From: Sordaria brevicollis
Taxonomy: Eukaryota > Ascomycota > Sordariomycetes > Sordariales > Sordariaceae
Assembly (NCBI GenBank): GCA_033439795.1
Contig: JAUTDP010000016.1
Location: 372,001-436,000, forward strand
DNA: 64,000 nucleotides
Direction of reading: 5' to 3'
Shown: in pieces, positions 1 to 64,000 of the stretch
Numbering within the stretch: position 1 is the first letter of the stretch
How the letters are laid out: each line of letters opens with the position of its first letter
Made by a program: the position numbers and the translations under genes
The notes under the pieces: generated by a model
Told to the model about the DNA's origin: nothing
Seen by the model: the letters and a program-made list of their open reading frames with translations, nothing else
The model's database searches: none

Positions 1-393
1 ATACACAGGCAGACCTTTGGTGTCATCACCTGGACAGAAACACTTGATTCCAGGTCCGATGTCAATAAGTTGGAGCAGGAGAACGACGTAAGCTAGGTTG
101 TTTACCCGATGGCAGCTTTGCTCCAGGTGGAAAAGCCAAGCCATATCGAGTGAGAAGTACCGTTGTACACTAACATGTTCCGTCAAAACAAGCTTTTGCC
201 GCCTTGCCAGTGAAGTGTAGATGCTCCCGCTTGAGGCTGACACTCGTTGACACCCGTACCCACAGCGGTCCCTTGACTCCCTCTACCTCCTGGGCTTGTA
301 ACCCTCCCATCAATTCCTACTTCGCACACATCCAATCGAAAGCTAACCGACATCCACCACGACCGATCACTGACCACGTCCCAGAGTGTCATC
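1..393 (+). promoter_or_regulatory. Upstream region of array gene A1
   Basis: Normal-composition sequence with no convincing ORF; the overlapping frames here are short and lack family features. It presumably holds the A1 promoter and 5' leader. I see no clear TATA box. Confidence 0.4.
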
Positions 394-2024
394 ATGTCGC
401 AGCCCCAGAGCAGGCCTCCCACGGGCCAGAAGGGAGATACAGACCCGACTTGGTTTGTGAGGAGCTCGAGAAGGATGGCGGCCATGCAGTGGGTCAACTA
501 TCTGACAGCGAACTATCCCCATTCCGCCGAGGGTCGCGATATGTCTGAGGTGCTCAAGGACATGGCCGAGAAGTACATGTCACAAGACGAGTTCCCTCAT
601 GAGTATGGCGACGGTTGCAACGTCAGGTGGAAGAAATGGTTTGTCCTGAAATTCCAGAAGATGCTCGAGGAGTTGCCGAGAACTATCATGGACTTGGAGA
701 TGGCCATCGACGCAATGGAGCGCCCTGCTCCTTCTGAGCAACATGACGGAATGGGTCTTGCTGCCCGAGGTCCGAGACTGACGTACAACGGCATGAGAAG
801 GTGAGTCTCTGATAACCAAAGCCGCCACCAGCGAGGACACCATCTAATGGCATGGACAGTAACAGGGCGATGGCCATGGCTAGGGGCACCAACGCAGCCA
901 ACATGAACGTCAGCAATGGAGTTCACTTCAGCAATGCTGCCAGGGCCAGCATCCATACCATCAAAGCAGTCAACGTCAACGCCCACACCAGCAACGCCGC
1001 GAACGTTGACAACTCTGCTGACACCGGCACCGATCTTATTACTGCCGCTGTCGACAAAATGAGCTTGGGCTTCTTGACCAACCCCGGCAATGACGATCAA
1101 CTCGTGAACCACAACAGTGCCAGCGCCGACATGAACCGCACCAATTGTGTCAACGGCAATAGCACTTCCATGATGGCTTGGGGTAGCCTTGGTAACAACG
1201 TCAGCAACGGCGCGGGCAACATGAACTCCAACAACAACATTGTCACCAGCAAGAAGCGTCCCTCCGAAGCCCTGGACAAGGGCTACACCAACCACAATGC
1301 TTTGCACTCTAGAAAGCGCGTTGCTATCATGCCAACCAACAACTTTGGCACCGGCATGGGTAACAACCTGGCCAAGAAGATGTCGAACGATGCTGCCAAC
1401 AAAATTAGCAACATCGGCGGCAACTTCATGACCTACGGCGTGCCCAATACCTTTGGCAACAACACCTACGGCGTGCCCCTAGGCTACGCCTACAATGTTG
1501 CCAGTAACGCTGGGAACCCCATTGCCAACGACCTCATCAACAACGCCGGCTTCAACAACATTGGTGACAACCGCAGGAGCAACAACATAGCCAACAGCCC
1601 GCCCATGAACCTGACGGGCCTTCCCACTGCTCGACGTCTCTTCAGCGGTGGTAAGAGTCGAAGCCACTATACCGCCAAATCCGATGTAGGCGGCCCTGCT
1701 CCCACCGATGGTTATGCTGGACTTGGCGCTGTTCGTAAACCGAGTCCTGTTGCGCCCTCTGCTCAAGCTTCTGGCACCATTGCTGCTCCAGGTATGATGG
1801 CTGCCCAGGCCTCGGCTTCGGCTCCGGCTCCGGCTCCGGCTCCAACCGCTGTCAGTCCTTCTGTCAATCCTGCTCGCGCTCTTATTGTCCCTCGTGCTCC
1901 TGCCGCTGCCTCTCCCGATGCCTCTGGCTCTGGCGTTGGAAAGACACAGCCAACAGAGGTAGGTGCCGAGGAGATGGAGATTGGCGATGAGGGAGAGGGC
2001 TCAGAGCCTTCAGGTCGTACCTAG
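394..2024 (+). CDS. A1: Asn-rich array protein with W-K-K-W-F N-terminal domain, 2 exons
   Basis: The CDS is join(394..800, 860..2024), 523 residues. The 59-nt intron has donor GTGAGT and acceptor CAG, and splicing joins two frames exactly across a split AG|T codon. Residues about 30-115 match the array's helical domain: a K-x-M-A-E-K-Y segment, then W-K-K-W-F at residue 79 in place of W-H-E-Y-F, followed by K-F-Q-K-M-L-E-E-L-P. Residues about 140-400 are extremely Asn/Ala-rich low complexity, with basic clusters S-K-K-R-P-S and S-R-K-R-V near residue 267-290 that look like nuclear localisation signals. The tail is Ala/Pro-rich then acidic. The C-terminal beta module of other members is not visible. 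Start 394 follows ATC in a good context; an internal ATG at 478-486 is possible. Family and function are unknown. The gene structure is well supported; a nuclear role is inference. Confidence 0.8.
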
Positions 2025-2955
2025 AGATCCTCCAACGGCGACGACGACGACAACTAGTGTCAGGTTGACATGTTCCGTATATCCACCCGGTATCGCATCG
2101 TTTGAGGTAATGTCAAGGAGGATAATGGTGATTGTCTGAGGCGTAGGTACCTGTATCGGAGGGGTATATTAGCATGGCTTCAGGATTGCAAAGATGGAGC
2201 ACTGGATGGTAGAATACGTGTGTCGCTAGGCTGTGAAGGTGGAAGAGCGTTCCAGGGAAGGGTGAACGGTCAGGGAGGGCGAGATATGTAAACACCACTA
2301 CTCAGCTTTGAAGACAGGGAATGAGCGAAGAAAGCTAGGTCATTAAGGCGGATAGTGTAGTGTAGTCAGAGCCTGGACAACCTGTAGCATGGAAGAATTG
2401 AAGCAACATCAACAAAGATCATTTGAACAGGAAGAACTTTGCAAATTGCGAATGGAATGGCAAGTCCAGAAGCGCGCCATTGCATGACGTGGAAGGTGCA
2501 TATGCCTTGCATCGTGCTCCCCTTTGTCTTTCCGGCATGAAGGCCCGCATTGTGATCCCCTCCTTCCCGCCCGGGCGATGTTTCTTGTTGATGAGTGCTC
2601 CTTCCCTGACCAGACTGAGGCAATTGCTCTGACTGATGCCTAAATGAGGATCGTCGTCGTTGGTGCCGTTGAGAGGGAAGGAGTACTTTGCTGCTCTTTC
2701 CGACGTGCCATCACCTGCCACCAGCTCTTGCCATCCCACTTACCACTTGCATTAAGACGAAGCAATTGCAACTGGCACTGCATGGCAACCTCAGGGGCAA
2801 TATGACTCCACTTGCACGAATATGTCAGCCCGGGCTCATTTCCACGACTCCTCTTTCTCAACCTCACCTTTCTCCGACGGAGTGCTTTCTTTGTCGACCA
2901 CCGTCACTCTCCCACCACACTCACTGCCCAGACTCCAGAAGCAGCAACCAACAAC
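2025..2955. other. A1-A2 intergenic region
   Basis: No supported gene. It contains the A1 3' region and the A2 promoter. Frames on both strands are short shadows without recognisable features. Confidence 0.4.
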
Positions 2956-3672
2956 ATGGCACACTACTTCAGAGACGGCCTTTCCCTAACCGGTGACGAT
3001 GCCGAGCTTCTCGCTGCCCTCAAGGCAATTGCTATCAAGTACCAGCCAAGTCTCTTCAACCCCAACCACGACAAAGAATTGCACCAATTCGTGGTGCTCA
3101 GTCTCCAGAGGCTCCTGCGCGACGCACCGCCCAAGGGCAGCACAGAACTACATCATGCCCTGGCTTTCTTGAAGGCCGATGCATCTCCATATCCTGGCGT
3201 GAAGCCACCTGAAACCTCTAGTACCGTCTCACCACAGCCCATGCCCACAAACCACTCCGTGAAGGATACCGAACATCTACGTGGAAGATCAGCAGCCTTG
3301 TCACCCTCTCCGATCAACAAAAAACGAGCCCAGATGGAGAAATCATCGGCGCCCACGCCACCCGAGAAGCAGGAAAAGATGCCAAACACGCCGAACTTCA
3401 CAGTCCACACCAAAGGCGAATACACTGTCCGCGTCTCGGAAGGCGACAGCCCCTCTCTCGAGTTCAGCATGACCGGGCCAGCCACAATTCAAGTCAAGAC
3501 CGCTACACCATCAAGCCATCTACTGTCTCCTCCCCAAGAACATCTCAACGACAATAACCACGGAGGTGTGCGTTCTGGTCGACGTCCTTGTGGAGCGGTA
3601 CCGGGTACCTTTCATTCCATGGGTCCCAATGATCCCACGCCGGCACCATGCTGTGCCTCCAAGTCTCCTTGA
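2956..3672 (+). CDS. A2: two-domain array protein
   Basis: 238 residues; start chosen at the ATG in ACAACATGG, the same leader context as A5, A8 and A12. Residues 14-58 hold a short version of the family helical domain (A-L-K-A-I-A-I-K-Y ... S-L-Q-R-L-L), with L-H-Q-F-V where others have W-H-E-Y-F. A Ser/Pro linker follows, with a basic cluster N-K-K-R-A-Q near residue 122. Residues 147-182 are the beta module (T-K-G-E-Y-T-V-R-V-S-E-G-D ... M-T-G-P-A-T-I-Q-V-K). About 55 further residues have no family match and may be read-through into ancestral 3' UTR. Function unknown; the pattern suggests a nuclear protein. Confidence 0.75.
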   Translation: MAHYFRDGLSLTGDDAELLAALKAIAIKYQPSLFNPNHDKELHQFVVLSLQRLLRDAPPKGSTELHHALAFLKADASPYPGVKPPETSSTVSPQPMPTNHSVKDTEHLRGRSAALSPSPINKKRAQMEKSSAPTPPEKQEKMPNTPNFTVHTKGEYTVRVSEGDSPSLEFSMTGPATIQVKTATPSSHLLSPPQEHLNDNNHGGVRSGRRPCGAVPGTFHSMGPNDPTPAPCCASKSP

Positions 3673-4672
3673 TGTGTAAGTCCTCCCAATTCTGGAGGCC
3701 CAGAGACACTGAAGGGATCCATACATCCAAACCCGACTTGCTTGACCCTCCCTCTATGTCTCTTTGCTCTGTCACGTTCACCAGCTAACCTCATTCCGAG
3801 GGTACAGGAGATTCTCTCAAACCAAGCCGCGAACCGTCTGTCTACCGGGCCGCGGCAGCCACCAAGCACGACATCCCATAGCTACCTCTAGCATCGTCCG
3901 TAGATCTCCCGAATATATGCGTGCCCGTTTTCAGCACACCAGTGTGACCGATCCAAAGCCTCTAAGCTATCCGAGAAAGCGAGGAACTTCTCGATATTCC
4001 TACGCCCTACAAGATGAACTGTTGTCTGTTCAATGTTACAACTACAATGATACCCCTTTGCGTTCCTTTGTCGTGCCAGAAATGAGACTGCTTTACATCT
4101 AACGGCTTCTTATGATTAGGTACCCAATGTTCAACGCAAACGGAACGCTTTGTCGTGATCTCTTTCCGCAATCTTTCGGCCACAAATACGCAACATTGGC
4201 TCTCAAAGGTCACTGCGCTACCCTTTTGTGTCAGGCGTGCTTCGATCTCGGTTTCAGAACTCTCCCAAGAAACGCTTCGTCCCATCTTGTGGAGAGCGGA
4301 CTCTGCTACTCACTTGCCATGGGTACCTTCCATCCTTGACCCGCCGAGCAGACACCACCCGCGTTTGCTGAGGCCAGACCGCAGAAGAAACAGACGGAAC
4401 ACCGAAAGACGTCTGGCCAGATGTAAGTTTCCCCAGTAACTTTGCAACAAGCCCTAACGTCTTCTGCCCTAAACTTTTCACAACTGCTGCCCCGCTCACC
4501 CTTCGCACCACGGTCAACTTAACACTGGGCTTAGCCACGAATTTCGCACGAGAATATCTGTTCCATCGATTCAACTCTCGACTTTGATCCAGCGCCAGCA
4601 AACCGACCTCTGACACTCCTCTTCATCCGTTGTCTCCAGCTCTTCGCCCAGGCTCATCGCCTCGAGATCAAA
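3673..4672. other. A2-A3 intergenic region
   Basis: About 1 kb of normal-composition sequence with no supported gene. The last 200 bases are pyrimidine-rich and likely hold the A3 leader. Confidence 0.4.
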
Positions 4673-5392
4673 ATGCCGGGCCAAGTGAACCCGGACCAAG
4701 TGAACCCGGACCAGGCGGTCGAAGCCTTTGTACGATACATCCAGAGCGCCTACGACCCCAACAACCCGGATGAACAGTGGCTCGTGGAAATCCAACGTGT
4801 GCTGCGCGGTCTCGCAATTGCTTATGAGACCTTATCACCTCTCGACGGAAGCGACAGGTCGAACCTCTGGCATGAGTACTTCTCAAAGGGCCTCGACACC
4901 TTCCTTCACACTCTTCCTGGCAACAGCAACGAGACCATTCGCCGGGCCAACGAACTCCTTGACCGTTACTCCGCGGGAGACGGAGTTCCTCCTCCTGGCA
5001 CCAACGCGCGGTTCATTGGCACTTTGTATTCCACGATCGCCGGTGGTAGCCGTAGCAATGGACCTGCTGCTCAACATGGCAATCACGACGAGGTTCCCGA
5101 GGTCCCTGAGGTCCCCGTAGCCGCTCCCGCAGCCGCTGAAGCTCGTGCTTCCCAGCCGAGGGAAATCATGCAGATTGAGCAAGAAGGCGGATTGGTGTAC
5201 GCGCTGGGCCCGGGTGAACAAATGTTTGTCCAATATACCGACCTGAAGGGAAACACGCCCAGTGTCAACGAGTATGTTTACAAAGGTCCTGCCGTTGTCA
5301 AGTTCATGAAGGGCGATGGCAGCAAGCGTCTTCCTGCTGCTGCTGCTGGCACTGCTGCTGCTGGCACTGCTGAAGACCCTGTTGAGCTTTGA
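4673..5392 (+). CDS. A3: array protein with W-H-E-Y-F domain
   Basis: 239 residues, single exon. The protein begins with a duplicated G-Q-V-N-P-D-Q / V-N-P-D-Q stretch. Residues 13-100 are the helical domain: W-L-V-E-I-Q-R-V-L-R-G-L-A-I-A-Y, then W-H-E-Y-F at 66-70. A Gly/Ala linker containing V-P-E-V-P-E-V-P-V follows. Residues about 172-222 are a divergent beta module (G-P-G-E-Q-M-F-V-Q-Y ... K-G-P-A-V-V-K-F-M-K-G-D). The C terminus is an Ala/Gly repeat encoded by GCTGCTGCTGGCACT units. The last 80 bp of coding sequence plus the following 50 bp recur as a non-coding fragment at about 7000-7135. Function unknown. Confidence 0.8.
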   Translation: MPGQVNPDQVNPDQAVEAFVRYIQSAYDPNNPDEQWLVEIQRVLRGLAIAYETLSPLDGSDRSNLWHEYFSKGLDTFLHTLPGNSNETIRRANELLDRYSAGDGVPPPGTNARFIGTLYSTIAGGSRSNGPAAQHGNHDEVPEVPEVPVAAPAAAEARASQPREIMQIEQEGGLVYALGPGEQMFVQYTDLKGNTPSVNEYVYKGPAVVKFMKGDGSKRLPAAAAGTAAAGTAEDPVEL

Positions 5393-6029
5393 GTGAGAGA
5401 GGGTCTACCTGGGTCGACGGTGATGGACGAAGTGTTGTTGTGTAAGTCTTCCTTTATACCGTTTTCTTTATTCGAACCCACGTGAAACATACTAATACCG
5501 TTCCATCCAACAGCACACAGAAATGAAGGTTCGACCTTTGTATTGGGCCTCACGGTTACTCTCCGATAATCTCGGCTACAGTACGAACTTTCGATTACGA
5601 TCACTTCTTTTCCCCTTTTGTCCTCTACTTTACCCTCATTGTAGAGAGCAATAAGTTGATAGCTCTTTGAACGACTTCCATCCAAATGCCACCCCTTCCA
5701 TACAATGTCATGTCCGCTTGTTTTGTTGAAGATAATACAACATTCAAGTGGTCCCTCTTTGACCCAGGTTCCTATCTTCCTTTGAGATGTAAACACGTAG
5801 TTCTGCGACTGCCTAATATAATTGCCTGTCACTCTTTAGTCAACCACTATATAATCCCCCTCCCCCTGATCCTAGATCGCTCTCTTGTACTCTCTAACTT
5901 CCAACTCTTGACCTAACCATCAAGCGCTCCAGTCTTCAACTGCCATCAACATCAAGTAGATTCAATCATTCTCTTTCCAAATACAAACAAACCTTCGCCC
6001 TCCAGCCTCTTAACCTAACACACATCGTC
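5393..6029 (+). promoter_or_regulatory. A3 3' region and A4 promoter with TATATAAT
   Basis: TATATAAT lies at 5848-5855, 182 bases before the A4 start, followed directly by a C/T-rich run. The preceding bases read TCAACCAC. The stretch from about 5732 aligns with the region upstream of A5 (about 7590-7780), so this promoter was duplicated with its gene. A GTAAGT at 5440 with a CAG near 5513 could be a 3' UTR intron of A3. Confidence 0.6.
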
Positions 6030-6752
6030 ATGTCCTCATCACGCGACTACAACACATACCTCATGCCCCATTCAGAGGCCAGCATGAACAACATAACAAT
6101 AAAAGAAGCAGGCCAGCGGATGGTCATCTACCTACAGGGCTCATTCCAATCCGACGACTGGCAATTCGAAATCGCCGAAGCGCTGAAAAAATTCGGCGCC
6201 AAATACGAAGACTTGGCGATCGCCAACGAGGCCATCTACAAAGTCAAGGTCGGAAGCGGCATCATGGATTATTGGCACAGCTACTTTATCCTAAGTCTCA
6301 ACAAGATTGTTCGAGAGCTGCCGGCTAACGAGCTTGAGGTTATCAAGGAAGTGGTGGAGAAGTTGGAGAGAGAGGAGGTTGAGGCCAAGGCTGGAAAGAT
6401 TGGGGGGAGGGTGGTTTTCCCTCTGCCTCTGGCACTCCCGAAAGATGAATTAGATGACGGTGGAAAAGATAACGACAATGCGCGACGACGGCCTGCTAGT
6501 ATCAAGATGTGGAAACGGAGCACGAGGGCAACCGACGAAGGAGGAGAAGTCTCGGATATGGTGGACATGGATGGTACCTCTAGAGGTACCTCTACCTCTA
6601 CCTCTACCTCTACTTCTACCGAGGACATGGAAGAAGAATGGCCCAGTAAGCGCGCCAAAATCGACAGCGACAAAAGTGGAAGTAATAACAACAACAACGG
6701 GTTTATTACCTTTAAGACTGCGGGGGCTTATGCGGTTCGTACCTATTCATGA
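6030..6752 (+). pseudogene. A4: array gene truncated by a frameshift in the beta module
   Basis: The open frame gives 240 residues. Residues about 25-110 are the helical domain (W-Q-F-E-I-A-E-A-L-K-K-F-G-A-K-Y, W-H-S-Y-F at 82-86, I-L-S-L-N-K-I-V-R-E-L-P), very close to A5. The linker has a Thr-Ser repeat from TACCTC units, then S-K-R-A-K-I (NLS-like) and poly-Asn. The beta module starts normally (F-K-T-A-G-A-Y-A-V-R) but stops three codons later. The missing part continues in another frame downstream to about 6830 (N-S-S-K-L, D-G-H-G-P-V-T-V-T-V). Compared with A5, there are 10 bases between the CGT codon and the next matching codons where A5 has 6, a net gain of 4. Either the gene is decaying or it makes a protein with a lost C-terminal module. 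Confidence 0.75.
6574..6591. repeat. 18-bp perfect palindrome inside A4
   Basis: GGTACCTCTAGAGGTACC is its own reverse complement and leads into five TACCTC-type units that encode the Thr-Ser repeat of A4. Similar GGTACCTCTA stretches occur at 21002, 27391 and 49401. Confidence 0.85.
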
Positions 6753-6997
6753 TGATACCGATAACTCGTCTAAGCTCAAGTTTGATGGTCATGGCCCTGT
6801 TACGGTGACGGTGTATGAAAAGGAGAAGGAGAAGGATACAGGGGGGATGATTTATGTCCTGCTCATCCTGCTCTGGGCCCGGGGCGGCCGCGGAATAGCT
6901 CTAGTGGGGGGGACGAGGTGAAGGGGGGAGGTCTAGTTTAGGATGTGGCTTAGGTAGTTGTACCTGGGATGTCACGATACCTCTAGCTTCTTGAGTT

Positions 6998-7135
6998 GGT
7001 ATGTACACGAAGCTTATAAAGGTCGATGGCAAGCGTCTTCCTACTACTGCTGCTGGCACTGCTGAAGACCCTGTTGAGCTTTGAATGAGTGTCTACTACA
7101 CTGGGTCGATGGTGATGGTCAAACTGTTCGTGTAA
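6998..7135 (+). pseudogene. Duplicated 3' fragment of A3
   Basis: About 135 bases match the end of A3 (about 5270-5440). They include GATGGC..AAGCGTCTTCCT, shorter GCTGCTGGCACT repeats, the A3 stop region, the downstream CTGGGTCGA..GGTGATGG and a GTAAGT. There is no start codon or upstream A3 sequence. It marks the junction of a tandem duplication that copied the A3 end, a promoter and A4 to give A5. Confidence 0.8.
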
Positions 7136-7889
7136 GTTGTCCCTTGTTTTTGGCTGTCTGTGGCAGCTTCTCTTCTTGGGAGTCAAGATTCAATTGCTGA
7201 TAGCGGATGAAAACGAGTGGAAGTTCAACTTCGGTATTGAGCCTCGTGGACACCTTTGCGATGTAACCTCCGGGAATATACGCTCTTCGAGGGACGCACT
7301 CGGGGGGCAGGGTCGTTTCACTCCGCGGTGACACTGCCCGCGGAGCATCTCCCCTCTTCGAAACCTTGATCTCGTCCGTAGTGTAGAGCTGCGCAATTCT
7401 ACCCCTTCTTCTGCCTTTCTCTCCCATACCCATGTCGTGGATGGTAAACGGGCTGCTAGGTAGCCATCCAATCCATTTCCGTCCAAATTCCCAGCGTTCT
7501 AGACTGTTAGGTGGTACATATAGGCATCCAAGCCCATTTCCATCCATATCCCAAACGTTCAACTTTGTGACCGCTAGTTCAAGTCCAGATGATACAACCA
7601 TCAAGTGATTCCCTTTTCATCCAATTACCCTCAACTTCTTACAAACAAGTAGTTCTGCTAGCGCCGAGGAAGAGTTCGTGCCGCCCCTCGTTCAACTACT
7701 ATATAAACCCCCCTTCCCTCCTTCCCACAACTCGTTCTCTGGCGCTCTCACTTCCAATCTTGAGGCTCCCCAACAAGCTGTCCAACCTTCTTTCAGCAAA
7801 TCCTCCAACCTCTAAGCCTGTTACACGTTTTCAAGTTCTTATCACGATACTCTTATCAGATCTGATTGACAAGGAAACTAGAAGGCAAC
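7136..7889 (+). promoter_or_regulatory. A5 promoter with TATATAAA
   Basis: TATATAAA at 7700-7707 lies 190 bases before the A5 start. It is preceded by TTCAACTAC and followed by CCCCCCTTCCC, closely matching the A4 promoter. The block from about 7590 to 7780 aligns with 5732-5930 upstream of A4. Nothing in the earlier part is supported as coding. Confidence 0.6.
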
Positions 7890-8546
7890 ATGGCTGAAGT
7901 CTCGAGAAATGATGCAGCCAGAAGCATGATCAGCTATTTGGAACAAGAGTTCGATTTCGAGGACTGGGAGTTTGAGATTGCCGAAGCTCTCAAAAAGTTC
8001 GGTGTAAAGTACGAAGAGTTATCAGCCTTGGATGACAACAAGCCGGAGGACGACCCTTTACGCTCCAAATGGCACGATTACTTTATCCTCAGCCTCAACA
8101 AAATCGTCAGAGACCTACCGTCAAACAACCTCGACGACGTCAGCCAGGCAGTGGAGAAGCTTGAGCGTGAGGACATTGAAGCCAAAGCCAAGAAGCACGG
8201 AGGCCGTGTGACCTTTCCCCCGAAGAACGAGAACAACAAGCGACCTGCCGAGGTTCAAACCAACCAAGAGATCTCGGACACCCCGGAGGAGCCCGCCAAC
8301 AAGCGCGCCAAAACCGACAAAGACCGTGGCCTCACCTTCAAGACTGCGGGCGCCTATGCGGTTCGTATCACCGACGACGCCGACAACTCGTCCAAGCTCA
8401 ACTTTGATGGTCATGGCCCTGTTACTGTGACCTTGTTCGAGAAGGACTCCGCTCCGGTCCCTGGTTTGACCAACTCTCGCCTCCCCAACGGTTTGAAGGT
8501 CAAGGTGCTTGTTCCACCCCACGTAGGAGCTTCTAAGCACCTCTGA
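7890..8546 (+). CDS. A5: intact reference member of the array family
   Basis: 218 residues from the ATG in GCAACATGG. This is the clearest two-domain member. Residues about 5-95 are the helical domain: W-E-F-E-I-A-E-A-L-K-K-F-G-V-K-Y-E-E-L, W-H-D-Y-F at 61-65, then I-L-S-L-N-K-I-V-R-D-L-P and a charged helix. The linker has N-K-R-P-A and N-K-R-A-K-T (NLS-like, near 136). Residues 148-187 are the beta module: F-K-T-A-G-A-Y-A-V-R-I-T-D-D-A, then F-D-G-H-G-P-V-T-V-T-L-F-E-K. A 30-residue tail has no match. It is the closest paralogue of A4 and shares its promoter. Function is unknown; a small nuclear protein-binding protein is a reasonable guess only. Confidence 0.85.
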   Translation: MAEVSRNDAARSMISYLEQEFDFEDWEFEIAEALKKFGVKYEELSALDDNKPEDDPLRSKWHDYFILSLNKIVRDLPSNNLDDVSQAVEKLEREDIEAKAKKHGGRVTFPPKNENNKRPAEVQTNQEISDTPEEPANKRAKTDKDRGLTFKTAGAYAVRITDDADNSSKLNFDGHGPVTVTLFEKDSAPVPGLTNSRLPNGLKVKVLVPPHVGASKHL

Positions 8547-9874
8547 TTACTGCGATGGCTTCTTGAGTTGGTATGTCTATGAGGGAATGTTTCCTTTTAG
8601 TGATGTGGTTGGAGGTGCTGATTAGTGGTTGATATAGGAAGCGTGGGGTTGCTTAGAGGTATCCGATCTACGGTCACGGTCACGGTTTGCGCTTTGGTGC
8701 AGGAGTTTACGGGTTGGGAACTTCACTTTTACAGTTTTACTTCGGTTAAGGGTGGATAGCACAGCTTCAAGGGACAGGCGGACGGGTTGAGGCTCATCTG
8801 GGGCTTCGAGGTTCGGCGATGGCATGATAACGGGGCTGGGAGATGGAAGGAACCTGCGCTGTAAGCGCCAGAGGGTGATGTGCTTGATGGGAGATGCTCA
8901 GTTAACTCGCGGACCAAGATGCTGCAAAACATCCATACCAATTCCTTCTTGTCTCACAAGCTTTAAGGTTGCTATCCTTCTGTTGTTCCTGTTTGTGTGT
9001 TCACCCACTGCCACTGCCTGCCACCAAGTACCGTAGAAGCTCGAGTTTACGTTTTCAGAGTTCGTCGAGACCTAGCACTTGGCCCTCAAATTCTGAGCAG
9101 TTTGCTAGTAAGGTTGTGTATGTTAACCGAAAAAAAGGAAAATTCGAGTTCCCACGGTAACCTCAGCAGCTGGAGCCGGCATTGAAACCTAGCGTAACCC
9201 AGGAAAGTGAAAAAAAAAAGACTGAACCTGTCCAAACCAAAAGAATTCCTGCCGGCCGAACGACGAGTCGCGCCCTACACGTCCAGTCACGTCCAGCCCA
9301 GGGCAGTCGTTTGCCCCACTTAAATCCAAACAAACGGGCTCTTCCTCAGTCGCACCTCCCACCCCGCGATCAAAACCCTGCATTTGTCCAGCGCAACCAA
9401 AACAAACCTTATCGCAACAACAACAACAATAACAACAACAACAACAACAAAACTGCAACCTCCGTCTGTTGCAACACATCAGGCTTGGAAGGTTTTACGT
9501 ACTACTGCGAGTGCGACTACGCTATCTGCGTTAACGGCAAAGTAAACGGCGATAAAGCAGTTCTCCTCTTTCGTACAACGTTTGCAATCCTGCTCAACTT
9601 TTTCTCAACACGCACTCCCTTTCTTGGGCTTCGATCGTTTTTTGCCTTTTTTACCTGGCACTCAAACCTTTTCTTCGCCTCTTTCGACTATCTAAACACC
9701 GTCGACGGTCGACCTTCGATAACCCCGCCTCTCTTTTTCTCGACTCCCTCACCTTTTGCTCACCACCAACAAAACTCTCAACAACATCAGCATCAAAACC
9801 TCCCCACCAAACACCCCTCACTTCAAACTACATAAAATCCCCCACACGACAAAACAGCAACAACAAAAGCAAAA
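8547..9874. other. A5 downstream region and leader of the Gly/Ala/Lys-repeat gene
   Basis: No supported gene. A run of AAC triplets occupies about 9415-9453. A long frame over 9182-9835 reads AAC repeats and pyrimidine tracts as protein and is more likely promoter and 5' UTR. Confidence 0.45.
9413..9453. repeat. AAC trinucleotide microsatellite
   Basis: About thirteen consecutive AAC units with one AAT interruption, in the upstream region of the 9875 gene. Confidence 0.9.
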
Positions 9875-10474
9875 ATGCCCACAATCACCTACGTCCCCGT
9901 GCCCCCCGACGTCCAGTTCCGCCTCCTGCACTCGATGCACATCGAGCTCGGCTTCGTCAACAGGATGGATAAGTTGCTGGGCGAGATGGAGGCTGTTGAG
10001 GCGGAGGAGCACATGCACAAGGGCGGTCGCCTGCGTGGTGGTGGTAAGGGTAGGAAGAAGTCTCGCGGTTCTAAGAATAAGGGTGGAAAGGATAAGGGCA
10101 ACAATAAGGAGAAGGAGAAGGCTGGCGCCGAGGTTGGTGCTGGCGTTGAGGCTGGCAAAGACGTTGGCGCTGGCAAGGGCGAGGGTACTGGCAAGGCCGA
10201 GGGTACCGGCGTTGGCGTTGAGGCTGGTGCTAGTGCTGGCGTTGAGGCTGGCAACGCCGAGGGTACTAACGAGGACGCTGGCGCTGGCAAAGTAATTGTT
10301 TCTGAAAGTGGTCCTGGCAAGGACGTCCTATTTACTTATAAGGACGCCGGCAAGGATGCTGGCAAGGACGCTGGCAAAGGTGCTGGCAAAGACACTGGCA
10401 AGGGCAAAGATGCTGGCAAGTCCGATACCGCCGGTGGTGACAAGGCCAAAGAGAGCGGTTCTACCTCTGCCTAA
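9875..10474 (+). CDS. Gly/Ala/Lys-repeat protein, not recognised
   Basis: 199 residues. The first 50 residues are ordinary sequence (P-D-V-Q-F-R-L-L-H-S-M-H-I-E-L-G-F-V-N-R-M-D-K-L-L-G-E-M-E) predicted to be helical. A basic Gly/Arg/Lys patch follows (G-G-R-L-R-G-G-G-K-G-R-K-K-S-R). The remaining two thirds is an A-G-K-D / V-G-A-G / E-G-T-G repeat. No W-H-x-Y-F box and no beta module are visible, so I do not count it as an array paralogue, although it lies on the same strand between A5 and the transposon block. The repeats are imperfect at the DNA level (GCTGGCAAGGAC-type units), so length variation between strains is likely. Function unknown. Confidence 0.7.
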   Translation: MPTITYVPVPPDVQFRLLHSMHIELGFVNRMDKLLGEMEAVEAEEHMHKGGRLRGGGKGRKKSRGSKNKGGKDKGNNKEKEKAGAEVGAGVEAGKDVGAGKGEGTGKAEGTGVGVEAGASAGVEAGNAEGTNEDAGAGKVIVSESGPGKDVLFTYKDAGKDAGKDAGKGAGKDTGKGKDAGKSDTAGGDKAKESGSTSA

Positions 10475-10938
10475 GTCACTACAAACTCTCCGCGTAAGTC
10501 CTTTGTTTTTGGAAGTAATAGCCATCTCTCGAGTTCTTTTACTGATCTGGCTTTTAGCAGTAGAGACACGCGAACGTTCAACCTTTTATATCGAGGACAA
10601 CCTTCCAGTGGATTGAAAGCAACCTTCCTTATGGCTTTTAGGAGACCGACATGGATCTTATAGGTGCTGCGAGACATTGGCTTGATATGGGGAGAACTAG
10701 CTAGGCTTAAAGACTTTGCTAGAGGTAGTTGATGAAGGGTAAAGAGATACTTGAGGAGATGCTTCTCAAACGCGGGTATCTTCAAGTTCTTCTTTCCAAT
10801 ACGAACAACCGTTGCCTTACAAACTTCTACCTCTTCCAAGTGACTTCCTTCTTATATTAACCGACCTTGTTCACTTATATTGACTGTTCTGAATCTACAC
10901 GTTGAGGACGTGGAGAATATGCACCAAAGGACGAGGGT
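10475..10938. other. Spacer between repeat gene and Mutator-like element
   Basis: Normal-composition 3' flank. CGTAAGTCCTTTGTTTTTGG near 10491 resembles the sequence after the A3 fragment at 7132, possibly a shared 3' element. No gene is seen. Confidence 0.4.
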
Positions 10939-10946
10939 AAAGGAAA
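10939..10946. repeat. Left target-site duplication of the Mutator-like element
   Basis: AAAGGAAA here and again at 16839-16846, immediately outside the inverted termini. A ninth base is G on the left and A on the right, so the original site may have been 9 bp. Confidence 0.8.
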
Positions 10947-11849
10947 GGGGTATACTCGATGTACGCCATAGAATCCTATAAATACGCCAATTTCTAAATA
11001 AGTGGGCCCGTGATAGTTGATGTTACTTATTATCGTAAACTCTATTTTTAGCCGTAAAATTTTACGCTTTCGATGTATAAAATATTTCCCCGTATTTATT
11101 AGCGCGCTATAAGTATTTAATAGGTAGGGTACCCCCTAATTCTATATACTTCCTATTTCCCCTTTTCAATTTAGATTATTATATAACTATTAAATTACGT
11201 ACCCTCCTTAATTATATTCTTTAATACTCCTACTAAATTTTACCCGCTCTATATAGTTAGTATATATCTATTTAATATTATTATTATTATTATTATTATT
11301 ACGTTAATTTAATTATTTATAGATATTTAGTAATTATTGCGACTATTCTCTTACCCTCTTTATCCCCTTTTCTATAACGATATTCGATTTTATTTTTAAC
11401 GACCCTTCGCTATTATAATAATTATAATCCGAATTGCAATCGTTATCGTAAATATAACGTATATAGGAAGTTTTAACCGACGATAAATATTTTAAAATCG
11501 TTGCTATTAAGGATATAAAGTTTTAATATAAAGCCTTTATTTCTTTTTATAAACGGCGCCGTTTTAATTTTATTACCATTCGAAATAAAAAATATAAGGG
11601 AGTAATAATTATAATTATTTTACAATACGATCGAACGAAGCTTAAAAAGAAATACCCCAATTAATAAAGAGTTAGGAAACGGCGTATATTAATTATTAAA
11701 ATTATAAACTACTTATTCTAAATATAAATACGCTATTACGTTTATAACGATTAGAAATATTCGATATATTTTATTAATTTAATTTATTAAAGTTATCGAT
11801 TATCCTATAATATATTCTAATACTTTTTTTTACGGCGGTAGGTTATTAA

Positions 11850-12600
11850 AAATAATAAAATTACCGAAATTAAAAAAATATTATTAGATAATAATTTAAC
11901 GGCCGTTACTTTATATAAATAAGTACGCGACCGCTTCCCTAATATTATTCTTACCGATAAAAATTTAGAAAATTAGCGATACTATATACGTAGGGAGCGT
12001 TGCGCTGGTTTAAATAATATATAGTATTTTATTAAGAATTCAAAAGAAAAGAGGGATATAACGTATATATTTATTAAATTTAAAGACGATAATATAATAC
12101 CTCTTTAATTTTTTTAGGTTTTTAATAAATAAAAGAAATATTAGGTACATTACCCTTCGGTTTTTATTATTAATACGACGTATAAAATTAATCGGTATAA
12201 TATACTATTCGTATAGGGTATTATTATTATACTAAAAAAGACTTCGATAATAGTTTTTTAAATAATAATTAATAATAAGAAAGAAGATGGTTTTAATTTC
12301 GTTAATTACTATATTACGCGTTTTATTAATTAAAACCGTATTCCTTTGCCTAAAGTTATAATAATTAATAGCGATAAAGTATTTATTAACGCTATTAAAA
12401 AATATTTATTAAATATTTAACGATAATGGTACGTTTAGTATATTAATTATAACGTTATAAAGGCTATTAAAAAATATTAAATTAAATTACGCGCGTTTTC
12501 TAATTGCGATAGTAATATAGATAAGGATAATAATAATAATCGTTGCGGTCGCCGCTTAATATAAGCTAATAAGGAAGACTTTTAAAAAGTATATATAATT
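11850..12600 (+). pseudogene. MULE transposase relic
   Basis: With stops ignored, the frame at 12160-12456 reads V-F-I-I-N-T-T-Y-K-I-N-R-Y-N, then K-E-D-G-F-N-F-V-N-Y-Y, then P-K-V-I-I-I-N-S-D-K, ending W-Y-V..Y-I-N-Y-N-V. This follows the MULE order D-x-T-Y-K-T-N, P-x-V-I-x-T-D-x-D and C-x-W-H-I-x-x-N-V, with Asp changed to Asn and Cys/His to Tyr by G-to-A and C-to-T changes. Numerous TAA/TAG codons interrupt it. It is the relic of the catalytic protein of the surrounding element. Confidence 0.75.
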
Positions 12601-12876
12601 TATCGCTAAGTACGTATAGTAATTAAGATTAGACGTAACTTTCCTATTTTATTAATTAAAATCGCTAATACGAAAATTACGTTCTTTTTTATATAGTAAT
12701 ATATAATATACGCTTTTTCTTTTATAGCGTTTAATAAAGTATAATCTTTATTTTCGCGCTCTTTCGGCTAAAATTAATTATAATTAATAAAATATATTAA
12801 AAACGAATTCCTCCCTTATTAAAGCGAGTAGGCTATTTACTATACGTCGAAGTATTTAAATTTTAATATATATACT

Positions 12877-13092
12877 TGTAACGGCATGGCCGTCAGGGTC
12901 CTCACATAACGTCATCTGGTCTGCACCTTCACCTATCGCTCCCATTTACGAGGTTTTAGCAGCTAGGTATAAAACCCTACTATATATATCCCACCTTCCT
13001 AATTAGGATTCTTCTCCTCTTCAATTCAATATTTTCGATTTAATGTATACTTCGCTCTATCCTTAAACGTATAAAAGCTTCGCGCCATTATA
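12877..13092 (+). repeat. 5' LTR of the gag-only element
   Basis: 216 bp, aligning without gaps over most of its length to the 3' LTR. Where they differ, this copy keeps C at many positions (CCTCACATAACGTCATC) but has A where the other has G near its middle. Confidence 0.9.
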
Positions 13093-13839
13093 ATATTAAA
13101 TTCCTTCCCTTTTAAATCGTATAAATTAAATCTTTTTTATATACTTATCTTAATATTAATAATACGGATTATATTTTATATCGACCTAATTGATCGGTAT
13201 CGATACGCTTTATAATAAACGATATCGACGAATTTTACGGCAAAAAACGTTATCGTCTAATCTTTCGAATTCCTAAGCCTATATTACCGGCGTTATTTAC
13301 AATTACGATTAAACCAATTTCCAGCCAATTAAATAATATTTTTTCATTTCTTGTAAAAGGATTCGACTTTATAAGCGAAATTAATAGTTAAGGTATAGTA
13401 CTTTAATATATAGGACCGTAAGTACGCTTAAATAAATTTTAGTTCGATTAGGAGTAAATATTTTAATTAAGTATAATCGTAGGAGTTTTACAGTAATTTA
13501 TTATTTATTTAGGATTCGTCTTATTTATTTTTTTAATTTTACGATAAAAGCGATTACTAATTTACGTATTCGCGCGTTCTATTTTAAACGCGTACCTCTT
13601 TCCTTTATTATTAAAATTTTATTATAAAAACCTTATTCTTCGCGATAATTTTAAATTCGTAAAAATAACCGCAATAATTCGCGTACTATAGCGGACCTTA
13701 TTTAGCCTCTTATATTCAATTAAATCGTTTCGGCTTATTATAATAAAATTAATATTTTACGTAACCGTTTCAAAATATAGAACGACGAGATTACCCGTTT
13801 TAAAACCTAAATTATAATTTTATTCGTAGTTAAAAGTAT

Positions 13840-14590
13840 TTCGCTTCTTAAAGCTATATTTCCTAACGTCGAAAAGTTTATTAAAACTTAATATATTTTC
13901 GAAATTTAAAAGCCTATAATAGTTACGAAGCTTCGTATTAATAATAAAGCCCTTAACTCTTTTAAAGCCTAGTTTTTTTACGTTTACGGCCGTTTTAACC
14001 TTAAGATTTAAAATCTTCTTTCCTATTTCTTTATTTAAGTGGATAAAGTTAAAGAGTATTAATTAAATATTCTTTTTAAAAAGTTAATGAAATATTTCGA
14101 TAATCCGAATAAGGTTTATTAAATTTAAGAACGCTTATAAAGTTTTAAATAAAATAAAGATAAATCTTTCCCGATATTTTTAATTAAATTTGAACGCTTA
14201 TTTTACGCCTTTCGTACGAATAAGTAACCCGAGGATATTAAATTAATTTTAATTCGCCGTATTATTTTATTAAATATCTACGAGAAATTATAATTTGTTT
14301 CGCTTCCTTAAAATTATAACGAATTTATTTAAAAAGTTTAAAAATTCGTTAGCGGTAGTTCCGCTTCTATTTCTTCTTCTATTCATTACGTTTACGTTTC
14401 TTTATTTTATTCTAATACGCGTTATACCGGTAATAGCGGCGACTGTATAGAAATTGGTAATATCGACGTTCGTTTTAATTCTCTCGACTTTATATATATC
14501 CCCGAATTTAAGGAGGATAACGTTTCGTCCTAAAATTCTTACGACGATTTTAATATTCGTATTACCGAATTGGAGAATTATTATGCTAAA
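13840..14590 (+). pseudogene. Gag capsid relic of the LTR element
   Basis: Reading through stops from about 14050, the + strand gives M-K-Y-F-D-N-P-N-K-V-Y, then E-R-L..S-F-K, K-S-F-P-I-F-L-I-K-F-E-R-L-F-Y-A-F, P-E-D-I-K-L-I-L-I-R-R, and S-L-P..N-Y-N-E-F. This order of motifs is typical of the retrotransposon gag capsid domain of fungal LTR elements. No zinc knuckle, protease or reverse transcriptase is seen before the 3' LTR. Confidence 0.7.
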
Positions 14591-14733
14591 TAGTATTAAT
14601 CGGTTTGAAGCTATAGAGCCCTAATTTAGGGATATAGATATAAATTTTAGACGTTAGGATAATAGGGTATTATTATATATATAATTAGATTTTCGGCGCT
14701 TTTGGGGTTGAAGCTTCTTCTTTGGGGGGGGAA

Positions 14734-14949
14734 TGTGACGGTATGGCCGTTAGGGTCCTTATATAACGTTATTTGGTTTATACCTTTACTTGTCGCTTTT
14801 ATTTACGAGGTTCTGGTAGTTGGGTATAAAACTTTGCTATGTGTATCCTACCTTCTTAGTTAGGATTCTTCTCCTCTTCAATTTAGTATTTTCGATTCAA
14901 CGTGTGCCTCGCTCTGTCCTTAAACGTGCAAAGGCCTCGCGCCGTTACA
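14734..14949 (+). repeat. 3' LTR of the gag-only element
   Basis: 216 bp. Many C positions of the 5' LTR are T here (CCTTATATAACGTTATT), while several A positions of the 5' LTR are G here, so each copy was mutated on a different strand. Confidence 0.9.
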
Positions 14950-16352
14950 ATACTACCTCCTTTAATAAATCCGTTAATAATTTTATTAAGGGCTATAATA
15001 TTTCGCCCCGCTATAAGTTAGTCGTTATTTTTAAAATTTACGTTTAATATACTTATTACTAATTGTAAGTATTTAAATAAATAATTATTCGTATTAAGTT
15101 TAGGGTATAATTGCGTTTTATTAATTATAATTGGTTAGGGGATTATCCGTTCGAATTAACCTTCTAGGCGTTAAATTTATTTAATTAGTAGTATTATATT
15201 TATATTACTTTTATACTATTAATTAATATAATATTTAGGGAGGAGTATATTATACCCTTACTTCTATATATTAGGTAGTTTCGAATTTAGTATAATTTAC
15301 TTTATATTTATAAAATAATTGAGCGAATAAAGGATAATTAAATGGCCTTAGTAATTAAAGCGGATTATTACTCGTTTTAATATTTATAATAAAGAAGAGT
15401 AAATATTCCTTTACTTTAATTAGCGCCCTTTATAAATATTATTTTAATTATTTATATAATAATAATAGGATAAAACTAATAAATATTTACGTATACGCCC
15501 CTTTTTAAAGGTTACCCCTAAAGGTAGGCTATTTAAATAAGGTAATCCTTTTAATAACGAAAAAATTATATTAGAGATTTAAACTTAAATTAAAGCGCTT
15601 TTTAATTTTTATAGTAAAATAAGGATTCGAAGCGGCGCTATAATAATAAGTACGCGCCGTTATTATTTATAATATAAAGTTAGGTTTAGTTTCGAAATAA
15701 TAAATGCGGCCGACGAATAAGAGAGGGAGAGGGAAAAAGAAGGAGAAGAGGAGGTTATATAGAATTATATTAAAATTATATAATTATTTAATTCCGAATC
15801 CCCTTTCAAATTTAAATCTTCGGTTAATAAAAATAAAAGTAACTTAATTAGCGATTAAAGTAATTTAATTCGACCTACCCCCTATAAACGCCGCCGCAAT
15901 AACGTTAAACTCTCTTATAATTCTAGCTTTAATTTTCTTTATTTATCCTAATTCGACGATAACGAAATTATAAATAATAGTATACGCGCGATTAAAAAGG
16001 AAAGGATTAAATTCAACGAAATTTACAATATTTAATTAATATAGGAAATAAAGAGGTTATTAGCTATATTTATAAACGAGGTTATTATTTTTAATTAATT
16101 AGATTTATATAACCCAAATCTACGTACGGTTTAATTAAGTGTAAATAAGGATAAGGCTATAATTTTAAATTAGCGACCTTCTATTTTATTTACTTTTTAT
16201 CGATATATACGTTTTAGGAGCTTTACTTTGCTTTATTTTATTATAAGTCTTGAAGTGTGTGTTGTGTAGTATAATGCTATCAAATGGGGACCCTTGTTAG
16301 ATGTTAGAAATATTTCGTAACCCGTTTTTTATATTTAAAACGGCCTGTTTTA

Positions 16353-16763
16353 GAGCTTAACTTACCGCACCGGGGTCAATGTCCTTATGTACCCTTTTTT
16401 GACTTGATGCACCCTGCGCACGGACCAGACGTTTTCAAATGTAAATTTCTTTCGAAAAACGTCCCGAACTTTCACCACCAAAAGGTTATAGCACAACGGC
16501 CACTCCATCCTAATACTTATCAGAAGTTCAACTCTATAATTATTACCAATGGCTAATATATTGGCTATATACCACTTTTGAAATCTAAAAGACCTTTTTG
16601 CAATAATACGTCGATATAATTATGTTGGGCAGGATTTCCATTTCCTTTCGAAAACGATCTCTTACATTATAAAACGACGATAGTTTCATTACATATAAAA
16701 AAGGGTGCGCGAAGTCAAAAAGGGTGCACGAGGATATTGACCCCGGTGCGGTAAATTAAGCTC
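16353..16763 (-). mobile_element. 411-bp inverted-repeat element, copy 1
   Basis: The ends are GAGCTTAACTTACCGCACC and its inverse, continuing as GGGGTCAATGTCC and a TGACTT..GCACCC block, so the terminal repeats are about 60 bp. Flanks are CTGTTTTA (16345-16352) and CTATTTTA (16764-16771), an 8-bp duplication with one G/A change. Including one more base gives a 9-bp match, so the superfamily (hAT or Mutator) is open. The interior is non-coding. Its left part matches the right part of copies 2 and 3 inverted, so it lies in the opposite orientation. It is inserted inside the MULE. Confidence 0.85.
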
Positions 16764-16846
16764 CTATTTTATATGTCAGCTGTTATTTTGGAAATTGGCG
16801 TGTTTATAGGATTCTATGGCGTGCATCGAGTGCACCTCAAAGGAAA

Positions 16847-17139
16847 AAAAGTAAGGAAGGAAGAAAGACTTATTGTTAAGGAAAAGGGAAAAAAGGGACT
16901 AACTGCCGTGAAGTGGCAAATGTAGTCCATATCGTGAAATGCCTGTAATAGACTCGACCAGGGGAACGTGGTAGCTACTTCTAAGTTGTAACAAAATTGA
17001 TTTCAATTTACACGCGCGGGAGGAACAAAGTTGGATTGTTGAGAAAGAAAAGATAGAACACTCGTTGTTAGAGAAGTTGTATATACCAAAGCAGTAGAGA
17101 AAACACAATGAACAACGAGTTACCGTGAGTGATACCTCT
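16847..17139. other. Spacer between two inverted-repeat elements
   Basis: Non-RIPped sequence. A 94-residue frame on the minus strand has no recognisable feature and partly lies in the terminal repeat of copy 2. Confidence 0.35.
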
Positions 17140-17147
17140 TTTGATTT

Positions 17148-17558
17148 GAGCTTAACTTGCCGCACCGGGGTCATTGTCCTCATATACCCTTTTTGACTTC
17201 GCGCACCCTTTTTTACATATAATAAAACTATCGTCGTTTTATTGTATAAGAAACCGTTGTCGAAATGTAATAGAAATCCTCACGCAACCGTTTACTTAAA
17301 CGTCCCATGGAAAAAAGCCATTGAATATTTGAGAAGGGTAAATATTCATTTTCTCACCGTAAAAAAAATAATAGCATTTTTCTTTCAAAGAGAATTCTCA
17401 ATGAGGAGTAGCCGTTGCGTTTTTAACTTTTGCCTCTAAAAGTTTGGAACGTTTTACCTGGGAAATTTACTTTTGAAAACGGGTGGTCCGTGCACGGGGT
17501 GCATAAAGTCAAAAAAGGGTGCATAAGGATAATAACCCCGGTGCGGTAAGTTAAGCTC
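17148..17558 (+). mobile_element. 411-bp inverted-repeat element, copy 2
   Basis: Exactly the same length as copy 1, with ends GAGCTTAACTTGCCGCACC and the inverse of GAGCTTAACTTACCGCACC. Flanks are TTTGATTT (17140-17147) and TTTAATTT (17559-17566), an 8-bp duplication with one G/A change. Its right half contains GTTTGGAACGTTTTAC, shared with copy 3. Non-coding, presumably non-autonomous. Confidence 0.85.
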
Positions 17559-17591
17559 TTTAATTTAGTGAGATCTCCAATATATTTCGTG

Positions 17592-18394
17592 CAGCGCTAT
17601 CGATAAGTTAAGTATCGTAGGTAAGTATAAATAAGTATAAGTAAGTAAGTAAGTAAGTAAGCGGTTATACCTTTATTTATAAGTAAGTATAACTCTTTAC
17701 TTACTTGAGAGTATTTAACCTTTTCCTTGGCGTTCGGTATCGACCGTTATCGGCCGTTAATATACCGTTATTATTTATTCTCGTTCCAAATCTTACTACT
17801 ATCAAGCGTATCTTACGGGAAATTCTAGACACACACACGGTCAATTCTATACGCACACACGCCGGCTTTTCGAGGAAGAATTTTTCGACCAAGAAGAAGA
17901 GCTTTCGAGGTAAAAAAACTTCTTATACTAAGTTAACCAAATAATTATACCTCCCCTGTGTTTTTTTCCGTTCTTGAATATCCGAGTGTATTGTTTTTAG
18001 GGATATACGAAGGAAGCAGAGTAGGTTGCAAAATTGGAACATCACGAATGCAACTTACTATAAGAAAGGCTAATAAAAGCCTTTTAAAAAAGGAAAAAAG
18101 ATTAAAAAGTAAAGGACGGCCAATTCCTATCTAATTATTATTCTAATGGAAATTAAAGATTGGTTTTGGAGGAGGTTTAGCGGTATGAGGTTTTGCGCCG
18201 TGTGTGCGTTTAGAATTGACCGTGTGTGTGTCTAGAATTTCCCTATCTTACCGTTATCGTAACGTTATTAAGTCTTGGCAAGTATAATTAAGTAAGTAAA
18301 TATAAGTAAGTATAAATAAGTACGAGGGCGTATTTGACCCACTCAAATAAGTATAACCCCCTACTTAACTTGACTTGACTTATCGACAGCGCTA
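17592..18394. mobile_element. hAT-like non-autonomous element, 803 bp
   Basis: The inverted ends are CAGCGCTATCGATAAGT (left) and TAGCGCTGTCGATAAGT (right, reverse complement). The C/T-A-G-N-G start matches the hAT terminal consensus. Flanking 8-mers ATTTCGTG and GTTTCGTA differ by two transitions. A second inverted pair lies inside: TCTAGACACACACACGG at about 17826 and its inverse near 18220, each followed by TCAATTCTA and CGCACACAC. TAAG tetranucleotide repeats occur at both ends. The frames inside have no transposase features. Confidence 0.8.
17817..18243. repeat. Internal inverted repeat in the hAT-like element
   Basis: Arms of about 50 bp (17817-17867 and 18195-18243) pair as AATTCTAGACACACACACGG against its reverse complement. 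They contain (CA)n/(TG)n and could form a large hairpin. Confidence 0.8.
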
Positions 18395-18402
18395 GTTTCG
18401 TA

Positions 18403-18905
18403 CTACATATCCCGACTCTATAATATTACCTAGGTACCTTTAGGTACACATACGAGTACGAAGTCGTCCTATAAGCCTACGGCCTTGAGATTGCGAAGAA
18501 ACTTAGCTAGAAAGCTTATTACTATAAATACGACGCTTCTAGGAAGTTACTAAACCCCAATTATTCAAACGTGTGACTTGTAAAGCGAAAGATACCTAAT
18601 AGGCCGTAGGGTGCGAGTTTGGCCGCTGCGAATGCAACTTTAGTACGTGAAAAACCACTAACGGAGGGTTTTAACTAGAGTTCATGAGGCGTGATAAACT
18701 TGTTGAAAGGTACCTATTATCCAAAACATCCGGGTTCTAGGTCTAGAGGTAAATGTTTGCTCAAGAGCTTTTGAGCTTTTCATCTAGCAAAGGTGTGTAG
18801 ACTGCAGAGTGACGTAGAGAATTTTAGGGTGTAGACTCTATAACCTTGAGGTCTAATATTATTCTCATCGCGAACGAGAGATGGACGCCGTTTTGCTTCT
18901 CACAC
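18403..18905. other. Spacer between hAT-like elements
   Basis: No gene seen. Intermediate composition; it contains TACCTAGGTACC-like and TTTAGGTAC stretches near 18430. Confidence 0.3.
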
Positions 18906-18913
18906 GTTGAAAG

Positions 18914-19271
18914 CAGCGCTAGAAATAAATCAAATCAAGCAAGTTTAATACCTTACTTGATTTGAATAGGTTAAATAAAAGCCTTATACTTATTTACTTA
19001 AAATTTGCTTAACTTACTTAATAATACTTATTAGTTTTTTATCGGAGTTTATCGAAGCTTATTAGAGTTTATCGAAGTTTATCGGGACCTTATTATCAAT
19101 TATTTAACCGGTGGATCAACTTTTAAATAGGTCCAAAAAGCTTAATAAATTAATCAAGCAAGTAAAACCGCTTACTTAATTTAATTAAGCAAGTAAGGAC
19201 CCTTACTTAACCTACAACTTACAAATACTTGCTTATACTTACTTGCGATATTTGATTTGTTTCTACCGCTA
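18914..19271. mobile_element. hAT-like non-autonomous element, 358 bp
   Basis: The inverted ends are CAGCGCTAGAAATAAATC and TAGCGGTAGAAACAAATC (right end, reverse complement), then AAAT. Flanking 8-mers GTTGAAAG (18906-18913) and GTTAAAAG (19272-19279) differ by one G/A change. The interior is AT-rich with CAAGCAAGTA and a short tandem TTATCGGAGTTTATCGAAG-type repeat (about 19040-19090). Its first six bases equal those of the 803-bp element, so they probably used the same transposase type. Confidence 0.8.
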
Positions 19272-19279
19272 GTTAAAAG

Positions 19280-20111
19280 GAGTCCGGAAGGCCTACGGAC
19301 GTGGATTCACACTCTTATCCAAAACCCAATAAGTCTTTAGATGAGAACAAACCGGTAGCACGGCCAAGTCAAACGTTGCTATTGCCGCCGTGGATCCAAA
19401 TGAGACGAAGAAGAGGTCTTTGAAGAAGCGCTGGAAAATAGGTCCAAAAGGAGAAGATGAGACATCTTCCACCCTTTGAGAGCCAACTGACGAACTTTTT
19501 ACAACCGCAGCGAGACTTAATGTCGGTGGGACTGAACCAAAGACAGAAGTGTCACCGTGTGAGGGACCCATGCATGCCAAGAATTTGTATCGAAAGGATG
19601 AGGGCAAGACACTCGGGAACAACTGCTGTCATAACTAACTGATTGTTTCAGTCTGGATCATCAATGGTAATACGACCACTAGAATACCCAAAGCCAACCT
19701 TAGAAGGAAGTTTCCATGCCGAATGTGAATGATAACGGCAAGTGTCTCCCACCTATCCCAGTGCCAAGCCCAGATGCCGTGTCGACAATCGTCACCGGTT
19801 GGCGACGGGACGTTTGTAAATACAGAAGGCAACTCAAATCCAGTACCGTTCGTTCTGCAAGGAACCAGCATTGCTATTGGCTCGAACAGTGCACTTCACA
19901 TCGGCAAAGTTGAGCGCGGGCGGTCGAAAATCGAAATTCACCACTGGCCGCCCCCCGTTAATGTGGACTCCCGGAGTCCCGCTTGCTCCTTCCACTTCAC
20001 CTCCCCTTCTTGCACCCTCGTACTTTCCACAGACAAGAAGTCGGAAAATGAAATTCCTTGCTTTAATTTTCACACTGCCTCTTGCAACTTCCAAGGACTG
20101 CAATTTGCATC
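19280..20111. other. Unassigned GC-richer segment
   Basis: Open frames of 109 residues (minus, 19293-19622) and 165 residues (plus, 19729-20226) run through here. Neither has a recognisable domain, intron signals or family features. The plus frame also runs into the transposon at 20120. It could be a decayed host gene; I cannot identify it. Confidence 0.3.
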
Positions 20112-20119
20112 TTCAACAA

Positions 20120-20521
20120 AAGCTTCACTCACCGCACCCCCCCTAATATCTTGTTGCACCCTTTTTTTACTTCGCGCACCCGTAAGAAACCATAGCCGTT
20201 TTTACATACAAATTTCCGTCTTCTGAGCGTAACGCTAATTCTTACCCAAACCTCCAAAAGCCTTCAAAAGTTCGGGAAGGAAAAAATGGGTTTGAAAATA
20301 GGATTTATAGTTCAAGGGGGAAATTTTATTATCTTTAGGGTAACGGTGTCTTCGAAACGTTCGTTATGTTGCTTTTGAGATGTGGCGTTGTATAAGCGCG
20401 AAAGTTTGGAACGTTTTGTCATTGAAACTTACCACTTTTGACGGTGGATCTTTTTTTTCGGGTGCGTGAAGTCAAAATCGGGTGCGCGTAGACATTGGGG
20501 AGGGTGCGGTAAGTTAAGCTC
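20120..20521 (+). mobile_element. 411-bp family element, copy 3 (402 bp), in the A6 promoter
   Basis: The right end is GGTGCGGTAAGTTAAGCTC; the left end is the degraded inverse AAGCTTCACTCACCGCACC. A perfect 8-bp duplication TTCAACAA flanks it (20112-20119 and 20522-20529). It shares GTTTGGAACGTTTT with copy 2 and lies in the same orientation. It ends only 126 bases before the A6 start, so it may supply or disrupt promoter sequence. It is much less RIP-mutated than the large elements, as expected for a short repeat. Confidence 0.85.
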
Positions 20522-20647
20522 TTCAACAAAGAAGTCGCGCATGACACAGCGCTTTCTAACCACCTAGTCTTTGAAGTTGGGCTCTCCCGGTCGCGTTCCC
20601 TTCGCTTTCTTTCCACTGACATTCAGCCAAGCATTCCCACAGGCAAA

Positions 20648-21344
20648 ATGGACCAGAGCCTCGATCTCGTGCCCTGGACGGCCAAGGAGGTGGACAGAGA
20701 GGAGGCCTGCGACAACTTCATGAGCCTCCTTGAGGCCGACTGCTGCGACAACAACTGGAACACCAAGCTTGCCGTCCGTCTCCAGGCCATCGCCATGAAG
20801 TACCGCGAGCTCGCCGGCAACTGCGACGACCTGGACTGGCACGAGTACTTCGAGATGAGCTTCCTCAAGTTCTTGCTCGACGTGCCCGAGAGCCCTGACG
20901 AGCTTAAGGTCGCCCTCAAGAAGCTCAACGAGGTCGAAGCCAAGTTCGCCGTTTCCAAGCGCGGCGTCGATGTCGAGGTCGTCTCCAACACCCGTGACGT
21001 CGGTACCTCTACCTCCGTCCTCCGCCGCTCTGGATGCCGCTGTTGCCCTCGAGGCGAGCGCCGGGGGCGACGATCTTGTGCTCGCCAAAGTCGCCAAGAA
21101 GGTCGTCGAGTACCTGGCCGACGACAACAACGAGGAGCGCCCAAGTAAGCGCATTAAGCTCGAAGGCCAGAAGGCGGGTATCTTCGAGCTCAAGGAGGAC
21201 GACACTCCGTGCACGATCCGCGTCCTCTCCCGCGATGGCAAATCGGCCAAGCTCGACATCACCGTACAGGATACCGGTGACAGCAACATGATCGTCAAGA
21301 TCCACAAGAAGGATGGTGGTGCTACCATAACTGTCGAATTGTGA
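20648..21344 (+). pseudogene. A6: array gene with a frameshift in the linker
   Basis: The frame opening at 20648 carries the helical domain (residues 16-98: W-N-T-K-L-A-V-R-L-Q-A-I-A-M-K-Y-R-E-L, W-H-E-Y-F at 64-68, F-L-K-F-L-L-D-V-P) and runs on to 21148. A second frame, shifted by one base, is open across 20970-21344. It carries the rest: A-V-A-L-E-A-S-A-G-G linker, P-S-K-R-I-K-L (NLS-like), then a beta module (T-I-R-V-L-S-R-D-G-K-S-A-K-L-D-I-T-V) and a second strand pair to the stop. The switch lies near GGTACCTCTACCTCC (21002), a slippage-prone repeat. No GT..AG intron fits. It is a broken gene or an assembly error in the repeat. Confidence 0.7.
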
Positions 21345-21957
21345 GAGTTGTGAGTTCTGATTCGACCTATCAGTGTTGCTTGACCACATTATACATGTAA
21401 CGGTTGCTAACCATCCTTCCTCGTTCAGGCATACCTACCTCTGCTCCACGCCTTCGCACATTAGCACGGCACCGACTATCATAAGAGGAATTTGGAGGAC
21501 CAAGGGGACCACTCTGCTATCTGGGGATAATCTGGATTGTCAGCAAAGTCGTCGACCTGGTCGGAAGACATTCCATGGAGTATAGTTCAGGAACTTGGTA
21601 CAAGTGACCGTTGTCGGATCAATACCTCTACACAAACACTGCCTCCATGTCAAGTTTCCTTTTCCCCTTTGATATCCTTGTATTTCATCTTTTGTTGTGT
21701 CTTCCCTTTTGTGAAGCTCCTGGCTTGACTGCCTGGCGCCAAGTGACGTGCAGAATCAGGTTGTCGCCTTTTCTCAGTCGCTCCAAGCCCCTGTTCTTTT
21801 AAAGTCGCCCGTTCGTGACTTTAACCCATTATTGGGTCTGCTACCTCTCCTCTACGCTTATCCCGCCTAACAAGATCACCATTCTCCTACTTTTCGTCGC
21901 CTTCTACCCACTTCACTTCGACTGGCCAAAGGCATCCATTCAGGACAATCATTCAAG
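21345..21957. other. A6-A7 intergenic region
   Basis: No supported gene. The last 150 bases are pyrimidine-rich and likely hold the A7 leader. No clear TATA box is seen. Confidence 0.4.
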
Positions 21958-22743
21958 ATGGACAGCCACGAGAGGGATCATAGAGAAGCAGCGGCGTCGT
22001 ACTTGGTCAAGATACTGGAAACAGAGCCAGAAGGACATGACATGGAGGAGAGCGAGCTCTTCAAAGCTCTCACAGACTATGCGGCTAAATACCTTGAACA
22101 CAAATACCACTCCAACTGGCATGCGTACATGGTCCTTGGACTTGCGAAGCTTGCCACAAAGTCGCCCTCCATTAACGAGTTGGAGGATGCCGGTCGGACC
22201 TTCCGAGACGAGAGATTCAAGCGGCTCGTACCTATAGCTATTCCGGTCAAACGCGAACCCAACCCCAGTCCCCCTCCTCGCCGCGTCAAAGTCGAACCCA
22301 GTGAGCCTCAGTCGCATCGGGCCCCAATCCCAGCCAACATTCGCCCCGGCAACTACTTACCTTTTGTGGTACCGAGGCACCGATACACTCCCCCCCAGAC
22401 CAGTGTCCTGCCTCATAAACAATACTATCTGGAAAACAAATGGCGCAGACAGGAAGCCCACGAAGCCCAAGCCAATCCCAACGGCAAAAGACCTGCCGAC
22501 GACGCGAAGCAAGCCGAACAAGCGCCCGCGCCCAAGAAGCGTAATGCACATATTACCCCAAAGAAGCATGCCACTCAAACTGCCACTGATGCTGGACGGG
22601 ATGGCTTCAGCGTCGAAACTCAGGGACATATCACGGTGCGCATCTCTGATGACACTGAGAGGACGTCGATGTTCAACCTCAAGGGCAGTGGTTGGGCTAC
22701 GGTCACCGTTAATGTTGAGAGGAAGGAGGACGCTGCGAAATAG
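21958..22743 (+). CDS. A7: array protein with long basic linker
   Basis: 261 residues. Residues about 8-80 are the helical domain: E-L-F-K-A-L-T-D-Y-A-A-K-Y-L-E, W-H-A-Y-M at 54-58, V-L-G-L-A-K-L. The linker is long, Pro-rich and basic, with two psi-K-x-E sumoylation-type sites (V-K-R-E near 97, V-K-V-E near 110) and clusters G-K-R-P-A and K-K-R-N-A. Residues 217-256 are the beta module: T-Q-G-H-I-T-V-R-I-S-D-D-T, then L-K-G-S-G-W-A-T-V-T-V-N-V. Sumoylation and nuclear location are inferred from motifs only. The gene appears intact. Confidence 0.85.
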   Translation: MDSHERDHREAAASYLVKILETEPEGHDMEESELFKALTDYAAKYLEHKYHSNWHAYMVLGLAKLATKSPSINELEDAGRTFRDERFKRLVPIAIPVKREPNPSPPPRRVKVEPSEPQSHRAPIPANIRPGNYLPFVVPRHRYTPPQTSVLPHKQYYLENKWRRQEAHEAQANPNGKRPADDAKQAEQAPAPKKRNAHITPKKHATQTATDAGRDGFSVETQGHITVRISDDTERTSMFNLKGSGWATVTVNVERKEDAAK

Positions 22744-23338
22744 GGTACATGTATTTTGAGCTGGACACACGACAGGATGGAATTGTTTGGTGTACTTCTA
22801 GGCAGCTTTCTTCCTACAACGGCTAAGGGCCATCGCCAAACTGTAAGATAGAGGTATCATCCTATATTGATCAAAGCTTCAGTCCCGCTTGTCGAACCAC
22901 AATTGTTGGAATTTTACGTTCCGTTTTGGTGCTCATACTTGCTTGTTTGACTTTCATTGCAGACTCTCGGTCTGATGTTCTCGGATGATTTGGCGGAGAC
23001 AGCCTCCCCAGCGTGATTCTATCTCCTTTCTGAACTCGGATGATATCAGTTTGATTACAATTGTTTGTGTGAAGGAATCGGTAGTCGAAACAAACGAAAC
23101 AGGACGAGTACCGTCAGGCTGTTGCCTAGCGCCACTCGGTTCACCTGTTCCTCTATAAATACCCCCCTCCCCCTTCCACTTATTTCCACTTCCACTTCCA
23201 TCCATCAACATTCGACTACAGTACTCCACTTCCCAATCCCCCGTACACCTCTTCCTCGCTCGCAAGTCACTCACATTTGTCACTGTTGCAATGAACCCAT
23301 TCTCACCTTCCACCCAGCTTTTGAGCAGCCAAGACAAC
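22744..23338 (+). promoter_or_regulatory. A8 promoter with TATAAATA
   Basis: TATAAATA at 23154-23161 is followed by CCCCCCTCCCCCTTCC, as in A4 and A5. Counted to the ATG at 23339, the spacing is 185 bases, against 182 (A4) and 190 (A5). This supports that start over the upstream ATG at 23291. Confidence 0.6.
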
Positions 23339-23863
23339 ATGGTCAACAACGACGCCGAGAAGTCGAAGGAACTACGAGCAATTGAATCATTCAAGAGGTG
23401 CCTCACCAAGGACTGTTGGGCGTACCCATGTTGGCAGGCCGAACTTTCGGAAGCTCTCAGAAGTCTTGCCTTCAAGTACGAGGAGCTTTCCCCGCTAGAT
23501 GATACGACTAGAGGCGTCTATGACGGGATGGGATGGCACAACTACTTTATTCTGAGTCTCCAAAAGCTCATGAGAGGCATGCCTTCGGATAGGGCCAATT
23601 TGAATAAAGCTCTCAAAGTTCTTAGGAGCGATGAAGCTGCCGCCGAAAAGCAGGATTTGGAAGCGGAGGATGTCATGGAGCATGTCGGGGAAGCAGAGAA
23701 TGAATCGATCCTGATCGGTAGTTACGGAGTCGACACCAATGGCTCCATTACCGTGACCATCTCTGACGACACCAAAACCTCAAGCTACGGCTTTCCCGAT
23801 TGCGGTTCTGCTCTTGTGGATGTCAAGATCTACCAGAAACACTCAAATGCTCCTGCCCTGTGA
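23339..23863 (+). CDS. A8: short two-domain array protein
   Basis: 174 residues from the ATG in GACAACATGG; an in-frame ATG at 23291 would add 16 residues. The helical domain spans about residues 10-100: W-Q-A-E-L-S-E-A-L-R-S-L-A-F-K-Y-E-E-L-S, W-H-N-Y-F at 66-70, I-L-S-L-Q-K-L-M-R-G-M-P. The linker is short, acidic and lacks an obvious basic signal. Residues about 127-167 are the beta module: T-N-G-S-I-T-V-T-I-S-D-D-T, then C-G-S-A-L-V-D-V-K-I-Y-Q-K. It is close to A5 in both domains and in promoter layout. Function unknown. Confidence 0.85.
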   Translation: MVNNDAEKSKELRAIESFKRCLTKDCWAYPCWQAELSEALRSLAFKYEELSPLDDTTRGVYDGMGWHNYFILSLQKLMRGMPSDRANLNKALKVLRSDEAAAEKQDLEAEDVMEHVGEAENESILIGSYGVDTNGSITVTISDDTKTSSYGFPDCGSALVDVKIYQKHSNAPAL

Positions 23864-24901
23864 ACGGCACGGAAAATCATCTGCAACATGGACAGCAACA
23901 ACGCATTGAAGAGGGAAGGAGCTGCCTAAGCAGCGGAGGTACTGTGTTGACAATCCTACCATCAAGGAAGGAACAATCGGTGAGTGTCCTCTTGCCCTTG
24001 CGGGCAACGATCACTGTGCAGAAGACAACCTCAACCCCCGCTCGTTCCCCGCTTCATCCAACATGGAAACTCCAAGGCATCAGCTAACTCTCTGTCTTTT
24101 TCTTCAGACTCACACACCTGCTCTCCGTGGAACGCCTTTTCTTCGACATCTGCCGTTTTGCGAACCTAGAAGGGCTTCGGTTAACTTGAACGAAAAACTC
24201 TGGACAGACACATGCGTACGACTGGGAATGACGAGCACGAACTTGGACATGGATAATGGGAGCTGATCGGGTAGGGCTGAGGAGACAGGGCCATCGAGAC
24301 AGGGCCATCGAGGCAGGGCTGACAGGGTTATACTGGTACAAGGCAGAATGATATAGCTTCTCCTCCCATACATTTTGACAAGCATGAAGCTCAGCGTTTC
24401 CTCAGTTCTTCAGGTGCTCAAATCCTCCATGTCCCGTGATCCCGTTCCGTGTGATAGACTGCCTGCCCGCCTGCCGCGTTACAATACGTGATACAGAGAG
24501 TAAACTGCTTGGCTGTCCCGCCAGAATAACTTGTGGCGGCTCCGGTGGGTCTTGTAGAGGTAATCAAGCCCGCCCTTTGGTTTGCGCGGCAAGTGGGTGG
24601 CCTTCTTGCTCGCGGTTGTGAAGTCCATGTTGTTCTGTTCTCTTCTTTCTTCGTACGTAACTAGGGCACAGCCAGGCCACAAAAGCTCCCGAATCTCAAA
24701 CACAAAAAAGATCTAACGGCAAAAATCACATTGGAGTAATCCAGTGTCTTTACCCCTCCAAGCAAGCCACAGGTGCGCTTAAACTACCAGCCTTTCAATC
24801 TCTTGTACGTCTCCTCGTACACTCGGCAATTTGTGCATCTACTAACTCTCGCAGTCGCAGAAGCCCTTCTCCTCACCATCAACCCCCTCAGCAAAGGCAA
24901 G
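23864..24901. other. A8-A9 intergenic region
   Basis: About 1 kb without a supported gene. Short frames on both strands have no features. It contains a small minisatellite at 24279-24330 and likely the A9 leader after 24750. Confidence 0.4.
24279..24330. repeat. GACAGGGCCATCGA minisatellite
   Basis: A 14-bp unit repeated about three times (GAGACAGGGCCATC, GAGACAGGGCCATC, GAGGCAGGGCTGAC). Confidence 0.8.
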
Positions 24902-25627
24902 ATGTCCTCGACATCCAGCGACGACATTCCCGACTCCCTCCTCCAGCGTCTCAAGGAAGAGTATGAGGACGACCCCGTCGAATGGGCGCTCGACATCTCC
25001 AAGCTTTTTCAGCGAATCGCCGCCGACATGAAGCAGTTCGCCCAGGGGTACGAGGCTCCCGATAGCCCGCTGCGGTCTTTCCACCGCGTCGCTCACTTGC
25101 TGAAGAAGCTGTCAACCGATCACGCAATGATCGACGAGCTTCGCGGTGTTGCCAACATTTCTTCTCGTCGCGATGAGGAGGCCAGCGCTTCTGCCAGCCC
25201 TCCCAGTCCTGCCAGTCCTGCCAGCCCTCCCAGCCCGGACAGCGCTTCCTTCGGTCCTCTCTCAGAGGCCGACACTGCTGAAGTTCACGACGACGACGCC
25301 AACCACTCCGTCCCCGACGATGTCCATCCCACCACTTGGCAGCAGCTGTCGACCCAGACCTCCTCGCCTTTCACCTTCGAGGCCAAAACCGGATTCTCCA
25401 TCCTCGTTACGGAGAACCCTCCTGTCTCGGCGGTTGATAACATGACGCTGGGCGGCTCCGGCCCGGCTACCATCAAGATTTTTGTGTCGAAGACTGTTGT
25501 CCCCCAGGACGATACTTCGGTTGTTAGCTCTAGTAACGGCAGCCATAACAACAACAATGTTCCTGTTGGTTTTGGTCCCGAGCCGGAGAATAGGCCTTTT
25601 TTCAGCTTGTTTGATGATTTAGAGTAG
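24902..25627 (+). CDS. A9: divergent array protein with Ser/Pro linker
   Basis: 241 residues from the ATG in CAAGATGTCC. The N-terminal helical domain is recognisable but worn: W-A-L-D-I-S-K-L-F-Q-R-I-A-A-D-M-K-Q-F, then F-H-R-V-A-H-L-L-K-K-L at about 59-69 in place of the W-H-x-Y-F box. The linker contains an S-P-P-S-P-A-S-P-A-S-P repeat and an acidic stretch. Residues 157-197 are the beta module: F-E-A-K-T-G-F-S-I-L-V-T-E-N, then G-G-S-G-P-A-T-I-K-I-F-V. A Ser/Asn tail ends F-F-S-L-F-D-D-L-E. No basic nuclear signal is obvious. Function unknown. Confidence 0.8.
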   Translation: MSSTSSDDIPDSLLQRLKEEYEDDPVEWALDISKLFQRIAADMKQFAQGYEAPDSPLRSFHRVAHLLKKLSTDHAMIDELRGVANISSRRDEEASASASPPSPASPASPPSPDSASFGPLSEADTAEVHDDDANHSVPDDVHPTTWQQLSTQTSSPFTFEAKTGFSILVTENPPVSAVDNMTLGGSGPATIKIFVSKTVVPQDDTSVVSSSNGSHNNNNVPVGFGPEPENRPFFSLFDDLE

Positions 25628-26505
25628 GCGGGGGGCCTTTTGGCTTTGTCTGCGTCTTTGACTGGTGAGTTTCCGGTCCCGTTCATTTGCTCAAAGGATG
25701 TTGACTACCTCTAACGGGGCAAACAGATCGATGGAGCTTCTTCAGACGTGTACTCCGTCGTCTTCGCTGTTAGAATGAGGGGTAACTTGAGGTTGATGTC
25801 GAAAGGGTCAGATGTGAAGTAAGAAAAAAGGGACCAGTGTACAAAAGCATAGAGTGGATGTCAAGCGTGGAAACACTCCGGACAGGGTGAGCGGCTTTAG
25901 CATAAACCGAATATGAAGAAGTCAAATGTCCTATCAGAGATTGAGAGGAAACATTCGAGTGTAGGCACGTTGGCATTTTTACGGAGGAAAGGGCGTTTGG
26001 TTGTGCTAGAATAGAATAGAGATGACATGGGGCCCATGGGGGTGATTTCCCTGTTTGAAATCACTGATACTCGCACTTATGAAATGGAAGGAGCGAATAG
26101 TCTCTTAATAGCATTTGAACTTTCTTCCTTATCGTCTTCCATTTGTCCAAAAAATACAAGCGTTTGACCCCGCAATGATTCTATCCCGCGTGAAATCGTT
26201 ATCTCGAATCGCGTTTTGATGTGCTGCTTTTCTGCTACTTCTGTTGGTGCCGATTCTCACAACGTTTGCTTCTATACTATACACTTTTCAGCAACTCTCG
26301 CGACAGGATCTGCATCGCGATCCTTTATACGATCTACTTTCAACTATAAGTGTGTTTTATCAGTTTCCTATCTACGTTCAACTATTATATAGCGCAACAA
26401 GGCACTTACAAACCTACTTCCGTTACATTCTTACAGGCACTATTCTTCAATACACCTTCACGAAGTACCCCTCCTTTCAAGTCTCGAAGTCAATTTGCGC
26501 AAAAA
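25628..26505 (+). promoter_or_regulatory. A9 3' region and A10 promoter
   Basis: A block near 25945-26010 (CATTCGAGT ... TTGGC ... CGGAGGAAAG.GCGTT) and TTTGACCCCGC at 26164 recur upstream of A12 (28425-28485 and 28609). TATATAG at about 26386 is preceded by TTCAACTAT, matching the A4 and A5 TATA surroundings. No gene is seen. Confidence 0.6.
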
Positions 26506-27276
26506 ATGGCGTCGATCACTCAAGAAGCAATGTTAGAGTGGAAAGATTTGATAGAGAGCCTCCACGACATACACATCCAAGCGATCGAATCAAACACCGA
26601 ATCTGGAGGTGAAGCTCACGGAAACGTGATGACTCGAATTAAGGAAGTTATCGAAGACGCGTTACCGAGTGCCGAACATTCTCGGAAGCTGCAACGCGGA
26701 CAAGAGGCAGAAAGAACAGACTATATCGAACCGGGAACCGACGAAATGAACGCCAGAACAAACGACGATGTCAACAATGGCGGTCACACCGCGACTACCT
26801 CCCCTAGATCATTGTACGCGGTGACGGCAAGAACATCACAGGAACCGGAGCCTACTCTCCGTGTCGAGAGCCACGCTGTCGTCGGAGTGCACGTCGAAGC
26901 TCTCGGCGCCGTCCAGCTCAACACCACAGCAACTCTCATGTTTGACAACATTGCGGATGACGAGAACTCCACGGAAAATGATCCCAAAGAACTGGTCAAG
27001 TTTCGCTTTTGTGTTCCTGCCGACGATTGTAGCTGCTCGGTTAGAACGAAAGCTTCTGCCAGTGTTATGATCCGCTTCGATAAGTCTTCTCGTGTATACG
27101 TGAGGAAGGACGCCAAGTTCTCAGAGTTTGAGCTGGAGGGGCTCATCAGCTTTGCGGGGGGTGATGCGGGAGGAACGACCTTGGTGGCTAAGTCGGATAC
27201 CATTTTGCACTGTACGATTGAGGGAGCTGCGATTGTTGAGGTGATTACAGGTCGGGGCTTTGTGGAGGAGGGATAG
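26506..27276 (+). CDS. A10: array protein with extended beta region
   Basis: 256 residues from the ATG in AAAAAATGGC. The N-terminal 60 residues are helical (W-K-D-L-I-E-S-L-H-D-I-H-I-Q-A-I-E) but the W-H-x-Y-F box is lost. The C-terminal part (about 116-250) is longer than the usual module: P-T-L-R-V-E-S-H, C-V-P-A-D-D-C-S-C-S-V-R-T-K-A-S-A-S-V-M-I-R-F, V-Y-V-R-K-D-A-K-F, S-F-A-G-G-D-A-G. It aligns along its length with A12. Alternating hydrophobic residues suggest stacked beta strands. It shares promoter blocks with A12. Function unknown. Confidence 0.8.
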   Translation: MASITQEAMLEWKDLIESLHDIHIQAIESNTESGGEAHGNVMTRIKEVIEDALPSAEHSRKLQRGQEAERTDYIEPGTDEMNARTNDDVNNGGHTATTSPRSLYAVTARTSQEPEPTLRVESHAVVGVHVEALGAVQLNTTATLMFDNIADDENSTENDPKELVKFRFCVPADDCSCSVRTKASASVMIRFDKSSRVYVRKDAKFSEFELEGLISFAGGDAGGTTLVAKSDTILHCTIEGAAIVEVITGRGFVEEG

Positions 27277-27743
27277 GTTGCTTCTTTTGTTTTGCAATTT
27301 TTCGACTACGCGTCATCACTACTAGATAATGAGTCGTGCCAGCGACGACGGCTGCGCATAAGAGGTTGCTTCTTTAAAGATGCAGAATAGGTACCTCTAT
27401 GTACATGTGCTTTTGACTTCCAAGGAGAGGTACCTCCAGCCTTGTGACTCACGTGGCAGTAGCGTTTGGAGTATTTAGAGGTAACCTGTGCCCACAACCA
27501 TCAAATGCACTTGAAACTCCCCCACTTTGTTGCATTCCTCTCTCCTCTCTTTCAACCAGGCACTTCCCTTCGCCAAGCTATCCCTTTCAGCGACACGACA
27601 TCTTTTCCCCATTCAAGCACACGCACATTTGAGTGATTGAGTCGCCTTAATATTCCACGGTACTTCCACGCCCCATTGCCCATCTTCAGACACTCATCTT
27701 TCCAGCTTCTAACTGTCACAGAAAACCAGAGTCTATACAAAAC
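27277..27743. other. A10-A11 intergenic region
   Basis: No gene seen. It contains several AGGTACCTC motifs (27390-27435) and a pyrimidine-rich leader before A11. Confidence 0.4.
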
Positions 27744-28334
27744 ATGGCAACCACGGAAAATTCTCCCTCAGCGTATGAGATCCTTCTCACACACGCAGGC
27801 AAAATGTACACGAAAAAGCGACCTATCAACCAGCAGTCTTCCACTTCCCCAAACGACCTCAAACCGCCCACTCTCCGCATCCACCTCGACAAAACGACTT
27901 CGCTCACCGCCGTGCTCAAAGCCATCACCAGAACCCACGCCACAGGCCCCGTCGAGCTCAGCATGGCCAAATACCCCGAGTTCAACAACTTTGTCATGTC
28001 GACTGTTGGACCGAACGACCATCTCAAGATCGCAAGCGGCACGGGTAGCGAAGTGGAGGTGAAGGTGCGCGACGGCGGTGTTGTCTCGTTCGAGACTCTT
28101 CCTGGTCAAAGTCTCTCCATTGTGTATGGCGGGTCAGGGCTCGCGATGGAGCAGGTGGACGAAGATACCCCTTGCATGATCAGATGCGTACCCAGCAGCA
28201 TGTCTGGATGTGTGGTTTCGGGTGGGAAGATTCCGGGTCTTATTTACTATCGGGGTGGTGACCCTACGGACATCTCGTTTGAGACTCCGGGCGATGAGAA
28301 GGTCACGTTTGAGGTTGTCGCGGTGGCCGATTAG
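27744..28334 (+). CDS. A11: array protein with beta region only
   Basis: 196 residues from the ATG in AAACATGGC. The helical domain is reduced to about 20 residues (A-Y-E-I-L-L-T-H-A-G-K-M-Y-T-K-K-R). From about residue 43 the protein is beta-rich: P-T-L-R-I-H-L-D-K-T, then V-G-P-N-D-H-L-K-I-A-S-G, V-E-V-K-V-R-D-G-G-V-V-S-F, and P-G-D-E-K-V-T-F-E-V-V. The opening P-T-L-R matches A10 and A12 (P-T/Q-L-R-V), so I read it as the same extended region with the N-terminal domain lost. Membership is inferred from this and from its position. Function unknown. Confidence 0.75.
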   Translation: MATTENSPSAYEILLTHAGKMYTKKRPINQQSSTSPNDLKPPTLRIHLDKTTSLTAVLKAITRTHATGPVELSMAKYPEFNNFVMSTVGPNDHLKIASGTGSEVEVKVRDGGVVSFETLPGQSLSIVYGGSGLAMEQVDEDTPCMIRCVPSSMSGCVVSGGKIPGLIYYRGGDPTDISFETPGDEKVTFEVVAVAD

Positions 28335-28888
28335 GGTCACGGTGTGATTTGGGACTGGATGTCAACTTGGGGAGGTGGGAAGCACTCAGATGCAAGCGAC
28401 GGTTACGGGAAATTTAGTGGAAGGAAGCATTCGAGTCCATGGATCTTGGCGTGTTGCGGAGGAAAGTGCGTTGTGGTGTACTTTAACTTGAGGAAAGTGG
28501 GGGCTCGTGATGTTGATTAGCACGGAAACAGCGAACAGTCACTCAACCAAATGAAGTCCCAGTTTTTCCCCAGACTCCAAGACTTGGTTCCATAATTTTA
28601 GGGCTTTGACCCCGCTTGTTCTTGGTCCATCCATGGAGCCGTCGATCAAAATACCTCAACTTTGTTTCGCATGCCCGTTTTCCACGACAAGACGACATCG
28701 CGATTTGGTCCCTGAGTCACAATAGTGACTACCACTGGTGAGTGCTTTCAGGTTATGCCCGCTTTATGCGCTACTCTGACAAACTTGTGCTTTTACAGGG
28801 AAGACCACTATCTGCACGCATAAGCTTTCAAGTGCCGCGATCCGGCGTCCGTTCCAGCTTTCGGCCTTTGCCCATCTTCGCGAACAAC
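28335..28888 (+). promoter_or_regulatory. A11 3' region and A12 promoter
   Basis: Contains the CATTCGAGT ... CGGAGGAAAG block (28425-28485) and TTTGACCCCGC (28609), both shared with the A10 upstream region, pointing to duplication of gene plus promoter. Confidence 0.55.
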
Positions 28889-30035
28889 ATGGCGCCCGCC
28901 ACCAGTGATATGAAGTGTCATTGGAGGTGGGCAATGGAAGACCTCGCAGACAACTATACGCAAGCAGTCGAACGGAATGCCCATAGCGGCGCTGAGTGGC
29001 ACGAATACATGGAGGCTCGCATCACAGATCTTAACATCGCTACCATACCAGCACGGAACCGGTTGCCACCCAGGCACGAACCGATGCCACTCTGGCGAGC
29101 TCCGAAGAGAAAACACCCCGAGCCGGAGAAGGACATGGACGCCAACACTGCCAACAATACGATCATCGTCCAACCGCCATCGACCAAGGCGGCCAACAAA
29201 ACATCTGCAACCCCCGATCCCCAACTTCGTGTAGAAACCACCGGCAGCCTCAATCTGCAGGTCGAGTCCCTGAAAGACGTTCTTGTTACCAGCCCGGGAA
29301 ACGTTACCTTGGGACCCGTTCGCGAGCCCGAGTTCTTGGACACTGAGCCAGAAGACCGTGTTAGGCTTCACATCACTGTCCCTCCCGATAGCAACGCCTT
29401 GGTGAAGACGAATGCCGCGGCTAAGATCATGTTGCGCTTCAACGGTACTTCCAAAGTCTTTGTTAAGAAGGATGCGAACTTTGCCAACGTGCATCTCCAT
29501 GGCGACACTACCTTTTCTTTCGGTGGTGATGCAGACAAGACTCTGCTTGTTGCGCAGGCCAACGCTTTCTACCACTTTGCGACTGATGCTTCGTTGGTGA
29601 TTGAGGTGGTTACGGGATCAGAAGACCAAGAGAACGAGGAGGTTACCTCCATGCATCCCGACGAGACACGGGAGGAAGAAGAAGTGGTTGCTCCTCCCAA
29701 CAAGAAGCAGAAGATGTCACCCCCCGAGGACATTGCTTCACCAGTAATGACGCCCGAGGAGCGTTATGCACGCAAGGAGGTATGTCACCACTTGAGGCTC
29801 CGTTCCAAGCCATAGGACTTGCTAACTTACACCTGCTTGATTACAGCGCGAAATCTTGTTTCTACGTCACAAACTTCAAAAAGGGCTACTCCAAAGGGAC
29901 CAGAAGCCTGACCCCGAGTACATGAAGATCATGTCTGAGTTTATGACAAAACTAGAGGGCTTTCAGGACCTGGAAGCTAGCATTATCAACATCACCAAGA
30001 TTCATAAGGTGATGAAGGCGATTCTGAAGCTTTAG
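28889..30035 (+). CDS. A12: chimeric array protein with a LEDGF/TFIIS-N-like tail, truncated by TAG
   Basis: The CDS is join(28889..29779, 29847..30035), 359 residues; the intron has donor GTATGT and acceptor TTACAG and is phase 0. W-H-E-Y-M lies at residue 37. Residues about 111-245 are the extended beta region, aligned with A10. A basic N-K-K-Q-K-M follows. From about 290 the sequence (E-E-R-Y-A-R-K, L-R-H-K-L-Q-K-G-L-L, M-S-E-F-M-T-K-L-E-G, D-L-E-A-S-I-I, T-K-I-H-K-V-M-K-A-I) resembles the C-terminal helical domain of filamentous-fungal PWWP-type proteins, related to the LEDGF integrase-binding fold. That domain should continue, and it does: after the TAG at 30033 the same frame stays open for 36 codons to 30146 with R-A-E-A-M-L-I-K-F-N-S-I-L. 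The stop therefore looks new. The domain call is from memory of the family and needs a profile search. Confidence 0.75.
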
Positions 30036-30146
30036 AATATTCCCAATGGCGATGAATTTGAGTTGAAGCCTCGCGCGGAAGCAATGCTAATCAAGTTTAA
30101 CAGCATTCTTGGAGAGCAAGATATTCGAAATGCTGAGGGGGCATGA
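30036..30146 (+). pseudogene. Orphaned continuation of the A12 C-terminal domain
   Basis: 36 in-frame sense codons follow the A12 TAG and end at a TGA (30144-30146). Their content (P-N-G-D-E-F-E-L-K-P-R, then M-L-I-K-F-N-S-I-L-G-E) fits the last helix of the LEDGF-like domain. A CAG-to-TAG change at 30033, a CpA-to-TpA transition as made by RIP, would explain the truncation. Confidence 0.65.
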
Positions 30147-30469
30147 AAGCTTATAGTTCAGGATGAGTCTAATGAGGCAGAGAAGAACAAGACCAGTGTC
30201 TTTCACAACATGTGTCATATACCGTCTATAAGCACATAGACGTCATGCCACTTCTCATCTCCGTTTCGTTCTTCTCATTACGTCGACATGTCCTTGCCAT
30301 ATCTCTATCGGTATGCAAGTTCCTCTTATTGCACTGTGACATGCATAGGATGCTCAACACTACAAGCTCAGAACATGATTTGGTCCACAAATGAACTTGA
30401 TGGTAGAAAACCTCCTGAAAGATGCCAGTGCAAACTTTGGAAAGATTGTAGCCATTCGCAAGACGACTA
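30147..30469. other. A12 3' flank
   Basis: Normal-composition spacer to the RIP-mutated element. Short frames here have no features. Confidence 0.35.
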
Positions 30470-30477
30470 ATAAGCAA

Positions 30478-33400
30478 GAGAAAACCTAGGCACACTCCAA
30501 GGTTAGCCTATACTCACTCTAAGACCCCATATGACAATTGATACGTAAACTTGGCCGTTTTGTATAGTAAATTCTGGTTTTCTTATATCATTTAGCATCC
30601 TTATTCAAATCTAATAAGTGTATTACAACCGCCAGAGTCGTGATAATTCTATAATATTGTAATATAACTACCGTTTTGTGTTTTGGAATCCCCTTCTCTT
30701 CTATTAATTTATCTATCTATATTATAATGATTATATATTAAGTAGGATGGGATTTAAATAGTAATTAAATAAGCGCAATTATATTATTTATAGATCCTTA
30801 TTACTATATACGTTTTTTAAAGCCTCCTTCTCCTTTTACGTTATAATCTTTAAATCCTAACCCAATCTAGCTACCCTCCTCCTTTTATAGCGATTATAAT
30901 AATTTATTTAATTAATATTAGTATTAATTATAAAATTAAATTTTAGATACGTAAATTCGCGCTTATATTTATATAAGAGAAAGGGATTAAACTCTTATTT
31001 AATGATAAACTATTTACGTAGCCCAAAACGTATACGGCGCTATTATACGAATTGGCTATCTTCTTTAAATAATATATTAAATGGCGGGTAATTATTTATT
31101 TTATAATTATTATTAAAGGGGTATTTTTCTACTTATTTAGCTACCCGCTGCCTAATTTCCTCCTTTAATTGGAATTTTACTTATTATTCCTCTTCGGTTA
31201 ATATTTTAAGTATATATTCTTTATCCTTCTCCTAGGGCTAGCGGTTATTATTATTAAATTAATCGTCGATTATATAATAAAAAATATTAAACCCGAAGTA
31301 ATTACGTTAAAATTATTATATTAATTATATAAATATAAACGTAAAAGGTTTATTAATTTATTATAATATAAATGGCAAAAATAAAGACCGAAGAGAAGGA
31401 GAAGGAGAGGGAAAGGGAAAGGGAGAGGGAGGGGAGGAAGGAAAAGGAAGGGGGGAGGGAGAGGGAGGAGGGTTTAAGAATTTTAAACCCAAATCCTTTT
31501 CCTCCTCCTCTTCTTCTTTAACCCTTAATTAAATAGACGTAGGAAAGCTCTATAGGGGTATTATAATAATTTTAACGAAAATAATATTTTTCATATTATT
31601 ATTATTTTTAATAAGCTTTTATCCTTAGTAATTTCCCCCCTTACGTATCCGCCTTATTCGTTCCCTCTTTATATAAATTATTATAGTATTCGTAATAATA
31701 TCTTTAATATTAAGGATTTCGAAATTGGGTCTAACTAATTCTTATTAAGAATAATAACGATGCGTAAATACTTTAATAGGCGTAATATTTTATAACTTAT
31801 TATAAAGACCGGGTAAGTTAATACTATTAATCTAAATTTATTATTAGGTAGTACGTATATTAGCTTTAATAATACGGCCGTATTAAGGAATAAAGGGCCT
31901 ACTTTAAAAGGGTTAACTACTTTAATTAAATTAGGTAATATTATTAATAATATTAATAATATTAATATTCTAAGTCGTATTCTAAGTTTAGGTCGTACTT
32001 TAGGGAGATTATATAATAATAAACTCGTAATTAAATAATCCCCTAATATTACGTAACCGGCCTTTAAAGATCCTTATTACCGCCGGTTTAAAATTAAAGT
32101 ATTTATTAACTACATTCTATATAAGGAATTAATATAGGAAATTATCGGGTATAGGGATAGGGTACTTTATTCGAAATTGGTATAAATATTAGAAGGAGTA
32201 GTATATTTTCTTTTTAATAAATACGATTTTATTATCTTATAATTATATTTCTATTTTATACGCATAAAGTAAATGAAATTACTTTTATAGTAAATAGGTA
32301 TATAGAAGTAACGGTTTACTTTAATACTTATTTAATTTCTTTAATAATATTAATTAAATTTTATAATATTAATTATTAAAGATTCTAAGCGCCTATATAA
32401 TAATTTCGAAAGGGTAAAACCTTAATTAAAATTTATTAATTTATATTATATAAATAATTAATATAGAAGTAGTACCCTCTTTTTTAAAACGAATATAATA
32501 ATTAATAACGTATTAGGAATATACTTCGAAGATATTTACAAGACTACTACGAATAAAAACGTAATAGGATTTAAATAAACCGTTATTAAATTCGTTTAAC
32601 GACGTTATTATTTAATTATAATTAAAATTCTCTTTAGTATAATAATTTATTTACTCTTTTAAATAGGGATAAATTCCTTCTTAAGGTAATTAATAATAAT
32701 TTTCTAAGTTTTATTAAATTCCCGTTGGAAGTATGTTTATACTTTATTATAATTCGAAATTGTATAGGAGTAAATTATATATTATTATATAAAAAATAAT
32801 GTAGATTATATATTAGTAATTTTACGAAGGATAGAGGGGAGGTTAATTCTAATTTTAATTACAATGTATACTTTTTCATATAAACGAATAAGGTATTAGC
32901 GATTAATTTTATTATTAATTTTAAAGGTTAAATTACTCTTATTAAATTTGATAATATCGTTATTTTCGTTAAATTAATCGATATTATTATCGTTGTTATT
33001 ATTATCGCCGTTATTATTTAAATCTTCGTTATTAAAATTAGCGGATTGGTTATTATCTTTATCCTCTTCTTCCCTATCTTCGTTATTATTATTTTAATCG
33101 GTAGGCTTTTTCTAATATTTTTAACCACGTTATAATTAATATACTAAATATATCGCTAAAAATTGGTATTAGGTAAATTATAGCGTAGTACGTTAATAAG
33201 GGCATCGTTTCCATTATTAATAATAACATCGGGTTAGCGAATATCGAAAACGTTAAGGGCGTAGCGGATTTAATTAACGAGGTAAATATAATCGTTAAAA
33301 CGCTCGTTATTAAGTATTATTTAAAAAATTAATATAGAAATCTTTTGGTTAGTAATAATAATACCCTATACGAAAGTTATATAATAACGGTTAGTTTTAT

Positions 33401-34582
33401 ATATAGTATCGAAGGAGATAATGGAGGGGTTGCGCAATTATATTTTACGCTAGGAATTAAATATTTAGAACGTATTTAATAAAATAATATTAATTTTATC
33501 CTCTTAATTAATATAATAATAGACTATATTGGGGTTATTTTCGAAAGATCGAATAAAATTTTAAATATTAGCGTACCCCTCCCTCGAAATTTTTTTAAAT
33601 CGTAAGCGTATATTATTAAAATTTTTATACCGAAGAGGGATATACGGGTACTTTTCTTTAATAATCGTATAAACGGATTAAATAATTTATTCCCTTTTAC
33701 GTAGAAAATTAATAATTAATTCCTACGTTTTTAAATATATAATAAGTATTTTCTCCTTTAAAAATAAATAACTATTAAGGTATTAAAATAGCGGGTATTT
33801 ATTATAATTAGGGTTATTAATTTTAATAACCTACTTCTAATTAATTTTAACTTATTTAATAATTATAATACGAAAGGGATACTTATTAACGAATTTATAG
33901 GAAGTATAATTATATTAAGAATTAGGGTTATGCTTTTAATACAATTTATAAAAAGTATAATTATATTAAAAAATATAATAATAAATTTAACCGTATATAA
34001 GGTATAATTTATTATATATTGGGTATTTATTTCCCTTAAGGGTTATAATATTAAATTAACGGCGGTAGTAAAATTTAGTAATATTATAACGGATTTTAAT
34101 AATAATCTTTTTAATATTAATAGTATAAATAAAGTCGTCGGGAGGAATGGCTTATATTTTACAAAAGAAAGAAGTATAATTAACGAAAATAATTATAATA
34201 TTAAAAGAATTGCAACGAAGGCGGTCGTTAAAAGCTATTTATAGAGAAATTTATTAATGATAGTTAAGGCCTATATTAATTAATTAACGTACTTTACTAA
34301 AATATAGAGTATTAGCGTAATTAATAGAATCGTATTATAATAGTACGGTATTAATAGGTAGGTTATATTATATTGCGTAGAAGAGAACGTACGAAAGAAA
34401 AATTTTACGAAATGCGTTATAATAATTTGTATATTTTATTGGGTCGATTTTATAGTTAAAAGTGGATTTTTATATATTAAGTACCATAGGGTGGTATAGG
34501 CTGCCGGTATAGGGAAGTCTAGGGAAAATTGTAAGTCTTAGAGTGAGTATAGGTTGGTCTTAGAGTGTGCCTAGGTTTTCTC
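30478..34582. mobile_element. RIP-mutated 4.1-kb inverted-repeat DNA transposon
   Basis: The ends are GAGAAAACCTAGGCACACTC in inverted orientation. A second matching block CCTATACTCACTCTAAGAC follows a few bases inside on both sides. Flanks ATAAGCAA (30470-30477) and ATAAGTAA (34583-34590) form an 8-bp duplication with one C/T change. The interior is extremely AT-rich with almost no CA/TG and no long open frame. I could not recognise a transposase by eye. The 8-bp duplication would fit hAT, but the superfamily is not determined. Confidence 0.85.
31381..31475. repeat. Purine-rich tract inside the element
   Basis: About 90 bases of almost only G and A on the + strand (GAAGGAGAAGGAGAGGGAAA type). 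It would have survived RIP because it lacks C on this strand and holds few TG/CA steps. Confidence 0.7.
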
Positions 34583-34590
34583 ATAAGTAA

Positions 34591-35735
34591 CACTATACCG
34601 TGAGTATGGAGTTCATCCGTTTGCTTGCACAACGACCTTACCATCAGGCAGTGCCTAATACAGACTCGGTACAGCCCCTCGAGTTTGATACTCCTCAAAC
34701 GGAAGCAAGTTAGCCCCTCGGTGCCTATCTGCTTCGTAACAGCAGTGTAACTTTCACCCTACCATACGGCTAGGTATAGGAACTGCCCCTCAATGACGAC
34801 GCGTGCCTTCTATAGCTGCTTCTATACGTCCTCCTATTGTGCGCGTTTGCCAGTTATACCCCACTTTGATTTTCAGCGTCCCAAACCCTCGGGTCTCTAG
34901 AGGCAGCTGCCAGTCTTGTGTAGTATATGAAATTCTGTTTTGATCCTCAGCCTGACCTTCTTCTTCTTCTTCTTCCCCTCCTTCAACCCTCACATCACAC
35001 CCTCACAACCACCACAACGCTGCCAAACCACCACCACCACCAACATCACCAACAGCGCACCAGAAACTTGGGTTTTTAACCACACCACGAGCTGTAAGTA
35101 TTGCCAGCTTCTTGTGTTTCCTCCCTTGTCCCCAGGAGATTGTCAGCCTTCCTTGGCTGCGCGTCTTGTGAGTGAGGGTTGCCCCGCGGTCGTTTACGTC
35201 TGGGAGACACTCGCGTCTGCATTTACATCGCGGCTTTACGAGCTTCACGAGCTCATGAGCTTCAAAAGCTTCACGTTGCTATCAAGCGGTCGTTAATGCT
35301 GCCTACTGTCACTTACTGCATCGCTGTCGTCACGTCGGGAACGCCTTCTGCAGCGCGCTGTTTTGGCCTCACTTTTCACCTCAACCTCATCACTTGAACT
35401 TCCTATCACCTCAAATTATGGCTCTCAGAATCTTGTTCTCGGGACTTCGAAAGCGTTATTCCTTTTTTCTGCACTGACATGAGAATTATGCGCGAGTGTC
35501 CTCTTACTGTTATTTTTCTTGGCATCACCAAAACACCCCGCCTTTCTCACCAGCCCTCGCAAAACCTCCTCAACAGAAGCAAGATCTTCTATTCTAGAGC
35601 TGAACATTTGCTAACAAAACCTTCTCCCGCTACTTACAGACCCATTCCATCTCAAACCCCTCTTCGCGCCCCACCAGCGGCCCCAAGATCTCTCCTCGCT
35701 CGAGTGGTTCTCTCCTGGCCCGTACCAGGTACAAG
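34591..35735. other. Upstream region of the 35736 gene
   Basis: Non-RIPped, with pyrimidine tracts and several GTAAGT-like sites (for example 35092) that could mark 5' UTR introns. No protein is supported. Confidence 0.4.
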
Positions 35736-36391
35736 ATGGTAAGTTCCCGCTTATATCCCTCCTTCTTCTTTCCATACCTTTCATCCACCACCTTCCTTCT
35801 CTTCCATCCAGTTCACTAACCCTTCTACTCCCAAAACAGTCCGACGCCGCCCTCTTCGCCCGCGTCTTCGTCCTCCGGCTCTCGCTGGAGCTGGCTCTGC
35901 TCCCGGCCGCCGCCGCCACCACTGCCCCTGCCGCCACCACCTCTGCCCCGGCCCCCGCCACCCCGGCACCCACCCCCCGCCGTCCTCACCGGGAGTGGGT
36001 CGCCATCTCCAACGCCCTCTTCGCCCTCGAGGAGGGCTTGAGCGCCGAGCACGAGGCGGAGCTGGCGCGGGACCCCCGCCGCCTCATCCTGGAAACCGGG
36101 ATTTGGAAGCTGCTCGGCGATCTTTTGGTCGCTGACAACTTCTCTCCTGTTGTCCTTGGTGACGAGGATGAGGATGAGGATCTGGTGTGGGAGTTCCAGC
36201 TCCGGCTCCGTCTCGAGAGACTGAGGTTGAGGTTGGGAAGGGTTTTGGTTTGTGCTGCTTGGGAGGAGTTTTCTCGGGCTGGTGGTATTGTTCCGGCTGC
36301 TGTTAGCGCCCCCGCTGTTGTCCCGGCTGCTGCTGCCCCCCGCGCCGCCGCCGATGCCGTCGCCGCCGAAGCTGCTGACGAGGAGAAGTGA
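35736..36391 (+). CDS. Ala/Glu-rich protein with the start codon alone in exon 1
   Basis: The CDS is join(35736..35738, 35840..36391), 184 residues. The sequence reads ATG then directly GTAAGT, and a CAG at 35837-35839 opens a frame of 183 codons beginning S-D-A-A-L-F-A-R-V-F. An Ala/Thr/Pro linker (about 24-46) is followed by a helical region (W-V-A-I-S-N-A-L-F-A-L-E-E-G-L, W-K-L-L-G-D-L-L-V-A-D), an acidic D-E-D-E-D-E-D patch, a Leu/Arg-rich helix (L-R-L-R-L-E-R-L-R-L-R-L), and an Ala-rich acidic tail. The placement of the ATG just before the intron is an inference from the splice signals and the open frame. Not recognised. Confidence 0.65.
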
Positions 36392-39167
36392 GTGGGGGGA
36401 AGGGAGGGAAGGGAGGGAAGGGAGGAGGAGGGAGGATGGGAGGGAGGGAGGGAGGAGGGCTGGGTCGGAGTTTGGGGGGAGGAAAGGAAGGAAGGAGAGG
36501 AGGAGAACGCCGGCTTCGGCCGTGCAAGATAACAGAAGTTTTCTTTTTTTGCGCCGTCGTCTTTTGCGCCGCCTCGGCTTTGCCGAGTTAATACCACCAC
36601 CACGAGGGTCCGCTTCCCCTCTTTGCGCCGACTGTTTTGTTGAGTCTTTCTTGCTTTTGAGTGAACTGTGATGTGATGCTTTTCTTGTGTTTGCCGTTTT
36701 GAGACCTTGCTCGGATGTTGAATGGATGGCTCATTTGAGATGTCCGAAGAAACTTGATGGAGGCTGTAGGAGATAACAAATAAGGTGGTGCATTCTTGTG
36801 ACTTGGGTTCAGGCAAAGAGGAGAAACAGGAAGTCGGACTAGGCTTAGGCTCAAGCATTGCCGCATACCACGTCGCTTTTCGAAACCGTCACCGACCTAA
36901 GACTACAATGGGCGCCAAGTTTCCAGTCCTCGACATGTTGGACGTCCCGAATGCACCCACTTTAGATGTATTTGTTGGCATCTCCACCAGAGTTCACATT
37001 CGACCAAAACCTGCTATGGTCTGTCTATCCGCTACCTATTTTCGGAGAGAAAGGATACCCCAGTATCGGTGTACGTTGACACTGGAACTTACCACGAAAG
37101 CGGTACTCATCACGGATTTGAACAGTACGACAACGGGGAAGGCTCCAAGGTATATCTGCCAATGAAAAATCTAGTCAAGGCCAGTGCCTTCGAACAAAAT
37201 TGCCATATCGCTTCGCCGGTAGTAAGGCCATTCTTATGACCAGGACATTCGAGGATACGACGTTAACTGGAGGCTTTCTCTTACTAACAGCGCCGGTAGT
37301 GATGTGCATAAAATCCGTCAGGGAGTAAAGGTAGTGCAGACGCTTGACGGCTTGGCAAATGCCGGTTGAAGTGTGTCCTTGTAGCACGTGCGGTGCATGC
37401 AGCATGCGGTTATGCGGATGGGGCATGCACGTTACATGTAGACCCCGGGGCCCGGGGTAAGTGAGAGAATGAAAGCTCCAGTAAAGGCTGTAAGAGAAGT
37501 AAGTACTGGGCAAAGAAAGCTGAGTGAACACCTGTACACCTGAGTTCGAGACCAAAGTGGAAAACCTTTTGAAGTCTTTGAGGCAAGTTGAGAAAAAGAG
37601 TCGGAGAATCTATGCCAATGTATAGAGTGAAGAAATGGCGGAGCAGGCAGCATGAACGTTACCTGAAGCTCCTAGGTAGCAAACAATGCATCGCTAGAAT
37701 AAGGTACCAGCAAAGTGACAAGCTTCGATTTCGTCCTTCTCCTCCTGGGTCAAGGCGTTACTGTCGTCAACTTCTATGGCCTTGTCCTTAGCGCCGAACG
37801 CATGCCCGGGAAAATTGGTAGTTGTGGTATGTGGCTGTAACAGTGGCAACGGGAATCGGAATTTGGCAGGCCGAAGTTTTGGAAGCTAACTTGACAGTGT
37901 CAGGCCAAACCGCCAAACTCAAAGACTGCCCCTGCCTAAAACGGAACGTGGAAAATTGACAGGGCTTTCAGACTGATGGAGAAAGCAGTCAAAAGTCGAT
38001 GTGGAAATTTTGGTTTGTCGGGTGCGATAAGGTTCAAGACGGACAACGGAAAAAGAAAATAGCTGCCTTTCCGTGGCTTTCAGGAATCCCGAGACGGGCA
38101 GGCATCATAGCGGTGTTGCCTGCCAGAAATTCTAAACAAAAAGTTGCCGGAATAATAAGAGAGCGGCAATTTTACATGGCTTCAGTACTGAGATCAGTAG
38201 CCAGCCGGTCAGAAAGTTTAAACCTCTTAGCTGGGGTGAACATTGGTGGAGTGTCCGGAGGATCTGAACAGAGAAGAAAAAAAAAGAGCCATATTGCAGC
38301 ACGCGGCATGTGTCCGTGGAGAACAGTTTCCAGGGGCATTGGCCGAATGAGATCTGTCCTAATCGATTTCAGTGCTTGAGTAGCGCCATTCAAGATAGTG
38401 CACTAACAGCTCCAGCCGCCCCCACCTTCCCAAACTGGCCGAGCATGGAGGCATGGGTGCGGGAGCGGGACGGACCGGAGCGTACCGACGGAACAAGGCC
38501 GTCGGGTCCAGTCTTCTTCTATCCCGAACAGCCACCACCACTTACACCAAACTTGAGGCGACCCATGAACGCCAAATAGAAATGAATCAAATGACTGACC
38601 TTTGTGACCCTTTGCGGGCTCCTTGGTGTTCTTCACCCTCTGATCCCCTACCCCAGGTCTCCAACTCTCCAGTCCATTTGGGGGCACAAGGGCATGCCCC
38701 CCTCCAAGACTCGTGCTCGTGAACGGGCACATTCCAAAGAGAAGTCTACCAGCGAAAATAATATTCCCAAATGCACATAACTGCAAGTACATGTACGCAC
38801 CATGCACCAATATTTGTTGTCCAGTCCCGAACAAGAACACGCTGGGACCTGGAACAGAGCCAACCTGAATCCAAGCCCTTTATAATCTCCCACCTCCGCT
38901 TGTTCTTTCAGAACTTCTTTCTTTTCCCTCTCCATCCACAAAGTCACAAACCACGTTCATCACGTACTGTCACTTTGAGATCTTCACGCTTTTTGACATC
39001 GCTTCCACTTCTGTTGCCAGCCATCATCAACTTTCCAAACCAACATTGAATCTTTGTGCTCTTTGCCAGCCAGAATTCTTGTTCGCACTTCGCACACTTT
39101 GCACACTTTGCAACCAAACCAAACTCTCCATCTCCATCTCCATCCTCCATCCTCCTCAACAACAACA
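36392..39167. other. Long intergenic region
   Basis: About 2.8 kb with no supported gene. It begins with a G-rich tract (36395-36500). CCCCGGGGCCCGGGG (37443-37457) is a 15-base GC palindrome-like stretch. Frames such as 36909-37165 are ordinary in length and have no recognisable features. The last 300 bases are pyrimidine-rich and likely the leader of the next gene. Confidence 0.4.
36395..36500 (+). repeat. G-rich GGGA repeat directly after the stop codon
   Basis: Many G-runs of three or more in GGGAAGGGAGGGAAGGGAGG-type order, able in principle to form G-quadruplexes in the transcript. It begins four bases after the TGA of the preceding gene. Confidence 0.85.
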
Positions 39168-40146
39168 ATGTCGCACAACTCTCTCCTCTCGACCGTTCAT
39201 CGGGCCGTCTTCAACTCCCTGCCAAACTCTGACGAAGACCGGACTGCCCCGATGAACGCCTTGTTGTGTGACGGCGCAAACGTGCGCTGCGAAGATTGTC
39301 GGAGGCACCAAGGTGATGCCCGATCCTCCTCCCACCTCACTCTCGAGGAGCCGATCCGGATCGCGCCCTTGGAGCCCTTGTCGCTCAGGCGGCCGCTCGG
39401 CTGGAATCTTGGCTGGTAAGTGATCCTTTTCTGCTTTTGTCTTGGTCGTTTTTTTTCCTTTTCCTCCCCTTTGCCTTTTGTCTTGGTCGTTTCCCCTCTT
39501 GTTTCCCTTCTGTTTTCGCTGCTCTTTTCCTTTGCTCTTTTGCCTTGGGTCTTTTTGCCTTGGTCTTTTTGCTTTCCTCGTTCCCCTTGCTCTTTTTGCC
39601 TTGGTCGTTTTCCCTCTCGTTCCCCTTGTTATTTTCCCTGCTCTTCTCCCTGCTCGTTTCCCTCGTTTCCTCTTTGTTCTCGGTTTTTTCCCTTTCCTTT
39701 TTCCTCTGGGACAATCCTGTTCTCGACAAGCTCGTACAACTCTGAGACGGCCTTCGCTTTCCTCCCTTTTGCCTTTTATCTTTGTCATTTCCCCTCTCGT
39801 TTCTCCTGCTCTTTTGCCTTGGTCTTGTCCTATGGTCTTTTGCCTTGGCCTTTTCCCCTCGATCTTTTGCCTTGGTCTTTTTCCCTCGGTCTTTTGCCCA
39901 CCCCCCCGTCCTTTTTCCGTGTGTTCGGGGTTTTTATTCCCTTTCCCTTTTCCTCTGTGACAAGTTCACTCCCGACAAGGCTGTACAACTTCGAGACTCC
40001 CTTCGCTTTCCCCCCCTTTCTTTCATTTTTACGTCTTCGTCTTTTTCATTTCGTTTGCCTCTGTGCCAAGTCTACCTACTGCCGACAAGGTCGTGCAACT
40101 CCAAGACTGCCTTCGCCTTCCCCGCCTTTCATGCTTTGCGTCTTCG

Positions 40147-40202
<56 letters not shown>

Positions 40203-41913
40203 GAATTTCTTTTGCTCTGCGACAAGTCCACTGTCAACAATGTCATTCATCACTAACACCCCCCAACAGCATCCACCAGGACGAACGCTTCTCCGCCTCT
40301 AGGGGCCCGAAGCGCCGGTTGGAGTCCAGGACCATTAACAGTTCGAGCGCCTCCGAGCAACCCGAGTCTGATGACGACTGTCAGATTCTTGGCTGGATCC
40401 CCTGCTTCCCATCTCCTCAACCGAAGCGCCGCCAAGATCTCGACCCGTCAGACTTCCCGACAGCGAACGAAGTGGAAGCTTTGCAAAGCAACCCCGAGCA
40501 TCGGGAAGACCTTCCGGCCCCGGCCATGCCGACCCCGCCAAGCGACCCTGACTGTGTCATCATCGGCTCGAGATCCCTACACGAGTCCCCTGCTTTCTCT
40601 CAGCAGCGACACCCCCAGCAGGCCCCCGCGACGCTCTCCGAAGGTCTTCCTGATCGCTCCCCCTTTGGCTCTGTCCCTCTGGAAGAGTCTCCTATTTCTC
40701 GGCCTCCATCAATTTCGATGCCGGTATTTCTTGTCCCCTCCCAACCTCCACTGTTGCTTCACCTCTTGCAAGCTGGCAGACTCGCTGACTTTTGACCTTA
40801 CACTAGACCCCTATGCAGGCTGATGAAATTGACTGGAGCGTGCCACAGCTAGCTACACCAGCCAGGCGCACCTTTTCCGACTACAACACGCCAATCGAGG
40901 ACGTGGACCAGACAGACAGGCCCTCGACACCGGTGTTCACTCCCTCGACACCAATGTTGACTCCCTCCCCAATGCTCGCCGCCACGGCTGCTGATGCTCC
41001 TGTCCTGTCGTCACCACGATTCTCCCCGAGCACCCCGCTCTCCCGGTCAAACTACTACTTCGACGATGAGGACCTCTCGCCTGCTGTTGACTGGAACAAC
41101 ATCAACTTCAGTCGTGCCTCATCATTCGACGACATGGACACAGAGTGGGCCTCGGAACAAAGTGAAGAAGAGGAGGACCAACAAGACACTCCGGAAAGTC
41201 CTTGCATGCTCGCCAAGAACCGCAGAGACGAACGGAGGTTGCAAAACCTTGACTACTCCTCGTTGGACGACGACCGCGATCAAGAACTGGTCCGCCAACA
41301 ACATGAACATCAAGTCCAGCAGCAGGGCCAGGGCCAGGGCAAGAAACGGAAGCTTGCCGAGGCTGCCTTCCACACACCTCCTCCGCATCGTTTCCGTCGT
41401 CTTCGTCGTTCCCCCCCTGGCACTCCTGCCCCAGACTACTCCATCCTGAACGAGCACGATCAAGAGCTGGCCCGTCGACATGAACTCCAGCAGCGGCAGC
41501 AGCAGCAGGGCAACATCAAGAAGTGGAAGCTGGCCGATGCAGCCTTCCACACCCCACCTGCTCACCGTTTCCATCGTCGTCATCATCGTTCAAATTCCCT
41601 CCAGCCCTTTTTCTCCCCTGCTCGGGACTACTCCTTCTTGGACGAGTACGACCAAGTCCTCCGAGACCAATTCAAGCAGGCCCAGGGACAACAAGCCAAC
41701 ATCAAGTGGAAGCTTGTGAGAGGTGCGGCCTTCCACACGCCTCCTGCTCATCGTTTCCGTCGTTCCCGCCCTCATCCTCCTGTCAACAATCCTGCCCCTG
41801 AGTCCGAGTCGGATAACTCCGAGGAAGACAACAACGGGATTTGGATCGAAGGGATGTGGTTCGACCCCAACAGCCCCAGCTTCGTTGAGGTTCTGGAAAA
41901 CCTCGAACATTGA
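39168..41913 (+). CDS. 598-residue protein with three A-A-F-H-T-P-P repeats, 3 exons
   Basis: The CDS is join(39168..39415, 40270..40723, 40819..41913). Phases agree: two bases left over from exon 1 are completed by the first base of exon 2, and exon 2 to 3 is phase 0. Intron 1 is 854 nt, unusually long for this kind of fungus, and pyrimidine-rich; intron 2 is 95 nt. Exon 2 has two matching motifs, D-D-D-C-Q-I-L-G and D-P-D-C-V-I-I-G, resembling SUMO-interacting motifs, beside P-K-R-R basic patches. Exon 3 begins with Thr/Ser-Pro sites. It then holds three repeats (starting about residues 380, 441, 505) of D-Y-S-x-L-x-x-x-D-Q ... K-W-K-L ... A-A-F-H-T-P-P-x-H-R-F, and an acidic tail ending L-E-N-L-E-H. 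Not recognised; nuclear location is inference. Confidence 0.8.
39416..40269 (+). repeat. Repeat-filled intron 1 with a 53-base T tract
   Basis: The intron is built from degenerate CTTTTGCCTTGGT units and four looser copies of a block reading GACAAG..CGTACAACTC.GAGAC.CCTTCGC (near 39727, 39958, 40078, and a partial one at 40221). T runs uninterrupted from 40149 to 40201. The long Phe/Leu-rich open frames here are an artefact of this composition. Confidence 0.75.
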
Positions 41914-42117
41914 GGGACGTCCAGACTGGTTGCCATCCCGCACGCCGCCCTCCATCTGAAGCTGCGGCCTCCATGGCAACCTGCTGCGCGGGCGTGGTAT
42001 GCAAGAGAGAGAGAGAGAAGAGAAGAGCTGTGTTTCGGACATTTGACCTTGTACGGCGTTCTGGCCCTTTCAAATTGTCGCGAATCACGAGCTGTGGTGG
42101 TGGTTGTTTGGTGCAGA

Positions 42118-42195
<78 letters not shown>

Positions 42196-43193
42196 GAGAG
42201 AGAAGGGGTGTGTTCCGGCTTTGGCTGTCCGACGGTCTAGCTCCGGTCTGGCCGCGAACACACGGGGCTCCAGTCTTTTCCTTTGGTCTTTTCCTTTGGT
42301 CTTTTCCTTTGGTCTTGGCGGGGCGTGGAGTGCGATTTTGGACAAGCTGACTGTCATGGTTGAGTGGATGCTGTTGAGGAAGTCTCTGAGAAGTGGAAGG
42401 ATTGCTGGGTGGATTCAGGTGATGGTTTTTGGAGTATGGAGTTTGGATAGAATGAAAACAGCGTAACTTCTAATTTTGGGCGTCTTTCCTTCCGTGATGT
42501 GCGTGCTCTATTGATTGCTCTTGCCAAACGCTGTGGTTGGTGTCTCCTTCCAGACTTTGACAATGACTGCCAGGTATCTCAGACCAAGAACTCCGGAGAC
42601 CCGTGCATGACCAACACTGGTGCTTGAAAAACTGGAACACTTCCACTCGTGCCCAACCTGCCCGCTTCTTCGCTGTAGGCCAGCTGTACCCCGGCGTTTT
42701 CCAGAACTAGAACTTAGCGAAATTCTTGTATCAATCCCCATTTGCATACTATTTGTGTTCTTCTGCATCACAAAATTATCACTCTCATTATTTCGTTGTC
42801 CCCAGCCAGTGGCCAACGACAAAGACATAAAGTGTCATCGTCATCTATTGTTGAAGAAGCCGTCTTTCCCATTGTTTCCCTGCCCCTGCTGAAGAGTTTC
42901 TTTATCTATCTGAACCAACGCCACTCAAAAGAACGCTAAACTCAACCTGAACCATTGCACAAGGGTGAACCAAATATTCTACCTTCAATAACTTGTCGTG
43001 AAACTTTAGACGCCGCTGATACAAAGTGTGATGTAGAGCTAGTAGTCCATGCAACTCTCCATTGAGATTGCCATTCTGGAAGGACCCAGAGTTAAACGAG
43101 CCATAATCACCATTGCCTCTGCTTCCATTCTCAATCATTGTTAGCCTCATAACAACATCCCAAGGTAATACCAAGGGTCAAAGACAACTAACC
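41914..43193. other. Convergent intergenic region
   Basis: Lies between the + strand 598-residue gene and the minus-strand acidic-tail gene. It contains the GA microsatellite and a CTTTTCCTTTGGT minisatellite (42274-42318), similar to the repeat of intron 1 upstream. No gene seen. Confidence 0.45.
42121..42203. repeat. (GA)n microsatellite
   Basis: About forty AG units with a single G interruption at 42185, in the 3' flank of the 598-residue gene. Confidence 0.95.
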
Positions 43194-43823
43194 TCAAGGA
43201 CTTGGCAGTATATCCCCCATCTCCTGTCCCTCTTCTTCCTCTTCCTCATCCTCCATCTCCTGTCCCTCTTCTTCCTCTTCCTCATCCTCCTCCTCAAAGA
43301 CCTCATCAACCAGATTATCCTCCTCAGCCTCATCATGCTCACCATGCTCAATATCCTCATCATCCTCGTCCTCCTCCTCCATATCATCTTCCTCCTCGTC
43401 CACCTCCTGGTCCTCCACCTGCCCCCTCGGTCTCGGCACCAACTCATCCGGCCCCAACGCCGCCAACGTATACACATTCTCCCTACCCCCTTGCCGCATC
43501 AACAACTCCTCATCCTCCGACTCCACGCAAATAGTCACTCTTCCCTCGGTCCACCAGTTCACAAGACTCGGCTCCACCATTTCGATCCTGGCCGTCTGCT
43601 GGAGATGCACCTCCTCGAGCACGGTAAACGGGCGTGGCCTGATCAGCCGATAACTAAAAAAGCCCGATAGGCCTCCGCCCGGCTGAATGTCGACCGTGAT
43701 GCGGCCGCGGGTGCGGAAGGCGATGATGTGGTTGTCTTCGCTGGGCGTGGTTTGGATGATCCAGAGGTGCGGGGAGGGGTGGGTGACGGTGATGAAGAAG
43801 TCGGATATGGAGAGAGGGGGCAT
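43194..43823 (-). CDS. Protein with beta-rich body and long acidic tail
   Basis: 209 residues, single exon on the minus strand, start CAT at 43821-43823. Residues about 1-110 alternate hydrophobic and polar residues (F-R-T-R-G-R-I-T-V-D-I-Q, T-E-G-R-V-T-I-C-V-E), suggesting a beta fold. The R-G-R-I-T-V phrase recalls the array's beta module. Residues about 135-205 are almost entirely Asp/Glu, including two copies of E-E-E-E-E-E-G-Q-E-M. A beta body plus acidic tail is the layout of nucleoplasmin-type histone chaperones, but I see no specific family motif, so this is only an analogy. It is the only well-supported gene on the minus strand in this window. Confidence 0.75.
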   Translation of the reverse strand: MPPLSISDFFITVTHPSPHLWIIQTTPSEDNHIIAFRTRGRITVDIQPGGGLSGFFSYRLIRPRPFTVLEEVHLQQTARIEMVEPSLVNWWTEGRVTICVESEDEELLMRQGGRENVYTLAALGPDELVPRPRGQVEDQEVDEEEDDMEEEDEDDEDIEHGEHDEAEEDNLVDEVFEEEDEEEEEEGQEMEDEEEEEEGQEMGDILPSP

Positions 43824-44782
43824 CTTTGGTGGTTTTTTTTTGATCTGTGGAACGGTTTGTCTATCAGCTTGTTGTTTTCTTAGGCAGTGTCTTGCGTGTG
43901 ATTTTGGGGGTTGTGGTGCCGAAATCGACCAAATCCTCTGTCTTCAGTGGGATGGGTTGGGAGAGGTGTTGCTTTTGCTTCCACATGGTGATCGCCACGT
44001 TATACCTCTAGGACTTCAGCGCAGGGTTAATGGTGCACCACCCGCAAAGCTACCAGTATGGGAATTGCCGCTGGGGGAGAGTGCTGCCAGTGGCGGCACA
44101 AAAGGAGCAGGTGTTAAGTATAGGGTGAAATTCGCGCTCCTTGGGCTGGAACTACTTACAGGGCTTTGGTTGCCGTTGTTATTGTTATTGAGATGTGAGT
44201 GGCTCCTTGGCTGGAGGTGAGAACGCAAGGCAGAAGAAGCGTGTGGTTCTCAAGCTGCACTGGGGAAGGAGGAGAGGAGATTTCGCTGAAAGCCAATGCA
44301 GCCTGGAGGCCTAGCTCTTATGAGGGATAGGGCTTGGTAAGCCAGCAAGCCCATGGAGGGGCAGCGGGCGCTAATTTTTCTCGCATGTTCCGTTTGGCAC
44401 ACAGTGAAAGTGAATCCTGCCCGTTCCTCGGTCTCCGTGGCAGAGGAACGCTGTGGCTGGTACTTCCGAGGGTACTAGTTTCAGCCACGCTCACCACACC
44501 CCCCCTTCTTTTAACTCCTTACTTGAGGTACGTGCTTTTACCTATCTTTCACTTGTTCTTACTTCAAGTAGTGCTTTATAAGGTTTACCACTCCTAAAGA
44601 TACCCTTATAAACATCTCCCTTCCCCAAAAGGCCTTATCCAGCCCCCAGAAGGCTTTCCTCGTCTCCTAATAAGCTATTTCCTTCTTTCAAAAACTCTTT
44701 TAGGGAGATTAAGAAGATATCTTCCCAATAACTTTAAATCTAGTTCTTGGACGTAAATTGAAACTTAGTACTAGCGTATAAG

Positions 44783-44870
44783 AATTAGAATTAGAGCTGC
44801 CATTGGAGCTGGCATCAAAGTTGGCATTGGAGCTGGTATTAGAGCTAGTATTGGAACTAGTAATAAATCC
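44783..44870. repeat. 12/24-bp minisatellite, GGAGCTGGTATT type
   Basis: About seven imperfect units alternating ATTGGAGCTGGC and ATTAGAGCTAGT, with G/A and C/T differences between units. Confidence 0.8.
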
Positions 44871-44984
44871 GTTATTATTAGCAATTTGGAAATTCTTTTC
44901 TCAAAATATATTTTGAAGTTTATCCTTTGCCTTATTTTTCCCCAATTCCCTTCTAAAGCTAGAATAATTCCTAGAAGCCTAATT

Positions 44985-45060
44985 CCTCGTCCAAAAGGCC
45001 TCAGCAAGCCCCCAGAAGGCCATATCAGGCCCCCAAAAGGTCTTTTAGAAGGAATCAGAT
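44985..45060. repeat. Dispersed 75-bp repeat, copy 1
   Basis: TTCCTCGTCCAAAAGGCC ... GCCCCCAGAAGGCCATATC ... CCCCAAAAGGTCTTTTAGAA. It matches 46668-46743 at roughly three positions in four. A shorter relative lies at 44620-44660. Confidence 0.75.
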
Positions 45061-45450
45061 CAGAATATTAAGTGAAAGATGAAAAACGCAGAATTAAGAG
45101 ATGGAAGGTGATTTGGTTAACTACCACCCACGAGCCACAATTATAACCCCACTACGAGAGGCGAAGATAGGCACGGCGGAAGGAGCTTGCTAACACTTTC
45201 CTCAAACGAAATTTCGGGTGGGCCGTGGCTCACCGGGTGACGTAGCCGTTCCTGCCGTTTGATCGAGTTCGTGGCTGATTTCGAGCGCACTTTCCTTCCT
45301 TTCCCACGCCTATAAAGAGAGCCCCTCGTTCCTTCCCCCTCTTCCACCTTTTCTCGAACCCTTCACCCTTTCACAACCAACCAAACTCTCCCACACACTC
45401 TCACAAGCTCCCAAACCAAGACTTCACCACCACAAGCTACAAGATAGCCA

Positions 45451-45611
45451 GTAAGTTCCTTCCTCATCATCATCTCCATCATCATCCTCATCTCTCACGC
45501 TCCCCAACGCGCCTGCCACCTCCTACCATACCCCTCATTCACCCATCTCTCACCTCACATCCAACCTCAAGGCAAGAACAACCTCCAGTTACTAACACTC
45601 CACCAAAGCAG
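45451..45611 (+). other. Probable 5' UTR intron of the zinc-finger gene
   Basis: Donor GTAAGTTCC at 45451 and acceptor AAAGCAG ending at 45611, ten bases before the ATG. Consistent with fungal splice signals; not needed for the coding frame. Confidence 0.55.
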
Positions 45612-45621
45612 AACCATCAAA

Positions 45622-45969
45622 ATGTCCACTCCCACCACCACCACCACCACCAACACCACCACTAGCGAGCGCGAGGCCCGTGCCGCCGCCATCCTCGCCG
45701 CCATCCACACAGAGATGGCCCAGCGCGCCGCCCGTGCTGCAGCCCAGCAGCACCAGCTTGCCCCGCGCCTCCCCAACGCGCCGACCCTGGCGACCTTCGC
45801 CAACCACTGCAAGTACTACAGCACGGGCGGCCACTGCGGCAAGAAAGAAAAGTGCCGGTTCGTGCACGACCCCAACGAACGAATGAGGCACGTCACCGAC
45901 GACGACCGGTGCGGGCGCAACCCGCAGGTTTGGGGGGAGGAGGGGTATGGCGTGGTTCCGAAGCTGTGA
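45622..45969 (+). CDS. Small CCCH zinc-finger protein
   Basis: 115 residues. A Thr-rich start (S-T-P-T-T-T-T-T-T) is followed by an Ala/Arg-rich helix, then a CCCH finger: C63, eight residues, C72, five residues, C78, three residues, H82 (C-K-Y-Y-S-T-G-G-H-C-G-K-K-E-K-C-R-F-V-H). This C-x8-C-x5-C-x3-H spacing is the canonical CCCH type, usually RNA-binding and cytoplasmic or nuclear. Only one finger is present. The tail is short (H-D-P-N-E-R-M-R-H-V-T). A TATAAAG lies at 45310 and a 5' UTR intron is likely. The RNA target is unknown. Confidence 0.85.
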   Translation: MSTPTTTTTTNTTTSEREARAAAILAAIHTEMAQRAARAAAQQHQLAPRLPNAPTLATFANHCKYYSTGGHCGKKEKCRFVHDPNERMRHVTDDDRCGRNPQVWGEEGYGVVPKL

Positions 45970-48146
45970 GTGAGGGCTGAGGGGGGGACGACAACAGCAG
46001 GGCGGCATCTGGGCGGACACTCGCGGAGGGGTTTGGCGTTTGGGGCATGGGGAGGAGGAGGACTTGACACCCAGGGCAACGGCGTTTTGCGGGGGGAGTT
46101 CAGCATCTGCATGAAGCATGGCGTTCGGGTTTGGGGAGGAGGACTACTATATGATGATTTCATGGCCACACGGCACCGTCACGAAGAATGAATTTGAATC
46201 TGGAAGTGCGCTTGCACTTCGTCACCGCGCCAGAACTTGTCCCGTTGTGCATGATATTGCCGTGAAAGTGAGCTATGCATGCCTGTTGTTCTTGCCGTGA
46301 AACATGATATGCCTGAGCCTGAATGCCACGAAGAAAACACTTGGTGCTGGACACTCACCAAGAAGCTGGCGAAAATAGCTATAGAGCACACGCTACCTGC
46401 GAAATAATGCATTACCTAAGCCGATGTAGCATTTGATGAAGTGTTCGTTTGCCCTATGCGGTGATATCACTCACTCACTAATACGCAAATGCGCTAGGTA
46501 TTGAGCAGCTTCTTCTACCGCGCAAGGTACCGCAGCGGGAATGTGGGGCACGTAATAAGCTACGCTAGCTTAATTACTCGTATTCTACTTTAGGGTAGTT
46601 CCTCAATTTTAAATACTTCAATCTTATTTACCTTTTAGCCTATACCTCAAAATAGGTTCTAGAACGCTATTTCCTCGTTCAATAGGTCTTTCAAAGCCCC
46701 CAAAAGGCCATATCTCGCTCCCAAAAGGTCTTTTGAAGGGAATTTAATAGGAAGTGTGGTTCTAGGATGAAAGAGGGTGGAAAGGTATCTTATAAGAGAT
46801 TTGGAACTTCGAAGTAAGGCGTAAATTACTTACAACTTTATTTTTGAATCCGAATATTCAATAACTCCTTTACTATAGCTTATTATATTGCTAGCGCACT
46901 TATAATAAAATAATACTCATAAACAGTCTTTATAACGCACTAGGTGGAAATTAAGCTTTTGTAACTCTATTAAATTTACTTTTAATATAGCGGTGTACGT
47001 TTAGATTGATAGCGGACTCCGCTACCTGAGAGCCGTTTCGTTTTACTATAATATAAAGTCCTTTATTTTAAATTCCTTTCCATTCGTAACTCGAAGCCAA
47101 GTAGAAAGCTTAGGCCAATAGCTGCTAGTCTTAATGTAGTAAATTAGCGCTTGAGGATGCCGGACGCAATAGTTTGCTTGGAATATAATTATATCGGGGC
47201 ATGCAAGATGTACATTCGAGGGGGCAAAGCACCGTGACGGCAATTGTGGCATAGACGTGGCTGAGGAACATTTCCTGAAACACTTTACTACTCTTAGAAA
47301 TGACCTTTATAACCGCTTGTCTCTCCCCTTTGCTTAAATCAATCTTCATGCTCTTTGAGAAGCTGCAGCAACTAGAATGGATGTCCATTACATTTGGTTG
47401 TTGTTCCGTCATCAGCAGACACAGCAGAGCCATAGCAACACATGAGCATCAATAGTATCATCACATCAAACTGAGCTTCCACGGTATGAAGAATGTCACT
47501 CGTTATATCTTTCTCACATCAAACTCAGCTACAATGCCAGCATCACCTCTTGCTGAGAATTACCAGCGGTTTATTTCCTTTCTGGAGAGTGTGCACCCGC
47601 AAGTTGGAGACAACCAAAACCAAAGTCAGACTGGCAAACAGCATGAGTGCGTCGCTTTCCCTCATCCACTACCGCACATATGTTCCCTACGCGCCTACAG
47701 TGAAAGATGAGTTCCAGATTGGTTTTGGCTGATTGTGAACCTTGACGACGCAAGGCACGGGGGTCCGAAAATTCACAATCGCAAAATGAGAAGGTTTTGA
47801 CGTCGTGGAAATGGCGGGAAACCACAGACACTGTGAGAAAACGAGACGAAATGTCCATTTTTTAGGCAACAGAACGAGTTCGTTTCTCTAGGTGGAGTCT
47901 GGACTCATCGCTCCTGCCTTACAATCAGTCCCTCGGTCCCGAAATCTGCCCCTTCCCCGGGACGCGCCCGAGCAGGCAGGAATCCGTACGTGTCTAGCTG
48001 ATTCCATCGTGCCTTCCGTCCCTAAGTACTTGCCCTAATTTCTTGCCCTGCCCTCTTTCCTTCTTTCCTTCTCTTCCCCAGGTACCGCCGCGCCACCATC
48101 ACAAACCACAACCTTTTTCTTCTTCCGCTCCTCACACCAAGAAACC
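45970..48146. other. Intergenic region
   Basis: About 2.2 kb with no supported gene. The second copy of the 75-bp repeat lies here, and 46560-47050 is AT-richer but not RIP-like. Frames such as 47131-47433 (minus) have no features. Confidence 0.4.
46668..46743. repeat. Dispersed 75-bp repeat, copy 2
   Basis: TTTCCTCGTTCAATAGGTC ... GCCCCCAAAAGGCCATATC ... TCCCAAAAGGTCTTTTGAA, matching 44985-45060 on the other side of the zinc-finger gene. Confidence 0.75.
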
Positions 48147-48600
48147 GTGAGTCCTACCCTCTCATCGTCATCGTCAGCATCATCAACGGCTTCATCTTGT
48201 TCGTCCTTTCCTCACAATCCCAAGTCAGCTTGATTCCCTCCCTCTCCTTCCCTTCCTCTCCTTCCCTTCCTCTCCATCCCATGCGCTGGCCGCTGGCACT
48301 TTCACCTTTTCTCGACGACTCCTCATCCCAACCCCCAGAGGTCGTGATGATTGGGGGGCAGCCGTCTAGTTGATTATTCTGTCAATACTCATATAATTTC
48401 GGGTATCGAGATTGCGTCCCCTCATTTTGTCCAGGGAGGTACGCTGAGTGTTGAAGAAAGTACACTGTCAACGTTGCCGGTTTGACTAGTTATAGGATAA
48501 ATAGCTGACGGAAGCTAATGGGCACCTCCCTCACCTCCCTCTGAATCTTCCATCTAACCTCCCACCGCGTTCCCAAACTGACACTGAATCATTTCACCAG
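48147..48600 (+). other. Possible 5' UTR intron of the 48605 gene
   Basis: Donor GTGAGTCC at 48147 and acceptor TTTCACCAG ending at 48600, four bases before the ATG. The interior includes a CTCTCCTTCCCTTC repeat (48240-48280). Both signals are good but the 454-nt length is long, so this is tentative. Confidence 0.4.
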
Positions 48601-48604
48601 AAAA

Positions 48605-49204
48605 ATGGCCAACCAAGAGACCACCAACCCTCCGGGCGACGCCGCCCCCGCCTTACCTGCCGCTGCTGCTGCCGCTGCCGCCGCCCAAGAGGCTCAAGAT
48701 CCTGCCGCCCCTCCCGCGCCTGCGCTTGCGCCTGCTCCTGTCCCCGCCGGCGAAGACCGGTACGCCGCCCTGCGCGCCCACATGCGCACAATCCCCGGTG
48801 CCGAGGAGCACCACATCGAGACCGTCGTGGCGGCGCTCGAGTTCATGAGACTCCAAGCTCTCCAGCGCGTGAGTCGTCCATCCCTACCAACTTCCAACTC
48901 ATTTCTGTTGTGTTCTGTTTCGGGCGCTTACTAACATGGCATGGGAAAACAAACAGATTATGGATCGGTTTTTGAGCGTCCAGCGAGTGAGTACACCCCC
49001 TTCTTTCCTCTAACGAGTAACCAGGAGGGACACTTGCTAATAAGAACAAAACAGATGCTTGATCTAGCACAGGCCTGGGTCAACCAGCAGCTGCAAGCTC
49101 CGCCGCCGCCACCGCCACCACAGCCGCCGCAGCCGCCGCAGCCGACATCGCAGCCATTCCCGCACGGGTGGCACTGGGAGGAGCACTGGGAGGAGGAGGA
49201 GTGA
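48605..49204 (+). CDS. Small Ala/Pro-rich protein, 3 exons
   Basis: The CDS is join(48605..48868, 48957..48986, 49055..49204), 147 residues. All junctions are phase 0, both donors are GTGAGT and both acceptors are CAG (AAACAG). The middle exon is only 30 nt (I-M-D-R-F-L-S-V-Q-R). Residues about 15-58 are poly-Ala then Ala-Pro repeats; 60-98 form a conserved-looking helix (Y-A-A-L-R-A-H-M-R-T-I-P-G-A-E-E-H-H-I-E) running through the microexon; the tail is poly-Pro/Gln and ends W-H-W-E-E-H-W-E-E-E-E. Not recognised. Confidence 0.75.
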
Positions 49205-51640
49205 GGCGGAAGACGTTGAAGCCCAGAAGGGCGGAGGGAGGGAGGCCTGGAAGGGGGAGGTGGGTGGGAGCTTGTGTAGGAAGAGAAGGGGTTGGGGAGG
49301 ACAGCCACAACGCCAACAAGGCCATTCTTGGCCAGCTCATTCGCAGATCTGCGTCGCGGGGAGTAAAAATTGATGAACTGTGGTAGACCGAATTTGATAA
49401 GGTACCTCTGTCGTTAAGATGGTCGGTGCTTCCTTGGGCAAAAAGAGGTTTGTCCATGTCACCGTGGCCACTTCCCCCTTGGGCTTTGAGGCCACAAAAA
49501 TCGGACAATCGAGGAACTGCTCCATAATGGTGATTTGGGGATGGCCTTCTTGGTATTGTGGTCGTCATTGGTCTTCAAGACCCGAGGTGGACTCGCATAA
49601 TCAATGATTCGTGTGTTCGCTGACATAGTTCAACGGCCACCGACACCAACAACGAGCAAACGACCCGTCGACGCGATGCGTAGCGGCGTAATCGTGGAAC
49701 TTGGTGACAAAGAGACGGGTAGCCTTGAATTTCTTGAAGGCGGACCCGCTAGGCACGGCCTTGGCCCTATCCTGTGGCGCCGCGGAGTCGCGGACTCCTA
49801 GTCACGCTTGGCTTGGATCAGGAAGACAGGGGCAATGGGACATCGAAACATTTCTCCTTGTATTGAGTGCAATTGGCACAAGAACGGCACCATGCATGCT
49901 TGGGAAGGCTCTCGCCGCCAGCCCTCTTCTGGGCGGGTGTCAACCACACCTCACACCACATCCACAGTCCACACCCGGAGCTTGGAGGTGCATACCACCA
50001 GAAGAAGGTCCTCGATTCCTTGAGAGGCAGGTAAGCTTAGAGGTTGGTTCCGCCATCAGACCACCATCCCGAAGCTTCATCTTCCCTCTCGACCACGTCC
50101 TTGACAAATGCTGCCTCTCTGAGCCACGGGAAATGTTACGCAACGTTTGCACCCGGGGCAGTGGTGCTTTCTTCGTACTCGCCGTTCGTTTGAAGTTCAG
50201 GTTGCAATCTTCGTCCGGAGAAGTGCTCTGGAGTTGAAATTGAGAAAGAAATGGCTATTGTCCTAGACAGCTAAGTTCATGTAGCGGCTTAGGCTGAGGC
50301 TTTATTTTCAGGGTCGACTTTTCGCGTCTTACAGCAGTCCAATCGATTGTACGAAGTTTAAGCTTCAAAGATGTCTTGTTTACTTGGCCCTTGTCAGAGG
50401 AGCCAGACAGTACAATTTTTACCTTCATTCATGCTAGAGCAACTCCTATAGCCTTCAAAATGTTCTATTCCATGTTGAAGACCCAAAATTCCGATCTTTT
50501 GACCTGGTGATAACAACTGAGCTGTTTGGAACTCTAGTTGGACACTCGCTCGTATCTCACCTCAAAAGCACTTTCCTTATGTTAGACTTGCTTTCAACCC
50601 TTCTCAAATTCCCCAATAACCCCTCCCTGGGATCTTGTAGTAGCACGCTCGAAGTTGCGATCCCTAGCTCGATATCCCCAAGTCTTCCAACATTAGCACC
50701 CTAACGCAGTGATATGCAGCAAACTAGCTTTAACGTATCGCACAAACGTCAGTGAGGTCGATATTTCAAACCTTGAAACCTTGAGGCTCATGTGCACGCA
50801 ATGCCAAAAGTGGCTTGTCGCAAGCTTAAACCCACCCCCGCCGCTTTTGTCCGATGACATGTCGCTAAACCCCCACTTTTCCCCGACTCCGTCCCGATCC
50901 AGGCCCCACTACCCCCGGATTGGGACTGCCGGTGGTGCGGGGTTTGAGTGGGGGTGACGGTATCTCATTCGGCCCCGCATCGGTCCCGTGTGGGGTCCAT
51001 GCTTGGCACTCAGCACGGCCCTAAATTCCGCACACCTCCGGCGTTGCGTCCGGTTACGCTTAGTCGTCGTCCCCCACCACCTTTTTCGGCTCTTTAGAAA
51101 GCTTCGAACTTCCAAGCGTGATTACTTTCCTCTCCCTAATTCCTTCGCCCTCAGTTTTCCTTCCTTGCAAATCTTCCCTCCTTTCCAAATTCTCTTCATA
51201 TCATTGCTGTTGTCGGCCAGGAAATGCAGGGCTGCGGCTGTATCAACCAGCGCGGCATTCTCGCGGTTTGCAGCACCGTGCAAGGCATTTCAAAGGGCGC
51301 CTGCCACATGAATTCGGGCGCCACGTCGTGTGCGATCCATGTAAACCATGGTTCAAGCAGTTCTCGCAAGCGCAAGGTCGAGAAGGTCGAGGAACCTTCA
51401 ACCTGCCGGCGGTATTAGACTGCACCCGCAATATAAACAACAACAAATGCAGGCGTAAGTCTTTCTTTCTTTTCTTTCCTTTCGTCCCTTTCTTTCGTCT
51501 AGAGGTATCCAATCCACGCAAACCATGACTGTGTTTGTTCTCAAACTGTCGTAGTATAGAAGCCTCCATACTGCGCTTTCTATACTATAATAGTATGGAA
51601 ATAGCCGCATTTATTTCCAAAATAGTATAGATCTCAAATT
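49205..51640. other. Gene-poor GC-rich region
   Basis: No intact gene. A minus-strand stretch over about 49340-50235 shows protein-like phrases in shifting frames (for example C-A-N-C-T-Q-Y-K-E-K-C and S-G-S-A-F-K-K-F-K-A-T-R-L-F-V) and may be a decayed gene. See also 51224-51418. I cannot name either. Confidence 0.35.
51224..51418 (+). CDS. Possible Cys-rich short protein or gene remnant
   Basis: A 64-residue frame with six cysteines (G-C-G-C-I-N-Q-R-G, V-C-S-T-V-Q-G-I-S-K-G-A-C, G-A-T-S-C-A-I) and a basic end S-S-S-R-K-R-K-V-E-K-V-E. Cys spacing of this kind recalls Cys-rich C-terminal regions seen in many hypothetical fungal proteins. There is no convincing upstream exon, so it may be the last exon of a decayed gene. 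Low confidence. Confidence 0.3.
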   Translation: MQGCGCINQRGILAVCSTVQGISKGACHMNSGATSCAIHVNHGSSSSRKRKVEKVEEPSTCRRY

Positions 51641-53400
51641 TAACCCCCCCTAAATAGCCTTACCTAACCTTACATCGGGTTAGGGTTATAGGTAATGGCC
51701 TTCTTCCGTAGTACAATACACATAATTATAATATATATATACCCTTAAGTATATATATTTATAATATAACTATATTAATATACTATAATTACCTTAATCT
51801 ATAATAGACTTTAACGCTTATTTATAAAATTTAAAGCCTATAATCCCCCTATAAAGCCTTATAAAGATTTAATTATTATTGTATTATTTCTTATTTCCTT
51901 CCTCCCTTTATTTTACTTTAATACTAATAAAAATATCGCAATATAATAATAATTAATATAATTAATAATAATTTATTTATTATTATAATTAATTTATTTA
52001 AAAGTATTATTATTAATAATATTTTTATTAATTATTTACTTATTAGCGATAAATTTAACGACGATGAAAACGACCACTTTCATTTCTTATTTATAGCGAG
52101 AATTGCCGCCGCTACGTACCGCTACAACCTCTTTGCTATTATCCAAAGCGAATTTATTCGCTTTAATACAAATTATATTCTAAAATGTAAGCGTATTTAT
52201 TACGTACTCTATAAATTACCCTCTTTTAAATTCAAAGCGTATTTTCGTATATAATAAACGTCGTTTTAAGACCTATTATAACGCCTTTATATTAAAGGTA
52301 ATTTATAGTATAGTAAATAAATCTATACCGAAATGAAATTATTAATAGCGCTTCAAATTCTAAGGTAAGGAAACGTTATAAAAGCCGTTACCCAAGATTT
52401 CTATTATAATAAATAAATTATTTATAAATTAATACCTTTCCTTTAAATATTAAATACTATTTATTAATTATATTAGTAAAATCTTTTATAAAATCCTTTA
52501 CTCCTTAAGGTAGTTAATTTCTATAAATATAACGCCTCCCCGTATTAAAGTCTAATAGAAAATTCGGGCAAGTAAGAAATATTATTTATAATTCTAATAT
52601 TATATTAATATTCTCAACGGTAAGTATTTCTAAATTAAGGTCCTAAAATAATATTAAAGGGCTTATTATTATTATAAGAAATTTTATTCTTAAAACGTTC
52701 TTAATATAATTAATATAATAGACCGGTTTACGTATATTCGTATTAATTAAGAAGGCTCGGCCTATAACGGTCGAATTTTTATTAATATTATAGTAAATAA
52801 TTTTATTATACCGGTTAAATAATATTATTTTATAAATATAATATATAATTATTCGAAGAGGGTTATAACGCCCTATCGTAGCGTTTAATATTATTTTCGT
52901 AAATTAAATATAAGCCGTAAAAAAGAGTTATTCAACTGGCTTTATAACGAACTTCGTATAATTATCGAAATTATATAGGGAATATTAATTAAAAAATAAA
53001 TAATTTATTAAACGGTTCCCGAATATCGGTTTAATTCCCAATCTTATATTATTATTATTACCGTTACTTTATATAATTTCTTATTAAAAGTATAGAATAT
53101 TAATATAAATTTTAATTTTCGGATTGGTCGGTACTTAAATAAATAAAAGAAATTAATCCATAAAAACCTTAATTAAATTAAAAATTTTAACCCTAATAAC
53201 TTCGAGCCTAATGAATTCGATAATAATATTAACGGTCGAATAATAATATTAAAAGACTAAATAGTTTAATAATTATAAGAATATCGTTTCGAAATATTTA
53301 TTCGTAAGCGGGTGATAAAAAAATAAAATTAAGGAGATATAGCCTCTAATCCTTCCCCTCCCACTATTAAATTAACCGCTATACCCTACGTAAATTAAAG
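51641..53400 (+). mobile_element. RIP-mutated PIF/Harbinger-type transposon relic
   Basis: An AT-rich block almost without CA/TG starts here. Reading through stops on the + strand from about 52040 gives a DDE-type transposase relic (separate entry). I could not find the ends or the expected 3-bp target duplication, so the limits are approximate. Confidence 0.65.
52040..53085 (+). pseudogene. PIF/Harbinger DDE transposase relic
   Basis: The frame at 52742-53083, stops ignored, reads E-G-S-A-Y-N-G-R-I-F, then V-I-T-P-Y-R-S-V..Y-Y, K-E-L-F-N-W-L-Y-N-E-L-R-I-I-I-E, and V-P-E-Y-R-F-N-S-Q, ending T-L-Y-N-F-L-L. This order matches the C-terminal half of Harbinger DDE transposases (G-S-A-x-D, Y-P..T-P-Y-R, K-E-L-F-N-x-R-H-x-x-x-R-x-x-I-E-R, L-H-N-F). 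Expected Asp, His and Trp codons are Asn, Tyr and stop through G-to-A and C-to-T change. Non-functional. Confidence 0.75.
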
Positions 53401-53699
53401 CTAGGTATTTTCTATTTACTTATAAATAATAATATTATTTCGGATAATAAAGGAATTATAAAATTAATAATTATTATAAACGAATAAAAAGGTTTTATTA
53501 TCCTTTTTAAAAAAAGGAATAACCCTAAGGAAGATTAATTAAAGTATATATTTTATTTATTAATATATTTTTAGAAAAGGGAATAAAATAAAAAGGTAGG
53601 AAATAAAAATAAATAATTATAATAAAACGATATTTACTTTATTTCCTCCTAAAATTACCGATTAAATTAAAATAATTTTATTATCCTTAATGGATTTAA

Positions 53700-54070
53700 A
53701 CGCCTTTATAACGTAAAATAAATTAAGTAACCTTTTAATAACGTCCTTAAAAATCTTAAAATAAATTTTATTTTCGTTTAATAATTTCTTAATTAATAAA
53801 AATTCTTAGAAAAAATATAATTTTCAAATATCGTACGTAAAAATTCCTTCGGGCTTTATAATCAATTCTAAAGAGAAATAAAGTAAATTTTATTTTCGTT
53901 TAATAATTTTTTAATTAATAAAAATTCTTAGGAGAAATAGCGTTTTAAAAATTTTAAAGTAAATTTTATTTTCATTTAATAATTTATAATTCATTCGAAA
54001 GAGAGAAATAGCGTCTCAAAAGTTTTAAAGTAGGTCTTATTCTCATTTAATAACTTTTTATTTAGTAACC
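53700..54070. repeat. Degenerate tandem repeat, TTTATTTTCGTTTAAT type
   Basis: Four copies of AAGTAAATTTTATTTTCGTT-like blocks followed by AATAAAAATTCTTAG (starting near 53761, 53882, 53958 and 54029). RIP-type differences between copies. Confidence 0.65.
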
Positions 54071-54139
54071 GATTTATTATTAATAGGCTCTTTCGGGCTC
54101 GAAAGATCGGTTTATAGGGCCGCTACTATTATTAAAAAG

Positions 54140-54235
54140 TTTATTACTAGAAGGTTATTACTAGAAGGTTATTATTTAGAGGTTACTATTAGAAGGTTAC
54201 TATTTAAAGGTTATTATTAGAAAATTACTATTATT
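54140..54235. repeat. Minisatellite, GGTTATTATTAGAA type
   Basis: Seven imperfect 13-16 bp units (AAGGTTATTACTAG, AGGTTACTATTAG and so on). Confidence 0.75.
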
Positions 54236-54659
54236 ATTATCGATAGGGATAATATTAATATTAGTATGTATAATATTAATACTAATATTCTAAATAATAA
54301 TATTAATATTCTAAATAATAATATTAATATTAATATTAATATCGATAATATTTGTAGGATTTTTTTTCTTATTCCTCTATTTTTTTAATTATAATTATTA
54401 ATACTCTTATTCTTTTTAGTAGAAAAGTAAAATAAAAAGAAGAAATTAATTATAGGGAAAAAAGATTGGGAAGTTTTAGAAAAGTTTAATAGAAGGTAGT
54501 TTAAATTAAATAAAAAGGTTAAAAAAAAAAGATAGGAATAAAATTAAAAAAGAAACGGAATATAGAACGTCTAATTTAAAAAAAAGGATATTTATATTAA
54601 AATAATAAAAAATTAAATTTAGAATTAAGAATTAGAATAAATTTTAAAATTGGAATAGA

Positions 54660-54840
54660 AACCAAAATAAAAACTAGAATTAAAAAGGAAAAGGGAAAAG
54701 GAAAAAGAAGAAGAAGGGAAGGAAAAAGAAAAGGAGAAGGAGAGGGAGAAAGAAAAGGAAAAAGAGAAAAAAAAGGAAAAGGAAAAGGAGAAAGAAAAAA
54801 AAAAGAGAAGGAAAAAGAGAGGGATAAATAAAGAAAGGGT
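54660..54840 (+). repeat. Purine-only tract
   Basis: About 180 bases of nearly pure A and G (AAAAGGAAAAAGAAGAAGAA type). The Phe/Ser/Pro frame on the other strand is a composition artefact. Confidence 0.85.
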
Positions 54841-54929
54841 AATTTACTTACCAAAAGGAAGTTTTAAGCCCGCTAATTCGTCCTTATCTATTATCGTAAT
54901 TTTAATAATAAATTCTATTAAATTCTTTA

Positions 54930-55690
54930 AATAAAGAATAATAATTATTAATACTATAAGAATTCTATTATATAAAGAGCGTAGCCGGGTATAACGTTCT
55001 TTCTAATAAGGGTAAATATAACGCTCCTTCTAATAAAAGTATAGAATTTTATTAAATTCTTCGAACGAAAAGGGCCGCCGCCTATTTTAAGGGAAAAGGG
55101 GAATTAATTAAATTATTATAAATTATAATAGGGGAGATAATTATCTTCCCTTTAATAAGGGTAGAATTTTATTAAATTGTTTAAACGGGAATTTTATTAT
55201 ATAAGGAGCGTAATTAAATATAATATTCCTTTTAATAAAGGTAGAATTTTATTAAATTCTTCGAACGAAGAAGGCCGCTACTTATTTTAAAAAAAAAAGG
55301 GGGATTAACCTATTTTAAAAGAAAAAAGGAATTAATTAGGATTTAGAATATTACGAATTATAATAGGGGAAATAATTATTTAATTATTATTTTCGGTAAA
55401 AAAAAGGAATTAATTAAAATTTAAAATATTACGAATTATAATAAGGGAGATAATTATTCGGTCGTTATTTTTAATTTTAATTTAATTATAACGTTTTAAA
55501 GGCGTTATATTAATATTCTACGCTAAAAATTTCTTTTAATAATAATTATTAATATTATACGAATTCTACCGCGTAAAGAACGTAGCCGGGTATAATATTC
55601 CTTTTAATAAAAGTAGAATTTTATTAAATTCTTTAAACGGAAAATTCTACTATATAAAGAGCGTAACCGAATATATACTTTTATTCTTTA
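54930..55690. repeat. Degenerate repeat block with AAGAGCGTAGCCGGGTATAA units
   Basis: Units reading AAAGAGCGTAGCCGGGTATAA ... GGTAGAATTTTATTAAATTC..CGAACG recur at about 54978, 55202, 55575 and 55656, with RIP-like changes and irregular spacing. Confidence 0.6.
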
Positions 55691-57240
55691 AATATAATTT
55701 ATAAGTAAATAATTACAACTTTCAGCGGGGCTAACCTATAAAATTTCGTTTTTTAACGTTTAAAAGTAATCGAATTTAATCATATTTAAATCGGATATAA
55801 TATTCAAAAGGTAAACCCCGTTAAAATATAATGAATTAAGAATTATTAAAAATTATAGGGCGGAATATATCGAAAAAAAATTATTAAAATCGTTTAAAAT
55901 AAATATTTACTTCAAATTAATAAGAAGGGAAATAAAAAAGGTTTATTTGTAAAGTTATAAGTACGAGAGGGTGAGAGTAAATCGTATAAAGTAGGTCTAT
56001 TCTGGGAAAAAGACTTTAGTTTAGCTAGATATAAATCTCTAGTTAGGAACTATCCTCTTTTATACTTATACGTTTCCCTATAGGTCTAGAATAGTCGGCG
56101 CCCAAACTCCGAAATCCTTTCCTCTATATTATATCCTACTATCCTTATTTTATCTATTATCTTATTTATCGTCCTAAACTATTATACCCTAATTATTTAA
56201 ATCCCCCTAAGCTTTCTTAATAATACTTTTATAATTATCCCCCCCCTTAAAAGTTATAATCCTTTATAATTTTGGTATTAATTATTATAATCCGTAGAAA
56301 ATTTTATTTCCCGTTTTAAAAAACCCTATTTTCCGTTCGTATATTACGCTATATTTCGGTTCTATTATACTATTTAATTATTTATTTTTATTATACCGTT
56401 TAATTATTTATTTTTATTTTATATATCAATATTATTCTCCCCCCCGGCTAATTTAATCCTTAAATTATATTACTATATAATAATTATTATAATATTTATG
56501 AGGGCGATATTTTTACGCTGAATAATTTTATTAAAAAATTTAAAAATCGACCGGCGATATTTATATCGACGTATTAAACGAAATAATAATCCCCGCTTAT
56601 TCCGGTTATTTATATTATATTAATATTTCCGCGCTTACCGGCCGCGGTATTATAATAATTAATCGGTTCTACGGTTAATATTCGCCCTTTAGGGTTATTA
56701 TTAAATTCCTAAAAACCGATTCTAAAACGGTTTAATTTTTATATATTACGCGCTTTATTTACTATTTCGGTATTCTTTTCCCTTCGTATCCTTTCCCTAA
56801 ATAGAAAGTATTTTATTTTAAATAATTAAAAATTTCGAAAGAACCCCGAAGTAGAATAGAAATTCTATTTTAAATTAGAATTAGAGTTTTATCCGGAATC
56901 GGTTTTAGGGTTTAATCCGAATTACTTTTCTTTTTCCTAAAATTAAGCCCTTATAATCCTTAAAATATAAGGAAGGATTTATTTATTTTAACCGATTAAT
57001 TAGGTTAATAAAAATTTTAATATATATTAATTATTTTTAAAAGCCGGAAATATTTTAAATTATATCGTCGATTAACGATTATTTACTTTATATAGCCGGT
57101 AATTTATTATATTTCCTTTATTTAAAGAATTTTATTAATATTTATACTTATTAATCGGGCTATAAACCTTTTTACAATTTAGACCGCCGTAATTACTTTA
57201 AGCCGGGCAATTCCTTAATACTATTTATAAATAAATATTA
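55691..57240. other. AT-rich RIP-mutated stretch, unassigned
   Basis: No gene. A less mutated segment at 55960-56110 contains AGTCGGCGCCCAAACTCCG, which resembles a retroelement primer-binding region, but no matching LTR was found. Confidence 0.35.
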
Positions 57241-57244
57241 AAAA

Positions 57245-57780
57245 GGAATTTATTAATTAATTCTAAATCTTCCTAATTTAATTATTTTATCCTTATTAAA
57301 TAGAAAATCCTTAATTTAATAGGAAATATTAAAACAGTTCTCTTCTTAATATATTAAATTCTTTATAATTTTAATAAAGAATTTACTAATTAATTTAAAT
57401 TCTTTTAATTTAATTATTTTATCCTTATTAAACGGAAAATTTTTAATTTAATAAAAAATATTAAAGCGGCTCTCCTTTTAATATATTGGATTTTCTATAA
57501 TTTTAATAAAAAATTTACTAATTAATTTAAATTCTCTTAATTTAATTATTTCGTCCTTATTAAACGGAAAATCCTTAATCCGGTAAGAAATATTAAAACG
57601 GCTCTCTCTTTAATATATTAAATTTTTTATAATCTTAATAAAAAATTTACCGGCTATTTTAAATCCTTTTAATTTAATTACCTATTTTTATCGGACAGGG
57701 AATTCCCAATTTAATAAAAGTATTAAAAAGGTTCTTCTTCCGGTTTTTAATATTCGGATTTTTTAAATTCCTTATAATTT
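57245..57780. repeat. 132-bp tandem repeat, four copies
   Basis: CCTTATTAAA marks equivalent points at 57291, 57423 and 57555, exactly 132 bases apart, with a fourth degraded copy near 57685. 132 is divisible by three, so this may once have encoded a 44-residue repeat. Copies differ mainly by transitions. Confidence 0.8.
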
Positions 57781-59879
57781 TAATTTACGGTTTAGCGCGG
57801 CTATTTTTTAATTAATATTATATTAAAATATTTAAAATTAAATTACTAATTCTTAAATACTTTATTTTTAATATAAATTACCCTTAATTTATCCCGCTAC
57901 GTAAATCTTTCGCCGGTAATAATATTTCTTTTCTTATTAATAAATAAATTTTTAATTCCTATTCCTATTAAAGTATATAATAATTATTCGCCTATTAAAT
58001 TTTATATATAATATTTCGTATTATATTTAACGCTTATTATTCTCTATAATTATAAAATAATAAACTTTTATTATATTATTTATATTAATTATCCTATTTC
58101 TTATAATATTTCTATTTAATTTTTTAATATTTAGAAAGCGCTTTTTACGTATTTTCGAAGTACTTTTTAAATTCTTAAATATTATACTTTATAAACTACT
58201 CTACCTATTTAATTAAAAACTTCTAATTTATACCCATTCTTTAATAATTTATAATTTTTTTAATTTCCTATTCCTCTTATTTATTATATAATTCCGGCAA
58301 TAGTATTTCGTAATTTCTATTTTTTCTACTTTTTTAAAATTCTAATAAATTAATTAAAAAGACGTTATATATCCGGCTATATTATATTAATAAAATTATT
58401 TAATATATTTAAAAATTAATTCTCTTTAATATTTTAATTTTAATATACGTAAATACTAATTTCCTATTTTTGAATCGGAAATTTTTAATTAATAAATTTA
58501 TAATATCGTTTAATTAAAATTTAATCGGCGTATATTTCTTATTATACCCCTTTTTTTATACTTTTATTATTTAATTTTAATAGTATTATATTACTTTATA
58601 AATTTCTTTTAATTTCTATAATCGCTCCTTTATACTTTAAATTTTAATAAAATTCTACCCTTTAACGTATTCGATTATATATAAATAATAGCCGTATAAA
58701 ATTTTAAACGGCGAAACCTTTATAATTACGTACGTAGAATTATTATACGCGAATTCTATTTCCGGGAATTCCCTACTTTAAAGTATAAAATCGCTTTTTA
58801 AAATTCGGATACGTAAAATCTTTTTAATAATTTAATATAAACGTTCCGTTTATTTATTTATTTACGGGTAAAATACGGTAAATAATCTTCGTAAAATCCT
58901 ACGCGTTTTAGTAAACTCCTTTTAAAATTCTCTAATAAATAATTTATTCCTATCGTTTATAATTCTTAACGGTAAATTAAATTAGTATTTTACGTATTTA
59001 TATAATAAAAATATTATAGAAATTATATTAAGTATTTTAATAATAAATATAAATAAAACTATTTTAATAAATCGGTTTATAATTATTAGAATAGCGTTAT
59101 ATATTTTCTTATCGGCCCTTTAATTCGGTAGAAAATTAATAATAAAATTAATGTTAATTTTTTAAAAAAGTTATTTAAATATTAATAAAAATTAAAAATC
59201 TTTATAGGGTTAATATCGGGGTCTTTAAATCCCTTAATATAATTTATATTTCGTAATATACTCCCGAACGTTTTATATAAAGCCCTCCTAATAAAATTTC
59301 CTTTTAATAAATTCTAAAGTTTTAAATATACTTATATAACTAGCCTTTAAATTATTATAATAAAAGCGTAAAATCTCTTTATAAAATTATCTTTCCTTAA
59401 AAATTATTAATTATTTTTTAAAATAAAGAACCCTTTAATTATTTAATTTATATCCCCCAATTATAATCCCTTTAAATTAAATAATCGCTACCTATTTAAT
59501 TAAATTTAAATCCCTAAATTAAAATCCCTTTATAATGATATAAAATTCCCGGCTCGTTAAAAGTATTTAAAAGATTTTTTAATATATTATCTTCTTTACA
59601 ACTTTACGTAATAAAATTTAAAGGAACGCTCCTTCCATTAATTATATTAATAAAATATTTTTTATAATAATAACGGATTACGTTATTCGTTAAATTTATT
59701 TAACGAAAACGTAAGTTATAAATTTCTTTTTATATTAATATAGGATTTTAGAATTTAATTATTCTTTAATTATATTTAATGATTCCGAAATAAAGCCCAA
59801 TTTCTTTTAAAGAGTCGGTAAAACGTTACCGTAAATTATATTCCCCTTTATATAATTTAGCTTCCTAAATAAACCGTCC

Positions 59880-60425
59880 GCTAAATTCGTCTTCCTTAAT
59901 TAGTATTTTATTTCGAAATCGAATTAAAATAACCAATAAATTTAACGAATTAACCTTCTATACAAATTATTCGCCGGCGATTTTATAATATTTTTTAACG
60001 CTTTATAATTTATAAATATTATAAACGGCTCTAGAAATCCTTTTAAATAATATATTTAATAATTTAAATTAATTATAATAGTAAGAAATTTTTATTAGCC
60101 CGTATATTATTATTATTTTACGTTTATTAATTTCTTAAAAAAGAATATTATAGGGTATTAAATATTTCTTATAAATTAGGATAAAATTCCTAAAATAACC
60201 CTTTACGAAACGTCTATTTCAATTTTAATTTTTTTAATTAAATCTTAATAATAAAGGATCGGTACCGTTATAAACGCTTCTTTTAAAATTTAAAATACTT
60301 TATTAGCCTCTTTAATTTAATAAAACGCGCTTAATTTCCACTTATTCTTATTCCCCATCAATAAATTAATAATAAGCCCTATTATATAAGAATATTAATA
60401 TATAAACCGTTAGTAAAAATTAATA
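59880..60425 (-). pseudogene. Gypsy pol relic, left part: connection and RNase H
   Basis: Minus-strand reading gives K-F-I-N-F-Y..R-F-I-Y, L-L-M-G-N-K-N-K-W, L-K-E-A-F-I-T-V-P-I-L near the right, then P-F-I-I-F-I-N-Y-K-A-L-K-N and K-T-N-L-A-D near 59900. These correspond to the gypsy order G-F-A-N-F-Y-R-R-F-I, K-A-F-T-x-A-P-I-L, T-D-H-x-x-L and A-D-A-L-S-R. Confidence 0.7.
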
Positions 60426-60426
60426 A

Positions 60427-60431
60427 ATTTT
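60427..60431. repeat. Left target-site duplication of the solo LTR
   Basis: ATTTT, repeated at 61132-61136 directly after the insertion. Confidence 0.7.
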
Positions 60432-61131
60432 TATTGGTCTTAATATATATATTATATAATAATATTATATTTATACGGATTTACGGGATTATATTATATA
60501 TTATATATTATATATATAGGGTATACGAGGGTAGTTAACCTTAAAGTGGCTTATCGAGCTCTTTTTTACTCTACCGAGGTCTAGAGGCCTAGAAAGGCCT
60601 AGGGTGGCCTAGAATGGCCTAAGTCTAGAAGCCGAGGCCCAGAAAGGCCGAGGTTTAAAGGTTAAAAGAACCGGGTAGATAAAGGAAATCCGGGAACAAA
60701 GGAAAACGACGTTAACGGACCTTTTCCTTTTAACGGCTCGTAACTCGGCCGTTTGCAATCGTACGGAAACGAATATAACGTTTTCGGAATCGTCGAAATT
60801 CGACGGATCCGGCTGTCAAATCGGATTCCTGAAAAGTATAAGAATAGGGCTTCCTCGAAGGAAAGAAGGATTTTTCTTCACCCTTAGACACTCATCAATA
60901 TCTTTACCAATTCAAGTCCTACACACACACAAAGCATACCATTGTGACCGTCTCATCCTCCTCTACACAACCGTACCACTCATGCCTTCGGTTTCCTACA
61001 ATACCGCCCTCTTTTTCCATCCTAAGGATAATAACCAAATTGCCCTCGTTATTTATCCTTAAGCCTTTATTTTCGATATCTTTCGTTATACCGAATTAGC
61101 CTGCGAAGGTTATAAGGCTCCCTCTTCAACA
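60432..61131 (+). mobile_element. 700-bp solo-LTR-like insertion within the Gypsy pol
   Basis: It begins TATTGG and ends TCAACA, consistent with TG..CA LTR ends after one G-to-A change, and is flanked by ATTTT on both sides. It splits the pol relic between the codons for I-F-L and G-F-A. Its central 550 bases are much less RIP-mutated than the surroundings. They include a purine/GGCCTAG-rich stretch and a pyrimidine-rich leader before an ATG at 60981 that opens only 26 codons. A small non-autonomous element is the alternative. Confidence 0.75.
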
Positions 61132-61149
61132 ATTTTAAAAATATTTAAA

Positions 61150-61740
61150 TATTATAAAAGGATTTAAACGTTAATTATTTCTAAACCGCCTTTACCCGTT
61201 CGGGATCTATTATTACCCCTTCTATAATAATTTAGTAACTGAGGAAATTAACGGAATTTTTATAAAATTTGCATTTAAACGCTTTTATAAAAAATTAAAT
61301 AATGCGTAAATATTCGAAGATTAAACGGAAATATTCGTTATATTCTTCCTTAAAATTCGAATAAATTAAAATATTATTAAAATATATTACGTAAATATAG
61401 TTAATAAATTCTACAAGTATTTTATATATATATATTTAAAATATAGCGGGTATATTTATAAGCTTAAATAATATTACTATATATTCGAAGTAATTATACC
61501 GTATTTCAAAAGCGGTTTTTTATTAATCCCTTTTTTTAAATCGGATTTAATAATACGCTTCGCGTAAATTAACTTTAAAAAATACCTTAATACCGATTAT
61601 TCGATCTATTAATTCGTTAATTAATAATAGCGGGTATTAATTTTTAATAATAATTTTATTTAATCCCTAGTAATTGATATATAATTGTAGCGTACTATCC
61701 TTTTTAAATATAAATAAAATCGGTACCTTAATAGAATTTT
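61150..61740 (-). pseudogene. Gypsy reverse transcriptase relic with Y-F-N-N catalytic box
   Basis: The minus-strand frame reads P-I-L-F-I-F-K-K-D-S-T-L-Q-L-Y, then G-L-N-K-I-I-I-K-N, L-I-N-E-L-I-D-R, F-K-V-N-L-R-E-A-Y-Y, K-T-A-F-E-I-R-Y, and V-I-Y-F-N-N-I-L-I-Y-S. It ends with S-V-N-F-L-S-Y and I-I-D-P-E-R-V-K-A-V. These are the ordered Ty3/Gypsy RT motifs. Both catalytic Asp codons of Y-F-D-D are now Asn (GAT to AAT), plus many stops. Confidence 0.85.
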
Positions 61741-62681
61741 AAAAATAGCAGATATAATTAATCTATAAATTTTCCTCTAAATATTCGTATAGCGTTTTTA
61801 ATTACGTAGTAAATAAAGGGTAAATAAGGATATTAAATATTTTTTCCCTTTCTTTAAAAACGATTTCGTATTTAGTATTTAGTAATTATAATAGTATTTT
61901 AACCTTTTCTTTAAAGAATATATTTTTAAACCCTTTTAACGCTAGGGGAATATTATTTACTATATTTTCGGACGTCTCTTTATTTTCGTCTATATTTTTA
62001 AAATCCGGCTCCAATAAATTATATATTGAAAATAAATTAATAATATAAATTCGGTTACTATATATTACTTTACGTACGAAAATTATAATATTAATAAAGA
62101 ATACCTTTTTAAATTCAAATTCGTTTTTATTAATATATATAATAATATTTTCAAAATCTATACTTAATATAAATAATAATAATAATAATATCCGACTATT
62201 TCTTTAAATTATATAGAATAATTAAATAAATTCTCTTTCTTAATCCCTTTAATTTTTTAAAATAAACGTTAATTCGTATATTCTATAATAATATATTTTT
62301 TTATTATTCGTATTTATTAAAATAAATAGAATACTGCTTTCTACTTTTTTTAATTTATATTTCTTCGCGAAATTTTTATATATAATATTAATTTCTATTC
62401 TTAAATTTAAATTTATATATTCTTCTAATCGGCGATCCCTTAGCGTAATTAATATTATAAAAGTTTTATTTAACCCGTTTCTTTTAACTGTTTTAAAATT
62501 ATTAACCCCGTCGAACGACGGCTTTTCTATAGGGTTTAATTTTTTACCGACTCTTTAATATCTAAAATATAATTATTTTTTTTATTATTATTACATTTAG
62601 TATTTTATTCGGTAATTATATTTTAAATAGTAATTTTCTCTTTCGGCTGGTTTTAATTATTTATCTTTTTATATTTCGTAT

Positions 62682-62723
62682 AATTACGAGCGTAATATCC
62701 TTTATTTCCGTAATTATAATAAT
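62682..62723 (-). pseudogene. RIP-erased gag zinc knuckle
   Basis: The minus-strand frame reads Y-Y-N-Y-G-N-K-G-Y-Y-A-R-N-Y. Changing each Tyr at positions 1, 4, 9 and 14 back through a single C/T or G/A step gives the C-x2-C-x4-H-x4-C knuckle. It lies upstream of RT on the same strand, as expected for gag. Confidence 0.75.
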
Positions 62724-63110
62724 TTAAACTAAATTTATTATTACCCCCGTTCTATTTATTAAAGGATTGGTTTCTCTTACGGCTTTTATACCTTCCGGAA
62801 TCGTAATCTCGATTATAATCCCGGTTATAATTTTAATTATAGTCTTTATTATAATTAGAACGCTCGTTATTCGAAGACCCCTTATGATACGAAAACCGTT
62901 TATTATAATAACCTTTATTTATCTCGTCCCTTAGGATTTACTTCTTATTTTTAAATTCGGTCTATTAATTCATTACTTTCAAGGTAATTTCTATTAGGTT
63001 ATTAATAAAAATTTAATATATATAAAAGTAATCGCGTACGTTTTTTTTTAATCGGAAGAAAAAATCGTATATTAATTACTTATTTATAATAACGTTCTTA
63101 TTAAATTATT

Positions 63111-63260
63111 AATAATTATACGAGGGCTGCCGCCCCCGTACCCCCGCAAAATTTGCCTTCGGCAAATTTTATACGGGTGGGCAGAAATTTACTTGAAGCG
63201 GAGCTTAACATTTACCTGCTAAATTTTTTATTATATTTTTAATAAGTTTTTTCTACCATT
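63111..63260. repeat. Hairpin-forming GC-richer segment
   Basis: AAAATTTGCC (63148-63157) and GGCAAATTTT (63161-63170) form a perfect 10-bp stem with a TTC loop, flanked by C-rich and G-rich arms. CTTGAAGCGGAGCTTAA at 63192 resembles the inverse of the last 17 bases of the window. Confidence 0.7.
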
Positions 63261-63261
63261 C

Positions 63262-63336
<75 letters not shown>

Positions 63337-63376
63337 TCTATTTATTTATTTATTTATTTATTTACTTATTTATTTC
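63262..63376. repeat. (TTTA)n microsatellite
   Basis: Nearly thirty TTTA units with few interruptions, continuing in degraded form to about 63500. Confidence 0.9.
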
Positions 63377-63531
63377 TTTATTAGTCTTTTTTATTTATTA
63401 TTATTTATTTATTTAGTATTCTTTTTTTATTCATTATTATTTATTTATTAATTATTATTTATTTATTTGCTATTCTTTATTTATTATTTTTTAATTTACT
63501 ATTTAAATATTATTAAAAAGATTTTATTTTT

Positions 63532-63605
63532 ACTCCGGCCGGGAATCGAACCGACCGCTAAAGGGTATATATTATAACCGTACATTTACTAAGTTAGCTA
63601 CGACG
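63532..63605 (-). pseudogene. RIP-mutated tRNA-like fragment
   Basis: Minus strand: TAGCTAACTTAG (A-box-like), an anticodon-loop-like TTATAAT, then GGTTCGATTCC (perfect B box) and CCGGCCGGAGT. The loop would be CTGTAAT, as in a Tyr GTA tRNA, before C-to-T and G-to-A changes. The 5' acceptor half does not pair with the 3' half. So this is a damaged tRNA or the head of a tRNA-derived SINE; the Tyr identity is speculative. Confidence 0.55.
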
Positions 63606-63649
63606 TTTTATTTAGAAATTAAAATTATTTTTTTTTATTATATACCTAT

Positions 63650-64000
63650 CCGTCGGATTTTTTCAAAGCCGTTTTTCTCGGCCGGCAGGCTAGCTACGGT
63701 CACGTGAGTGGTACCATTGTACTCGGCTCAGCTTACTCATCATTTTGGTACCCACTTTGTCGTAATCGGACCCACTTTTAAATGCCAAGCCCTAAGCGAG
63801 CTTGGCGGACAGGGATAGGGGGTTTAATTCAGCCAATTCCAACTCGAGAATTTCTTTCAGCCAATTGCAGGTTGAGAAATCGCGGGTAAACCTCGTGGCT
63901 ATTTACAGGGATTGTGACAGGGGGGTCACCGTATTATAGAAGAAGCTACGCTCAACGCTCGTGTTTATTCAACACTTCTCATGTTGAAGCTCCGCTTCAA
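63650..64000. other. Non-RIPped right flank
   Basis: Normal-composition sequence with no gene. It contains two tandem copies of TTCAGCCAATT.CA..T.GAGAA (63828-63880) and the palindrome-like TTGAAGCTCCGCTTCAA at the very end. TGTGACAGGGGGGTCACC at 63914 could be the start of an LTR continuing beyond the window. Confidence 0.35.

Follow-up and report, generated by a model that had tools for sequence, protein, structure and literature searches.

An old and constrained head-to-tail gene family at one locus of Sordaria brevicollis

A 64,000-nucleotide stretch of Sordaria brevicollis DNA (contig JAUTDP010000016.1, positions 372,001 to 436,000; the window) carries, together with its upstream flank, an array of ten homologous genes that lie on one strand and are both old and constrained. 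On a reading to which we give about even weight, this is an old tandem lineage-specific array encoding soluble intracellular, probably nuclear, adaptors. An ORF survey placed 12 ORFs, all on the + strand, between positions 394 and 30035 (A1 to A12; Table 1), and the sequence-only reading had taken these as a twelve-gene family. We built a profile of the N-terminal domain (N-domain) from A3, A4, A5, A6 and A8 and searched it against 1994 six-frame ORFs from C8:302001-456000 (C8 being the contig that holds the window). This five-seed profile recovered A1 (E 1.3e-7), A2 (2.9e-6) and A7 (0.0036), as well as two ORFs upstream of the window, U3 (2.2e-7) and U2 (1.8e-6). These last two lie 7-9 kb from the window and carry the array about 9 kb beyond its start. 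In leave-one-out runs, all ten core members (A1-A8, U2 and U3) were found at E 9.4e-26 to 5e-5, with A1 at 1.6e-12, and the top non-member ORF scored 0.1-2.3. The ten are adjacent, head-to-tail and all on the + strand, at C8:363.4-395.9 kb, with two unproven ORFs, U1 and 9875-10474, interspersed among them. The latter is unrelated; U1 (C8:370653-371465) has a similar layout by eye and failed the profiles. The single strand thus stood as claimed, with N-domain support for 8 of the 12 ORFs (A1-A8), but homology of all 12 did not: the proven core is smaller than proposed, and the array itself is longer by two members. When six array proteins were searched against the whole genome, convincing relatives appeared at the array locus only, in six-frame searches that ignored introns and so give lower bounds. 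U3 had 11 matches outside C8 (E 2.5e-4 to 4.2), of which all but one overlapped an acidic run; we read them as low complexity.

Table 1. Features of the array, in window positions
Feature	Position	Strand	Evidence
A1	394..2024 (exon 394-800, intron 801-859, exon 860-2024)	+	Splice sites, frame
A2, N-domain and beta module	2956..3672	+	E 2.9e-6; leave-one-out 4.7e-7; beta module is a profile seed
A3, N-domain	4673..5392	+	Leave-one-out 6.3e-13
A4, N-domain	6030..6752	+	Leave-one-out 3.3e-21
A3 3'-end copy, between A4 and A5	7043..7145	+	81% identical to 5351-5455
A5, N-domain, basic linker, beta module	7890..8546	+	Leave-one-out 9.4e-26
A6, N-domain	20648..21344	+	Leave-one-out 8.3e-13; N-domain frame open to 21145
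A7, N-domain, long basic linker, beta module	21958..22743	+	E 0.0036; leave-one-out 3e-7
A8, N-domain, short linker, beta module	23291..23863	+	Leave-one-out 2.7e-17
A9, candidate member	24902..25627	+	N and beta shuffle tests; profile-profile P 0.045
A10, A12 relative	26506..27276	+	E 1.7e-28, 31% identity
A11, same-strand ORF, no family homology found	27744..28334	+	Own-genome search matches itself alone
A12	28889..30035 (exon 28889-29779, intron 29780-29846, exon 29847-30035 ending TAG)	+	Profiles, splice reading
Stretch shared with the PWWP gene, intron included	29748..30077	+	blastn 71% over 336 columns, E 3e-35

Supported members have a helical N-domain of about 95 residues and a variable, often charged linker, followed in five of them by a C-terminal beta module. 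That module had been attributed to most members; it was significant in A2, A4, A5, A7 and A8, and not in the remaining seven. Its profile was seeded with A2, A5, A7 and A8, so A4 is the sole significant case outside the seeds. The long Asn/Ala-rich tail that follows the A1 N-domain scored nothing with the beta profile, the C-terminal part of A3 was not significant (103 of 1000 shuffles as good), and that of A6 was matched by 10 of 1000 shuffles. The terminal motif of the N-domain, also ascribed to most members, holds for most only in the short form W-H-x-Y (7 of 12: A3-A8 and A12), because the exact form W-H-x-Y-[FM]-x-x-[SG]-L-x-K occurs in four (A4, A5, A7 and A8). The array matched no family in the collections searched, in line with the earlier proposal: among the array ORFs scanned, no Pfam family passed the cut-off, HET and toxin domains included. 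PDB sequence profiles gave nothing credible (best E 0.012 and 0.03), and no relatives of A5 were found in prokaryotic or viral contigs. A structure model of A5, of low confidence (pLDDT 61, pTM 0.28), has four helices plus beta strands. Foldseek searches with it against the PDB and against viral models returned nothing at E <= 0.001, and VIA-align returned BAR domains and other helical bundles, all at background Z. The A12/A10 model failed, at a pLDDT of 36.

Two core frames are disturbed. In our reading of the alignments, A4, compared with A5, slips by one base close to 6748, and its beta module resumes in the frame of 6454-6921 (E 3.4e-10). Because the module is conserved past the frameshift, the break would be recent or an assembly error. 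In A6 the homology moves to another frame (open 20859-21341) within the overlap 20859-21148. No intron was recognised in that overlap, and the change is either a frameshift or an unrecognised intron.

The copies are far apart in sequence, with a mean N-domain identity of 23% over 45 pairs and 50% between A4 and A5. In five of five pairs pN was below pS (0.29-0.51 versus 0.69-0.92), although the rates are rough: three pairs have saturated pS and the remaining two a dS of about 2. A5 takes part in four of the five pairs. The duplications are therefore old, as had been suspected, with synonymous change near or past saturation and amino-acid change lower. The accompanying proposal of selection for divergence found no support at the level of gene pairs; since pN is below pS throughout, the low identity is explained by age. 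RIP acts above about 80% identity, and the copies may mostly have diverged below the level at which it does so. Five AT-rich islands had TpA/ApT of 1.17-1.34 and (CpA+TpG)/(ApC+GpT) of 0.20-0.24, except for the island at 16-19.2 kb (0.68). By contrast, the three array blocks had values of 0.69-0.79 and 1.01-1.17, without the RIP signature seen in the islands around them. The idea of an old tandem family retained alongside RIP-type islands is supported. Nor were the differences between A4 and A5 (n = 546) RIP-like: C>T/G>A changes numbered 131 and T>C/A>G changes 157. A stop-masked profile search of the islands for RIP-degraded copies gave nothing significant; the best new site was a short beta stretch at 10989 (E 0.45).

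The array would have grown, at least partly, by tandem duplication of gene-plus-flank units. The copy of the A3 3' end between A4 and A5 can be read as the scar of one such event. Some promoters had been described as kept, and this was upheld for A4 and A5: the regions upstream of the two (5791-5937 and 7643-7790) are 70% identical, and a TATA-C-run box lies upstream of A4, A5 and A8, in a pattern picked post hoc from the sites.

The ORFs at the downstream end relate less clearly to the core. A12 was the top outsider in seven of the ten leave-one-out runs (E 0.1-2.3). With the N profile, 1 of 1000 shuffles reached the score of A12 and 0 that of A9, compared with 5 for an unrelated control ORF; with the beta profile the counts were 2 for A9 and 1 for another control ORF. 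Profile-profile P values were 0.012 and 0.023 for A12 and A10 combined and 0.045 for A9, at hhalign probabilities of 1-4%. These results suggest that A9 and A12 are weak candidate members, the N-domain of A12 alone being without significance in the leave-one-out and profile-profile comparisons. A match of the A12 N-terminal part to C4 (E 0.094) was treated as chance. A10 is homologous to A12 (Table 1), and A11 showed no match to the family with the N and beta profiles, in the shuffle test or in the genome search.

A12 itself combines a weak N-domain, a region shared with A10 and a C-terminal helical domain common to a PWWP gene elsewhere in the genome. The A12 tail is 79% identical over 62 aa to C27:2294830-2295015, the C-terminal domain of this genome's own PWWP protein, and the two are homologous. 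In the A12 copy the domain is interrupted by an in-frame TAG, and the similarity to the PWWP gene extends beyond it. A PWWP domain (PF00855, 1.6e-9) lies in an exon assigned by reading to the tail-sharing gene, which also showed a sub-threshold Med26/TFIIS-N match at the matching place (E 0.018; 15.3 bits, cut-off 20.6). The A12 tail did not match Pfam TFIIS-N/Med26, and its best PDB score was E 0.27. Proteins of the LEDGF type join PWWP to a TFIIS N-terminal/IBD-like domain. A12 resembles them through the tail that it shares with its own genome's PWWP protein; unlike them, its main ORF has no Pfam PWWP match and its domain copy is shortened by the TAG. The capture probably ran from the PWWP gene to A12.

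Regarding location, the earlier argument for the nucleus from basic linkers was not upheld: four of the 12 proteins (A4, A5, A6 and A12) contain K[KR]x[KR], in no case above shuffles (P 0.20-0.36). No long hydrophobic or transmembrane-like stretch was found in the 12 sequences, where the highest 19-residue mean hydropathy was 1.09 (for A1 the first exon was used, for A4 and A6 the first frame, and for A12 all but the last exon). The best N-terminal 8-residue hydropathy was at most 1.51 in 11 of 12; in A2, the exception (2.17), the peak sits in the part that aligns with the helical domain. We infer that the members would be soluble intracellular, probably nuclear, adaptors, in which the helical domain may bind one partner and a second, variable contact may come from the beta module or another tail. 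This second contact may have been extended in A12 by gain of the PWWP protein's TFIIS-N/LEDGF-IBD-like helical domain. A bolder version, which we think unlikely, would make the array a chromatin-linked adaptor workshop, set in a genome that eliminates young duplicates, in which early-diverging copies survived, tails were swapped for new partners and A12 shifted to the transcription elongation machinery.

Other accounts of the array fare differently against these data. It may be a decaying birth-and-death cluster whose formerly useful members now persist largely as relics of little consequence. Part of the array may indeed be decaying because the frames of A4, A6 and A12 are broken, shifted or truncated, by the one-base frameshift, the frame change and the TAG in the shared domain, and AT-rich RIP islands interrupt the cluster. 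As an account of the whole it is doubtful: unbroken members retain frames of about 190-300 codons, amino-acid change lags behind near-saturated synonymous change, and the A4 beta module is still conserved beyond its frameshift. Confinement to one locus and broken frames would equally suit an allorecognition or selfish-element array, with strain-specific incompatibility or spore killing and divergent copies kept by conflict. We consider this improbable given the lack of any Pfam domain over cut-off in the array ORFs scanned (HET and toxin domains included), the missing transmembrane-like stretch and pN below pS.

Fast-evolving tandem families of fungi are often secreted, and the members could accordingly be secreted effectors or cell-surface proteins. 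The low N-terminal hydropathy in all but A2, whose peak falls inside the helical-domain region, makes this very improbable. That the members are chance ORFs or non-homologous deserves almost no weight. A11, and A9 and A12 taken singly, show little, but the leave-one-out separation of all ten core members from the top outsider has already refuted this for the core.

The array is of a kind already described in N. crassa by Kasuga et al. (2009, PMC2684829) and is not new in kind. The part of that paper drawn on here reports 82 adjacent orphan paralog pairs, 73 of them head-to-tail, with a mean identity of 36.1% and free of RIP traces, as well as clusters of five or more. The present genes resemble these in being adjacent, head-to-tail, old, of low identity and free of RIP traces, and they differ in identity (N-domain mean 23% over the 45 pairs). 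The clusters of Kasuga et al. lie near telomeres. The array is 363 kb from one contig end, and no run of telomere repeats was present in the 3 kb examined at either end. According to the portion of Wang et al. (2023, PMC10684091) used here, paralogs among Neurospora lineage-specific genes often occur in clusters, where non-coding spaces are large and duplication is frequent. The array is similar in these respects and unlike those clusters in that no HET-domain gene was recognised among the scanned part of the neighbourhood ORFs. In the surveyed literature, titles and the starts of abstracts held nothing on the array family beyond Kasuga et al. What is new is the sharing by A12 of the PWWP-gene helical domain, intron included.

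In the view of Kasuga et al. (2009), RIP has almost put an end to the supply of new Neurospora genes by duplication. Spanning about 32 kb with at least ten members, the array would represent an old head-to-tail lineage-specific family. Its host is a very close relative of Neurospora, with a TOM40 exon identical to PDB 5o8o (N. crassa) at 206 of 214 residues. With at least ten constrained paralogs at one locus, it offers an example of an old family persisting in a genome with RIP, and the A12 chimera may represent one specific way for an orphan gene to acquire the domain of a conserved chromatin protein.

The fungus is a close relative of Neurospora: one of its TOM40 exons agrees at 206 of 214 positions with PDB 5o8o, an N. 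crassa structure. The twelve plus-strand ORFs matched A1–A12 of the sequence-only reading, which had proposed a twelve-gene, same-strand family. We built a profile of the helical N-terminal domain (N-domain, about 95 residues) from A3, A4, A5, A6 and A8 and compared it with 1994 six-frame ORFs from C8:302001-456000 (C8 is contig JAUTDP010000016.1, on which the window spans 372001-436000). The profile matched the non-seed members A1 (E 1.3e-7), A2 (E 2.9e-6) and A7 (E 0.0036), as well as two upstream ORFs, U2 and U3. In leave-one-out runs, all ten core members (A1–A8, U2 and U3), which share one strand, were re-found at 5e-5 or better. The best ORF outside this set reached only E 0.1-2.3, and in seven of the ten runs the top outsider was A12. 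The homology of the ten core members is far beyond chance.

Coordinates of ORFs and sequence features (window positions unless marked C8)
Feature	Position	Strand	Observation
U3	C8:363084-364151	+	N-domain profile E 2.2e-7; upstream of window
U2	C8:364265-364858	+	N-domain profile E 1.8e-6; upstream of window
U1	C8:370653-371465		just upstream of window; layout similar by eye, not supported by the profiles
TATA box then C run	5847, 7699, 23153	+	upstream of A4, A5, A8
ORF within array	9875-10474	+	repetitive, Lys/Gly/Ala-rich; same strand as array; no relationship to family found
Inverted repeat	16352-16763 / 17148-17559		about 412 bases, 75% identical; inside AT-rich island
A12/C27 DNA similarity	29748-30077		71%
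A12 last exon	29847-30032	+	79% identical over 62 residues to C27-encoded stretch
A12 stop (TAG)	30033-30035	+	sense codon in C27 gene
ORF	40807-41913	+	three imperfect repeats, each with A-A-F-H-T-P-P-x-H-R-F-x-R core; no Pfam match
ORF	43194-43943	-	long acidic tail; no Pfam match; short stretch weakly like array beta module (1/1000 shuffles, E about 6)
Small ORF	45448-45969	+	CCCH-type zinc-finger-like match PF18345, E 0.0026, under curated cut-off

The family claim thus held for the number of ORFs, their strand and the homology of A1–A8. Against 1,000 shuffles, the N-domain profile score was equalled by none for A9 and by one for A12, but by only five for an unrelated control ORF; with the profile of the short C-terminal beta module, A9 was equalled by two and another control ORF by one. 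Given these control scores, the membership of A9 and A12 is a suggestion only. Profile–profile comparison gave P values of 0.012 and 0.023 for A12 and A10 taken together and 0.045 for A9, with hhalign probabilities of 1-4%. A10 is clearly related to A12 (E 1.7e-28), and A11 had no match in a whole-genome search with its own protein or with the family profiles. The beta module, previously ascribed to most members, was significant in a single non-seed, A4 (E 3.4e-10), besides the profile seeds A2, A5, A7 and A8.

Whole-genome searches (53.1 Mb, 27 contigs) with A5, A7, A8, A11, A12 and U3 found convincing relatives at the array locus only; these protein searches covered six frames and ignored introns, and so give lower bounds. 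U3 had 11 matches outside C8 (best E 2.5e-4), which we read as low complexity because 10 of them overlap its acidic run. None of A1–A12 or U1–U3 matched a Pfam family above its cut-off, the nearest being DUF3568 in the second frame of A6 (E 0.0063; 17 bits against a cut-off of 23.2). Searching prokaryotic genomes and viral contigs with A5 yielded no relative.

The array members are old and have been under constraint. In each of the five pairs compared, synonymous differences approached or exceeded saturation (pS 0.69-0.92, pN 0.29-0.51), and dN/dS was about 0.32 for A10/A12 and 0.37 for A6/A5, the pairs with computable dS. With pN below pS throughout, the selection for divergence suggested earlier is neither needed nor shown. 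The closest pair, A4/A5, shares 50% N-domain identity, against a mean of 23% over 45 pairs. A 103-base copy of the A3 3′ end, 81% identical to the original, lies between A4 and A5, whose upstream regions are 70% identical; we read this as the trace of a duplicated unit that included one gene's end and the next gene. The RIP index is absent from the array blocks, unlike the surrounding AT-rich islands, and A4/A5 differences had no C-to-T bias (131 versus 157 in the opposite direction, of 546). Across the window, the TATA box with its C run (CTATAWAWNCCCCC) was seen three times, against 0.73 expected with one mismatch allowed; three were reached in 2 of 100 shuffles, for a pattern picked after the sites were seen.

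The last exon of A12 resembles part of a PWWP-protein gene on another contig, C27 (PWWP domain E 1.6e-9, with exons as read here). Because the DNA similarity includes an intron at the same position in both, the shared stretch was copied at the DNA level rather than by way of an mRNA; we infer that copying ran from the C27 gene to A12. The similarity continues past the TAG that ends the A12 frame. At the shared part, the C27 gene matches the TFIIS-N/Med26 helical bundle below the cut-off (E 0.018). For LEDGF, PMC13175633 reports binding of the TFIIS N-terminal domain to a motif in the elongation factor IWS1.

The array proteins pair a helical domain with charged linkers, some carry short beta modules as well, and long hydrophobic stretches are absent, so soluble adaptors are the simplest reading. 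They might act in the nucleus; the case for that location comes from the A12 domain together with basic motifs, which did not stand out against shuffled sequences. We consider such a nuclear-adaptor role less likely than not. An old tandem family, by contrast, very probably accounts for the evolution of the array. Kasuga et al. 2009 (PMC2684829) describe N. crassa orphan paralogs as ancient, head-to-tail and RIP-free, some in clusters of at least five, and by that description the present array is a long example of the same kind. Its most unusual feature is the A12 chimera.
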